From: Pomacea canaliculata
Taxonomy: Eukaryota; Mollusca; Gastropoda; Architaenioglossa; Ampullariidae
DNA length: 64,000 nt
NCBI RefSeq assembly: GCF_003073045.1
Contig: NC_037596.1
Span: 9,379,587-9,443,586, forward strand
Direction of reading: 5' to 3'
The notes below the pieces were generated by a model, which saw nothing but the letters and a program-made list of their open reading frames with translations, searched no databases and was not told where the DNA came from. The first letter of the stretch is position 1, and the number at the start of each line of letters is the position of its first letter. This document shows positions 1-64,000 of this stretch, one piece after another. The position numbers and the translations under genes are program-made.

Positions 1-1292
1 AACTACAGACCATCAGTCTGATAAGTCACCCAAGCAAAGTCATGCTCAGAATCATCCTCAACCGCTTAAAAACTATTGCAGAGGAACTGCTGGCAGAAGA
101 ACAGGCTGGCTGCAGGGCTGAGAAGCACGGTAAACAGATCTTTAACTGCCGTTTATGATATGAAAAAACACCTGAGCATCATCGTGAACTATAACCATAA
201 CTTCATCGATTTCAAAAAAGCTTTTGATCGTGTCTGGCGACGATGGACTCTGGCAGGTCATGAGATTCATTCAACATAGAGGAGGGGACTGATCCAGATG
301 GTAGCAGCACTCTACAAGAACGCCTCCAGCCGGGTGCTACTCAACAACCAGCTAGGCGATCTTCGCGATGACGATCGGGTCCGTCAAGGGTGCCTACTCT
401 CTCCACACTTTTAACATCTTCCTTGAAAAATCATGGCAAGAAACCTCCACAACCACCTTACCTCAATCTCCATTGGTGGCAGACCCTGTGCAACCTACGC
501 TTTGCGGATGACATTGACTCATGCAGGCAGTAACAACGAACTTCAGGATTTGACGACAGACTCTCCAGGCGAGCGGGGCCTATGCAATGGAAATAAGCTC
601 AGAAAAAAGCAAGTAAATGATTATTTCCACCACCGACAACAGCAGCACATCGTCATGAACGGCCAGAAACTGGAGGAGGTCAACAGCTTCAAGTACTGGT
701 GCCCCCTGACTAGAGATGGTTGCTGTACAGCAGAGATCCGTATCAGATTGGTATGCAAATCCGCAATTCCAGGTGGATAGGATCTGGCGAAGCAACTCAA
801 TCAGCTTCAGTACAAGCACAGGCTGTACAAGTCTCGTAGTGTCAATCCGTTCTCTACGGCTGCGAGACTTGGACGCTGCTTGCCCAACGGAAAGAAGCTC
901 CAGCTTTGAAACAATGCCTGAGAAAGCTGCTCGCATCTCGTACCGCGAACACAAGAACCAACGCATAACGTACGGAGCACCGTGACCTCCCTCGTGGGCC
1001 ACATGACGCCCCTTCTGCAACAGTGAAGCGGCGCAAGCTCGCCTGGTTGGTCACGTCACCCGCCACAAAACCCTGTCCAAGACGATCCTACAAGGAACCC
1101 TCGAAGGGAGCCGTCGTCGTGTCGTCCCGAGGAAACTGGTCACCAACATCAAAGAATGGACCGAACGCGAGATGCCAGACTGCTCTCATCTGCTCAAGAC
1201 AGGACCGGGTGGAAAATTCTGTCTGTTGCTGCTGCCAGACGGTCCCCCCTACGCCCGGACCGGGCATGGGATTGACCTGACCTGACCTGATG
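1..1292 (+). mobile_element. RTE-type LINE, 5'-truncated and frame-broken
   Basis: This is the 3' part of a non-LTR retrotransposon: reverse transcriptase (RT) plus the C-terminal region. Translated pieces in shifting frames include IDFKKAFDRVW near 206-238, a GGRPCATYALR block and SNNELQ near 475-545, VMNGQKLEEVNSFKY near 655-695, and KRRKLAWLVTSPATK near 1026-1070 (family consensus: RRKLAWFGHVTRH). These motifs belong to the RTE-like LINEs common in molluscs and flatworms. The end carries a short tandem tail of gacctgacctgacctg at about 1273-1290, as RTE elements often do. Several frame breaks make it a dead copy. It probably lies in the intron before the first CUB exon seen, which would place that domain's first exon left of the window. 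A closely related copy lies at 26.7-27.4 kb on the minus strand. Confidence 0.85.
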
Positions 1293-2226
1293 TAGGAAGA
1301 GGTCTATAACCATGGAGAGCGTTGGCTTGGCTTCACAATACAAGATGTTCCTTTAGTCCAAAAAGCCTTTCATTTTGGTGAGAAAAACTGTTGCCATGCA
1401 GATATATATATATGCAGATTTTCTCTCTTCTTTGGAGACAACTGACTTCAAGTATTTCATCCTGTTTCAGCTTTGGCTACCAGTCACGGAACACGACTGT
1501 GTTGGTTATGAGCGAAAAAAAGCTGTATTACATAACCATTAGGGATGACCCTCATTTTCACAAATTTCACTTTTGTATACCTGTATCTCTGAATAGCTCT
1601 ATACCTGCTTTTATTCTTGTGGAAAGTGCTTAACAGCAGTTCTCATTAAAAATTTGGCTCTGATAGCCTGCTAGTTTGGAGGTGCAACAACCTAGGAACA
1701 CAAGAGGAAACTGGGTAGATTTCACCTGACAGGGTTCTCCACATTGACCTGCCGTGGATCTCTCTCGGTCTATGACATTTGTCAGCAGTCATCGTCGACA
1801 TAGGTCGTTTTGTTCAAATGTCAACACTTTGTAAGATGTTTGTCACGCCTTGATGGAGGTTTATTAGTGACCCCCAGGTGGATGTTTGGTCTGTTTATAG
1901 TGGAGGAGTGGTATTCAAGGAAGGAAGTTCTGAAACATTTGCTCAGCCACTTTGTCTCTAATGCTTTAATATCCATCTTTGTGTAAGAAAACAGTGCCCC
2001 TTTGTTGCTCTTCTGGAAAGGAATAGAAACTTTAAGAAATATGTATTTAGCAGTAGCAGTAAAGGTGTTGCGGTGCCAGATTTTCATGCAATCGCTGCTC
2101 TCGATGTTGCAACATTCATTCTGTGGTAATTCTTAAATGTCATATCAACCTTTGTCAAATTTTTAAATACCCTCTAAAGTCAGTCAAGATTACTTTGCTT
2201 TGAAACTGAATTTTTGTCGTGTACAG
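1293..2226. other. Intronic sequence before the first visible CUB exon; no feature recognised
   Basis: I searched for a CUB first exon (Cys followed by SPNYP after a phase-1 acceptor) and found none. Short open frames here have no recognisable motif. It is read as intron of the CUB-Ig gene because the next feature is an internal CUB exon. Confidence 0.4.
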
Positions 2227-3448
2227 TAACGCCAGATGTCAGCGGCGAATAAGTGCTCCAAGTGGTTATTTCATCAAGCTGACTGCCTTGCACTTCGATT
2301 TGGAGTCCCTTGACTACCTCGAAGTTTTTGACGGTAGGATTCTTAAATTATCGCATGATTGTCTTGTTAACTGGTTGTCAACGGTGTTATATTTCTTACT
2401 GTTGTTGATGATCTCTGACTATATATCACCTGTGGTTTTGTATTATTTTACCTCCTGTACTATCTTTCATGATAGTGGGGATGCATCCCATCCCCTTCAC
2501 ATCTTCAGTCAGTTTGGCCCACGTCATCTTGAATGACATGTTTCTGGACCACCACAAAACTCATATTTGTCGTTCGGTTTTTGCCATCTCAGTGCCATGT
2601 AACTGTAACAATGTCGGCAACAAAGGTACTAGTTTGTTAACGAGTTCTTTCCAGTCTCTACTTGCCTGCTGTCCGCACCACATAGTTGATAAACAGAGAA
2701 TTCAGAACTCCGCAAAACGCTGCTTTCTCAGGAAAGTGGGATCATGTCATATCTCTTTTCTGTGCTCTCCACTGACCGCCTGTTCAAGTTCAAACTGATT
2801 ACAAGTTGGCTGTGATATGTCATGACTTTTTCTGTGGCTCTCTTCTGTCCCATTGAATGTTTACTATCCTTCGAGATAAATTTGTTTTTCGACAGATCAC
2901 ACTATCTCACACCTGCCATTAGATTGCACCTGATCATTACCTTGTGTGTGTGTCTTTGTGTATGTGTCTGTTACTTTCAGATTGATACTGTATTATTATT
3001 AACACTCTTTTCCAATCAGCTGTATTCTATATTTATTTAAATGTGGCCTGGTATTGTGAAGCAAGGAGAGCTTAGTCACATGCTGTGATTTCGCACTATA
3101 CAAGCAAGATGATGATGGTCGTGAGTATGATTAACAAACGATCTCTTGCTGTAAGTATTTTTTATGGGTATGTTTAATTTGCTGTCCCGGTAAAATGAAT
3201 AAAAAAGCATTGTTAGCTCAGCATATTGTAATGCATAACGTGCATTATTCTTTTTTCAACAAAGTACTAATAAATATTTTTTGTGAAAGGTGAATCGGAT
3301 TCATATCCTAAACTGGACAAATATTCCTTCATGTCCGCTGGAAAGATTTTGTACAGCTTTGGACAGCACATGTTACTCAAGTTTTATAGCGACAGATCTG
3401 TCACTAAATCAGGCTTCAGAATTAGCTACGAAGCTTTGCCATCTTCCG
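2227..3448 (+). CDS. CUB domain 1 (exons B and C)
   Basis: Exon B is 2227-2333 (NARCQRRISAP ... DYLEVFDG) and exon C is 3290-3448 (SFGQHMLLKFYSDRSVTKSGFRISYEA). The signatures are the second CUB cysteine, the acidic-aromatic ending of exon B, and the SD.S....GF...YE motif that closes the fold. The first exon, with the usual SPNYP, is not found between the LINE and exon B and is probably left of the window. Exon C opens with a DSYPKLDKYS stretch unlike the MSASSPLL start of the later copies, and exon B is one codon shorter, so this is one of the older, diverged repeats. The intron between the exons holds a CR1/L2-type LINE remnant. Confidence 0.75.
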
Positions 3449-6400
3449 GTGAGCACAATTCCTTTACCTCGCAATTAGTCTAAGTGTCAACATCTTCCTA
3501 TTGTTTATTGTTTGCTTCAGTGCAATCTTTATTTAAGTGGGACAAACTGGAGAATGGAAAGTACGATTTAGACTACCTGGTCACCCTATTGTCATCTCTC
3601 TGTTTAGCTGATTGTCAGGACATACTTTATCCAAAAGAATATTCTCATCTTTAATATGCCTTATATGTGATCATGAAGTGAAAAGTAAAAGATTTCACTG
3701 AAAGATTTCATACTCAGATTTATATGTGTCTTAGTGCCAGAAGAAGAAATACTCATGAGTCTGTGTGATATAGATGGCAGTAATCACCTGACACAAATGC
3801 AACAACAACAACGTTATGATAACATTAACTGATAAAAAAGCACATTATTATCTGAATATATCAATAATTCAGGTAAATAATATCTAGGAAAGTTTGTTTC
3901 ATCTTCAAATGCATTTTGACAATTTAGAGTGATTTTATAAAAAAAAAATATGGTGGCAGTTTGGCCTCAATTATGACGATATAATATCTTTACTGTCTGG
4001 TGCAGTGTGCTCAGGTGGTCCTTCGCGTCTCAAGTCTGAAGTTGGTCGAGTCGGAATCTTGATGTCACCAAACTACCCGTCAAACTATAACAAGTGAGTG
4101 TAATAATGAAAGTAAATATTACATTCAAAGACTGTTGTTCAAATTGCTAACAAGCGGACATTTGTTATGCTTACAGAAGGAAGTGAGGATATCAGTAAAA
4201 GAAAAAGGTAAACGTTGTTACCAAAGCTGTCCGTGGTCGGGGAGTGAGATGTTAACATGATCTCCCTTCCCTCGCTGTCTTATCTTGCCCAAACTTCTAT
4301 GGAGTGATGTACCTATTACCTACAATTAGTTCCACTGGACACGTTCGTGTTTCCACAGGCATCACCACAGCGCGCTTTCAGGTTCAGAAGCCAGTGATGT
4401 AGCTACTCAACGATCTGGTTCCAGAATTACATCTATAGCATGTTTATACAAACATCTGGACATTATTACATTGAGTAGGTTCCGGCTGGATACTAACGAT
4501 TCATATTACAAATATCTGCCTACAAAATGCAGAGTGGAATCTTCTTCCAGAAGTGGGTCGTTCTGTACACAAAAGTTACCTTAAAGATTAGACTTTCAAA
4601 TGGACTGTCAGATGTGTCCGGATACACGAAAAGTTTATTTCCATTGTTCCGTTGTTGATAGTTTTTTTAATTTGATTCATAAAATTACTTGTTCTTTATT
4701 GTTATTTTATCATATACACAGTACGACCAGGTAACTATCTCTGATCTACAGTAACACCTCTTGTTCGCGTGTGATACAAGCGGACTATAAATATGTCATC
4801 AAAGTCACTGTTTTGAACGCCAGCATGGAACCATGCTGTGACTACGTACAGATGTTTGACGGTAGGGATTTATGTTCACGCTGAAACATTATCACATGAT
4901 TTTTGGTGCTTTTAATGCTCTCTGGTTATCTTTAAAGTATGTCTTGAAATGCATTTGACGGGTGTATCATTTAAAGCAGGGATGCCCAACCTACGGCCCG
5001 CGGGCCATATCCGGCCCGCGACGCGGTGCCATCCGGTCTGCGAAACTTCTGCCCACAGTACAGGAAATCTGCATGTTAGTAATAAAAATTTTTAAAAAAC
5101 GAAAAAAGGGAAGAAGTATTTATCCCCACGTAGGGGCTTTTCCCAATCTTTTTTTCGATGAACGAACATTTCGATTCAGTGCTCCGACTTGGTGTCTCTA
5201 CGATGAGGCCGGACATTCAGAAGTTGGTTTCGGGAAAACAACTTCAAATATCCCACTAATTACTAGATAATTAATGGTAAGTACAACTTGTTTCTAATAA
5301 AAATGGTATCTGATCTATTTTTTTCTCTTTTTTGTATTTTTGCGGTGAAGTGGCCCGCGACACGGCTGTCTGAAATGGATATGGCCCGCAGGCCGAAAAA
5401 GGTTGGGCATCACTGATTTAAAGTAACTATCAAACAGCTTTGCTTCTTTTCCGTTCAAATAATGAACCCAACAAAGCAAATTATAGAAACGTCTCGATTT
5501 TGCATTTTAATTTGTGTTTAATTAGATAAATTTCGAGTGGGTGAGTGTGGCTAATATATTTATAACACAACACATGGTAGCAAACACCTATAACTTAATG
5601 TTGGAACAAATTTACTGTTGCAGGTATGTCTTGTACCTCTTCAGTTCCTACACTGGGATGGTTTTATATGCCATCTAACCCTTTCTACAGTACTGGATAC
5701 TACATGTGCATCAGGTTTGTTAGCGATGGGTCTGTCACGAGCTCTGGCTTTTTATTGACCTACGAGTCAGTGTATATACCTGGTAAGTATCTCTCATTTC
5801 TTCAACTCCTTGTGTAAGTTTTATTATCCGTTTGAGGCTTAGTGCACACTGTTTGTCTTTAGAAATGATGTGTAAAACGAAACTTCATGATTAAATTGTT
5901 ACTAACTTTATTAATCATCAATTGATTCGAGTAGAAAAGTGTAAACACTAGAATGATGCAACTTTTCTGCAGTGTGAAAATTTTACATAGACATCAGCGT
6001 TGTCCACCAGTTTTTGGCCATCATCTGGCAATGACTCCAACAAATTTCAGCGCAAAATGCTGAATGGCTCCTCGGGATCCCAATGAAATGTCAGCAAGAA
6101 TAACGAAATTCACACAATATTATTTTTTTCCTATAAAGGTGGGCGAAGAAGGATGCCAAATATAAACACACCAGAAATTAACTTTGCACTTGCCAGATGG
6201 ATTGATCCATAAATCTTAATCTGGTAGAGAAAGATCCAGTATTAGATATACTCGCCTGTAGGAAGGAATGCGAAATTATCAGTCAAAGATGAGAAGTAGA
6301 GACAAAAAGGAAAAAGAAAAGGAGCGCAAACATGACCTGGCTAAGTTACTCATTGAAGCTGAACTGAATTGTGGAAAAAAAATTTCTGTATTTTTCAGTG

Positions 6401-9400
6401 TGCTCTGTCAGCAGTCCAGCACTCTCTGCTCTTGTCGGGAACATCAGATACCTGACGTCTCCTAACTACCCGAATAACTATTACAAGTACGTTTTCTTGA
6501 AAAACTGAATTCTATGGATTACTGGACAGCATTTTACAACGACATTTACTTGTACACCAGCGTATCATATAAACAGATGTGTTTATAATTTAATAATTTT
6601 TCATGTTTTAGCGATCCTTTGTCACTTGTTCTGAATAGTTGAATCGCTGCAAAATGTTTTTCAGTAAGGAAGACTGTCGGTGGGTGATAACCTCTGCCAA
6701 AAATTTCGTCGTCAAGGTGACTGTTTTAGACGCAGCTCTGGAGAAAAACTACGATTTCGTGGAGATTTTGGATGGTACATTCATTATTAACAGACCATCT
6801 AATTATCATACTATCAAAGCAAGATCGGCTTTTCTCTATGTTCTAAAAATTATATGGGGCCGTAACCTTGTCGTGCGGACATTATACGCACCGCTAACGT
6901 CTAACCTACCGCGAGCTGGCAGGTCACTCGATGTCGCCTCTTTCACCATCTTCATTTGCGTACGTGGTCTTGATACTCCAACCCTAGGGGAACACCTAGA
7001 AAAATACGTGAATGCAAACCAAACCTCGTAATACACGCGCGGGTTTTCCCCAAGAGTCGGAGAAAGACACTTCATTAACAGCTTTTCACATAACGCTGTC
7101 CATGTTTGGTAAGTAAAGTATTTTTGTATTTGATGTTTCCATGATTTTTTGGTGTTTCTATTTATTTATTTGTTTATTTATTTGTAAATAGTATTTGAAA
7201 GGGCAGCAACATCAGTGTCACTGAGAGTGACTAGCAAGCGTGTGAAATCGACTGAAAATAGCCAAAGGTTTGTGACAAAAGCTTATATAAATATAGCGTT
7301 ACAAAGTACTTAGTCAGTAGGTAAAATCACAACATTGGGACTGAAAAACTTTCTATGTACCATTACAATTCAAATAAAATATGCTTAACACTTCTCTATT
7401 TTTATTGTCAGAAATGGATCAGACAGATCAAGAAAATGGACACCCATGTATAAAAAAAATTAAAAAATAAAAAAGAAGCGAGAAAGGGTAACTGTTCAAA
7501 CAAGAAAATCCGAAGAAGAGAGTGATGTCCCTTCGCCTAACGCGCTCGAGGTGTGACTCCTCAACCTCACTTTTCGTATTTGTCAGTTGATATACGTGAA
7601 TTCTGTGTCTAATTTTCATCAGTGCATCTGTTACGATATTTGCTGCATTCATAAATGGATTTCCATGTCTGCACCACATTTCATCTTTTCCTGGACCATT
7701 TATTTAATTCTACTGTCACATCTGCGCCATTTTGCCATTACTTAGATTTGAGATCTGTGTATCGTCAGTGTCGATTTCAAACAATACTTCACAATGTCGA
7801 GCTGTCACAGCAAACTTTGCGTGGAGTACACACCAGTCTGCAATGTTTGACATCGTGTGTCTCCAGGAAGGTCAGTGAAATATGCCGCTCAGACTAATCT
7901 GACTGATGTTTGTTGTCATGCTCGTTATTTTATATATCTTAAATGTGTTTTTGTTTCATTTTTTTTCTTTTCTGTGTTGATAGATTGGAAAAAAGTGTGT
8001 TTAATGAGTTCGCTGACAAATGAAGTAACAGAAAGAAGACCTCAGTTTACCAGGGAATTGCGGATAAACTTGCCACCTCTTGCGGTATAGAACATCGTAG
8101 TGTTTAAGTGCAAGAGAGAAATGAAAGACTTTAAAGTCAGAGACGCAACGAAGGAGCGATAAAGGACAACTTTTTTATATTTTTTTGTTCCTATCATAGA
8201 AGCATCATATAATAAAAATGCGATGAATGTGTAAAGTTTTTTTTTCAGCTAAAAAGGAATTTTATCTCTTTTTGTATACAGCTATCCTTTTCTATTCTCA
8301 TTAGGAATGATAGACTGATATTATGTTCTGATTTTATCGTATTGTGCTCACAATAACGATGTTGTAGCAATATTTAATTTTTATTTTTCAAGATAAAAAC
8401 AAAGGCCAAGACACATTTGTAGTGTATGTGTGACATTGCGACAACGATTCGCAATTTCTAACTCTCCTTGTAAATCCTGGATGTCATGGCGTCGAAATCT
8501 TAATCGTTGATAGAGGGCTAAGTCGTCCCATGCATCGATGGGATTGGTCCGATCTTGAATTACTCTGTTTCTGGGAAAGTTTCTTTCCGTTTCCGTTAGA
8601 GGAGAGGAGAGCCGTCTCTACTTTCGAGGGCAGATCGGCCGCCGGGAGGGGCTGGAACTTCAAAGAAATCTCACACTTTGACGTACTTAAAAAACGCAAC
8701 CGACCTTTGCCGACCAATAAGTAGTTTCGCGGTGCGAAAATGGTTACGGCCCCAGGTCTCTTCAGTTTATATGTACACAATGGCATAAAAACAACAGTTA
8801 TAAAGAGAAATTACTAATTACTATTTTTCTTAATTTAATTAAATGATTAACCACTCAAGAAAATCAGTATAATGCTAGTTGAAGCTAAAATTTGACCAAA
8901 AATTACTTAAATCACTCACAAATGTCGTTTAGGAAGTATAAGACTAACATACGGTTCTGTCTAAGGTATGTCGGCTTCATCACCTTTACTTGTCAAGTTC
9001 TCCGAAATGCCCAGAGATACAGTTTACTACAGCTCTGGACAGCACATATTTATCAGGTTTTTCAGCGACACCTCTTTCACCAAAATGGGCTTCAGACTAA
9101 CCTACGAGGCTGTAGATGAACACCATAGAACGACACCTGGTCAGTTTATCTCCCTTTTGCACAGAATTAGTGTAAAATGAACAACATTCAATCAAAAAGA
9201 AATACTAGCTTGAACTATACCTACTTTTATCTTATTGCCACCACACTTTCACAGAAGTTCTTAAAATGATTACACATTCCCACTTAACTTCTAAAAAGAA
9301 AGGCGGCTTCCTTTCTATTTAGTATAACATGACCAAACTTAGTATTCGTCAGGGTTGTCCATGGGACATATTTTTCTATCCCGTCCCAGCCCATCCCATG

Positions 9401-12400
9401 GCAATTTATGCCTGTCCCATCCCGTCCCATCCCACGGGATGTTTCCCATGGGATTCCCATTGTATTAACAATCCTATGGACAACACTGAAAACCCCTTTT
9501 CGCTTTTGTTCTATAATTCCTGCTACTTCACTACAATAGATGATTCAGAGGAAAGATTTAAATCCTTGATGAATGAAATAACAGTAAATTTATTTTGCAA
9601 TATCAAGTATCGACTACCATGGGAAATACAAATGTGTGCTGTCCCATCCCATCCCATCCCATGGGACGTTTCCCATGGGATTCCCATGGGATTCCCATTC
9701 CTATGGACAACACTGGTATTCGTGCATTGAAAATAATCGTATGTTGCTTTAACGTCATTTTCCTTTCTTATTTTCTTAAAAACGACACCAACATAAAAAA
9801 AACTGTTACAACAACAGGTAAGTCAAAATTTAAATAAAAAGCTAAACGAAGAAACAAAAAGCCTTTATGCCACCTTCCGCTGAGTAGATTTTAGTATTTT
9901 AAAATCCTTTTCTTCACCCTGTCTACCAAAAAATTTGCCCACACATTGGTTTTAGTGCTCACGGAGGATGCACTAATACCAAAGCGATCTGAGAGATCTG
10001 TTATTAACAGACCAAGTCTCAGAAAGACATCTCTGCTAATTTGCGATTAATTCTTTTTTTAGATTATTTTACAGGATCGGTGAACAGCACTACTTGGGAA
10101 GTCACGGAAGAAGGTAAGAGCAGTTACAATAATCTCTTTCCTTTACGTTTATATAAATTGAGTGTTGTCATTAATCATATTCAACAGTTTCCATTGTGTA
10201 CAATTAAAACGCTTCATCAGGGCTTCTGCTAAGGCTAAATTCTTTGGGGTCCCAGGGACCCCTTCTTCAGATTTCTAAGGGGTCCCAGGCTAACTCTAAG
10301 GGGTCCCTTTACAAAGTTTAAAAAAAAAACAACAAATCAACATACATGTACTTTGTTCAACTGCCTTTCAGGCACACAAAGCACTGTAATGTCTAGTCAG
10401 AAACGGCGAGATTTCTGTGCCATGAAAAGTGTGCAAGCATCTGTGATGAGCTTATGCTCACTGTACTTGTGGTGCTCACTTTCTTTCCGTTTCTGAGACG
10501 ATGATTCTAACCACGCTGTCAACGACATCTTGGAACTCTTCCCGGTAAGGGAAAAAAAAACCTCAGTGCAGGGGAAGTAACTCTCACCTTGTAGCAGACG
10601 ACAACAATAGATTGGGCTACGATGTCAGACCTACACTAACCCAATTTTGTATCTGTTCTTCGCCCAAATTTGAAGGGGTCCCCTGAGACCCCATTGACGA
10701 AAATTGAAGGGGTCCTCCGAACTTTTAATGCGTACTGTACGCAATTTTTTGCGTAAGCAGACGACTTGATCATTATTCTAAAACACAAAATATTTCCCAC
10801 TACTTTCATTTTTGGAGTTTTTTCGTTAGCTTTGTTTTTCTCATATTCGTGCGTGCGTGTGTGTAAGACAGTGTTATTAACTGTTTAGGTCTACAGTTCT
10901 GACCTAAATACGTTGCATGCATAGCTTACAGAAAACAATAACCATTGTTGAAGAGTGCCGAGTTAGATTAAATTAAATACTCACCAATGATTTGTTAAAT
11001 GTGGATTCAGCTTTCATTTTTATTTGAAGAACATGAGCTGTTCTTTGATATTGTTTGTATTAAACGATTTGTCTATGTCTGAAAATTATTTTTCTTTCTT
11101 TCTCAGATGAGACACCAACATACAACTATTTTACGACAACAGGTGAGTTAAAAATAAAGAAGACAGGAGCCGTTCACGCGGCCGTTGTGAAGAGACCAAT
11201 TTACGACTGCACATCACTACACAAATATTATGTTTACCAATGACTGACTCCTTGTCATTGAATATACAGTGACCTTAATAAGCTTAACACGGGATATATA
11301 AAGCTCATATGTTTGTGATGTTTATTCACTTAGAAGACATTTCTGCTAATTTTGGATTTATTTTCTTTGTAGATCATACAACAGAAGCTGCAGATAGCAC
11401 TACTTCAAATTACACGGGTGAAGGTAGGAGTATAGCTCTAATGATTTCCTTCTATATTCCTCTTAGTAGAAGAACCAAAGATAATCTAAGCAGAATGAAT
11501 TGTTTATCTCACTCTTACTGTGGTTCCATTTACTATCTTTCTCACACACAGACACACACTTACATCAATGCACGCACCATATCGCGTGTTTTCTTAGCAT
11601 CTGTACAAATATCAGTGACGAGCAAATAAATTCACAGATTGACTTAATTCTTATGAGGATTTCTTTTAATTAATTCCTTACTTACATGCTTCTTTGCTTT
11701 TCTAAGCAACGACTGACCCTGTTTACTATCAACATAATCTTCAAAGTATTTAGTAGGATTTTAGGAAAGGAGAAGCCTTCAGACCAATTTCAAATATTTC
11801 ATTTCCCTTCTTTAAAAATGTCTATTTAGTTTACCTTTTTGAACTTGCAGAGCTGTGCTGATTGGATGAGACATGAGAACGTTTCCTAACCTAGTCAATT
11901 ACTCCTTTTACTTTTTTAAAAATTGATTTTAACGGTGTCCATCAATCGTACGTTTCTCACTATTTCCTATTTCACTATTTCTCACTAATTACTTTTTCTA
12001 AATGTATTTTAATGATGATGATACAATGTCGACACTTTTCAGTGTGCCCTGTCAACGATACAACACTTTCTGCTGTTTTCAATGAAATCGGTTACCTGAT
12101 GTCACCTAATTACCCGAGTGACTATTACAAGTAAGTATATTTTTCTAAAATAGTGTTTTTTTCCAAATGGATAACACAACAAAGAGATGCAGCGGCAAGA
12201 TGCAGTGAAATTTGGGCGTACAGCAGCTTATAATATAATATAATATAAAATAATATTTAATATTTATTATTTATGACATGAAAAAATGTTTACCTTTTCA
12301 GTGTGTTTTCTTGTATAATTAAATGATTTGTTATGTTTTGGCATTGCGTTGTCACATGTAGTGACTAGTTAAGTCAGTGCCAAATATTTTGCAGCAACGC

Positions 12401-15400
12401 CAACTGTCGGTGGATAATAAGCTCTGCCAGTAATTTAGTCGTCAAGGTGACAGTCTTAGTCGCCAGTATGGAGATAAACTACGACTACGTAGAGATTTTT
12501 GATGGTAACTTTCTTGAATCCTACTTTAGCTCAAAAATCATAATGATTTTTTTGTCTTTCTGCTGCAGACTATCTTGCCTCTCTAGTTTGAACTCGTATG
12601 ATGGCACGTGAAGATGCAATTTGAAGATTTAAAACTGATTCTTCATTACTTTATTTGCATTAAATGGTAAAAATTTGAACGAAAAGATATCTCTGCAGCT
12701 TTAGTGGTCTGCGTACAAACTGAACACTCTGTTAGTTGATTTGTAAAGACGACTAGCTAGTCACTTGATTCGCTTACAAAATGTTGTTGGAGAATAATAA
12801 ACACAACACACGGTATGTCGCAGGTATGTCGGCTTCATCACCTTTACTTGTCAGGTTCTATGGATTCCCAACGATAACAGTTTACTACAGCTCCGGACAG
12901 CACATGTTCATCAAGTTTTTTAGCGACGGTTCTGTTACTAACTCGGGCTTTATGCTAACCTACGAGGCCGTGGATGAACAGCCTGCACCGACACCTGGTT
13001 AGTTTGGCTCCCTTTGCTCACAATTAGTGTAGCATCAGTATTTAGTACCTACCTCGCCTTCACGTAGCATTTACTTTTTTTTACTTTTTTCTCCTATTGT
13101 AACCACTCTTTCGCAAAATTTCTTGAAAATGATTACACAGTTGCCTTTAACTGCTGAGAGGAGATGGGGTTTGATATTTTCAATCACATTTGCCTATCTT
13201 TGCCCTGCGTGCATTGAAAAAAATCATCGGTCTCTTTAACATAATTTTATTCTTTCTTAATTTTTCAGAAACGACACCTCAAGACATACCTGTTTCAACA
13301 ACAGGTGAGTCAACAGTTAAATTTATAAAGTGAAAGAAAAACACAGAAAAAACTTTTCTTGTCAGCTTGTTAGTAGAAAGAGCCGTACAAGACTGTACAG
13401 TACAAGAGAAATATTGAATCCCGAGAATCAAGATTAACAACAGATTTCATCATCTCCATACCTAAAAGAACGGTTTCATCTATAAGAAGAAACTACTCTC
13501 GTGGTAGGCCGTCAATGTTCTGACACTTTAATTCACACGTTAATGTTCTGTCGACGTTGGTGACAGCATGGTCTTGTCTTTCTCATAACTAACTACTTAT
13601 AGGTTAGAGCTAGATCGAGTGTGCAAAAATCTGTTGGTGGAAGCAAAGATGTATCGGAAGCAAAGAAATTTATTGTGATCGTAGTAGATTTTAATATTTT
13701 AAAAGCCATTTCCTTCACCTTGACCTAATACTGCATAGAGTAAGGAAAATGTAAACCATATCATGATATTCCAAAGGTGGTCACAATATTTTTCGTTAGA
13801 CTCTTCATGTCGCAGTTGAAAAAAGAGCACTTTACATCTGCATAATACAATTAAAACGTGTCACCTTAACTCAATAATCGACAATGACCTTTGCTGTCTA
13901 AAATTAGCGGTTTGCAGTCAAGCTATCACGTGACTTTTAGTTATCCCTCTTTCTTCGGTTCTATCACTTACCTGTCCTCAAACAGTTTTGTCATTAAATA
14001 CTCATGGTTGTCTGTCCTATAGGTTAGCATTTGATATCATAGCTTCTGTCGGTTGTGATGTTGACTCATTTGAAAGACATCTCCTCTAATTTGCGATTAA
14101 TTCTTTTTTAGATTATTTTACAGGATCGGTGGACAGCACTACTTGGGAAGTCACGGAAGAAGGTAAGAGTAGTTACAATAATCTCTTTCCTTTGCGTTTG
14201 TATAAAATATATGCCCACATTAAGATTGCAAATCATATTCAACAATTTCCATTGTGTACAATTAAAACATTCCATTATTCTAAAGTAGAAATTGTTTCAC
14301 AGTACTTTCATTCTTGTAGTTTTTCAGTTAGCTTTGTTTTTCTTATATGCGTGAGTGCTCGCATGAAGACAGTGTTATTAACTCTTTAGGTCTACTTAAA
14401 TACATTGCATGCATAGCTTACAGAAAACAATAACCATTAAGTCGAACAGCGACGACTTGGGTTAAATGAAATACTCACCAATGAATTGATGGGAAGGGAT
14501 TCGGCTTACATTTTCATTTTAGGAACTTAAGATAATCTTTGTATTGTGTGTATTAAAACAATTGTCTACATCTTTAAATTGTTTTTTATGTCTCAGATGA
14601 GACACCTACACACAACTCTGTTACAACAACGGGTGAGTCAAAAAAAAAAAAAAAGGAGGCGTTCACGGGGCCGTTGTGAAGACACCAGTTTACGGCTGCA
14701 CATCACTACACAAATATTTTGTTTACCAATTACTGACTCCTTGTCATTTAATATATACAGTGACCTTAATAATCTTAACACAGGATATATAAATCCCATA
14801 TGTTTGTGATGTTTATTCACTTAGAAGACATTTCTGCTAATTTGTGATTCATTTTCTTTGTAGATTATACAACAGAAGCTGCTGATAGCACTACTTCAAA
14901 CTACACGGGTGAAGGTAGGAGTATAGCTCTAATGATTTCCTTCTATATTCCTCTTAGTAGAAGAACCAATGGTAATCTATGCAGGATGAATTGTTTTTCT
15001 CACTCTTACTGTGGTTCCATTTACTAATAAATTTACAGATTGACTTAATTCTTATGAGGATTTCTTTTAATTAATTCCTTACTTACATGCTTATTTGCTT
15101 TTCGAAGCAACGACTGATTCTGTTTACTATCAACATAATCTTTAAAGTATTTAGTAGGATTTTAGGAAAATAGAAGCCTTCAGACCAATGGCAAATATTT
15201 CCTTTCCCTTCTTTAAAAATGTCTATTTAATTTACCTTTTTGAACTTGTAGAGCTGTGCTGATTGGAGAAGACATGAGAACGTTTGCCTAACCTAGCCAA
15301 TGGCTCCTTTTGCTTTTTAAATAATTGATTATAATGGTGTCCATCAATCTTTCGTTTCTCACTATTTCCTCTTAACAATTACTTTTTCCAGATGTATTTT

Positions 15401-18400
15401 AATGGTGATGATCATATAATGTCTACACTTTTCAGTGTGTCCAGTCAACGATACAACACTTTCTGCTGTTGTCTATGAAATCGGTTACCTGATGTCACCT
15501 AATTACCCGAGTGACTATTACAAGTAAGTTTATTTTTCTAAAATAGTGTTTTTTTCCAAATGGATAACACAACAAAGAGAAGCAGCGGCAAGATGCAGTG
15601 ACATTTGGGCGTACAGCAGCTTATAACATAAGTACACATTTATGACATAAAAGAAAGTTTACCTTTTCAGTGTGTTTTCTTGTCTAATTAAATGATTTGT
15701 TATGTTTTGGCATGCGTTGTCACATGTAGTGACTAGTTAAGTCAGTGCCAAATATTTTGCAGCAACGCCAACTGTCGGTGGATAATAAGCTCTGCCAGTA
15801 ATTTAGTCGTCAAGGTGACAGTCTTAGTCGCCAGTCTGGAGATAAACTACGACTACGTAGAGATTTTTGATGGTAACTTTCTTGAATCCTACTTTAGCTC
15901 AAAATTATAATGATTTTTTTTTTTACTTTCTGCTGCAGACTATCTTGCCTCTCTAGTTTGAACTTGTGTGATAGCACGTGAAGATGCAATTTGAAGAGTT
16001 AAAACTGATTCTTCATTACTTTATTTGCATTAAATGGTAAACAACTGAAAAAATATATCTCTGCAGTTTTAGTTGTCGTCGTACAAACTGAACACTCTGT
16101 TAGTTGATTTGTAAAGACGACTAGCTAGTCACTTGATTCGCTTACAAATGTAGTTGGAGAAATAATAAACACAACACACGGGTATGTCGCAGGTATGTCG
16201 GCTTCATCGCCTTTACTTGTCAGGTTCTATGGAATTCCCAACGATACAGTTTACTACAGCTCCGGACAGCACATGTTCATCAAGTTTTTTAGCGACGGTT
16301 CTGTTACTAACTCGGGCTTTATGCTAACCTACGAGGCCGTGGATGAACAGCCTGCGCCGACACCTGGTTAGTTTGGCACAGAATTAGTGTAGCAACAGTA
16401 TTTAGTACCTACCTCGCCTTCACGTAACAGTCTCTTTTTTTTTTACTTTTTTCTCCTATTGTAACCACTCTTTCGCAAAATTTATTGAAAATGATTACAC
16501 AGTTGCCTTTAACTGCTGAGAGGATTTGCGGTTTGCTATTTTCAATCACATTTGCCGATCTTTGCCCTGCGTGCATTGAAAAAATCGTCTGTCTCTTTAA
16601 CATAATTTTTTTCTTTCTTAATTTCTCAGAAACGACACCTCAAGACATACCTGTTACAACAACAGGTGAGTCAACAGTTAAAATTTATAAAGCGAAAGAA
16701 AGACTCACAGAAAAAACTTTTCTTGTCAGATTGTTAGTAGAAAGAGTCGCACAAGACTGTACAGTTTTTTTTTTGTGTTTTTTTTTTAGGCCCTTTCACC
16801 CCTCCTGGGGCATAGGCCATCGACTACAGTCTTAACTGGAATCGATGTTTCGGTAGCAAGGATTTGTTTTACGGGGTGGGGGTGCTGGCCCCACGCCCAA
16901 CCCTCCTCCTTTTTCAGCCGGGCTTGGGACCGTCCTTGGCGGAGGGCGGCCAGCCCTGTAAACAGATGCCACGTGCAGAGAAAGAACAGCATGCCCGAGA
17001 CGAGAAATGAACTCAGGGCAGCCAACCTTCACTGTATTGGTGACAGGCGCTAACAGCGCTAACCGTTGCGCCACCGGGCCGCTATAGACTGTACAGTACG
17101 AGAGAAATATTGAATTCCGAGAATCAAGATTAACAACAGATTTCATCATCTCCATACCTAAAAGAACGGTTTCATCTATAAGCAGAAACTACTCTCGTGG
17201 TAGGCCGTCAATGTTCTGACACTTTAATTCACACGTTAATGTTCTGTCGAAGTTGGTGACAGCATGGTCTTGTCTTTCTCATAACTACGTATAGTTAAAA
17301 AAATCTGTTGGTGGAAGCAAGAATGTATCGGAAGCAAATAAATTTATTGTGATCGTAGTAGATTTTAATATTTTAAAAGCCATGTTCTTCACCTTGACCT
17401 AATACTGCATAGAGTCAGCAAAATGTAAACCATATCATGATATTCCAAAGGTGGTCAAAATATTTTTCGTTAGACTCTTCATGTCGCAGTTGAAAAAAGA
17501 GCACTTTACATCTGCATAATACAATAAAAACGTGTCACGTTAACTCAATAATCGACAATGACCTTTGCTGTCTAAAATTAGCGGTTTGCAGTCAAGCTAT
17601 CACGTGACTTTTAGTTATTCCTCTTTCTTCGGTTCTATCACTTACCTGTCCTCAAACAGTTTTGTCATTAAATACTCATGGTTGTCTGTCCCATAGGTTA
17701 GCATTTGATATCAAAGCTTCTGTCGGTTGTGATGTTGACTCATTTGAAAGACATTTCCGCTAATTTGCGATTAATTCTTTTTCTAGATTATTTTACAGGA
17801 TCAGTGGACAGCACTACTTGGGAAGTCACGGAAGAAGGTAAGAGTAGTTACAATAATCTCTTTCTTTGCTTTTGTATAAAATGTATGCCCACATTAAGAT
17901 TGTAAATCATATTAAACAGTTTCCATTGTGTACAATTAAAACATTCCATTATTCTAAAGTAGAAAATGTTTCCCAGTACTTTCATTTTTGTGGTTTTTCA
18001 GTTATCTTTGTTTTTCTTATATGCATGCGTGCTCGCATGAAGACAGTGTTATTTATCTATTTAGGTCTACTTAAATACATTGCATGCATAGCTTACAGAA
18101 AACAATAACCATTGAGTCGAACAGCGACGACTTGGGTTAAATGAAATACCAATGATTTGTTGGCAAGGGACTCGGCTTACATTTTCATTTTAGGAACTTA
18201 AAATACTCTTTAAATTGTGTGTATTAAACGAATTGTCTATATCTTTAAATTGTTTTTTATGTCTCAGATGAGACACCTACACACAACTCTGTTACAACAA
18301 CGGGTGAGTCAAAAAAAAAAAAAAAAAAACAAATAAAGAAGAAAGGAGCCGTTCACAGGGCAGTTGTGAAGAGACTAGTTTATCACTGAACATTACTAAA

Positions 18401-21400
18401 CAAATATTATGTTTACCAATGACTGACTCCTTGCCATTGAATATACAGTGACCTTAAGCTTAACTCAGGATATATAAATCTCATATGTTTGTAGTGTTTA
18501 TTCACTTAGAAGACATTTCTGCTAATTTTTGATTCATTTTCTTTGTAGATCATACAACAGAAGCTGCAGATAGCACTACTTCAAACTACACGAGTGAAGG
18601 TAGGAGTATCGCTCTAATGATTTCCTTCTATATTCCTCTTAGTAAAAGAACCAATGGTAATCTATGCAGAATGAATTGTTTATCTCACTCTTACTGTGGT
18701 TCCATTTACTAACTTTCTTACACACAGACACACACTTACATCAATGCACGCACCATATCGCGTGTTTTCTTAGCATCTGTACAAATATCAGTGACGAGCA
18801 AATAAATTTACAGATTGACTTAATTCTTATGAGGATTTCTTTTAATTAATTCCTCACTTACATGCTTCTTTGATTTTCTAAGCAACGACTGATCCTGTTT
18901 ACTATCAACATAATCTTCAAAGTATTTAGTAGGATTTTAGGAAAATAGAAGCCTTCAAACCAACGGCAAATATTTCCTTTCCCTTCTTTAAAAGTGTCTA
19001 TTTAGTTTACCTTTTTGAACTTGTAGAGCTGTGCTGATTGGATAAGACATGAGAACGTTTGCCTAACGTAGCCAATGGCTCTTTTTACTTTTTTAAAAAA
19101 TTGATTATAATTGTGTCCATAAATCTTTCGTTTCTCACTATTTCCTCTTAACAATTACTTTTTCCAGATGTATTTTAATGATGATAATATAATGTCTACA
19201 CTTTTCAGTGTGTCCTGTCAACGATACAACACTTTCTGCTGTTGTCTGGGAAATCGGTTACCTGATGTCACCTAATTACCCGAGTGACTATTACAAGTAA
19301 GTTGATTTTTCTAAAATAATGTTTTTTTCCAAATGGATAACACAACAAAGATGCAGTGGAAAGATGCAGTGACATTTGGGCGTGCAGCAGCTTATAATAT
19401 AAGCACACATTCATGACATGAAAAAATGTTTACCTTTTCAGTGTGTTTTCTTGTCTAATGAAATGATTTGTTATGTTTTGGCATGCGTTGTCACATGTAG
19501 TGACTAGTTAAGTCAGTGCCAAATATTTTGCAGCAACGCCAACTGTCGGTGGATAATAAGCTCTGCCAGTAATTTAGTCGTCAAGGTGACAGTCTTAGTC
19601 GCCAGTCTGGAGATAAACTACGACTACGTAGAGATTTTTGATGGTAACTTTATTGAATCCTACTTTAGCTCAAAATTATAATGATTTTTTTTTCTTGTCT
19701 TTCTGCTGCAGACTATCTTGCCTCTCTAGTTTGAACTTGTATGATGGAACGTGAAGATGCAATTTGAAGAGTTAAAACTGATTCTTCATTACTTTATTTG
19801 CATTAAATGGTAAACATTTGAAAGAAAATATATCTCTGCAGCTTTAGCTGTCTGCGTACAAACTGAACACTCTGTTAGTTGATTTGTAAAGACGACTAGC
19901 TAGTCACTTGATTCGCTTACAAATGTAGTTGGAGAAATAATAAACACAACACACGGGTATGTCGCAGGTATGTCGGCTTCATCGCCTTTACTTGTCAGGT
20001 TCTATGGAATTCCCAACGATACAGTTTACTACAGCTCCGGACAGCACATGTTCATCAAGTTTTTTAGCGACGGTTCTGTTACTAACTCGGGCTTTATGCT
20101 AACCTACGAGGCCGTGGATGAACAGCCTGCACCGACACCTGGTTAGTTTGGCACAGAATTAGTGTAGCAACAGTATTTAGTCACTGCCTCGGATTCACGT
20201 AGCATTAACTTTTTTTTTACTTTTTTCTCCTTTTGTAACCACTCTTTCGCAGAATTTCTTGAAAATGATTACACAGTTGCCTTTAACTGCTGAGAGGAGA
20301 TGCGGTTTGCTATTTTAATCACATTTGCCGATCTTTGCCTTGCGTGCATTGAAAAACTCATCTGTCTCTTTAACATCATTTTTTTTTTCTTTCTTAATTT
20401 CTCAGAAACGACACCTCAAGACATTCCTGTTTCAACAACAGGTGAGTCAACAGTTAAAATTAAAAAAGAAAAAGACAGACAGACACACAGAACAAACTTT
20501 TCCTACTACTGCATAGAGTCAGCAAAATGTAAACCATATCAGGATCTTCCAAAGGTGGTCAAAATCTTTTTCGTTAGACTCTTCATGTCGCAGTTGAAAA
20601 AAGAGCACTTTACATCTGCATAATACAATAAAAACGTGTCACCTTAACTCAATAATCGACAATGACCTTTGCTGTCTAAAATTAGCGGTTTGCAGTCAAG
20701 CTATCACGTGACTTTTAGTTATCCCTCTTTCTTCGGTTCTATCACTTACCTGTCCTCAAACAGTTTTGTCATTAAATACTCATGGTTGTCTGTCCCATAG
20801 GTTAGCATTTGATATCATAGCTTCTGTCGGTTGTGATGTTGACTCATTTGAAAGACATCTCCTCTAATTTGCGATTAATTTTTTTCTAGATTATTTTACA
20901 GGATCAGTGGACAGCACTACTTGGGAAGTCACGGAAGAAGGTAAGCGTTGTTACAAAAATCTCTTTCTTTGCGTTTGTATAAAATGTATGCCCACATTAA
21001 GATTGTAAATCATATTCAACAGTTTCCATTGTGTACAATTAAAACATTCCATTATTCTAAAGTAGAAAATGTTTCCCAGTACTTTCTCTCTTGTAGTTTT
21101 TCAGTTAGCTTTGTTTTTCTTATATGCGTGCGTGCTCGCATGAAGACAGTGTTATTAACTGTTTAGGTCTACAGTTCTGATTTAAATACGTTGCATGCAT
21201 AGCTTACAGAAAACAATAACCATTGAGTCGAACAGCGACGACTTGGGTTAAATGAAATACTCACCAATGAATTGTTGGGAAGAGACTCGGCTTACATTTT
21301 CGTCTTAGGCACTTAAGATACTCTTTGTATTGTGTGTATTAAACGAATTGTCTATATCTTTAAATTGTTTTTTATGTCTCAGATGAGACACCAACACACA

Positions 21401-24400
21401 ACTCTGTTACAACAACGGGTGAGTCAAAAAAAAAAAAGAAGAAAGGAGCCGTTCACGCGGCAGTTGTGAAGAGATCAGTTTACGGCTGCACATCACTACA
21501 CAAATATTATGTTTACCAATGACTGACTCCTTGCCATTGAATATACAGTGACCGTAATAATCTTAACAGAGGATATATAAGGTTCCCAGTCACTTAATCC
21601 CCAGACACTTCATCCCCGACATTTAATCCCCGACACTTCATCCCTAAACTAAATCCTTAACTAAAAAAATTTAATTCAAATTCAAATCATGCTATTAACT
21701 TCAACGTCATTTGAACATCTACAACATTAGTTAAAGTTTATATAAGCTAGTAAATTTAATGTTCTTTAACAATATATACAGTATATACGGATGCTCGAAG
21801 TAGGATAGAAGTCCCGGCATGCGATCATGTTGTGGCATTGACTCTGCAAGCAATTCGAAGGAATCGATAATGTTTTTCTCACATACATAGGAAAGTGCTG
21901 GGTGGCATCTGACTATTCCACGTCACTCGTCGTCTTCGTCATCGTCACTTTTCATCCCCTGTTCAGTGACTTTGCATAATACCGCCTGACTTCAGCGTTA
22001 CTTTACATGACTAAAAGCGGTCATCGCAGCTTTCTCAAAGTCTGTTACTATTGTCTCTGGAGCTGCATTAGGCATTAGCTCTCTAACTGCATCCAACAAT
22101 CTATTATAGGTTGCACTTGATTTATAAGGATTAAGTGTCTGGGGATGAAGTATCTGGGGATTAAGTGACTGGACACCGATATATAAATCTCCTATGTTTG
22201 TGATGTTTATTCACTTAGAAGACATTTCTCCTAATATTCGATTGATTTTCTTTGTAGATCATACAACAGATTCTGCTGATAGCACTACTTCAAAAGTTAC
22301 GAGTGAAGGTAGGACTATCGCTCTATTGATTTTCTTCTATATTCCTCTTAGTAGAAGAACCAATGATAATCTAAGCAGAATGAATTGTTTATCTCACTCT
22401 TACTATGATACCTTTTACTATCTTTCTTACACACAGACATACACTTACATCAATGCACGCACCAATCGCGTGTTTTCTTAGAATTTGTACAAATATCAGT
22501 GACAAGCAAATAAATTTACAGATTGACTTAATTCTTATGGGGTTTTTGTTAATTAATTCCTTACTTACGTGCTTATTTGCTTTTCTAAGCAACGACTGAT
22601 CCTGTTTACTATCAACATAATCTTCAAAGTATTTAGTAGGATTTTAGGAAAGGAGAAGCCTTCAGACCAATGACAAATATTTCCTTTCCCTTCTTTAAAA
22701 ATGTCTATTTAGTTTACCTTTTTGAACTTGTAGAGCTGTGCTGATTGGATAAGACATGAGACCGTTTACCTAACCTAGCCAATGGCTCTTTTTACTTTTT
22801 TAAAAGTTGATTATAATGGTGTCCATCAATCTTTCGTTTCTCACTATTTCCTCTTAACAATTACTTTTTCCAGATGTATTTTAATGGTGATGATCATATA
22901 ATGTCTACACTTTTCAGTGTGCCCTGTCAACGATACAACACTTTCTGCTGTTGTCTATGAAATCGGTTACCTGATGTCACCTAATTACCCGAGTGACTAT
23001 TACAAGTAAGTTTATTTTTCTAAAATAGTTTTTTTCCAAATGGATAACACAACAAAGATGCAGCGGCAAGATGCAGTGACATTTGGGCGTACAGCAGCTT
23101 ATAACATAAGTACACATTTATGACATAAAAGAAAGTTTACCTTTTCAGTGTGTTTTCTTGTCTAATTAAATGATTTATTGTGTTTTGGCATGCGTTGTCA
23201 CATGTAGTGACTAGTTAAGTCAGTGCCAAATATTTTGCAGCAACGCCAACTGTCGGTGGATAATAAGCTCTGCCAGTAATTTAGTCGTCAAGGTGACAGT
23301 CTTAGTCGCCAGTATGGAGATAAACTACGACTACGTAGAGATTTTTGATGGTAACTTTCTTGAATCCTACTTTAGCTCAAAATTATAATGATTTTTTTTT
23401 GTCTTTCTGCTGCAGACTATCTTGCCTCTCTAGTTTGAACTCGTATGATGGCACGTGAAGATGCAATTTGAAGAGTTAAAACTGATTCTTCATTACTTTA
23501 TTTGCATTAAATGGTAAACATTTGAAAGAAAATATATCTCTGCAGTTTTAGTTGTCGTCGTACAAACTGAACACTCTGTTAGTTGATTTGTAAAGACGAC
23601 TAGCTAGTCACTTGATTCGCTTACAAATGTTGTTGGAGAAATAATAAACACAACACACGGGTATGTCGCAGGTATGTCGGCTTCATCGCCTTTACTTGTC
23701 AGGTTCTATGGAATTCCCAACGATACAGTTTACTACAGCTCCGGACAGCACATGTTCATCAAGTTTTTTAGCGACGGTTCTGTTACTAACTCGGGCTTTA
23801 TGCTAACCTACGAGGCCGTGGATGAACAGCCTGCACCGACACCTGGTTAGTTTGGCTCCCTTTGCTCACAATTAGTGTAGCATCAGTATTTAGTACCTAC
23901 CTCGCCTTCACGTAACATTCTCTTTTTTTTCTTTGCTTTCTTTTTAGGTCCTATTGAAAACACATTCGCATAATGATGACACAATTTTCCCATAATTGCC
24001 ATGATTAGAGGCGGATTTTTTATATTTTAAATTTTTAGGTTCGTTGCATGAGTTGCATCAAAAAATGTCGTTTGTATTTAGCATCATTTTCTTTTTCTAA
24101 TATCTTTAGATACGACACCTACAGCCACATTTGTTACTACAACAGGTAAGTCAAAATAAAGAAGTAATGAAATAAACATTTTTGACAGTTTGATGTTTCA
24201 AAAAATCTTAAGTCAAATTAAAAATCTTATTTTATGATACAATATGTTAGGGAATAATATCAAATCCTGAGACTCGAAATGAAGTCATATATGTTGAACC
24301 CTTCGAGCAAAGAGGATTCTTTACTTGGAGATATTTATAACCTGAAAAAGGAATTGCTCTGTTGGTAGTACGTCAATGTTTGCATAATTTATTTCGCACC

Positions 24401-27400
24401 GTAACATAAATCTGTATCCCCCGTCCGTGTTGTAACATTCTGTCAACGTAGGACACAGCGAGGTTTTGATTTCATATAACTTTGTCACTTATAGTTACAT
24501 CGTTTCTATCTTGCTAATAATATTATGTCGATGTGGATGATACGGTCAGAAACAAAGAAATTAATTGCTATATGAATATTGTATATCATCACAGGCACTG
24601 TAACATGTAGATAGTCTGAAAATATCCATGTCCATTTTCTGTACTACAGATTCTCTAACTTAGGTTTCGAGGAGTACAGATTTCATTCTGAAATGGAAAT
24701 ACCACTTTTTAGGTTGATCTAATCGAATGGGTCTCTGATTTTTTGTTTTTCCAGACACTTTTTACATAGCTTATATGTGCATCCTGGTCTTATTATTTTA
24801 TTTGTTATTAAATTTTTCTTATGCTTAGATGTTCCTAGAACACACGTCTGAGTTTGAGTGTTCAGTGCAAATTTTTCTAAAGCATAAACAAAGGCATGTA
24901 CACACGCCAAAGACATAACCAGATAATTTACCCACATGTAGGTATTTCACAGTACATGTGCTATATAATAAAACATTGAGGTACAAAATGTTGGAAACTA
25001 TATTTATATCTTTAAATAAAGATTTTTTTCCAGGTGAACTTGCTGACATGCAGGTGATTCCAAGTACTCTGCGTTTGAGTGGTGTTAATCAGTCTGTTCA
25101 ACTTACTTGTAGCATTCCAAGTACCGCTACTGTCCAGTCTGTGTATGTTATGACAATGTCCCGCATCACAAGCTCACAACCTTACCAAGAACAGACCCTA
25201 GCTTTCGCTGGTGCAGAGTCTCCACAGGCAACATTGGTTCCAGCTTCAGAAGGGGGTCTTCCAGCTAATTCAGCAACAGTTTCAGGTGGTGTAACTCAAA
25301 AATCAATTCAGGTGATTCTCAGACAACCGGACTGCAAAGATGCCGGTGTGTATCACTGTTCCATTATGTATAATAGTGGAACTTTTACTCAACCAGATCC
25401 GAAGGTTCTGGATGAGTCTGAGAATTTGACAGTCACGGGTAAGTCCTTTTTTACGTTTTATTATTTACTGTCAGCTAAGAATTAAGAAATCTGATTACTA
25501 TCTTTGACATTCGATGGTTAAGTGCGCGAACTACCAGTGATCTTTGCAAAGATTTAAAAAAATGATATCAGAACACACTTAAAATGTGGAAAGTAGCCTT
25601 GGCCCAATCTTGGGACACGCTTGTACATACACTCAAGATAAATGCATGTGCTGTCTCACACTGGACTCACACTTTCGTAATCATCATCATCGTCGTCGTC
25701 ATCATCATCGTCATCATCATCGTCGTCGTCGTCATCATCAATCATCAATCATCATCATCATCATCTGAACAATTAGAAAATGTATTCAATGTCTTTGAGA
25801 CTTCACGGCTGTCATCATCAAATATCGCTCTTAGCCGTTTACCAGTAGTCATCTACAACATAACCGTTTAATCAGTCAAGTATATTATAAAGAGACGAAA
25901 CTGCAACAAAGACTTATGTTTATTTATTAAAAGTTTAATCGTCATCAGTCATCTTCAAACCATGCACTCGTGAGGAAAGATGTTCTGAAAGTAAACTTAA
26001 TCATCAGTTTATAAATTTATTTATTAATTTCAGTTCCACCTGGCAACATCACTATATCAGTTTCTCCTGACAATGAAATCAACGTAGCCAACACGACTGT
26101 GGAATTGTTATGTAATGCAGTTATTGGCGTTTATGATCAAGCAACAAAGGTATTTTATAATTCTTAAAATAATACCTTAATTAAATGATTAAGTCTTCTA
26201 GTAGAATTTCAGGATCGATCCTAATAAAAATGATTTATACAGTCCCATTATATGATGCACGTAATTCATGCTCATAGTCATCGCGCTGACTCTTCCATCA
26301 CATATACCTTTTCTTCAACTTTTTCTTCTCCTCCTATAACCGATATCGGAGGTATCAGTTGTAGGGGTGAGACACAATTGGATGCAGCATGGGTGAACTC
26401 ACGCCACTGGGGCCGGTCATGCGCCCGTGAGAGAAGGTTCCCGAGCGGATAGCCGGTCTGATCCTTCCCGTTAGTTCCTCAGCCTTTTTTCTGCTTGCTT
26501 TGTCATCGACTTTCGCGTGATCCTGGAGAACCGTCTGTACAAACAGTTCGGATTATTCGGCCGCCGACAGCCTACATTTCTCCTAGTTCTGAAAAAGCTG
26601 CCACTTTACTAGCGGATAATTAATTAACGGATGCGTTTTGGAAGCTGAACTTTACATGTTAGGTTTATATTGCTTATATCTACCAATATCTTAAACATTC
26701 AAACCATTCAGGTTGGTCTTTAAAGGACCGCACCTGCTTCAGCTGTACTCCGTTTATTCTGACCTCTGCTTTGCTAGATCCAGTGGTTTTCATCGTGACT
26801 ATTTTTCTAGGTGCTGATCTCCATTCCTTAGGCTCCGCACTGGTGGCGAGTTTGTCAGCGACGGTCTGTAACTCACTATTGCTGCCCGCCGCCAGACCGA
26901 TGTCATCGGCAAAGCGGAGGTTATTGAACCGATCTACACGGAGGTGGGATAGTCCTAGAGGGTAACCCGCATGATTTGTCTGCAGGTAGATGTTAAATAG
27001 CGCTAGGATAAAGATCAACCCCTTGAGCACATCAACCGTTATGGGAAAGAGCTCAACACTCGATCGGTTGTTGAAGAATAGTGATCTCATGGAGCCGTCG
27101 TACAGTGCCTCAGTGGTGCATACAATGCCTTCTTCAACATTAATATCCATTGCATAGCCCATTACCCCTCGTGCCAGGCTCTATTGAAAGTCTGTTTGAA
27201 GTCGATAAAGTTATTATATAGATCCTTGCCGCGCTGCACGTGCTTTTCAATGATAGCATGCTGCTGTACATTTGTTGAGCAGTGCTTCTTCCAGCGACGC
27301 GGAATCCGTTCTGTTCTTCTTCTGGCAGCTCCTCCGCCGGAGGAGTTATGTGATTCTGGTTCACTTTCACTATACCTTGCAATCAGTTCTTATCATTCGT

Positions 27401-30400
27401 CTTTAATATTTTACCAGCTCCTGTAGTTTATTTCTTTTTATCTCAGAACACTGAGGAATGGACCTGGGAGTTCAATGATAAGATGTACGGATGGCGCACA
27501 TACACAAAGGACAGCGACATCAGAAAGGACACACCTATCCAAGTGCCAGGCACATGTTACTATCGTCAGGTCTGCTATCTTACACTCCTCCTCACACCTG
27601 ATGACTCCAAGAGAGAATACAGGTGCTCAGTGGAAAACAATGGGGATAAAGATTCAGCCTCTCTCACTCTTGGAATAGTCAATGAAGATGGTAAGTTATT
27701 AGAAATGTTATAAGAACTTCCTCTGTAGATCTTTGAAGCTGACAGTTGTTCTAAATATTTCAATCAAAGGGTAGAACCATCTTTTTGAAAAAAATATGCT
27801 CAAAGGGAAAGAGCATAAAGCTCAACAAAACGAAAGTGTTAAATAATAAAAAATATTTATTCGGTTCTAAACAACCTTGATGCAAATTAAGTTTGTACAG
27901 ATCCTTTCCACTAAACTATGCATTTCCTACATTAAAGAAATGTTGGAAACTAATTTTCTACAAGGTTTCAGGTAATGCTTACAAAGATTCAGCATGTTTA
28001 ACAAGACTGATGAATATTTCTCAGATCACTGGCATCTCTTAAACTTTCGGACTCTTCCCTGGTACATCCTGATGTTTGCTAAATGAATGCTGGACAAATA
28101 CAAATATTGGATGTTTCGATAATGTATAACAGATTACATTTTACCTAGAATGGTGGAAATTCTGTCGGGTAGTTGATTTAACACTAACAAACCGGTCAAA
28201 ATGATTGAAGGAAATTTTTGTTTTAAACTCTGTGGATTAAAGTTATTTTTATTGTTATGATTATATAATAATTTCAGTATATACCTGTATATACCCTGTT
28301 CTTTAGAAACCCATCTAAACATACAATTTATTTAGTATCCTTGCATTGAGCCATATAAATCACTTCATGAAAATGTTGGACATAAAGTAAGTAGTGTGAT
28401 CAAAAGCTGGTTGTAAAATTACAATTAAAGTTGGCACAGAAAAACAATCACAAATCAATCCAGGCAGTGTCGAATATCCGAGCTAGTAGATACTGAATAT
28501 CATGCACTATCAGTCTGTTCACTCTGACTTTGGTCATACAAAAGCTGGATACATCCATAGCTTTTAACACCTTTTAAAGATATAGTCTTCTATTTTAGTT
28601 TAATGTCTACCATTAATGGTAAATATTTTATCTAGCTTTCATTTTTATTATTTCAGGCATTGCATCAACCCAAACTTCATCAACTGAGAGTAAGTTGTTT
28701 TAATCGGCTTTAAGTTTTATCCAGTTTACAAAACTTAATATGTATTGATGAAGCTATAGTGGTTATGGCAAGATTAAGAATAATAGGGACTAAAGCAAGG
28801 CAGACAATGTAGCAATTACCTGCACGTTCAGTTTGCTCTTATGACACTCGAATTGTAGGTGAATTTTAAAAGAGATGTGGTTTTTGTTTCAGTTTAGTGT
28901 CTATACAGCAATAAAGAATATGGCACGCATGCAAGCACGAACACGCACAGAGGGAAAGGTTACAAATACAGGCTTGTCGGTGGGGGGTAGTTACTGACAG
29001 GGCAACGACCACGTGACCGAAGGAGAGCGGGAGGGAGGAGCCTAGTGACGGGATGGAGGTGCAGGGATGTTTTTGAGATAAGTAGGATGTGAAGGTCGGG
29101 TGAAGAGGGCAGCAGCACAGCACGTGAGGGGACAGCCAGAGGTGAGAGCTACGACTCATCGAAAGCGCGAGTGTGTGACGTGGATGATGCGCCTGAGCCA
29201 GAACTATCGACTGGCCTGGCACCTAAACCCACGACAGTGTTGACTTGTGTTTATTATAGTGAGACGAGGCAAACAACTCCTGTCTACCCTGTTACATCAA
29301 CTACAAATGGCAAAAATTTTTAACAGTTCTCTTTTCTTTATTATTTCAGGCATTGCATCAACTCAAGCTTCATCAACTGAGAGTAAGTTGTTCTATTCGG
29401 CTGAAAGTTTTATTCAGTTTACAAAATTTATGAAGCCCTAGCGGTTATGGTAGGAATAATAGGGACTAAAGCAAGGGAGACAATGCATTAACTATTTGCT
29501 GTAAAAAAAATTGTGAATGTTAGTTTTCTCTGATATGACACTCGAATTGTAGGAGAACTTTGACAGAGATGAGAGTTTTATTTCAGTTTAGTCTCTACTA
29601 CAAATGGTAAAAATGTTAAACAGTTCTCATTTCTTTATTATTTCAGGCATTGCATCAACTCAAGCTTCATCAACTGAGAGTAAGTTGTTCTGGTCGGCTG
29701 AAAGTTTTATTCAGTTTACAAAATTTATGAAGCCCTAGCGGTTATGGTAGGAATAATAGGGACTAAAGCAAGGGAGACAATGCATCAACTATTTGCTGTA
29801 AAAAAATTGTGAATGTTAGTTTTCTCGGATATGACACTGGAATTGTAGGGGAACTTTGACAGAGATTTTTATTTCAGTTTAGTGTCTACTACAAATGGTA
29901 AAAATGTTAAACAGTTCTCATTTCTTTATTATTTCAGGCACTGGATCGACCAAAACTTCATCCACTGAGAGTAAGTTGTTCTGATTGGCTAAAATATATA
30001 TCCAATTTACAGTATATATCTGTAATTATATATATATTGATGAAACGTTAGTGGTTACGGTAAGAGTAATAGGGACTAAAGAAAGGTAGAAAATGTATCA
30101 ATTACCTGCTGCAAAAGATCGTGCAGGCGCAATTTGCTCTGTTATGACACTTGAATTGTAAGTGAATTTTTAAATGTTCAAGTGTACTATTCTGCTCACG
30201 CTTTAGTTCTTCGTGCATCCACATACTCAACAAACGCACACATATTGGCATTGTTTTGGCGTTTCAATGGTTTCAATACTGGCATTTTCTTTGTGTCTCA
30301 CACACACACACACAGACTTGCCGTCATCGGACACATACTTCAGTGTTCATTAATCTCAACGCAGACACAAGCAGTGATCCAGTATTTTAATTCAGTCTGC

Positions 30401-30666
30401 ATAACAAGTGTGCAGTTTGTATTGCTATAATTTTAATGTGTTTTATTATAAGTAACGAAATTAAAAGTTTTATTTTATCTAAAACTTGTTTCATTTTAAT
30501 ATGTATGAATTTTTGTGCTGAATTTTACGTATTCAAATTACATTTGATTTTGATTTTACTTTAATTTCCAGGCTATAGTTCAGCCACTGATACCATTGCT
30601 GACCACGCGATTCTCTGTCTCGTTGCTTTTGTATCTCTGATTGTGATGATACAAACTGGACCCTAA
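2227..30666 (+). CDS. Multi-CUB, two-Ig, probably GPI-anchored surface protein (gene 1; 5' end outside window)
   Basis: One large mosaic gene. Order: CUB1 (first exon missing), CUB2, CUB3, three linker exons, CUB4, four linkers, CUB5, four linkers, CUB6, four linkers, CUB7, one linker, Ig1, Ig2, four 33-bp stalk exons, hydrophobic terminal exon. All exons have GT/AG borders and their phases close in frame, giving 1,389 complete residues in the window. There is no stop, poly(A) signal or convincing signal peptide between CUB7 and Ig1, so I join them; without transcripts the join remains inference. CUB and Ig domains are extracellular protein or glycan binding modules. The C-terminus (SYSSATDTIADH, then a hydrophobic run to the stop, no basic tail) resembles a GPI-attachment signal. 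The likely role is cell-surface recognition or adhesion, possibly immune. The alternative is two genes, CUB and Ig, that lost a boundary between 24.1 and 25.0 kb. Confidence 0.7.
2550..3130 (+). mobile_element. CR1/L2-type LINE 3' remnant
   Basis: Residues encoded near 2645-2745 (SLLACCPHHIVDKQRIQNSAKR...FLRK) match the conserved part of CR1/L2-group reverse transcriptases that reads like SLLAGCP..L.DKLQ.VQNSAAR in intact members. The end, near 3070-3115 (cttagtcacatgctgtg ... cactatacaagca), resembles the short 3' tail of such elements. The copy is broken and lies in the CUB1 B-C intron. A better preserved relative lies at 59.5-60.7 kb. Confidence 0.6.
4006..5782 (+). CDS. CUB domain 2 (exons A, B, C), cysteine-rich
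   Basis: Exon A is 4006-4093 (VCSGGPSRL ... ILMSPNYPSNYN), exon B is 4752-4861 (NTSCSRV ... EPCCDYVQMFDG) and exon C is 5624-5782 (MSCTSSVPT ... YYMCIRFVSDGSVTSSGFLLTYES). This is the only CUB here with more than the first cysteine pair: it keeps a Cys-Cys before DYV, as expected for the third canonical CUB cysteine, and Cys in exon C that can pair with it. It is therefore closest to a standard four-cysteine CUB. The intron between B and C holds a hAT-like element. No linker exon separates it from CUB1 or CUB3. Confidence 0.85.
4977..5415. mobile_element. Non-autonomous hAT-like DNA transposon (439 bp)
   Basis: Ends are inverted repeats: cagggatgcccaacctacgg on the left and, read from the other strand, cagtgatgcccaacctt on the right, each followed by a ggcccgc-rich segment. 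A perfect 8-bp direct repeat, atttaaag, flanks it at 4969-4976 and 5416-5423. The 8-bp duplication and CAG...CTG termini fit hAT. No transposase is encoded, so it must have been moved in trans. It sits in the CUB2 B-C intron. Confidence 0.88.
6399..9139 (+). CDS. CUB domain 3 (exons A, B, C)
   Basis: Exon A is 6399-6486 (VCSVSSPALS ... YLTSPNYPNNYY), exon B is 6665-6774 (KEDCRWVITSA ... NYDFVEILDG) and exon C is 8966-9139 (GMSASSPLLVKF ... SSGQHIFIRFFSD ... GFRLTYEAVDEHHRTTPG). It has only the first cysteine pair, like the four amplified copies downstream, and its exon C already has their MSASSPLL start and Thr-Pro end. It is thus the likely template or closest relative of the amplified cassette. 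The 2.2-kb B-C intron is much longer than in the others (about 320 bp) and may contain an inserted DNA element. Confidence 0.87.
6853..8757. mobile_element. Possible decayed DNA transposon with inverted ends
   Basis: A 13-base word, tggggccgtaacc, at about 6854-6866 recurs in inverted form as ggttacggcccca near 8740-8752, and both copies are followed on the inner side by TCG/CG-rich bases. The interval corresponds to the extra length of the CUB3 B-C intron over its sisters (about 1.9 kb). I saw no matching target-site duplication and no recognisable transposase, although a short open stretch starting MDQTDQENGHPC occurs near 7414. Weakly supported; it could be two chance matches in a long intron. 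Confidence 0.35.
9350..9715. mobile_element. hAT-like MITE with CCCAT satellite-like core (366 bp)
   Basis: The termini cagggttgtccatggg and, inverted, cagtgttgtccatagg flank a core made of repeated tcccat / atggga words that can fold back on itself. The 8-bp duplication gtattcgt lies at 9342-9349 and 9716-9723. Sister introns in the cassettes keep an uninterrupted ...cgtgcattgaaaa at this point, so the insertion is visible by comparison. There is no coding capacity. Confidence 0.85.
9780..9817 (+). pseudogene. Dead linker exon (type E)
   Basis: This aligns with the 36-bp type E linker exons at 13269, 16630 and 20406 (ETTPQDIPV.TTG). Here the acceptor tcag is replaced by ttaa, the unit is 38 bp instead of 36 and the reading frame meets TAA. 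The donor gtaag survives. It should be skipped in splicing, which does not disturb the frame because the intact exon is phase 1-1. It lies in its expected place after CUB3. Confidence 0.75.
10063..11423 (+). CDS. Linker exons F, G, H after CUB3
   Basis: Three phase 1-1 micro-exons: 10063-10113 (DYFTGSVNSTTWEVTEEG), 11107-11142 (DETPTYNYFTTTG) and 11373-11423 (DHTTEAADSTTSNYTGEG). They are rich in Thr, Ser and acidic residues with an N-glycosylation-type NST and several TT runs, fitting an extended, O-glycosylated spacer between CUB3 and CUB4. Each has an AG acceptor and a gta/gtg donor. The same order recurs after CUB4, CUB5 and CUB6. The first intron of the block holds a hAT-like element. 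Confidence 0.8.
10220..10764. mobile_element. Non-autonomous hAT-like element rich in ggggtccc (545 bp)
   Basis: The insertion interrupts an intron sequence that is continuous in the sister cassettes (...ttaaaacattccattattctaaa). Flanking 8-bp repeats cttcatca (10212-10219) and cttgatca (10765-10772) differ at one base. Ends are imperfectly inverted (gggcttctgctaaggc against tcgtctgcttacgc). Inside are several ggggtccc and gggacccc words near both ends that form hairpins. No ORF of note. The mismatched duplication suggests it is older than the 4977 and 9350 elements. Confidence 0.7.
12043..12997 (+). CDS. CUB domain 4 (cassette 1)
   Basis: Exon A is 12043-12130 (VCPVNDTTLSAVFNEIGYLM, then SPNYPSDYY), exon B is 12395-12504 (NANCRWIISSA ... 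ASMEINYDYVEIFDG) and exon C is 12824-12997 (GMSASSPLLVRF ... SSGQHMFIKFFSDGSVTNSGF ... EAVDEQPAPTPG). Only the first CUB cysteine pair is present; the positions of the usual second pair are Asn before DYV and Ser in MSASS. Exon C reads YGFPTITVYY where cassettes 2-4 read YGIPNDTVYY: one base is missing and one gained a few bases later, so the frame is restored. The domain ends in a Pro/Thr stretch that leads into the linkers. Confidence 0.9.
13269..14914 (+). CDS. Linker exons E, F, G, H of cassette 1
   Basis: Four phase 1-1 micro-exons: 13269-13304 (ETTPQDIPVSTTG), 14112-14162 (DYFTGSVDSTTWEVTEEG), 14597-14632 (DETPTHNSVTTTG) and 14864-14914 (DYTTEAADSTTSNYTGEG). Together they give 58 residues of Thr/Ser-rich spacer to the next CUB. 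All have AG acceptors and gtgag, gtaag or gtagg donors. Sizes alternate 36 and 51 bp, and E resembles G while F resembles H, suggesting the four-exon linker itself arose by doubling of a two-exon pair. Confidence 0.83.
15436..16366 (+). CDS. CUB domain 5 (cassette 2)
   Basis: Exons are 15436-15523, 15763-15872 and 16193-16366, the same sizes (88, 110, 174 bp) as in the other cassettes. Exon A reads SAVVYEIGYLMSPNYP; exon B has ASLEINYDYVEIFDG and looks identical to exon B of cassette 3 by eye; exon C has YGIPNDTVYYSSGQ. The open frame is intact and two cysteines are present, as in its neighbours. NDT in exon A and NDT in exon C are potential N-glycosylation sites. Confidence 0.9.
16630..18599 (+). 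CDS. Linker exons E, F, G, H of cassette 2
   Basis: Exons are 16630-16665 (ETTPQDIPVTTTG), 17787-17837 (DYFTGSVDSTTWEVTEEG), 18268-18303 (DETPTHNSVTTTG) and 18549-18599 (DHTTEAADSTTSNYTSEG). All are open with normal splice borders. A minus-strand SINE sits in the intron between E and F. The composition again predicts an extended O-glycosylated spacer. Confidence 0.83.
16766..17085 (-). mobile_element. tRNA-derived SINE, full length
   Basis: Read on the minus strand it starts gcggcccggtggcgcaacgg, with a tRNA-like A box (ggcgcaacggttagcgc) and, about 50 bases on, a weak B box (ctgagttcatttctcg), and it ends in an A-rich tail (seen as the T run at 16766-16788). A perfect 12-bp target duplication, agactgtacagt, lies at 16754-16765 and 17086-17097. 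Cassette 1 has the empty site at about 13389-13400, with one copy of the same 12 bases. The insertion therefore postdates the cassette duplication. Confidence 0.92.
19209..20141 (+). CDS. CUB domain 6 (cassette 3)
   Basis: Exons are 19209-19296 (SAVVWEIGYLMSPNYP), 19534-19643 (NANCRWIISSA ... ASLEINYDYVEIFDG) and 19968-20141 (MSASSPLLVRFYGIPNDTV ... EAVDEQPAPTPG). Exons B and C look the same as in cassette 2 apart from rare bases. The most variable spot among the four cassettes is the residue pair before EIGY in exon A: FN, VY, VW, VY for CUB4 to CUB7. Confidence 0.9.
20406..22308 (+). CDS. Linker exons E, F, G, H of cassette 3
   Basis: Exons are 20406-20441 (ETTPQDIPVSTTG), 20890-20940 (DYFTGSVDSTTWEVTEEG), 21383-21418 (DETPTHNSVTTTG) and 22258-22308 (DHTTDSADSTTSKVTSEG). 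The E-F intron is shortened compared with cassettes 1 and 2, and the G-H intron carries a 597-bp DNA element. Linker H is the most changed of its type (SAD for AAD, SKV for SNY). Confidence 0.83.
21581..22177. mobile_element. TIR element with 9-bp target duplication, perhaps Mutator-like (597 bp)
   Basis: The ends are ggttcccagtcacttaat and, inverted, ggtgtccagtcacttaat, followed on both sides by alternating 'acttaatcccc / acttcatcccc' words. A perfect 9-bp duplication, gatatataa, flanks it (21572-21580 and 22178-22186); sister introns have it once. No transposase is encoded. A 9-bp duplication and long TIRs fit a Mutator-like MITE, but the superfamily is inference. Confidence 0.8.
22918..23845 (+). 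CDS. CUB domain 7 (cassette 4)
   Basis: Exons are 22918-23005 (SAVVYEIGYLMSPNYP), 23241-23350 (NANCRW ... ASMEINYDYVEIFDG) and 23672-23845 (MSASSPLLVRFYGIPNDTV ... EAVDEQPAPTPG). Exon A matches cassette 2, while exon B shares Met with cassette 1 where 2 and 3 have Leu, a mosaic pattern expected from unequal exchange or conversion. It is the last CUB. Past exon C the cassette similarity fades and a different linker follows. Confidence 0.9.
24110..24145 (+). CDS. Single linker exon between CUB7 and Ig1
   Basis: A 36-bp phase 1-1 exon reading DTTPTATFVTTTG, with acceptor tttag and donor gtaag. It resembles linker types E and G but is diverged, and no F or H exon follows. It passes phase 1 to the Ig1 exon, which supports CUB and Ig lying in one transcript. 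Confidence 0.72.
24146..25033. other. Intron between CUB part and Ig part; no feature recognised
   Basis: About 890 bp, AT-rich. I looked for a promoter, a poly(A) signal in good context and a signal-peptide exon, and saw none that convinces. An in-frame ATG at 24985 gives MLETIFISLNKDFFPGELAD, which is not a signal peptide and runs through the Ig1 acceptor. Confidence 0.45.
25034..25438 (+). CDS. Ig-like domain 1 of gene 1 (single exon)
   Basis: A 405-bp phase 1-1 exon. It starts GELADMQVIPSTLRLSG, has the first core Cys in QLTCSIPSTATV, and ends with PDCKDAGVYHCSIMY and a NLTVTG border. DxGxYxC is the classic Ig V/I-set signature around the second core Cys. The Trp usual in strand C is absent. 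A further Cys five residues before the signature aspartate pair's tyrosine region (PDC) is conserved in all four Ig1 copies of the window. NQS and NLT are potential glycosylation sites. Homologues are at 33.8, 41.3 and 49.5 kb. Confidence 0.88.
25676..25767 (+). repeat. Trinucleotide microsatellite (atc/gtc)
   Basis: Runs of atc interrupted by gtc units over about 90 bases in the Ig1-Ig2 intron. Open frames across it (poly-Val/Ile or poly-His) are artefacts of the repeat. Confidence 0.9.
26034..27690 (+). CDS. Ig-like domain 2 of gene 1 (two exons)
   Basis: Exon 2a is 26034-26149 (VPPGNITISVSPDNEI ... ELLCNAVIG, phase 1 to 0) and exon 2b is 27447-27690 (NTEEWTWEFNDKMYGW ... GTCYYRQVCYLTLLLTPDDSK, then REYRCSVENN, phase 0 to 1). 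The first Cys is in ELLC, the core Trp in EWTWEF and the closing Cys in YRC. An extra GTC...C pair lies in between. The intron inside the domain is phase 0 and at the same place in all four genes, so the split is ancestral. A minus-strand RTE LINE fragment fills most of that intron here. Confidence 0.88.
26290..27395 (-). mobile_element. RTE-type LINE fragment in the Ig2 intron
   Basis: On the minus strand, 27390 down to 26690 encodes LPEEEQNGFRVAGRSTAQQM, then EALYDGSMRSLFFNNRSS, and NLRFADDIGLAAGSNSELQ with the FADD catalytic motif of reverse transcriptase. These are the same blocks as in the LINE at 1-1292. Frame breaks are present and the 5' half (endonuclease) is missing. The stretch 26290-26680 beyond the RT may be its 3' part or another repeat; its rather GC-rich look differs from the host intron. 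Confidence 0.8.
28657..29970 (+). CDS. Four 33-bp stalk exons (11-residue Ser/Thr repeats)
   Basis: Exons are 28657-28689 (IASTQTSSTES), 29350-29382 and 29647-29679 (IASTQASSTES) and 29938-29970 (TGSTKTSSTES), each phase 1-1 with acceptor atttcag and donor agtaag. Units 2 to 4 repeat with their introns about every 291-297 bp, a tandem duplication of a micro-exon. They give a 44-residue Ser/Thr-rich stalk before the membrane-anchor exon, probably O-glycosylated. Exon number can vary without a frame effect, so stalk length may differ by allele or splicing. Gene C has the same exon type at 63665. Confidence 0.85.
28890..29262. mobile_element. Unclassified insertion between stalk exons 1 and 2
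   Basis: The sister stalk introns read straight from gtctcta into ctacaaatgg, whereas here about 370 bp of more GC-rich sequence intervenes (about 28893 to 29265). It has no coding potential and no clear SINE promoter boxes. Its ends allow a solo long terminal repeat as one reading, but this is only a guess; family and age cannot be given. Confidence 0.45.
30572..30666 (+). CDS. Terminal exon: GPI-type or membrane tail and stop
   Basis: It encodes SYSSATDTIADHAILCLVAF followed by a few more hydrophobic residues, ending IQTGP and TAA at 30664-30666. Small residues (SSA) precede a hydrophobic run of about 16 that reaches almost to the end with no basic cytoplasmic tail, the usual form of a GPI-attachment signal. 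A single-pass anchor with a very short tail is the alternative. The acceptor ttccag is normal and the phase matches the stalk exons. Confidence 0.8.
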
Positions 30667-31093
30667 GACCTGTACTTTACAATGGAGACTTAGGACTTGA
30701 ATTCCAGGATAGTGCACAAATGTCTGTTCTCTCGCTGCGCAAAGTTTCAGATAACAACATATTGATAAAGAAATCTTATGGGCACTTACACACAAAACAC
30801 ACATAAAATAACCAAAAATATACTCAGATGGCGAACTGTATTTACGCACTTTTAATAGATTTCATTTTCTTCCCGAAATTTTCATGTTCCTTTAAAGCTA
30901 GCCTTTCAGTTGCTATGTGGATAACTGATTGTCATAAAATACAAAATGTTAATGTCCATCTTCTGTTATTCAGTGTTTTAGTTCTTGTATACTTGTTATT
31001 CTTTCCTGTTCGTTATAATATTTATATAGCTCCCATTGTAAATGTTTGATTACTTCTTTTTTACGTATTAGGCCAGCCGGCCTGCAAACGCCG

Positions 31094-31099
31094 AATAAA
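31094..31099 (+). terminator. Poly(A) signal of gene 1 (aataaa)
   Basis: Canonical aataaa 428 bases after the stop, followed by a T/G-containing stretch. This gives a 3' UTR of about 450 bases at 30667 to about 31115. Confidence 0.6.
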
Positions 31100-31474
31100 A
31101 GTATTATTGTGGAAACATAACACACGCGCACACACACATACACACTCTCTCTCTTTTCACATAAGGTTGAAATTTCGATTTGTATGGCATTCGGCTAATT
31201 GTCTCTTTTCCAAAAGATTGTCTCTCTTTTCGTATACAGAAAATAAACAATTTTGACGCCATATTCGAGGAAGAGTTTATATGGAGTGTGGAAATGTGTG
31301 CAGAGGATGGATGGGAGTGTAGATCGAGCTTTGTGATTAAACATGATTTATTAAGAATGATTAAAGAACGACATTGGAGTAAACCATGGGATAATGTTAA
31401 AGAAAAATTGGGTTTAAATAATATATTTCTTTTTGTTAAATGCTTTGTGAGTTTTTATATATAAATATATACAC

Positions 31475-31735
31475 GATCAGCAATTAGAGCTCTTGAGTAT
31501 GGGTTAGACAGACATTGCTTCGATTCCTGACTTGGCCTATGTCTGATTCCTACCTCTGCCCACATAACTGGTGCCACTGTGGAAGTGGGTACCTGATTTA
31601 CTGGTGGTTGGGGCTAAAGTCGTCACAATGATAAGTGTGGTATCTGCTTTCCACAAGCCATACCTTAGAGATCGTGAAACACCACCCACCAATCTCTAGC
31701 TCACTTGACACTTTATCTACATTTCCAACACATAC
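31475..31735 (+). mobile_element. Degenerate tRNA-derived SINE
   Basis: It has a B-box-like gcttcgattcctgac near 31520 with an A-box-like gatcagcaattagagctc about 45 bases before it, followed by GC-richer sequence (ggaagtgggtacctgattta ...) atypical of the flanks. It differs from the SINE at 16.8 kb. No target duplication found. In the intergenic space between gene 1 and gene A. Confidence 0.45.
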
Positions 31736-32403
31736 AATCAGCGAATAAATAACAGTTAACTAAAATTACAAATTTGTGTCTGATGCAAAATTTTTATTGG
31801 TAATTAATATTGGTAAATAATAAATGTTAGTACTAGCTACACTGTTCTGTTAAGAAGCTTATGTATCAGTTGCCTACTATGTCTAGTACTATAAATGTAT
31901 GTGTGGCACCATAGTAGATGTGGGTTTCATTTAGAGCTACTGGGAGCGGCTTAATAATAATAACAGTAACAACAATAGCAAAAACATGATCAGGAGCAAC
32001 ACATACAAACCAAACACACTGTATGAAATTCTTGTGAGCATAAAAAGACTTCTTGAAAAATCTGGATAGGACCGGATAAAGGGTGGGAATTTTCATGGCT
32101 ATTTATCTACACTAACACCCACGCTTACACACACGCTCACACACACACATATATCACTACACTTAATGTGTCAAGCCCAACTTTGGATTACGCATCCTGA
32201 ATACTTCCTCAAGAACAGTAACTATAAAGACCTCCTGTACCTTTTGTTCACCCGTTGACCCCCAGATTGCATCTCGAGACGAGAGTGAAGTTAGTCCTTA
32301 GTTGTCCGACTTCAATGATTCATTTCTAAAACATCTCGCGTTTTTCACTTCAAGCGCGATTTTCATAAAGTTCTGGTAGAAAGTGGGATTTTTACTTACT
32401 ATT
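31736..32403. other. Intergenic spacer; nothing recognised beyond a short CA microsatellite
   Basis: AT-rich, with acacac-type repeats near 32110-32155. No exon, promoter or transposon signature was seen. Confidence 0.4.
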
Positions 32404-33380
32404 GAGGGGCGTTTATTTTCAGGAAAATATGTGAATGTAGTAGCGGCCGTTTTATAAAAATCTTAAAACTTTTACAAAAGCTTATTTTCTTTAAATGACT
32501 AGAAAGAAGATAAGTAGTGTAAGCTTAAGATCTTAACCAACAGGAGCACTGCAAGAACTAATTTTCTTTAAGAAAATCCGCTGCAAAGCGTCAGTCGGAT
32601 TTAACTGAATTCCTTGACAGCTTTCACCAGTACAATCCTTTTTACGACCAGTGCTTGCTCAGTGCAAACAGTTCCACAAAATCCGGGAGATATATCTGGG
32701 ACAAGAGGCTGCTTTCAACTCTCAAGATACCACCATGTAAACTGGTACAATAAACACAGATTAATTAAGGAGTAACAGAATTTCCATGCGATATATTAAA
32801 GACCAACTGGAGAACTCAGAGCAAAATACTGATTTTTCGTCTGCTAATATAAACGTATTTTAGGTACACACTGATAATCATCAGGGTTACAATTAGAGGC
32901 AAAAGTAATAAACTAAAAAGTCAGTTTACCCCTATGGATAAGCAACCCTTCAGCCAATGGAAAGGCTTGATCAATTATTCAATACAATTATTCATAATGT
33001 CATCGGTTTGACTCTCTTCCTTTTCGTGGTAGTGAATACAGGGTCTGTACTAAAGTCGATCACTCAGTTGATGAAACAGTTCTTGCCTTGAGCTCAACCC
33101 AGACATCTAATTTGCTTTCCAGTAGGTGCACATCCTGGGTGGAGATCAACACTTGTAAATTCAGTTAATCTTTCATTAAACTGTGGGCACAACCTTAAGG
33201 GTGTGACATTTTTGTCCTTGTATATATACCATACTCAAGTGGCTTACATCCCACAGGAGCGAACGAAAAGAGGGGGTGAGATCTCGTGGAAGAAGAGGAA
33301 ATACTTCGTCTGGTCTTTCTGCTCTCACACTTAAGAACTGGAAGCTGCGAGTTTCTACAAAACCTTGTTTATTCGGCAAC
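32404..33380 (+). repeat. Duplicated 5' flank of gene A (pair with 39768-40811)
   Basis: Both flanks share, in order, ggcgtttatttt-caggaa, a block around ctcaagataccaccatg, aaagaccaactggagaactcag, agggtgtgacattttt-gtcct and the TATA region, over about 1 kb up to the start codon. Divergence is clear but alignment is continuous by eye. The duplication unit that made genes A and B thus included the promoter. Confidence 0.85.
33221..33230 (+). promoter_or_regulatory. TATA box of gene A
   Basis: tatatatacc lies 151 bases before the ATG, within a block conserved upstream of gene B at 40645-40654 (gtgtgacatttt...gtcc.tgtatatatacca). A transcription start near 33250 is inferred from usual TATA spacing. 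Confidence 0.6.
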
Positions 33381-36300
33381 ATGGCTTTGTCTGTCCTCGT
33401 CATCGTGGCTTTTACTATCACATGCATTACTCGGAGTAAGTATTATTTAAAAATAATATTAAAATATTTTAGTTTAATTTATATTTACTAAATTAAGTTT
33501 TAAAAAAGAATTAATCAGATGGTTTGGAAAAATAAAAAGGAAGAATAAAGTAGAAGATTGAACTACATGGGGATAGAAAAGACAGGGATATAAAGATTTT
33601 AAGACGATAAAACACTTGAGTGTATCTTGGCTGCTTCTATCCTGATATCTATATCGTTAAATTTTGCGAAAACATTTACACACAGCAAACGACTCACACA
33701 CAAACACATTTTGGCATGTACAACATCTATACATACATTCGTACGACTTGCACATAATTGGGTTGACTGGAAAAATCTTAGAAATATCAATTTAAATTTC
33801 TTTGTTCAGGTGCGCATGCTCAGCTGCAAATTAACCCCAAAGAACTGGAACTGACTGATGACATCAGCAGCAGCTCTGTGGTAATCTCCTGTGCAGCTCC
33901 CCCTGGTGTTACAATATATGAAATCAGTCTGACTCGCTTCACGCCACAAACAGGGAGAAAACTTGTTACAGCAGTTGCTGGGGTCAATCAAGGACTGCCA
34001 ACCTTTGAACCTCACACTGACCTGACACAGTACAATGCCAACCTCGCGGGTGGTATAGGTCAAGGGTCAATTACGCTGGAACTGAAACAGCCGAAGTGTG
34101 AAGATGCTGGTTTATATTTATGTAGTATTATGTACAGCAACGGTACTGGTAGTCCAAACAGACAGACTCTATACTACAGCGAAAATGTAACATTCACGGG
34201 TAAGTCATTTTCTTGTTGAAACTTAGAAAACGTGTGTAGATGCACACATTGTGGTAGTTGTCAACATCAGATCCACGGATATGGCTGAAGTCAAAGATAT
34301 CAATATTACAAAAAGGTAGTTATGCCATTATGCCTGTTTACAAATTGGTGGAAGGTTTTTCTATTTGTATTTTATTTATTGGTGACAGTTACATTACTAT
34401 ACTTTCAAATAAGGTGTTATTAACCATTTCAATACATGGGCATCTCGTGAAAAAAAATTAACATTTACATGACATAATGACCTAGCTGCACCGTCACAGC
34501 TAATAGTCCATGGTTATGTTCAAATAGTTTTTTGTGGACCAAACTCTAAGAATCGAGCCACAATAATAAACGTTTAGATGGTGGAGGCTTTTCAATTATA
34601 GAAAATTTCGTGAAGATTTTATCTTTCTCGTTTTCAGTTGCTTCTGGAAACATAACCGCATCTGTGTCTCCTAACTTGGAGTTTTATGCTGTGAACGACA
34701 CTGTGACATTGAAGTGCATCGCCATCGTCGGCAACTCTCAATTGGTAACATTTCACCTCTTTCCTTCCTTACCTGGTACCTGTGTACACACACATTAACT
34801 CTAAAATGGCCAACATACTATATTCCCCGCTCTCTCACTCCGCAAGTATTTTTCCAGTCCCGCCGTCTTTTTGTTTTTCCTCGTGCATTGTATTTTATAG
34901 ACAAGTGCGCAGTGTTTTTTCTCAATAAAAGTGTTTTTAAAAACCTTTTACTTAGGAAAACAAGGTGTTTATTTACATCTCAAATAAAATTTCCGTTTGT
35001 AAATAAGCAATAGTGGATGCCCAAAAGCAAAACGACTTTAATTCCTCTCTCTGGCGCTGTACTTACATCACTGCAGTTAGCAATGCAGTAGAAATACAGT
35101 TATATAGTGATTTGTTCTAAATACAGTTTTGTTGTAAGTTCGAAAAGGGGTACCTACCTGTGTTGTTTCTAACTTGTCAGCAAATCAAATGTTAACAGGA
35201 TAAGTGGAATTGGACCTGGGAATACCACGATGGCATGGCATGGCGTCCGTACCTTTCCCCAGATTTGGTCTGGATAGAAAACTACTTCGATCAGGTGCCG
35301 GGTACTTGTACCTATCTTCAGACCATTTATCTAGTACACAAAATTAAAGCTGAAGACTCAAACAAACAGTACAGATGCACATGGCAGAAAAATGATGAGA
35401 TGAAGTTGGCCATCATTACCATTGGAACAGTCAGTCCTGACGGTAGGTCACAAATTAATTAGTTGACCAGTCCAATTCTAACTCGATTGTTTGTGTTATT
35501 GACATCTACATATGCAGACACTGTTACAATACATCAGAATTGTCATCTATTTTCAAAGCAATATTATAGAGCACTAAAGACTAAGCCACCAAAACTGTAA
35601 GCTAAACAACATCGTAAAGATGACACCTCCATTTTCTCAGTTTGTTTGATGGGGATACATCTGAGTTTTAACAACACTAGACCTCCGCCATCTAGCGGCA
35701 CCATGTGCACCTGATGACAACAGGATTTGTTAACTGATTCACCTCTTGGTGTTTGTGATTTAAACGTTTCACTCTCTACAACACTAATATTGAAAGTAAT
35801 TTCTTACTGTTCTTACTTGTCTTCCTCAACTGTCATAATTTACATTACTAACAAGGATTTATGATTATTTCTTTCACTTTACCATTTTTTTTTAATTTCA
35901 GCTTATCGTCCTTCTATACCTGCTTACTTAACATGTAAGTATTTTCTTATGGAGATATTTTACCAGTAGTAAACGTTTTACAGAATTTACAAATAAAGAA
36001 ACTCGAGCAGTTGTCACAAAGGGGACAGTCCCTAATGTAAGACAGAATAAACTTCAATGTGTCCCGTATGCTGATAATACACTCTAATATGCTGATTATT
36101 AATTTTAATGGCTTTTTACATTTTTTTAAATTTATTTGTTTCAAAGACGTTTACCTTTATAACTTTCTTCGTCAGATATCACAACTCCAGCCCCAAATGT
36201 CAACGCCGAAAGTAAGACTGTTGAGTTATTTGTTAATTTTTTCCTTCACGTTGAAATAAAGAGTGTCAGTAATTATCGATATAGATATATTTTCAAGAGG

Positions 36301-36447
36301 TCAATAATTATGTATCTATATAAATATATAGCAAATTTTATGGCCATTATGTATCTAGCTCTATAATAAATATCATTAGATGTAATACATCGACATTTTT
36401 CAGACACCTGCACGTGTACATGCATCTACACCTGTCCATCCCCGTGA
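33381..36447 (+). CDS. Gene A: secreted two-Ig protein with Cys-rich tail (302 aa)
   Basis: Seven coding exons: signal peptide 33381-33435 (MALSVLVIVAFTITCITR), Ig1 33810-34199, Ig2 34638-34744 plus 35199-35442, two small spacer exons 35902-35934 (AYRPSIPAYLT) and 36176-36211 (YITTPAPNVNAE), and tail 36404-36447 (NTCTCTCIYTCPSP, stop TGA). Lengths sum to 303 codons. There is no membrane segment, so the protein should be secreted. Four closely spaced cysteines in a 14-residue tail could cross-link subunits into dimers or multimers; that is inference. The Ig pair is homologous to those of gene 1, B and C. The start is supported by the conserved signal peptide in gene B and the TATA box upstream. 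A role as a soluble recognition molecule is plausible, not shown. Confidence 0.85.
33810..34199 (+). CDS. Ig-like domain 1 exon of gene A
   Basis: A 390-bp phase 1-1 exon starting AHAQLQINPKELELTDD. The core cysteines are in VVISCAAPPGV and EDAGLYLCSIMY, with the extra conserved Cys in PKC just before EDAG. The strand-C Trp is absent, as in the other Ig1 copies. The loop GVNQGLPTFEPHTDLTQY is where the paralogues differ most in sequence and length. Confidence 0.88.
34638..35442 (+). CDS. Ig-like domain 2 exons of gene A
   Basis: Exons are 34638-34744 (VASGNITASVSPNLEF ... TLKCIAIVG) and 35199-35442 (DKWNWTWEYHDGMAW ... PGTCTYLQ ... KQYRCTWQKN). The split position and phase are the same as in gene 1, B and C. 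The core pair is KC and YRC with Trp in WNWTWE, and NWT is a potential glycosylation site. Confidence 0.87.
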
Positions 36448-36699
36448 CGTCATCCGTCATCGCTAACGATTTGGATGTGATTCGACGATGACTACGCAGA
36501 ATTAAGCATGCAACAGTATAATTTGTAACATTACAATCTTTAATATTCAAGCACATAACATTCCAACTCCCACCATTCTTTTCAATTCTGCTAATCTCTC
36601 TCAGTCACCATTTATTATTCCTAATGTCAGAATGGTTAGAAATTCACTTTATTCTACCAGAAATATTTTAGAAGTTTGCTGTATAAATAATTCATTGGA

Positions 36700-36705
36700 A
36701 ATAAA
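36700..36705 (+). terminator. Possible poly(A) signal of gene A
   Basis: aataaa about 250 bases after the gene A stop. Other A-rich words nearby make the choice uncertain. Confidence 0.4.
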
Positions 36706-37479
36706 ATGCATTTATGCAATCTTTTTGTTAGTATGGAAAATGTATGATGAGAGTACGACTATGTGTCAGGGACTGTTTGCTTACAGACCTGTCTTGCGTC
36801 TAAATATTATTTTTCTAAATATTATTAAGAACACGGAGACACACGTTCATTTATGCACACGTTCGCTTACTAACCAAAAGTTGTGTTTATATATGCATAC
36901 ATTTATTCGTTCATACACCTATACACGGGATTTTTCAGACACTGAATCACAGGTGCTTAAAACATCATTCATTAACTTGTTACACAGACATAAATGTACT
37001 TACTGCATGCAGAGTATTAATTTAGACGATATACAACCAACTGAAACACATTTTTGCACAAGTTTCTATAAGTGCTCACGTGCTCCCAATTAATGGTGTA
37101 CACACACACATGCATAAACTTAAGGAAACGTGTTTACTCACACTTAATGGTCGCCTGAATGCGATTGCCAGGATAAGCATGATGACCATTGCCAACAACA
37201 CTGCCTATCAATAAATAAATTATTAATTTCAAGATGCAAGCAATAAATTTTGATGTCATTCAGTACACAGAGCCAAGATAAGTTTATGTCAAGCATGCTG
37301 ATTAACAGTCCAGGTTCCCTTTGTAAGTCAGTTTTCAATCTTCTCTAGAATTTGCAATATGCTACCAAAGAAGATATATAAAATAAACAAGTTTTTGAAG
37401 TGTTGATTACTCCATATTTACCAAAAGTAAATTCTCTCGAACTTTCGGAAAGAAAGAAAGTGATAAAGAACAAAATCAG

Positions 37480-37640
37480 GTGACTAGAGAGGTTGTTCCC
37501 GTAAGGCGCTGTTCTTCTTGAACACGAAGTGCTGGATGTTCAGAGCGGTGTGAACAGGTGTGTTGTTGTAATGAAGCAGCCATAATGCACCTGGTCACGA
37601 CACCCTGAACATCTGACAGTTCCTGGCCGAGGGATGAGAG
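37480..37640 (-). mobile_element. mariner/Tc1-type transposase fragment
   Basis: On the minus strand the frame WLLHYNNTPVHTALNIQHF, then VFKKNSALREQPL, matches the conserved catalytic block of mariner transposases (..HHDNAPAHTAL....L.KKN......P). The Asp of the DNAP motif is replaced. Only this block is recognisable, so it is an old fragment. It lies between genes A and B. Confidence 0.55.
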
Positions 37641-37849
37641 AATTGAGTTATCATCTCACGTGGTATCTTGGTCAATCAGAAAGTCTACAAAGAGATTGTG
37701 TGGTGCTTGCTTCGCCCAGAGACGAGAATCACGGCAGGACCAGTCATGGCTTCTTGACCACAATACACCTGTGGCGGTTGTCAAGAGATCAGTCATCGCT
37801 ACACCTCACTAACCTTTACTCAAGACTGAGTCGATCGTAGCCATGGCAA

Positions 37850-38100
37850 CATACAATGACCTTTGCTAACTAAAATTAGCGGTAGAGCTTTGAGATAAGT
37901 CTTCACACCATTCCTTCGTATCGAGATCCATCATTTATCTGTCATCATATAGAGTCCCGACACAATACTCAGGTAACAATAACCCTGCAGGTGGTAAAGG
38001 TTAACATGCGATATCAAAGGCTCCATCATGGGATGTGGATTCATACTTGATCATACTTCACAATCATCGGACACAACTACTACAAAAGTTGTGGATGAAA
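37850..38100 (+). pseudogene. Orphan relic of a CUB-cassette linker exon and its intron
   Basis: The words caatgacctttgct..ctaaaattagcggt and gttaacatgcgatatcaaaggctcc correspond, in the same order, to the E-F intron of the CUB cassettes (13.88-14.06 kb: caatgacctttgct, gttagcatttgatatcatagc). Directly after, 38049-38100 encodes DHTSQSSDTTTTKVVDE, like linker H (DHTTDSADSTTSKVTSE). The acceptor AG and the donor are missing, so it is not a usable exon. No CUB exon was found near it. It indicates that cassette sequence once lay between the present genes A and B, 14 kb from the array. Confidence 0.6.
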
Positions 38101-38149
38101 ACAGACATTGTGCTCGAGGCTGTAAGTGTGTGAGTGTCAGACAATTACG

Positions 38150-39767
38150 ATTTAAATAAATAACATGAAGCTTTCATCATTGTGTACATTGCACTACATT
38201 CGTCAAAAATACACGTTGGACACTACTGTTTCTTTGCCTTGAGTTTTGTTCTTGTGTACATGCGTACAAAGCAGACTTATTTATGTCTATTTATAGACCT
38301 ATACCTATGATTAGAACATCTTTCACCCATGACTTACAAAAAACTATCAGCATCGTTTCCAAGCATGTTAAGACTAATATGTATATATGTGTGTATGTGT
38401 GTATGTGTATCTGTATATATATATGTTCCAAACACTGGCAAGTGTCTGTGTTCATGTCTCTTTATTTACACCAGCGGTGTCATCGTTAATGAGTTCCTGC
38501 TCCTTAATGAGCAGGTTTATCTGCTGCCGGTGCAAGATCAAAAAGAAGAGCTTTAGACCGAGCAGCCGACATGGAATTGACCATTTTAATCAAAATCAAA
38601 AAAATTTATTCAGACTCTTTGTTTTATTGCAAAGACTTTTTAGCAGAAATGCTAATGTTATATGCTTACACATGCGTTCAAATCGAAAGTGTGTATAAAT
38701 AAGTATATGTTTCCAAACTGAAATTTAATACATTAATAATCAGCACTTATAAGAGAATATTCACACACACACACCATATCCAGCAAAATTATGGAGAAAC
38801 TTACTCAAAATATAAATAATTGTTTCGTCGAAAAATTTTATCAAAATAATTGTTTGTGTAGTTGCTTCCTGGAATAGTCCATACAGAAACAACTTTATTT
38901 CACAATTTGTATTTACTTCTTTAGTAGAAGGTACAAAAGTTTCCTGAGGCACATCTACTTTCACTGTTATGAAAACTATTGTAACAACACTTTACTTATA
39001 AATGCATAACAGTTATCTGAAGCTTTTCATTGCTAGAACCCTTTTCTGTTTATGTAAAACCTGATTGTTCCTTGATTACTCTTTATTAATTTGAAGACAG
39101 AAGTAATTATTATCTTTATTAATTATTAAACAGCAGTGTGTTAAATGATTACTGGCTAATTCTATTTTATTGATGTTTACTTTATTAGTTTAATTTTGTA
39201 TAAAACATCTTTCTCCTCTCGATGTCTGAAGACACCAGCTAGGCATCTGCTATGATTTTCTCGCCTCTATGTCCATGTAAAGCTACTCAGCACTTGCTGC
39301 TACTTTCTTGTCTCGTCGTCTGCTATTAGACACTAGCTGTCACCTTTTGTCCTGCTCCTTACTCGGGTCGTCAAGCAACTTAAAGTACAATCCAAAGCTG
39401 AATACATCTGAACTGTGACCATGTGTACACACCCCGTTAGACGACAACCACCTTCCCCCGTAGACTTACAAACTCACCGACTGACTCATTAACCTATGAC
39501 CATCTGACCAACCTGTCGTTGAAAACAAATTCGCCACAATAGTCAGAGGACGAGTGACCCCTGTAGAAAACACCAGCGGTCAGTTAGCACATTCCAGAAA
39601 AGACGTTGTAATGCGGCAGTAGAGAGGCTGTAGAGATGCTGTAGAGAGGCTGTAGAGAGGCTGTAAATACTCTCATGTACAAGGAGCATCTTGCTTTTTT
39701 TCCCTTCTCCTGGAATTTTTATTTGAATTTTCTTCTACAAAGAAGGGTGTTTGATACTTCTAGAGAA
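38150..39767. other. Intergenic spacer before gene B; no gene recognised
   Basis: Contains a tgtatg/tatata microsatellite near 38370-38430, a near-triplicate ggctgtagagatgctgtagagaggctg stretch near 39626-39665, and otherwise AT-rich unique sequence. No exon with family features was seen. Confidence 0.4.
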
Positions 39768-40811
39768 AGGCGTTTATTTTTCAGGAAGGTGTGTAAATAT
39801 GGAAGAATCCGCTTTCGGAACGATCTTTAATTAAAGGTGTACACAGCCTATTTAGTCAAGTGACTGGCAAAACACTGTTAATGTAAGCAGGTGACGATGT
39901 CAAGACTCAGCCAATGAGAGAGCGAGGACAATGTGTACTCTTCAGGAAACGCGGGGCTAAGTCCGCTTGAGGTGAATTCTTTAAACAGCTCGCAGTTCCT
40001 TTAACAACCGGTGCTAGCTTAGTGCGAGCAAACATTTCCACAACATCCTGGAGATATACTCGGGATAAGAGAGCACTTTCGATTCTCAAGATACCACCAT
40101 GGCCAGCAGGTACAATCAACAGGGATGAGATTAATCAGGGAGTAACCTCATTACGAATCTCTATGAGATGTGTTAAAGACCAACTGGAGAACTCAGTGTA
40201 AGATATTGCTTTCAAACTCTGAAGTAGGTCATAGTGTTGTTAGGTACAGGACTAAAATTATTAATATGCGCAGAAAAGAGTTTAAAATATATACATTATA
40301 ACATCAGTCACGTGTATGGGTAAGCACACCGTGTACCATTTCACAGCCAGTAGAAAAAAATGTTTTATTGCTTGTTAGGACATTCCTGAAATATCCGATT
40401 TGGCTCTCTTTCTGTGAGTGATGATCATTGTAGGTATATACTCAGAAACCTCTGAGTTCGATCACTCAGAGTTGGGGAAAAGGTATCATTCAAATAAGTT
40501 CATCCCAGGTCTCTGAATTTTTAGTTGCTCTTCAGTAGGTCTTTAACAGTTCCGTGGTGGGGATAAACACTTGCAAATTCAGTTAATCTTTCATTAAACT
40601 GGGTTGACTGCACAGCCTTGAGGGTGTGACATTTTTTGTCCTGGTATATATACCAATACCAAAGTAGCTTTCATTCCACGGGAACGAACAAAAAGAAGTT
40701 GATGAGGTCTAGTTAAAGAAAGGCAAATATTTGCTCTGGTATTCCTCTCACATTTAAGTTCTGGAAACATCGAGTTTCACCACTTTCTAGCGGTCGCGTG
40801 TGTTCACCACC
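39768..40811 (+). repeat. Duplicated 5' flank of gene B (pair with 32404-33380)
   Basis: The partner of the gene A flank, with the same order of conserved blocks. It ends at the start codon of gene B. Small insertions and deletions account for the length difference of about 70 bases. Confidence 0.85.
40645..40654 (+). promoter_or_regulatory. TATA box of gene B
   Basis: tatatatacc 158 bases upstream of the ATG, in the same conserved context as that of gene A. Confidence 0.6.
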
Positions 40812-43800
40812 ATGGCATTGTCTGTCACTGTCGTTGTGGCTTTTACCATCACATGCATTACTCGGAGTAAGTATCATTTTAAAAATTATTTAAAATATTT
40901 TAGTATTACTGTTTTGAAACATGATATTGTCAAGAGGTTAGGAATAAAAGAAAATAAGATTAACTGAGAAACTTGAACGATACATCGTTGGCTAATCATA
41001 TCAGCTCGCTACTCTGTTGTGAAAATAGTTTGGTATAAAGAAGACTAATGACGACATAATAATTAAAGTTTATTATAAGCTTTATCTTGGTTTGTTCTAA
41101 AATGGTCTCTAAATTATGGGAATGCATTTGAATGCATTAAACTACACGTACACCGCATGTATCTGCACGTAATTTTGTTTACTCTGGTGTAATGCAGAAA
41201 TGTGTGACACTATCTTAAAATATAATTTTTAAATAAAATATTTTGTTAAGGTGGACTTGCTCAGCTGCAACTCAACCCAAGTCAGCTCCAACTGCCGGAT
41301 GGAACGTCCACCGGTTCTGTTAATGTTTACTGTGGAGTTCCCTCTGGCATCACACCCTCGGCACTCAGAGAGATCAAACTCAGACGCTTTTCAAGAGAAA
41401 CCAATAGAGAGCAGAAACTTGTTAGTGTAGTTGCTGGTGTGAATCAAGGACAGGCAGTTCTGGAGCCTGACAGTGGTCTCCCTCAGAACACTGCGACAGT
41501 CACGGGCGGCATAGGTCAAAGGGCAATTAATCTGACACTCACACAAGTCAAGTGTGAAGATCCTACTCAGTACAACTGCGAAATTTCATACGAAATAAGT
41601 AGTGATGGTTATTTAAACACACGAGGTATATATTACAGAAACAATTTAACAGTCACAGGTAAGTCATTTTTCTTGTTGAAAGGAAATGTAGGAAGATGAG
41701 ATGCGATGTGAATATGTATGAGCCTCCTAAAAACTGAGCTGTCAACTTTGTAGGTTTTTATCTGAATAATGGCGTCATTAGCTTGTCCAAACTAAGGTGA
41801 ATTTGCAGTGAATAACCTCTACAAATACCCAGACACAAGTACAACATATCAATAAGCAGTGACCTGTAGAATGAAGATGGTATGGGCTCACCTGGTATTA
41901 ATCCCACTGGTGTTTTGAAAAATATTAAAGAACACAAACACAATCCAGGCTGTGCATAGTGTCAGCTACCTACAAAAGGCTCATGAATATGTGTGTGTTG
42001 TTGATGATATTCACGATGATGCTAGTCACATTATCCAGTCACGTTCATGCTTTAATAAGCTCGCCGAGACTCTGCAAGAGACTAAGCTGTGGTCTCGGCA
42101 AACAGTCATCGGTCCACCTATACACGTCCATGGTCTAAGACTATACTTGGCTTTGGCTCGTATATCTTGCTTCTGAAAATCTTCTCCTACCCCAACACGT
42201 GGTTTGCAAAAGAAGTTTTCGTTTCTAAACTACAACAGTTTATAAGTCCAGGTCATCTTTAGGGAGGGCTTTAAGTGAACCGAACAGGAAGAATCGAACC
42301 GCGATAATAAGGGGGAAAATCTACTGGTAGAAACTATTTCAAATAATACAAGATTTTGTGAAAATGTGTTCTTTCGTGTTTTCAGTTGCTCTTGGAAACA
42401 TAAACTCATCACGTACTCCTAACTTTGATGTGTACGCTGTGAACGAAACTGTGGAGTTACAGTGCGCTGCCATCATCGGCAGGATTGACTACCTGGTACG
42501 TGTGACCTCTGTCCTTCCTTCTCTTACGACTAAATACTCATTTCTTCTTAATGCAAAATGGATACACCCTATGTTGTATTGTCTATAACTTGTCAACAAA
42601 TCAAATGTTGACAGGAAGCGTGGCGCTGGATGTGGGAATACTACGATGGCAGCTCCATGGCCTGGCGGCAGTACACTCGCACACGTGACATCGCCATAGC
42701 AGACCCCGCTCGCGTGCCGGGTTCTTGCTCCTATCGTCAGACCAGTTCTCTAACACTCGTCCTGAAAGCTGAAGACTCACAGAGACAGTACAGATGCACA
42801 TTGCAGAAAAATTTTGAGACGAAATCGGCCATCATTACCATTGGAAAAGTCAGTCCTAAAGGTAGGTTGCAACATTATTTGACCAATTCTGATTCAGATT
42901 TTTGTGTCGTTGGCATCGATATTATCATATGTAGACACTCTTACACTTCATTACCATATGGTATTACTATACGACACTGTCATTTATTAGCATATATAGA
43001 CACTTACATTTCATTACATATGACATTGTCATGTATTTCAAAGCTACTTAGGTAGCACTGGAGACTAAATCCGAGGAAAACGGAATCAGCAAACAGCACC
43101 ACAAAAAGCATACATTTTCTTACTTGATTTTTACCGAGTACTAGGTTACTTTCATTGTCTGCCATAACATACATGTTGAAAAACATTTATGATTTTATTC
43201 TTTCACTTCATTTTATTCTTTCATTTCAGTTAACCGTCCCTCTACTGTTGCTGTTCCTAAAAGTAAGATTTTGGTAATTAAAATAATTTAGCTGCCGTAG
43301 ACTAATGCATTTACAGAAATTACAAAACAAAAACTAATCCCTCGAGTAGCTTGGCATACCTGAGTAAGGTCCATAGACATAAACAGCATCCCTAGACAGA
43401 AAGCACAAGTCACGTGCGAGCTGACCTTTCCAGAAGAGGTTAAGGGTTACTCGCGTCACCTTTTCGCGTTTGAAAGAAAATTGTTTCTTGTGAATAATTT
43501 GGTGTTTGTGGAGTGTTAGCAGTCTATAGATGTTATTCTGTGTTTTTCCTAGCATATCAATTTTATTGCAGGAAGCCTAAGAATATATCGATACTGCTGA
43601 GCAAAGGATGCGTGTGCATGTAGCATGCAGGTCTAGGGTAGGGTTAGCTTACACCCGACAGAATTTTTATTGTTTCAAACCAGAGGACGCAAGGCACTAG
43701 AAGACAAAAACATCATGAACGATCTCATCTGCCACAAAATAAATGAGATAATAAATAAAAACGAGCATGACTATATACTAAATATGATGTAAAGTTAAAT

Positions 43801-44660
43801 ATTAAACATTCAATATTCTACAGCTTATATTAGTCATAATTTTAATGGCTTTTTAAGTTGATTTAAATATATTTGGTTGTAAAGAAAAAACGTACACTTG
43901 TTTTTATTTTCTTCTCCAGCTCCCAATGCCAAGACTGACAGTAAGACTATTTGTTTATTTATTAAAATTTTCTTTGAAATGCATCAGTCATGGTGAGAAA
44001 GAAAGATGATTAAATGTGTTGAATCTAAGATTATTTTCAGATATTGATAATGAGAAATCATGTTATAGAGCGCACAGTTCAGTTCATTCTCCTCTTAGTC
44101 GAAAACTAATTATTCATGATATTATTAATACTAACAACCACAATAGACGCTTAACAAAGCGGCTACACATTCAAGAATAAAGTAAAAATATTAACAAACG
44201 ACCAAAAAACTGTAAACAGGACACCGTGCAAACGACAGTAATATAACTGTCAACAGGACACCAGTTTCAACAAATACATTTTGCAGGCAAATAGGTCGCC
44301 ATTGACACGAGTTCTCGCTGACCCATGCACTACTACAGTTACAGACACTTGTCTTTTTCAGAATATATCAGGAAGAAAGATGTATTTTTGTTTTGGGGCA
44401 AAGGTATATTTAATGGGTTTAATTTAATCAGGTAGATAGCAGATGTTCTAACCATCAGTTATGTAGACAGCAAAGACTTGTATAGCTGTGATATATTTAT
44501 AGAATATGCTCTGACAATCCTGCAAATATATACATGTAATATATATAGCAGGTATTATGACCAGCCCATATCTGTCTTATATAAATAATTAAATGTAATT
44601 TATCTGAATTTTTCAGACACCTGTACCTGTTCATGCGTCTTTAACTGTCTACGCCCGTGA
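40812..44660 (+). CDS. Gene B: secreted two-Ig protein with Cys-rich tail (305 aa)
   Basis: Paralogue of gene A. Exons: signal peptide 40812-40866 (MALSVTVVVAFTITCITR), Ig1 41251-41658, Ig2 42386-42495 plus 42615-42861, spacers 43230-43262 (NRPSTVAVPK) and 43920-43940 (TPNAKTD), and tail 44617-44660 (NTCTCSCVFNCLRP, stop TGA). The sum is 306 codons. The signal peptide and the tail cysteines are conserved against gene A, whereas the Ig domains have diverged strongly (for example FSRETNREQKLV against FTPQTGRKLV). No membrane segment. Secretion with possible disulphide-linked assembly is inferred. An intron of this gene holds a small hairpin repeat shared with gene C. Confidence 0.85.
41251..41658 (+). 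CDS. Ig-like domain 1 exon of gene B
   Basis: A 408-bp phase 1-1 exon: GLAQLQLNPSQLQLPDG, core Cys in VNVYCGVPSGI, then GVNQGQAVLEPDSGLPQ, and VKCEDPTQYNCEISY closing. The usual DxGxYxC is changed to DPTQYNC: the glycine is lost but Tyr and Cys remain. The N-terminal half is close to Ig1 of gene C. Confidence 0.87.
42061..42140 (+). repeat. Hairpin-forming repeat shared by introns of genes B and C (copy 1)
   Basis: tcgccgagac ... gtctcggca forms a stem of about 9 bp, followed by a conserved tacacgtccatggt. The same arrangement, gctcgccgagact ... agtctcggcat ... tacacgtccatggt, occurs at 47593-47682. The family is unknown; it is too short to classify. Confidence 0.55.
42386..42861 (+). CDS. 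Ig-like domain 2 exons of gene B
   Basis: Exons are 42386-42495 (VALGNINSSRTPNFDVY ... ELQCAAIIG) and 42615-42861 (EAWRWMWEYYDGSSMAW ... PGSCSYRQTSSL ... RQYRCTLQKN). The intron between them is only 119 bp, the shortest of the family. Same fold landmarks as in gene A. Confidence 0.87.
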
Positions 44661-44915
44661 CGTCACAGCTAACGATGGACTTCTGAATGTGATTCGACGG
44701 CGACTATAAAAACGTTAACTTACAAAATTATAATCTGCAACAGTCATGTACATAACCTTACATAACATTCCAACTCATAACATTCTTACACTTTTGCTTA
44801 TCCTTCTTACTGGCTATTTCATTATTCCTGATGCTAAAATGGCGAGACATTTGTATTTTTTTATATAAAAGAAGTTATAATCTATGTAAGTTGATTCTAT
44901 AAATACTTACTTCGA

Positions 44916-44921
44916 AATAAA
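44916..44921 (+). terminator. Possible poly(A) signal of gene B
   Basis: aataaa about 255 bases after the stop, a spacing much like that of gene A. Confidence 0.4.
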
Positions 44922-45482
44922 CTGCAGTTGTGCAAATTCTGTGTTAGAATGGAAACTGCATATTGAGAGTTTTAACGACTGTGTGACAGAACTATTTATT
45001 TACAGATCTATCTAGTGGCTGGATGTAAGATATTCCCGGACATTTTAGTCATAGAGCGGCTTTGTAAAGAACTCGCCAGTCTCGTGAGAGAAGTGTCTAC
45101 AAACATCACTTTGGTTGATGTCAGACTAGACCAGCTGTGCTTCCAGTGACAGAGAAGGGAATGTATATTATTTCACGGCACTTGACTACTAAGTCACTCC
45201 AATCGCCAGGTAACTAGAGGAACTTCCACCAGGTGTACCTGCCTTTCATCACGCGCTGCACGCTCCACCCACGTGTTACTAGAGTCAACGATCCATAGCA
45301 CATACCCAAGAGTAATAGATGTCACCAGAAAACATGGGTTGCGAACTTGAGTCATATCACACGTTTTCACCTATAGCGATCTCCTAAATTCACTCTCATG
45401 TCAGAGTTGTATTTCGATTATATAATAGGAATAGATGTCGGGGATGTTTAATGCGCTTCCACCTAGGAGTCGTGTGCGGACG

Positions 45483-45889
45483 TTTTGCCGACCGGCGTTT
45501 CGCCGCATTATGTCAGAGAGAGAGAGAGCTTACTTACTTCTCAAAGAATGAAAGTAATTACTAGATTACACAATAATTCTTTATTTCAAACAAATTTTAC
45601 ACACAGACTTCACAGACAGTTCACTTTGATTGTCACAGATTATGCGCAACAGCTTTGAGAAAAAACATTGATACAATGGCGAGAGAAATGTGTGAGCTAA
45701 CGGTTCACATGAGGAGGGATAGTGAGAGAGAGTTCACTGACACATTGATACAATGGCGAGAGAAATGTGTGAGCTAAGGGGCGTCACACACTTGACTTCG
45801 GCTAAAGGTCCCGCATGAAATGCCGAAATGAAGTGCCCCGCGCCGAAACGTCCGGCGGCGAAACGTCCGGCGGCGAAACGTCCGTGTAC
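45483..45889. mobile_element. TIR element with 11-bp target duplication (407 bp)
   Basis: Outer ends are tgtgcggacgttttgccg and, inverted, gtacacggacgtttcgccg; the right end repeats cgaaacgtccggcgg three times. The direct repeat cctaggagtcg lies at 45472-45482 and 45890-45900. Inside, a unit of about 36 bases (cattgatacaatggcgagag...) occurs twice near 45667 and 45739. No transposase. The superfamily is unclear; an 11-bp duplication would be compatible with Mutator-like elements. Confidence 0.75.
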
Positions 45890-45900
45890 CCTAGGAGTCG

Positions 45901-46780
45901 GCTTTGTATAAGCAAACATCCCTTGTGCATTAATCTTAAAGAGGAACCTCACTTTCTTTGCTATTGTCCGAGATGTGCATATTTTCGTGCCGAGTGTCTT
46001 AAATACGTCCCCCCCACACACACAATGAACAACAATATCCTGTTCAAGTACTGTCATGAAGTAACGCAGGAAGAACAAGACAATGGGCATGATTGATACA
46101 CAAATGTTTCAAGATAAGAAGGTTGACAACCGTATATCTTGTGAAATATGATGGTTATACTCCCTGTCCTCTATTAACCCTCCTCGATAACAATTCGCAA
46201 ACACATGTCGAGAACTTGCTCTGCTAAAACAGTTGCACAGTGAAACCTGTCCCTCACTTGTTTCTGACAGATCCATTGATTCTCGTCCTCAAACTTTTTA
46301 AGTGCCTTCTTCATGTCATTTCTTATCATAATAACAATGCCCTTTTGTTGCTGATACGATTTTTCATATCAATAAACAGCCCCAGCCAAGAGACTTTTCT
46401 AACTAGCAGGCAAACTATGACTCACCACTCTGCCTACTGAAACACATCGTGTGACAGGTGACATGGGAGGAAAACCCACCACTGCAAACACGCAAACTAA
46501 CAGATATTCTTTGTACCGCTCGCTGCGTTCTCGACCTCGAGGTCAATCTAAACAGCAAACCGGATCTCCTACTGAAGTTACTCTTTTTCCCTATTTGACT
46601 GCGTGCAGGACAGAACTTGCAGTTTGCAGCAATGCAACAAATCCGTAAATCCTAACTTAGACACTGAAATAAATGTTGACATAGACACTGATGAACTCGA
46701 ACGCACTTGCTTTTGCTTCTGTTTTTTGCTTCCTTGTCCTAGCGCATGAATTTGTGTCATACCCGCAGGTGCGACACTGT
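45901..46780. other. Intergenic spacer before gene C; no gene recognised
   Basis: Open frames near 45815-46096 and 46451-46648 show no domain, repeat or splice signals I can interpret. The first runs out of the inverted-repeat element, which argues against its being a gene. Confidence 0.35.
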
Positions 46781-46790
46781 GATATATAAC
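46781..46790 (+). promoter_or_regulatory. Possible TATA box of gene C
   Basis: gatatataac lies 74 bases before the ATG. Its surroundings do not match the conserved promoter of genes A and B, so support is weaker. Confidence 0.4.
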
Positions 46791-46854
46791 TGTTCCGCCA
46801 TTTCAAAAACTACGTGGAGTGTTGCCAACTACCTGTTATCAGTTTGATCGTTGT

Positions 46855-49800
46855 ATGGCTTGGAGCAAAATGGGGCTCTGTGTTATCAACGCTTTAGTCT
46901 TGATGATGACTTTCATACCTCGAGGTGAGTATTATTTTATATGAAATTAGGTAGTATGTAAGTAGATACGATTAATCGTTGATCGAGTTTGACCTTAAAA
47001 AAAAAACCACCCAAGCAGCATAGGAAGACTGAGGGCATGTGGAACCTAAGTCATAAACTTGGAATCTAAGCATAGGCCCCAGGCCGAAAGTGAAAAAGGT
47101 CTATAGATGAGGCCAACGTCTTTTTACCTGTCAATGTGGTGTAGTACCCCTAAGTCACCTGTATATCTGAGAACCACCAGTTGATTCTTTGATTGTTTTT
47201 TTTTAAAGGGGGGGGGGGCTTGAAGGTTTTTAGTTGGTTCTCTCTCACAGGTCTATATTGAAGATCTTCTCGGGCCATCTGATGTTGAGGATGTGGCGCA
47301 TACATCTGTTGAAGAATGTCTGAATATTGTTGGTGATGGTGTTTGTCCACACGGCATGTCTCAGATCAGTACTAATATCCTGTGTGTCCAGTTTATCGCC
47401 AAGTCCAGGATTCGATTAAACACCGCCGATCAGTAAACATGCCAGTAATGTACTTACGGCAAACATGGATGACAGTCCGTAACAACACGAACTAATATCC
47501 CTGGACTGCTGGCAGACGATTTTTTTTTCAGTTAACTGCTAAAACGAGGCATTAGACGACATAGCTTCCGGTTTATTTACATTCTTTGTTACGGCTCGCC
47601 GAGACTAATAGCGGATCACTTCGCAAGAGGCCAAGAGTGAGTCTCGGCATACAGACAGCAGTCCATCAATACACGTCCATGGTCACACGGTACCCTCCAG
47701 CCCAAACAGATGCAACTTTGGCATATCTGGTCAAAATTGTCATTACTATACCCACAAAACATTCCAAGCCCTCACCACAAGCTTTAATGTGGCCTCTTCA
47801 AGCATTCCCAAATGACATTCCCGAAGAAAGAGACAGAAATGATTATTTATCATGTTTTTTTTAAACACTATCCTCAAACTAATGTCTTAAGCACATAAAT
47901 GGATAGAAACAATAAAAGTTGTGTATAGATGCATGTTAATTTATAATGCTTTATAATTTTGCTTGAGATTTTTCACCACATTGCAGCAACTAGGTTTTTT
48001 TATATGTATGTTTAGACCATAAAATCATATGGTAATTTTTGAAGATAAGGAAATTTAGTTATCAGATTTCTCCTATAAAACATAACCAAAATCATACCAA
48101 GCGATTCCTTTTTTTCTTGGTCTGTCTTCAAGCCCCAGTAGAGGCACTCAGTATTGTCTGTAGGGAGTGAGGTACTCTTGTGGGAGTTCCCCACGTGGTC
48201 TTTGTCGTATCTGAGCAAGGAATGTTTAAAAATCTACATGATATACTCTTATATCCTGTTTTATTTGTAGAGGGCCGGTAGTCCGGCGTTGTTGTTAGTT
48301 TTGGTGGGGCCGGCGGATGATTGTTTGGCGGGATGCGCATGCGAGAAAAGTTACGAAAAGTTACGATCGCGAAAGATCGCAACTTTTACCCCTTCCCAGA
48401 GGTATATTATATGTCACTAGACTAGGTCAGTACTAACTGGTGTCAACACATTTCAAAACCTGACCGACAAAACATCTTTAATTCATAGATTGAATCAGAT
48501 CAGCAGAATCAAACACAGAATAATATGAAGAAACTATTTATGATTTTTTTTCTGACCTTAGGCTTTCCCGATTTGGGAAAAAAGAGAAACATTAAAAGCA
48601 CGATACCCGGAAGTCACAAATATATCTTATTAAGATTTTTTGACGAAGCTGTATCTTCTCTACATAGAAATTAAAAAAAAATAATTCCAATAATTTAGTT
48701 CCCTGAAAAAACATTTATGCAACATGGGAAACAAACCACAATACGACTGGTATATTTATTCAATTAAATCCTTTTAACAGGAGGAAGTCGTATATATTTT
48801 AAATTACTTTTGATAATTCTTTATTATCAAAGCCATATAATAATAGTAAATGGTCTGGGTGTGGGAAACAATCACCAATTTAGTATATTTATCCTGTTCA
48901 GTCTAATAATAAAGCTTTCAAAAGGAATCAAGAGAACTCAAATGAAGAAATATGTGATGCTTATATTTTGCTATGTAGGTAGCATGGATAAAGCAATAAT
49001 CATAGATGCAAGAACAGTTGAAACTCTGTTTATTGAGGGTATAACTAGGCTTCTATATTCTATATGCATATAAAAATGCATAACAATTTCAGCTTCACAT
49101 TGTTTCTTAATGATCTAATCATATAAAATAACACTTCTGATAAAATGCTGATTTTGTCATGATTACGAAGCATTACACATTTGCAGCTCCTTTTTCATAA
49201 ATATGATAAATATGATGTTTACATAGGTAAAAGTTGTCCCATAATCTTTTTCAGGTCATTAGAGAGTGAGGCATTAGAGACCTCTTTTTTTGTGGGTGGG
49301 GAGCACCTTTAAGTAACCCAGTTAACGTCATGATAACATATCTAGAATTCTACTCACTTCTGTTGCAAGACTTAGACATTGGTAAAGCTTACGCTTATAT
49401 ATTGTGACATGTATGGGACATGTTCATTGTTTGTTGTGTGTATACTATTTGTTAAGCTTTTATATACTTTTCTAGTGGGTGGTATGTTCCTGTAAATTAT
49501 ATTTTTATTTCTTTTTTCAGGAGGCTTTGCTCAGCTACAACTTAATCCAAACCCATTGCGACTCACTAATGGAGCTACAAGTGGTTCTGTTCAGATTTCC
49601 TGTGGAATTCCTAGTGGTGTTACTAACTCAGGAGTATATAGTCTTACTATCTCACGTTACTTGAAATCAGCGCCCACAAATCTGCAGAATCTGGCAAAAG
49701 CATCTCTTTTAACAAATCAAGGACAAGCAGCCCTTGAAACTGGCAGTGGTCTCACTCAGAACACAGCGACAGTGTCTGGCAGTATCACTCAGAAGTCAAT

Positions 49801-52800
49801 GACACTGACACTGACACAGGCAAAGTGTGAAGATGTCGGTTCATATGGCTGCGTAATTACTTACGTTGGATCTACTGGTGATGAACGTATAGAGGGCCAT
49901 GAAAATTTTACTGTCATAGGTGAGTTTCTCAATGATGTGAAAAAGAAGGGTGAATAAAATGCCAGGAGTACAAGCTGTTATGTAAGTGCCCATCGTGAAA
50001 TATGGTAGTTTTATGATTTTAGATAACAAGCACAAAGCATCTATTTCTGATTTTTAATTCACGATTAATCACTGAAAGCGAAGCTTTGCTGCCAGTGTAG
50101 ACAGCACTGCATGTATGCCTGATGTTCCATTCACTTTTTTCCTTCTTTCTGGATGGAAGAAGGTGGGCTTTTAATTTGTTAAACAATATATTATTATTAT
50201 TACAAAATGGATATTAAACTTGAAGATTAATACATCAGTGGAGACTGCTAAGAGGACAGAAATATTTTCTTGAAAAACTTGTGATATTGGAGATCTTGCA
50301 TTTATCTTGCATAAAGGTAACTGGTGAGTATAGCAATTTTTCTTGTTCAGTCACAGGAAAATAGTATCAGTAAAAGAAAAAGAACTCCATTTCAAACATT
50401 TAGCAACCTTTTTAACTGTTTTTAGATAAGGACTTTTACCAACACTTAAAATAAAAAAATCACCCAAAATACAGATTCTTGAAACAACTTTTTGTTAAAA
50501 GTTTAGTTTTTACAGATAATCATATCTTTCATTTACATTATAACATTATTTATTCACAGGGCAGTTGCAGGCAATTCTACAAATAATTTAATATGACTGT
50601 TTTATATTTTTGAGTGTCTCTTGTTTCAAATCTTTAAAACTGCAGTTTAAAAACAAGTCTTTTACCACTTTTTAAAAACCGAACCAAATACATTAGTTTG
50701 ACAATGCCATGATGGATCGCAAATCTAAAGCATCCACCAGATTTTTCTTGGCCATTTCTCATGCAGGATTTAATTATGTTTGCTTCATTAAATGTATTTT
50801 TGAAATGTTAAATCTATTGAATAAATTCATGTTTTATTTTCACTAAACCCCTATCAAATTGTTTGCACTTTAGATGTCAGATAAAGGGAAGATTTTAAGC
50901 TTGATCTTGTCTCAATTTGACTATACTTCACTCGTATGAATGAGTCTGGCATTCACCCAACAACCCAGATTTTTCATTTATTTAAAAGTATCAGAAGATA
51001 TATCCAGTAACACTGTTACTAACAATCAAACTAATGGCTAAAACTAAATCTGAAGGGCACCGAAAAAATGTTAATGTGAAATGTATCTGATTAATTTCAT
51101 AGAAAGCATTAGTATTTTCAACTCTATTCTGTTGAATGTGGAGAGAAAGGATAGTGTAATGGCTTAATTGCACTTGTATTGATGAACCTCTCTTTTGCTG
51201 TTTTAAATTCTGGAATTGCTTCTTTCATTTTTTTTTTCACTTTTATAAAGTTTTTTTGGTGAATGGCAATAATCATTTGTTCCTTTGACTGGTTCCTGTG
51301 GTTTTGGGGAGCACATGGATTGATGCAGCAGTTGATAAAGGCCTGTCACTTACATCTGGTTTGGATGATAGTCAACAGGTCCTGAACAGGAGACTTTCAT
51401 GAGCCAGTTCATCCTCTGGTCACCATGGTGTTAACATTTCTCCAAGCAGAGATTCCTGGTGTCTTGTGAATGTATCAACTGTTCATCCTACAAAGTCATT
51501 GGTTTTATGTTCTCAGTGTGAGATCTGGAGCAGCATCCTCAAGCACTTTCTCTTGAATGCCTCTCTGTATTAGCAAGCAGAGACCGCATTTCACATCAAT
51601 GGAGTAGGATCAGCACTGCTTTACTGTGCTTGTACTAGCCTGTTTTTCTGCTAGCAGTTACTCCTCAGTGATGTTCTGTATGACTGTCTGCATGACTTTG
51701 TTTTGAGTTGTTGATAAGGCTTATGGTTCTGTAGTTCTGACACTGTTTGCTGTTCCCTTTCTTTGGGAAACTGACTTCATTCATTCTTTGTGTTCCCAGA
51801 CTCTTTGGCACAAAACCTTGGTATTTTTTTCCCCTACCCTGCTTGAGCAGCTTATCTGGAATGTTGACTGGCAAAAGGAGAGAAGATGTTTCTGAGTGGA
51901 ATTCCTGCTTGGTTTTCCATTGAATATACTAGTACCTCAGCTGCAAGTGTTCCTGCAGTGCATTAATTTACACAACTTTTTGTGAATCTTATAATAATAA
52001 TAAAGGCAAAATTTGTAAAGTGCATACTCACATTTCTAAGGAGCATGCTCATAGCACTAAAGAACAAGAACGAGATATGAACTGCATATGAGGGACAGAA
52101 AAGCACATAAACTAAGAAAAAATAAACAAGAGTACTAGCGAAGAATAAAAACAAGTACAAAGCGCAAAGAGGAACAAGATAACAAGAACAGAGAGTATCG
52201 TGATAAAGACGAGCAGGAAAGGGTGTGGGTGTAATGTTTACGAAGAGGTGTGTTTACAGTGCAGGGTTTAAACAGCCAATAGGTGGCGGATATGGAAAGG
52301 GAGAGAGTTCCATTGTTTTGTTGCACAATAGCTAGAAATCTTGTGGCCATATGTTGTTATTCTGGTGACAGAAAGAGTAAGGGAATGATCATCTTATGGT
52401 AGCACTCTGTTGATATGCCAGCTATTTCCTGTGAACTCAATTTTGTGGTTACATTTTTTGGGTGTTTCTTCTTGCTCCTATTCGCCCCCTGTGGAGCATA
52501 GGGCCGCAACCACACCCTGCCATCGGGCCCGGTTCTGGTCATCCCTTTCCAGTTGGGACCATGTCATGCCAGCTGTCTCCGCCTCACAGTGGACTGATCT
52601 CCACGTCTGTCTGGGTCTCCCAACCCTGCGCCTCCCCTGTGGGTTCCAGCTCAGAGCTTTAAAATCTTGCTAAATTGTCGGCTGGCTTTCGTAAGGTGTG
52701 ACCAATCCAGCCCCACTTCCTCTTCCTGATGTCTTGGCTGACAGATTGTTAGTTGGTTCTCTCCCACAGGTCTGTATTGGAGATCTTCTCGGGCCATCTG

Positions 52801-55800
52801 ATGTTGAGGATGTGGCACAGACATCTATTGACGAATGTCTGTATCTTTTTAGTGATGGTGTTTGTCATACGCCATGTCTCAGATCCATACAGAAGGACTG
52901 CCTTTACATTTGTGTTAAAGATGCGGATCTTGGTGTAGGGTTGTGGGGTGTGGAATGCAAGCCTGGCTTTGTTTATTCTGCTTCTTACATCTCCTTGGGT
53001 GTTTGCTATATTTGAAAAATGTCTAAGTATACAAGGGATGTTTCACTTCCATCTGGACTTCAGTATTTCACATGCTTTCATCGAGTGCAGACCATGCAGA
53101 AAGAGTAATTCTTCAGATTGTTTCCATGTTTTATTCATAATTTTTAGGAGGGAAAAAAATTTTCACCGGAGAAGCAAGTCAATGCACACTCCACCAAGTG
53201 ATCCAGCAGTGCCCTCAGCTCCTTGCATCACTTTTGGCCTGGGTTTATTGCTGTTGACAGTTTGCAGGAGCTGAAAGAAACTTATGGTGATGCTGCTCCA
53301 TCTAAAAGGACTGCCACAAGGCCTAAGAAGTCAAGACCCAGACGATGTTGACAAAGTTTGTGAATTCTGGAAGTTTTTGCAGCTATAGTCAGAGGTCGCC
53401 TCGAAATCCTTTAAAGTCAGTGGCTTCATCATGACTATTCTCCTGCCCACACAGCTGAGTCACATTGAAGTTACATGCGCAATCAGATGTCAAGGTTTTG
53501 AAGCCTCCTCACTACTCATCAGACCTTGCCCCCTGCAATTTTTGGTGGTTCCCGAGTTTGAAAGAATGTAGTGAACTTTGAAACTCGAGAGAAACTCGGT
53601 GCTAGAGTGAGGAAACAGCAGAAATAGATGCCAAAATCAACAGTTTTGGAATGTTTTCAAAAATCACCCAAAGCGCCTGAAAATGTGTTGCAAGTGGCGG
53701 CAACTATGTTGAAAATGTTTTTAAACAATTGAAGAATAAGAGAAAAATGTTAAATTCTCGGGCTTGTTTTATTGCCAAGTCTGGGTTGAAATGGAACATC
53801 CCTTATATTTTACAGTGTGCATTAATATGCATGGCTAACAAGGATCACAAATTATTGATATGTTGAGAAATTATTAATAAAACAGATTTATATAGTGCAT
53901 TCCTCAACCCCAATGCACATTACAAAACAATTTTAAATACAGATTCAAACTAAACAAAAAAAAAATTGAAGCACATTCCAAATTTAGTTAACAAACAACC
54001 ATACAGAGACATTAAAACAACTAGAAATACAACATAGAGAAGAAAATTCTGCAAACCAACACATCATTAAAAGGATAACAGTAAGAAAGCTGTGATAAGG
54101 TGAAGTCTACAGCTGTGTGCCAGACCATTCCGCAAATCTCAGCAAACACGATAATAGTGTGCACAATTCAAGACACCTGGTGAATGCACGGATGCATGTC
54201 CAAACGGCAACGAAGACAAGTAGGCCCATATCCAGTGTGCACACAGATACTTCACCACAAAAGCTGTGCTAAACAGTTTACAGGACATCAGAAGGCTTCA
54301 GTCTAGACTGCTGATACACTTGGTTCCAGAACACATGATGTAGCAAAGAAGGGTGTAAAATTTGCAGTAATCAAAGTAGAAAAAATACAGCTGTAGAGAC
54401 CGCTGGAACACAAACACACAAATATACAAACACTGGAAAGGAACATGCAGCAAAACAAAAATACAGTTTACATTGCAAATGACAAAAATCACAGGCAATG
54501 GCATAAAGAAGACAATGACAAAAAAAAGCAGAAAGCAATCACCCTCAACCCCATTAGGCAGATGGACATTGCTTTCATCCAGTGAGTGTAATATTAATAT
54601 CATATGATACTAAACATATTATGACTGTATATATAGTATATTGCAAAAATGTTTATTAACAAATTTCATTTCACTTTTTCAAAATTTCAGTTCCTCCTGG
54701 AAACATAACCATGACTGCAGATCCACAAATTCAAGTTGGAAATTACTTAGTGGGCCAACCTTTGACACTTAGCTGCAATTGCATGATTGGAACATATGAC
54801 TCAGCTGAAGGGGTAATGTTCTGTTCTGCTCTGTTCTTAGTCCTTGGTTTGTTTGATTATTTTCCTTTTTGGTTTTTTGGTTACGAAAAAGATTCCTCAA
54901 GATACATATAAGTAAAATGCCCATTTATTTTACAGTACAACATCCCTTGTGTAATTTCCCAAAAATCTGCCAAAATGAAGTTGTAACTGAGAATGGTCAG
55001 GAAATAACCTAGTCTGCTTTTATGAATCATTTGAAAGCCACTACATGTTTTATTATAATGTTGTACATATGCATTGAATATCTATTGTTTTATTCTTTGT
55101 TACTTCTCGAGGAGTATCGGGCTGCAACAACACCTCGCCAGCAGACCCAGTTTTCGGCAGCCCACCTTAGTTGTGGTTCCAATGTCCTTTGCCTCACTCT
55201 CTACTGTTCTTTTCTAAGTCTTCTTTTGTCTCCCAACTCTCCTGAGGGTTCCAGTCAAGTGCCTGCATGGCAATGGTGTCAGCTGGTTTTTGCGCAGGGT
55301 GTGTCCTATCCAGCCCTATTTGAGCTTTTTGATGTTTTGGCTAGTGGCATTCACGATAGCTCTTTTTCACAGGCTGCTGTTGGAAATCTTTACAGGCAAT
55401 CTTATTCCCAGAATATGGCATAGGCATCAGTTGGTAAAGGTCTGGAGCTTGTTATGTTTGTCATTATCAAGGTGTCAGAACCATACAGTAGGACTGCCCT
55501 CACATTGGTGTTGAAGATTCAGGTCTTCCTGCAGAGGGATAATACTTGGGACTTCCAGATGGGCGGTAGGCTGTTAAAAGCATGTTTGATGATACAGCTT
55601 TTGGTGTCATTGTCTGCTCCACCATCCTTGTTGACAATGCTTCCTAGATACACGAAGTTATCTGTTTCCAAGATATTCTCTCCTAGAAGTTGGATTGGGA
55701 GTTACTGCTTGTTGTTGATTCTCATCACTTTGGTCTTCTTTCTGTTGGCCTTTAAGTCAGTCTTCTCTGCTTGTTCTGCTAGCTTACTCAGTTTGGTTTG

Positions 55801-58800
55801 TGCATGTTGCTGCCGACGAGATAGTAATGTCATCAGCAAAGTCCTAGCTGTTTGGTGAAAATTCACTAGATACCAGTGTTGCTGTCTGAAATTGTCTTGC
55901 GCATGATCCGGTCTGTGACCATCAGGAAGATTGTTGGTGATGATATGCAATATGCTATCTTGTCTTATGCCAGTCTTCATTATGAAAAGTTTAGTGAGTT
56001 TGCCATTGTGGATAATTTGGCAGGACAAGTCTTCGCACAACCCCAAGTCCACAAAAGTTATATAGAGGGAGGATTGCTACTCAATAGACTGCTCAATAAT
56101 GACACGGAGCGTAGCAATGTGGTCAGTGTCCTATCCTGGTGAAACCCTGCTTGTTCTGGTCTCAGTCTCTTGTCTAGTACCTTCTTCAGTCTCTCTGGTA
56201 TTACCCTTGTCAGGACTTTGCTGCGGATGGGCAGCAGCATAATCCCCCACCAGTTGTTGCACTGGGAGAGGTCTCCTTTCTTTGGTAACTTGACCAGGTA
56301 GCCTATTTTCCAGTATGTGAATACTAGCTCTTTTTCCCAGATCTTGTGTAGGAGGGACTGTAAAATGTTTGCTGTTGTTTCTGGGTCTGCCTTTAGTGCT
56401 TCTGAGGGTATGCCATCTGGGCATCTTGCCACTTTTCATACTTTTGATAGCTTTGATGATTTCTGTCTTAGTGGGAGGGCTGGTGTTGATGTGAAGTTAT
56501 TCAGTTGCTGGTGGTTATGTCAGGTAAAGATGGTAGATGAGGTCGATTCAGGATCTCATCGAAGTGTTCCATCCCTTCCTGAGGTGAGATGAACAGAAAA
56601 AAAAAACAAATGGCTTGCAAACATGAATGAGTGAACTGGTTATTACTGCTGCTCAAGACAGGCCTAAGTCCTGAACCTTGTCAGCCTCTGTGTCTATCCA
56701 GTTATCCCCAATAACCATTACTGGCCGACCAGCCTATACCACACAAAGTATTTGTTTATTGTAAAACGATTTCAGCCTCTACTATGCAATGTATTTGTTT
56801 ATCGTAAAAGGATTTCAGTGTACCAGTTCAGGTCTTAATGTTTTCACTTTTATTTCCAGCAAAAATTCATTTGAAGTTGTTCAGCTGAATTCAAGCTCCA
56901 GCCTATCTAGTTTTACAGAGTCAAAAAATATAATAACGTTATAGAGTCACTGTATATATAAGATTTTTAAAAAAGTAACAGTGATATCAGCAGTGGCTAA
57001 GGCTAGGCTGGACAGGATGTGGTGCAGCCATAAATATCAAAACAAGGGTTGTGGAGGAGCAGCTGGTAGCTGGCAGTGAATTATATTTAGGCAGGAGATG
57101 CACATCAGTGCCAGAAAGTGTGCTTGGTGGTGATTGGTTTAGGTTAATTGCGCTGATTGCAGTGGACCTACAGGAGCATCTCAAAAAGTTTAGCCGTTTG
57201 AGGTTTAGGCAGGTAAGGGCAGAACTGAGACAGGACTACATATTGAGAGACAGCTGCCACGCTGGACTTGATGCTGTAACTTGTAGAAGAAGGATGGAGC
57301 CATGGCATTTGACTAAACCAGTTCAATAAAGTAGAAGACATCTGCCAGCTCACTTCCTGCATGTGGTTTGAGTATGTGGGAGAAAGTTTACTAGTCACAC
57401 CATACCCCTCACCTCTCAGTTACACTGTTAAGTGCAATCTATATGTGGTACCTATCATGCTTGACAGATGTGAAACTTGCGCTGTGCTTGCTAATACAGA
57501 GAAGAGACTTCAGGAATTTGAAAACACATGCCTGAGACGGTTGTAGGAAACGTAAAGCTGATGACTATATGAAAGACATTTATTACACCCTGTAGCACAC
57601 TAGGAACTTCTGCTCACAACAGTCAAACGATATAAGCTGATCTGGTTTGGCCATGTGTTCTGGCATGACACTCTGCTAAAGTCGTCCTGTATAAGACCTT
57701 TTCACTATCGTTTAATTGAACTGAACTGAGGGCGACACGTCTTGCCGAGGTTCACTTTACTAGCTTGTGCCAATTTTTGTCATCCCAGCTTTTTCACTTT
57801 TAGCAATGTTTCACCCCTCGTTAATGTTTCTAACATCTTTAGTTCTCACTAACTTATTAATTGCCATGTTATGGTTGAGAACATCCTCTTGAATGATGAC
57901 ATCTGAGGCATTCTTACTTTCATACATCTTCTCACACCCAAAGCCTGGTGCCGCTGGATGCACATGTCTTCCTCTTTAGTGATGTGCTGAAGATTTAGAA
58001 CCTTTTGGGTCAATACTATCAGAGTAACATTATCAGTGTGATATGAAGTTTTTCGACATGCATGCCTTGCATCTGTCATCACACTGATCCCGTTGGTCAG
58101 AGTAGACTGTTCTGCTTAAAGTGAAACTGTGACAGATTGGTGCTTCAAGAAGTCAATGACTGCAGATCCATGGCAGCCGTTTCCTAAAAAATGTATTATC
58201 TACATGTCCCAGATTTTCACACTTAACAAATTTGTTATATTGAATAGGGATAATGCCCGATGTACCGCAAGGTACATTCTTTCACTTACAGAATAACTGT
58301 CACCTAGGGGAGACTAGTTACAGAATACAAACGATATTATGTCTGTTAGGACAACCAAAGATGATCAGCACATGTCCAGCTATTTTTTCAATCTTCACTT
58401 TGAGCGAAGAGGTGCACAAGACTGAATGTGCATGAACATGATCTACATTCTACACTGTCCTTCACCTTGCCGTGCTCACCGACAGACAAGCATGGACAGT
58501 ATCAAAATTAGAACACTGGCGAAATCTGAGACAAATTTTTGTGGAAAACTTTTATAATCAAGGATTTTAAAATATGTTTTATTCATGACCTTGATTACAA
58601 AGAGTAAGTCTTGTTGAGATGATATTTACATGGCAAGTTATGTTTTAAACCTTTGCAGAAAGTCATAATAGTGAAGTCTTGGTGAGATTATACTGTAATG
58701 CATCCATAAAACAGTTATGTGTGTATATGCACCAATATAAGGACTCTTTTCTTGCTTAAGAAGAGGACATGAAATAAGACCCTTGTCTTCGTGTCGTCAT

Positions 58801-61800
58801 TGACCGTTTTTCTCATTGGCCATTTGCAGTTGTACCTATACCTGTACCCTTGGATATTATTTCAGGAAACTTGGCGGTGGTCATGGCAATATCAGGATTA
58901 TGGTGGCTACAATTGGACGCCCTATCCAAATGACAAAGATATCACCAATGAGCCACCTGTTAAAGTAACAAGTTCATGTCAGTACCATCAGATCAGCAGA
59001 CTTACAGTAAACCTGACTATTGACGACTCTCAGCGAACATATAGGTGTGTTGTACAAGGAACCAATAATCAAGGCTCTTCTAACGCTGAGTATCTTCTGG
59101 GAGTTGTTGCTGAAACAGGTAAATTATTTCAACTTGATTTAAAGATCTTGCTGGCTGTGTTGTGTTTTTTTTAAATAGAGATGTCTTAGTAATGTATGTC
59201 TGCTTTGTAAATTTCAGCATCATATAAAGTATCTAGTTGTAAAATTCATTTTTTTACACCTGTAATCAATGCATGGTGCAGTATCATGCTTGAGAATGGG
59301 AAAAAAGGGCTGCCAAGAGGGTGCCTGGCTACCATAGCTACTGTTTATGATCCATATGAAAAGCTTTCATTGGTTCATCTTCACTTTTTGTGGGGCTATA
59401 ACTTCTTAACCCATTCTGGGTGCAAGGCTAAGAAGGGTTAGTTCCCAAGAAACACATGATTTACCCCTATTTGACAGCTTCTGTTCATACTGTGTTCATT
59501 GATGGTCAAACATCTCGACCTGCTCCTTTTTCCTGTGATGTCCCCAGTTCTGTTCATTTTGTACACAAAGTCACTTTCATCTTGCATCCAGTCTCACAAG
59601 GTTTCTCATCAGTCATATGCTGATGACACGCAACTGTGCTGCTCCATTCAACTGACTGTCTGACTCTGCTACCAGCACAATAGAAAGGACTGGATGGTAA
59701 CAAGCAAACTTAAACTCAACCAGAAGAAGAAATCAATTTTCACTCCTTTGTACACCAAATCACATCAAGATGGGTAAAACCAACATCACCTTTGTGTCAT
59801 CCATCAGGAATCTGGGATTCGTTGTCACTGCAGACATGACTCTTGATAAACAAGTTACAGCTGTAAGTCAGTCTGCCTCTTATAAACTACCTAAAATCAT
59901 CGCCATCTGTCACATTCTCTCTACCTGCGCTACTACCATTCTTATCTGTGCATTTGTTCTTTCTCTGCTTGATTACTGCAACTCAATGTTTGCGGCTGCC
60001 TTGCATATCTTTTTCATAAACTCCAGAAAGTACAGAAGTCTACTGCATGTCTGGTGCTTAGAGCTAGGAAATGGGACCATGTGACTCCTCCCCTTTAATT
60101 TTTGCACTGGCTACCCATTCTTGCATCCAGTACAAACTGTTCGTGCTATGTCTTAATTTCTTTGCTGGTTTCTGCCCTGACTATTTCTATAAACTTCTCT
60201 TCCCTTACATTCCAGCTAGACAACTCGGCTTTTCCTCTGACGACCTTCTCCTAACTATTCCTGTTACCAGAACAACAACATATGGTTACAGGATTTTTAG
60301 TTACTGTGGAGTGAAACATTGGAACTCTCTCCCTTTCCATATTGACCACCTACCCACAGGCACTATTAAATATTTTAAACGTGCACTGAAAATGCTCATC
60401 TTAGTATTACTCTTAACACCATTTCCCACAATGCCACTCACTCCTTTTCACACCCTTCTACCCATTTCTGCTTGTTGCAGCTTCCCTGTTCGTCTTCCTT
60501 TTGCAAAATCGTGATACTGTCAGTCGTTGTTACTTGGTTCTCATTGCATTTTTTGTTACTGCTTTTTTTAAATTCATCATCAGTACTGTTGTTTATTCTT
60601 TGTAGCTAATATGTTCTTCTGTCCCTCATATGTTGCCCATGTCTCATTCTTGTTCTTAAGGGTCTAAGAGCATGTTCGTTTAGAGTGTAAGTATGCACTC
60701 TACAATTTTGCATTTATCATTATAAAAAATATTATAAATTAGCTATGAGAGGAAGAAGAACAATTGAAATTGATAATGAGAGATGAAAATGTGTAGGAAA
60801 GGAATATTCTTACCTACAATGAGGTAGAGTTTTGAAAAGTTTTTTTACTCACATGTTTACACAGGTTATATTATCCAAGAACAAGTTACACCTCCACCAA
60901 GCAGACTTTGATGTTTATAGATCAAGTACAAATAACCAAAAATCTTCTTGTTGATAGAAATTCATAGTGATGCATTATATAGGCTCCAGAATTATCACAA
61001 ACCATGACTGTAGAAATTCGCTCACTGTTCTCATGTGGATACTGTCATCATCAGACCCTGTATCTCTGAATCATAAAAATTGAACGCAGAAACCTAAGAT
61101 CAGGACATTAAAATCAAGTGACTGGATAAATTAATTATTGTTATAATATGAAAAACTATTCCCTTCAAGATATAAAGACATGAATACCCTTCACCACATT
61201 TGAGAATTTTATAAAAACTGGGAAGTAGGGTAACCTGGTCTGGTGAGACCATGTGATCCAGCATAACACCTTGCTGAAGATTGTCCTTTCAGGTACCTTG
61301 GAGGTAGGTCAGTGATGTAGCCAGATGAAGAACTGGCTTATGAATGTGAAGAATTGGACTGGTCATCGTAGACAGGACTTGCTCACTATTGCCTAAAACA
61401 GAGACGAATGGCAGGCCTTGTCAGTTGCTACATCTATTGTTTCCCCCAGTGATTGGTACTAGTCCTCAGTTTTCACTGTCTCCAGTCAAATTTGTTACAA
61501 AATCACCAGTTTGTTTTACTTGTTCTGTGCACATTACTGCTGCTTTCTTTCCAAAAATAAAAAAGAACACTGAAGTAGAGTATATCTCCAGTTTACCCCA
61601 TTCCAATACATGACACTTTCAATTCCTACACTCACACTAATCCTAACCCTGTCTCTACCCAACCTTCCAAAGATCACTATTCCCTAACTCCAGCCTCCAG
61701 TCATCGGTCCCTGGTTTCTTTAAAGTACATGAACACACACATTGTCACTGGGTAGCCTTTTGCTTTGTTTAAGCTGTTTAGATCTGATTTACCTGTATGT

Positions 61801-63697
61801 TTCTTTTCCCCAGATTTGACAACTCTAGGAACAGGTGCTAACAGTTGTGGTAAGTTTGCTGATTTATTATACGATTGTTGTTGCTTTTTTGAAAGTTAAC
61901 AAATATACTTTTGTCAGAGCTAAAGCGTTTATTACTTAGGGTAACATTGATCATGAGGGGCTGTGCATCTATCTATCTAATCCTCTTCGTTCATCAGGCT
62001 GCACATAAGGCCTCGACCAGAGTCCGCCACCGATGTCGATCGGCTGAAACCCGCTCTAGGTGACCCCATGTCCAGCCCTTTCCTTTCATCTCCCTTTCCA
62101 CTGTTCTTCTCCAAGTTTCCTTTGGGCGGCCTCGTTTTCTTCGGCCGTCTGGAGTCCATCGTAGGGCGACTGTGGAGAGGTCTGCTGTCTGCTGGCGGAG
62201 CACATGTCTAATCCATCGCCAATCCCTTCGTTGAACTTGCGTGGTGATGGACTCGGTTTCAGTTCTTCGTTGGTGATGGTGTTTGGCCAAAAGATGTTAA
62301 GTATGCGCCTGAGGCATCTGTTTTGGAAGACGTCAAGTCTGTTACTGATGGTTTTGGTCATCTTCCATGATTCGGATCCGTAAAGAAGGGTGCTGGTCAC
62401 AGTTGACTTGAAGATTCTCAGCTTGATCTTCTGACTGATGTTTGTTGCCTTCCATGTGCTCCTGAGTGAGGCGAAGGCCTGGCTGGCTTTCGCCAGTCGG
62501 GCTCGAATCTCCACCTCCGCCTCTTTATGTGGCTGGCAGATTTAAACCATCAAAAAACATAAGCATAAACATTTTTAATATAAAAAGCCATTTGAATTTA
62601 TGTTCCACTGAAAATGACACGCATACAAAACAAAAACCTACATGTACTGCCCATATGGGTAATGTTTATAGATATTGGCATTAGTATGGGATTGCATTTT
62701 TAAGAAAAAGAAAAATCACCACAAGATGTCAACCCAGGCAATGTCTAGTACCCCAGTTACTATATGTATTACTTCAATGTTTTTACAAGAGTATTTGCTC
62801 GTTGACTCTGACTTTGATCACACAAAAGCTCCAGGCACCCATAGCTAGTAACACTGGTAAGTGGGTTTTTTTCACAGAGAGAGGGTTTTCTGTTTCTCTT
62901 TAATGTCTGTCTTAAACTTTGAGAATTTTTGTGTAGTTCTCTTTTTTTATTATTTCAGGCTGTGCTTCATCAACAAAGAGTAAGTTGTTTTGCCAGGCTG
63001 AAATTTTTATACAGTTTGCAGTCACAGTGGTTATGGTAAGAATAATAGGCACTAAAGGCAGACAATTTATTACCTGTAGCAAAAAGTTGCACATCTTCAA
63101 TTTGTGATGACGTGAATTGTAAGTGAATTTGTATTTGTAAATATTTGCGATTGAGTATACAAAGATTCAGTATATATATATTACTATCCATCTTTACTAA
63201 AGAAAAAGATCTTTAATGAGGCCTTAAGGCAGCTAAAGATCTTTACTATTACTTTTTTTACCTTTATGCTAGTTTTAAAACAGCAGGAAAATATATACAG
63301 CAAATTGAAAGAAACTTTCGTCGATTGTCTGCAGAGGATTTGTTAACAGTGAACCAACATGTATTTAAGGATTTTAAGAGTTTCATTAATATGTTTTCTC
63401 TTTCGCTCTTAGACTCAGTTGTATTTTCATTCTTGAAATACTACATTTTCATCATCCATCCCCCCCCCCATGTCTTCACTACTTCCATATAGTGGATCAT
63501 GCACGTCAATCAATCTATGAATGGACTCGACTTAAATGAAATTTTGTGGTCAGCACTTGAATTAGAAGTGGGGGCTTTTTCAAAAGAGAAAGGGTTTTGT
63601 GTTTCTTTTTAATGACTACCTTGAACTTTGAGAATTTTAAATCGTTCTCTTTTTATTATTTCAGGCATTGCACCAACCCAAGCTTCATCAACTGAGA
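46855..63697 (+). CDS. Gene C: two-Ig protein with Ser/Thr stalk, 3' end outside window
   Basis: Exons: signal peptide 46855-46924 (MAWSKMGLCVINALVLMMTF, IPRG), Ig1 49521-49919, Ig2 54691-54812 plus 58866-59118, then small exons 61814-61849 (DLTTLGTGANSCG), 62959-62979 (CASSTKS) and 63665-63697 (IAPTQASSTES). All phases close (311 codons plus one base, ready for a further phase-1 exon). The last exon is nearly the stalk exon of gene 1, so a GPI-type terminal exon like that at 30572 is predicted downstream of the window. Introns reach 4.8 kb and are packed with LINE and DNA-transposon remnants, against a few hundred bases in A and B. Its signal peptide is unlike those of A and B. Confidence 0.8.
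47222..47362 (-). mobile_element. RTE-type LINE fragment
   Basis: Minus-strand translation gives NTITNNIQTFFNRCMRHILN and IRWPEKIFNIDLWERTN, matching the C-terminal region of RTE elements. The same segment at higher completeness lies at 52.75-52.9 kb. About 140 bp remain. It is in the first intron of gene C, next to a G run at 47209-47218. Confidence 0.75.
47593..47690 (+). repeat. Hairpin-forming repeat shared by introns of genes B and C (copy 2)
   Basis: gctcgccgagacta and gagtctcggcat can pair; tacacgtccatggt follows. The loop is longer than in the gene B copy. See 42061-42140. Confidence 0.55.
47691..49520. other. First intron of gene C; a perfect-arm hairpin, otherwise nothing recognised
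   Basis: Near 48357-48387, aaagttacgatc, a short loop and gatcgcaacttt form a stem of about 12 bp with one mismatch, in a GC-richer patch (48270-48400) containing ggccggcgg. The rest is AT-rich without recognisable exons. Confidence 0.4.
49521..49919 (+). CDS. Ig-like domain 1 exon of gene C
   Basis: A 399-bp phase 1-1 exon: GFAQLQLNPNPLRLTNG, core Cys in VQISCGIPSGVTN, LTNQGQAALETGSGLTQNTA, and closing AKCEDVGSYGCVITY (DxGxYxC intact) with the extra Cys in AKC. It ends in NFTVIG, a potential N-glycosylation site at the domain border as in the paralogues. Confidence 0.88.
49920..51379. other. Gene C intron, AT-rich; nothing recognised
   Basis: About 1.46 kb of AT-rich sequence with no motif, repeat or splice-flanked exon of the family that I could identify. 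Confidence 0.4.
51380..51950 (-). mobile_element. RTE-type LINE fragment
   Basis: The minus strand encodes FPKKGNSKQCQNYRTISLINN (51.7-51.8 kb), the block that precedes the RT core in RTE elements; compare LVKLPKKGDLSQCNNWWGI in the copy at 56.3 kb. The remainder towards 51380 looks like the decayed continuation. Frames are broken. Confidence 0.65.
51985..52340 (-). mobile_element. CR1/L2-type LINE 3' end
   Basis: Read on the minus strand it aligns with the 3' end of the LINE at 59.5-60.7 kb: aatggaactctctccctttccatat, then tttctgtccctcatatg, gagtatgcactttacaa and an att-rich tail (seen here as ataataataataa near 51992). Only the tail portion remains. Confidence 0.7.
52460..53010 (-). mobile_element. 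RTE-type LINE 3' fragment
   Basis: Minus-strand pieces read AVLLYGSETWRMTNTITKKI (about 52.9 kb), IRWPEKISNTDLWERTNQ (about 52.8 kb), WGWIGHTLRKP (about 52.7 kb) and GRPRQTW followed by TWSQLER (about 52.6 kb), the standard C-terminal series of RTE elements. It ends near the ...CST motif at about 52490. Well preserved but 5'-truncated. Confidence 0.85.
53031..53805 (+). mobile_element. Internally deleted mariner-like transposon (about 775 bp)
   Basis: Terminal inverted repeats of about 30 bp: aagggatgtttcacttcc on the left (from 53033) and, inverted, aagggatgttccatttca on the right, both followed by matching GACTT words. TA lies at each outer edge. Inside, 53495-53572 encodes VLKPPHYSSDLAPCNFWWF and PSLKE, the PPYSPDLAPCDF block of mariner transposases with the final catalytic Asp replaced by Asn. 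A full mariner is about 1.3 kb, so a large part is missing and it cannot encode a transposase. Confidence 0.85.
53866..54310 (-). mobile_element. SINE or LINE 3' remnant with L2-like tail
   Basis: At 53868-53935 the minus strand ends aatgcactatataaatctg followed by tttattaata, the form of tail seen on CR1/L2-type LINEs and the SINEs that use them. The body up to about 54310 lacks protein motifs. Boundaries are approximate. Confidence 0.4.
54691..59118 (+). CDS. Ig-like domain 2 exons of gene C
   Basis: Exon 2a is 54691-54812 (VPPGNITMTADPQIQVGNY ... LSCNCMIGTYDSAEG) and exon 2b is 58866-59118 (ETWRWSWQYQDYGGYNW ... SSCQYHQISRL ... RTYRCVVQGTNNQG). The intron inside this domain is about 4.05 kb, compared with 119 bp in gene B, because RTE, Kolobok-like and other repeats have accumulated. 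Domain landmarks match the paralogues: VPPGNIT start as in gene 1, core Cys in LSC, Trp in TWRWSW, Cys in YRC. Confidence 0.86.
55100..56560 (-). mobile_element. RTE-type LINE, RT region, frame-broken
   Basis: The minus strand, 56440 to 56060, encodes CPDGIPSEALKADPETTANI, LQSLLHKIWEKE, LVKLPKKGDLSQCNNWWGIM and RPEQAGFHQDRT. Further down, GIRQDSILHII and KANRKKTKVMRINNKQ (56.0-55.7 kb) and a C-terminal remnant to about 55100 follow. These are successive RT and connection blocks of an RTE element in order. Stops and shifts are frequent. It occupies the Ig2 intron of gene C. Confidence 0.85.
57430..57730 (+). mobile_element. RTE-type LINE C-terminal fragment
   Basis: Encodes IMLDRCETCAVLANTEKRLQ and EFENTCLRRL at 57454-57543 (family form: LYGCETW.LLADTEKR.QAFE.KCLR.L), then ISWFGHVFWHDTLLKS in another frame near 57635-57680 (family form: AWFGHVTRHDTLLK). 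It is in opposite orientation to the LINE at 55.1-56.6 kb, so it is a separate insertion. Confidence 0.7.
57780..58100 (-). mobile_element. DNA-transposon transposase fragment, perhaps Kolobok-type
   Basis: Minus-strand frame MTDARHACRKTSYHTDNVTL, then VLNLQHITKEEDMCIQRHQA and LGVRR. It recalls a transposase block with the pattern TDARHG.RK ... HKVL...H.TK.DD...QRHE. I remember this from animal Kolobok-like transposases but cannot verify the assignment. A stop and shift follow. No termini found. Confidence 0.35.
59520..60740 (+). mobile_element. CR1/L2-type LINE, 3' half of RT and tail
   Basis: In order: SHQSYADDTQLCCSIQLTV (about 59.6 kb, RT motif YADD), NITFVSSIRNLGFVVTADMT, LSLLDYCNSMFAAALH, PARQLGFSSDDLLLTIPVTR, and TYGYRIFSYCGVKHWNSLPF. 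These blocks mark the RT C-terminal part of CR1/L2-group LINEs. The tail at 60.65-60.74 kb (gagtgtaagtatgcactcta ... ttgcatttatcattataaa) is shared with the minus-strand copy at 52 kb. Frame breaks show it is dead. In the intron after Ig2 of gene C. Confidence 0.85.
61814..63697 (+). CDS. Small stalk exons of gene C
   Basis: Exons are 61814-61849 (DLTTLGTGANSCG), 62959-62979 (CASSTKS) and 63665-63697 (IAPTQASSTES), all phase 1-1. The last two have the atttcaggc acceptor and agtaagttgt donor surroundings of the gene 1 stalk exons, and their introns share words with the gene 1 stalk introns (tttaatgtct, ggttatggtaagaataatag). Two cysteines in the first two exons are absent from the gene 1 stalk. 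More copies probably follow beyond the window. Confidence 0.75.
61970..62540 (-). mobile_element. RTE-type LINE 3' end with TAGA tail
   Basis: Minus strand: IRARLAKASQAFASLRSTWK, STLLYGSESWKMTKTISNRL, FQNRCLRRILNIFWPNTITN, then in the next frame RRDWRWIRHVLRQ, GRRKRGRPKETWRRTVEREM and HRWRTLVEALCAA. It ends with a gattagatagatagatg tail near 61965-61985, typical of a short tandem LINE tail. One frame break separates the two blocks. It differs in sequence from the RTE copy at 52.5 kb, so at least two RTE subfamilies are present. Confidence 0.87.
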
Positions 63698-64000
63698 GTA
63701 AGTTGTCCTGCCAGGCTGAAGTTTTTGAAGTTTGCATAACCAAATAACTTATAAGCCACAGACAGTGTTTACAGTAGGAATAGTAGGCAGTTAAGTCAAG
63801 GCAGACACTTTATCAATTACCTGTAGACGTTCTCCTCCTTTGAGAACGACTTCTGGCCTTGGCGTCGAACGTCTATCTCTCACAGGTAGGGCAAGTCCGG
63901 GTTGTGGCCCTTTGCTTTCCATGGCGACAGAAGACATACTGACAATTCCTCGTCACCGACTCGCCCCTTTGCTCAAGGTTCACTTGCAAGCTATAATAAT

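Follow-up and report, generated by a model that had tools for sequence, protein, structure and literature searches.

A probable single gene joining a CUB array to a V-type Ig pair in the gastropod Pomacea canaliculata

The best known snail recognition molecules have Ig domains joined to lectin domains. The present locus of Pomacea canaliculata raises the question of whether an array of CUB domains and the pair of Ig domains that follows it belong to one gene or to two. The stretch of contig NC_037596.1 analysed here (64,000 nucleotides) is referred to as the window. In the first-pass annotation the locus was read as a single CUB-Ig-Ig-stalk-GPI gene. The locus, gene 1, very probably is one gene, and that architecture is still the best supported reading of the sequence, by virtue of the repeat structure and because no candidate end or start exons were found from CUB7 to Ig1.

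The gene 1 model was rebuilt independently as 44 exons on the plus strand (2227-30666) that chain in phase. Exons were placed by tblastn with local peptides and splice sites were read directly: acceptors are AG in 44 of 44 cases and donors GT in 43 of 43. The joined exons yield 1,390 residues with a single stop, at the end, which bears out the earlier description of an open, phase-compatible run closing in frame, though not its length of 1,389 residues. The exons comprise 20 CUB exons, 16 linker mini-exons, three Ig exons, four stalk mini-exons and one terminal exon. A complete CUB is made of three exons, of phases 1-2, 2-1 and 1-1; phase 1-1 is shared by the linkers, the stalk exons and Ig1, and the two Ig2 exons are 1-0 and 0-1. 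The product carries 18 N-glycosylation sequons. The features, all on the plus strand, are as follows.

2227-3448, +: CUB1, partial; exons B1 2227-2333 and C1 3290-3448, exon A absent from the window
4006-5782, +: CUB2; exons A2 4006-4093, B2 4752-4861, C2 5624-5782; Pfam CUB
6399-9139, +: CUB3; exons A3 6399-6486, B3 6665-6774, C3 8966-9139; Pfam CUB
10063-11423, +: linker mini-exons of unit 3; D3 10063-10113, G3 11107-11142, E3 11373-11423; Thr/Ser-rich, phase 1-1
12043-12130, 12395-12504, 12824-12997, +: CUB4; Pfam CUB; whole unit 4 12043-14914
13269-13304 (F), 14112-14162 (D), 14597-14632 (G), 14864-14914 (E), +: linkers of unit 4
15436-15523, 15763-15872, 16193-16366, +: CUB5; whole unit 5 15436-18599
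16630-16665 (F), 17787-17837 (D), 18268-18303 (G), 18549-18599 (E), +: linkers of unit 5
19209-19296, 19534-19643, 19968-20141, +: CUB6; whole unit 6 19209-22308
20406-20441 (F), 20890-20940 (D), 21383-21418 (G), 22258-22308 (E), +: linkers of unit 6
22918-23845, +: CUB7; exons 22918-23005, 23241-23350, 23672-23845; Pfam CUB
24110-24145, +: linker F7, final linker of the array; the next phase-1 exon in the model is Ig1
25034-25438, +: Ig1, V-set-like, single exon, phase 1-1
26034-27690, +: Ig2, two exons; 26034-26149 (phase 1-0), 27447-27690 (phase 0-1)
28657-29970, +: stalk, four 33-nt mini-exons; 28657-28689, 29350-29382, 29647-29679, 29938-29970
30572-30666, +: terminal exon; hydrophobic GPI-type tail and stop

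Positions 1-2226 contain neither a tblastn match to CUB1 exon A nor a signal-peptide-like 5' exon detectable by the scan for first exons with hydrophobic leaders, and a reverse-transcriptase-like fragment, recognized by eye, occupies 1-1300 of the plus strand, where exon A and the 5' end would be expected. Gene 1 therefore starts outside the window, with six complete CUBs and one partial CUB inside it. Of the seven CUB domains previously counted, six thus stand as complete, and CUB1 retains only its last two exons (B and C). The first residue of the model is set by an exon beyond the window.

Assignment of the CUBs is secure at the level of Pfam. The CUB family (PF00431; cut-off 21.4) gives 235.5 bits in four stretches of residues 1-560 (E 9.7e-71) and 74.7 bits for CUB7 in residues 925-1390 (E 8.7e-21); these scans covered 1,026 of the 1,390 residues, and the part left out, 561-924 (CUB5, CUB6 and linkers), consists of near copies of CUB4 and CUB7. 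A Glu-Asp-Asp set, which we take to be the calcium site of cbCUBs, is visible in all seven CUBs. The linkers and stalk are 39-61% Ser plus Thr. From unit 4 onward exon A recurs every 3.4-3.8 kb, with copies at 12043, 15436, 19209 and 22918. An extra Cys pair in CUB4-7, present in the first peptides, was rejected, as use of the acceptor after TTTTGCAG places it in the intron. Two other observations concern the intervening DNA: a short open frame on the minus strand between linkers G6 and E6 (21998-22210) resembles a transposase fragment, and repeats at 9284-9822, with HPMG/MGIPWE-like peptides on both strands (open reading frame list, by eye), probably represent either a simple repeat or a mobile element.

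Downstream of gene 1 the Ig pair recurs in three further genes.

33381-36447: gene 2; signal peptide, Ig1, Ig2 and short Cys-rich end (DTCTCTCIYTCPSP)
40812-44660: gene 3; signal peptide, Ig1, Ig2 and short Cys-rich end (DTCTCSCVFNCLRP)
Gene 4: Ig1, Ig2 and stalk mini-exons resembling those of gene 1; no end found before the window stops

The earlier claim that the neighbours carry the Ig pair without CUBs agrees with genes 2, 3 and 4, in which candidate signal exons are present; to the right of 23.85 kb no tblastn match to a CUB exon is better than E 0.19. Given their signal peptide, Ig pair and short Cys-rich end, genes 2 and 3 probably encode secreted products, and the Cys-rich ends perhaps allow disulfide-linked multimers. 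Read in the phase-1 frame, their terminal exons (36404-36447 in gene 2, 44617-44660 in gene 3) retain both the cysteines and the stop. A copy of linker E at 38046 was considered as a clean gene 2 exon and rejected, its matching borders having no AG or GT.

The two Ig domains attributed to gene 1 hold as exons, and Ig1 also as a V-type model, but their Pfam matches, though significant, score below gathering (V-set 22.5 of 26, E 1.4e-4; Ig_2 22 of 27). Of the three Ig1 domains scanned, those of genes 1, 2 and 4, just that of gene 4 passes the V-set (PF07686) gathering score of 26 bits, with 26.3, gene 2 scoring 19.2. A structure model of Ig1, for which the four paralogues were aligned, is of moderate confidence (mean pLDDT 69.8; range of five models 43.7-69.8). 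Compared with the PDB, its best E is 3.6e-05 with a TM of 0.56, and the 50 matches listed are by title antibody V domains and nanobodies, at a modest TM of about 0.46-0.61. The model thus points to a V-type beta-sandwich fold for Ig1. A PDB sequence search with the Ig pair returned nothing convincing (best E 0.015), and the Ig1 of gene 1 shares 36-43% identity with the other three. On the minus strand of the intron between the Ig2 exons, at 26680-27180, a reverse-transcriptase-like fragment was seen by eye.

Beyond the Ig pair, the stalk mini-exons sit within short diverged repeats common to genes 1 and 4 (28571-30174 and 62863-63823), so that the stalk is probably a product of local duplication. 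The terminal exon at 30572 is hydrophobic and, by eye and by hydropathy, fits a GPI-type signal, in which small residues precede the hydrophobic end and a cytoplasmic tail is lacking; the product is putatively GPI-anchored.

How the CUB and Ig parts are connected depends on the interval between CUB7 and Ig1. Agreement of phase is weak evidence for a single gene, because extracellular modules are commonly of 1-1 phase; the repeat structure and the absent end and start exons are stronger. Alignments of units 4, 5 and 6 to unit 7 all extend to 24154, and the repeat array therefore stops nine bases after F7. F7 has a good donor, and no Thr-rich mini-exon was found between F7 and Ig1 by a scan that recovered all 16 linkers but just two of the four stalk exons. 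F7 would thus be spliced to Ig1, and the link from CUB7 to Ig1 has good support, though short of proof.

Compatible with a single gene, and possible if rather doubtful, is the production of alternative transcripts, in which the full GPI form would be accompanied by shorter, soluble CUB-only or Ig-only forms arising from retained introns or internal promoters. A stop lies immediately behind the donors of C4, C5, C6 and C7, and the fifth codon after the F7 donor is also a stop, so that CUB-only products could be made by intron retention. An internal start could be furnished by a hydrophobic, signal-like ATG exon with a strong donor (9703-9817), but in unit 3 the relic F linker, which is without an acceptor, overlaps with this exon, and polypyrimidine tracts before exons would encode hydrophobic residues by chance.

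It is unlikely that the locus instead holds two genes, a CUB array ending near 23.85-24.16 kb and an Ig-pair gene, carrying a signal peptide of its own, that begins before 25.03 kb. The stops soon after the C7 and F7 donors would suit such a division, as would an AATAAA right after the F7 donor, and the signal scan places candidates upstream of Ig1 in all three downstream genes (33381 in gene 2, 40812 in gene 3, 46855 or 49409 in gene 4). That same scan, however, detects no signal-peptide-like first exon in 23848-25035; in the whole window it gives nine matches on the plus strand and, as background, two on the minus strand. It is poorly specific, four of the nine plus-strand matches (7943, 9703, 29307 and 35400) lying at no modelled gene start. 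An in-frame ATG does precede Ig1, at 24988, with a leader that is not signal-like. Nor does a scan for hydrophobic terminal exons, which has five matches in the window including 30572, give any in 23846-25033, although it missed the short Cys-rich ends of both gene 2 and gene 3 and would overlook other kinds of 3' end. The good F7 donor, with no further linker exon found, also argues against a division. A possible trace of an earlier arrangement is the start of Ig1 in gene 1, GELADMQ, in which ELA is like a signal-cleavage site, a resemblance that would also suit two genes; the paralogues have AHAQLQ, GLAQLQ and GFAQLQ beside their signal exons, as if Ig1 of gene 1 had once followed a signal exon of its own.

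That assembly error created false duplicates of a CUB unit, or that the units are decayed pseudogene copies, as stretches of units 4-7 that are 84-95% identical to each other might suggest, is highly improbable in view of 44 exons without stop or frameshift, exons less diverged than introns, and introns that differ between units by 7-12%, above expectation for false duplicates. In all six pairs among units 4-7 the divergence of exons A-C (1.1-4.0%) is lower than that of introns (6.9-11.6%); five of the pairs give a Fisher p<0.001 and the sixth 0.051, the pairs not being independent. Among CUB4-7 dN/dS is 0.10-0.95; when CUB3 is compared with each of these four, it is 0.58-0.69. Together, the lower exon divergence and the dN/dS values fit moderate protein-level constraint on the array rather than decay.

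The explanation preferred with good confidence is therefore a single gene with at least seven CUBs, the later ones separated by Thr/Ser-rich linkers, followed by a pair of V-type Ig domains, a stalk of Thr/Ser type and a GPI signal, its 5' end outside the window. By exon shuffling, one gene of a tandem Ig-pair family would most likely have acquired a CUB array, fused in phase 1 to its Ig1 exon in place of its own signal-peptide exon, and the CUB-linker unit would have been tandemly duplicated; the order of these steps is one that we infer. The most likely function of the product is that of a GPI-anchored receptor in recognition or adhesion. CUBs with putative calcium sites, together with glycosylated spacers, could keep ligand-binding surfaces off the membrane, and the Ig pair might bind the same partners as the probably secreted paralogues next door, or compete or assemble with them. 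Calcium binding and an immune role are likewise putative. More tentatively, gene 1 could represent a lineage-specific class of gastropod surface receptors, in which the V-type Ig pair of a recognition cluster received an expanding CUB array, varying in length between individuals, to give one anchored member among secreted ones. If the preferred explanation is true, the V-type Ig pair is a portable module, found here with a CUB array amid secreted-looking neighbours, and the anchored receptor can be compared with soluble relatives. The near identity of the CUB units makes copy-number variation directly testable.

Comparison with known systems places gene 1 among familiar parts. The best matches of CUB7 to sequences of solved structures are cubilin (E 7.7e-38, for the whole multi-CUB chain) and neuropilin-2 (E 4e-22). 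Cubilin and neuropilin have CUBs like CUB7, to which gene 1 adds Thr-rich mini-exon linkers and an Ig pair, and their overall architecture is unlike that of gene 1. Pattern searches for relatives of Ig1 gave 17 matches in genome contigs and 30 in viral contigs, and that with a CUB exon 40 in viral contigs, with none confirmed; this is expected for an animal gene and has no bearing on molluscs. Rfam (gathering scores) and ARAGORN (bacterial code) gave no matches. Among the open-licence literature matches listed, no title names a CUB-Ig receptor of this kind.

MASP-like proteases have few CUBs and are soluble, whereas gene 1 has at least seven CUBs, a V-type Ig pair and a GPI-like tail. The first-pass annotation went too far in calling CUBs with an Ig pair a new combination, because some MASP-like proteases of arthropods, molluscs and annelids are described as having two Ig domains beside their CUBs, as in gene 1, together with a trypsin-type protease domain (PMC11312191). 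Pfam scans of 1,026 of its 1,390 residues, taking in the whole C-terminal part, give no EGF or protease match for gene 1, whose 5' end lies outside the window. In the FREPs, one or two Ig domains described as V-type (IgSF1, IgSF2) are combined with a fibrinogen domain (PMC7588048). By published descriptions, gastropod VIgL proteins (FREPs, CREPs, GREPs) carry one or two Ig domains after a signal peptide, and the neighbour genes a signal peptide and two Ig domains; gene 1 differs in its CUBs N-terminal of the Ig pair and in its stalk and GPI-like tail. Residues 925-1390, the C-terminal part, give no fibrinogen, C-type lectin or galectin Pfam match at E up to 1. As far as scanned, gene 1 thus has neither the lectin-type domain of VIgL proteins nor the protease of the MASP-like group. 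Gene 1 stands apart in its long CUB array, with no EGF or protease match in the residues scanned, in its linkers of Thr-rich mini-exons, and in having a V-type Ig pair together with a GPI-like tail; the architecture is a new variant built from known blocks.
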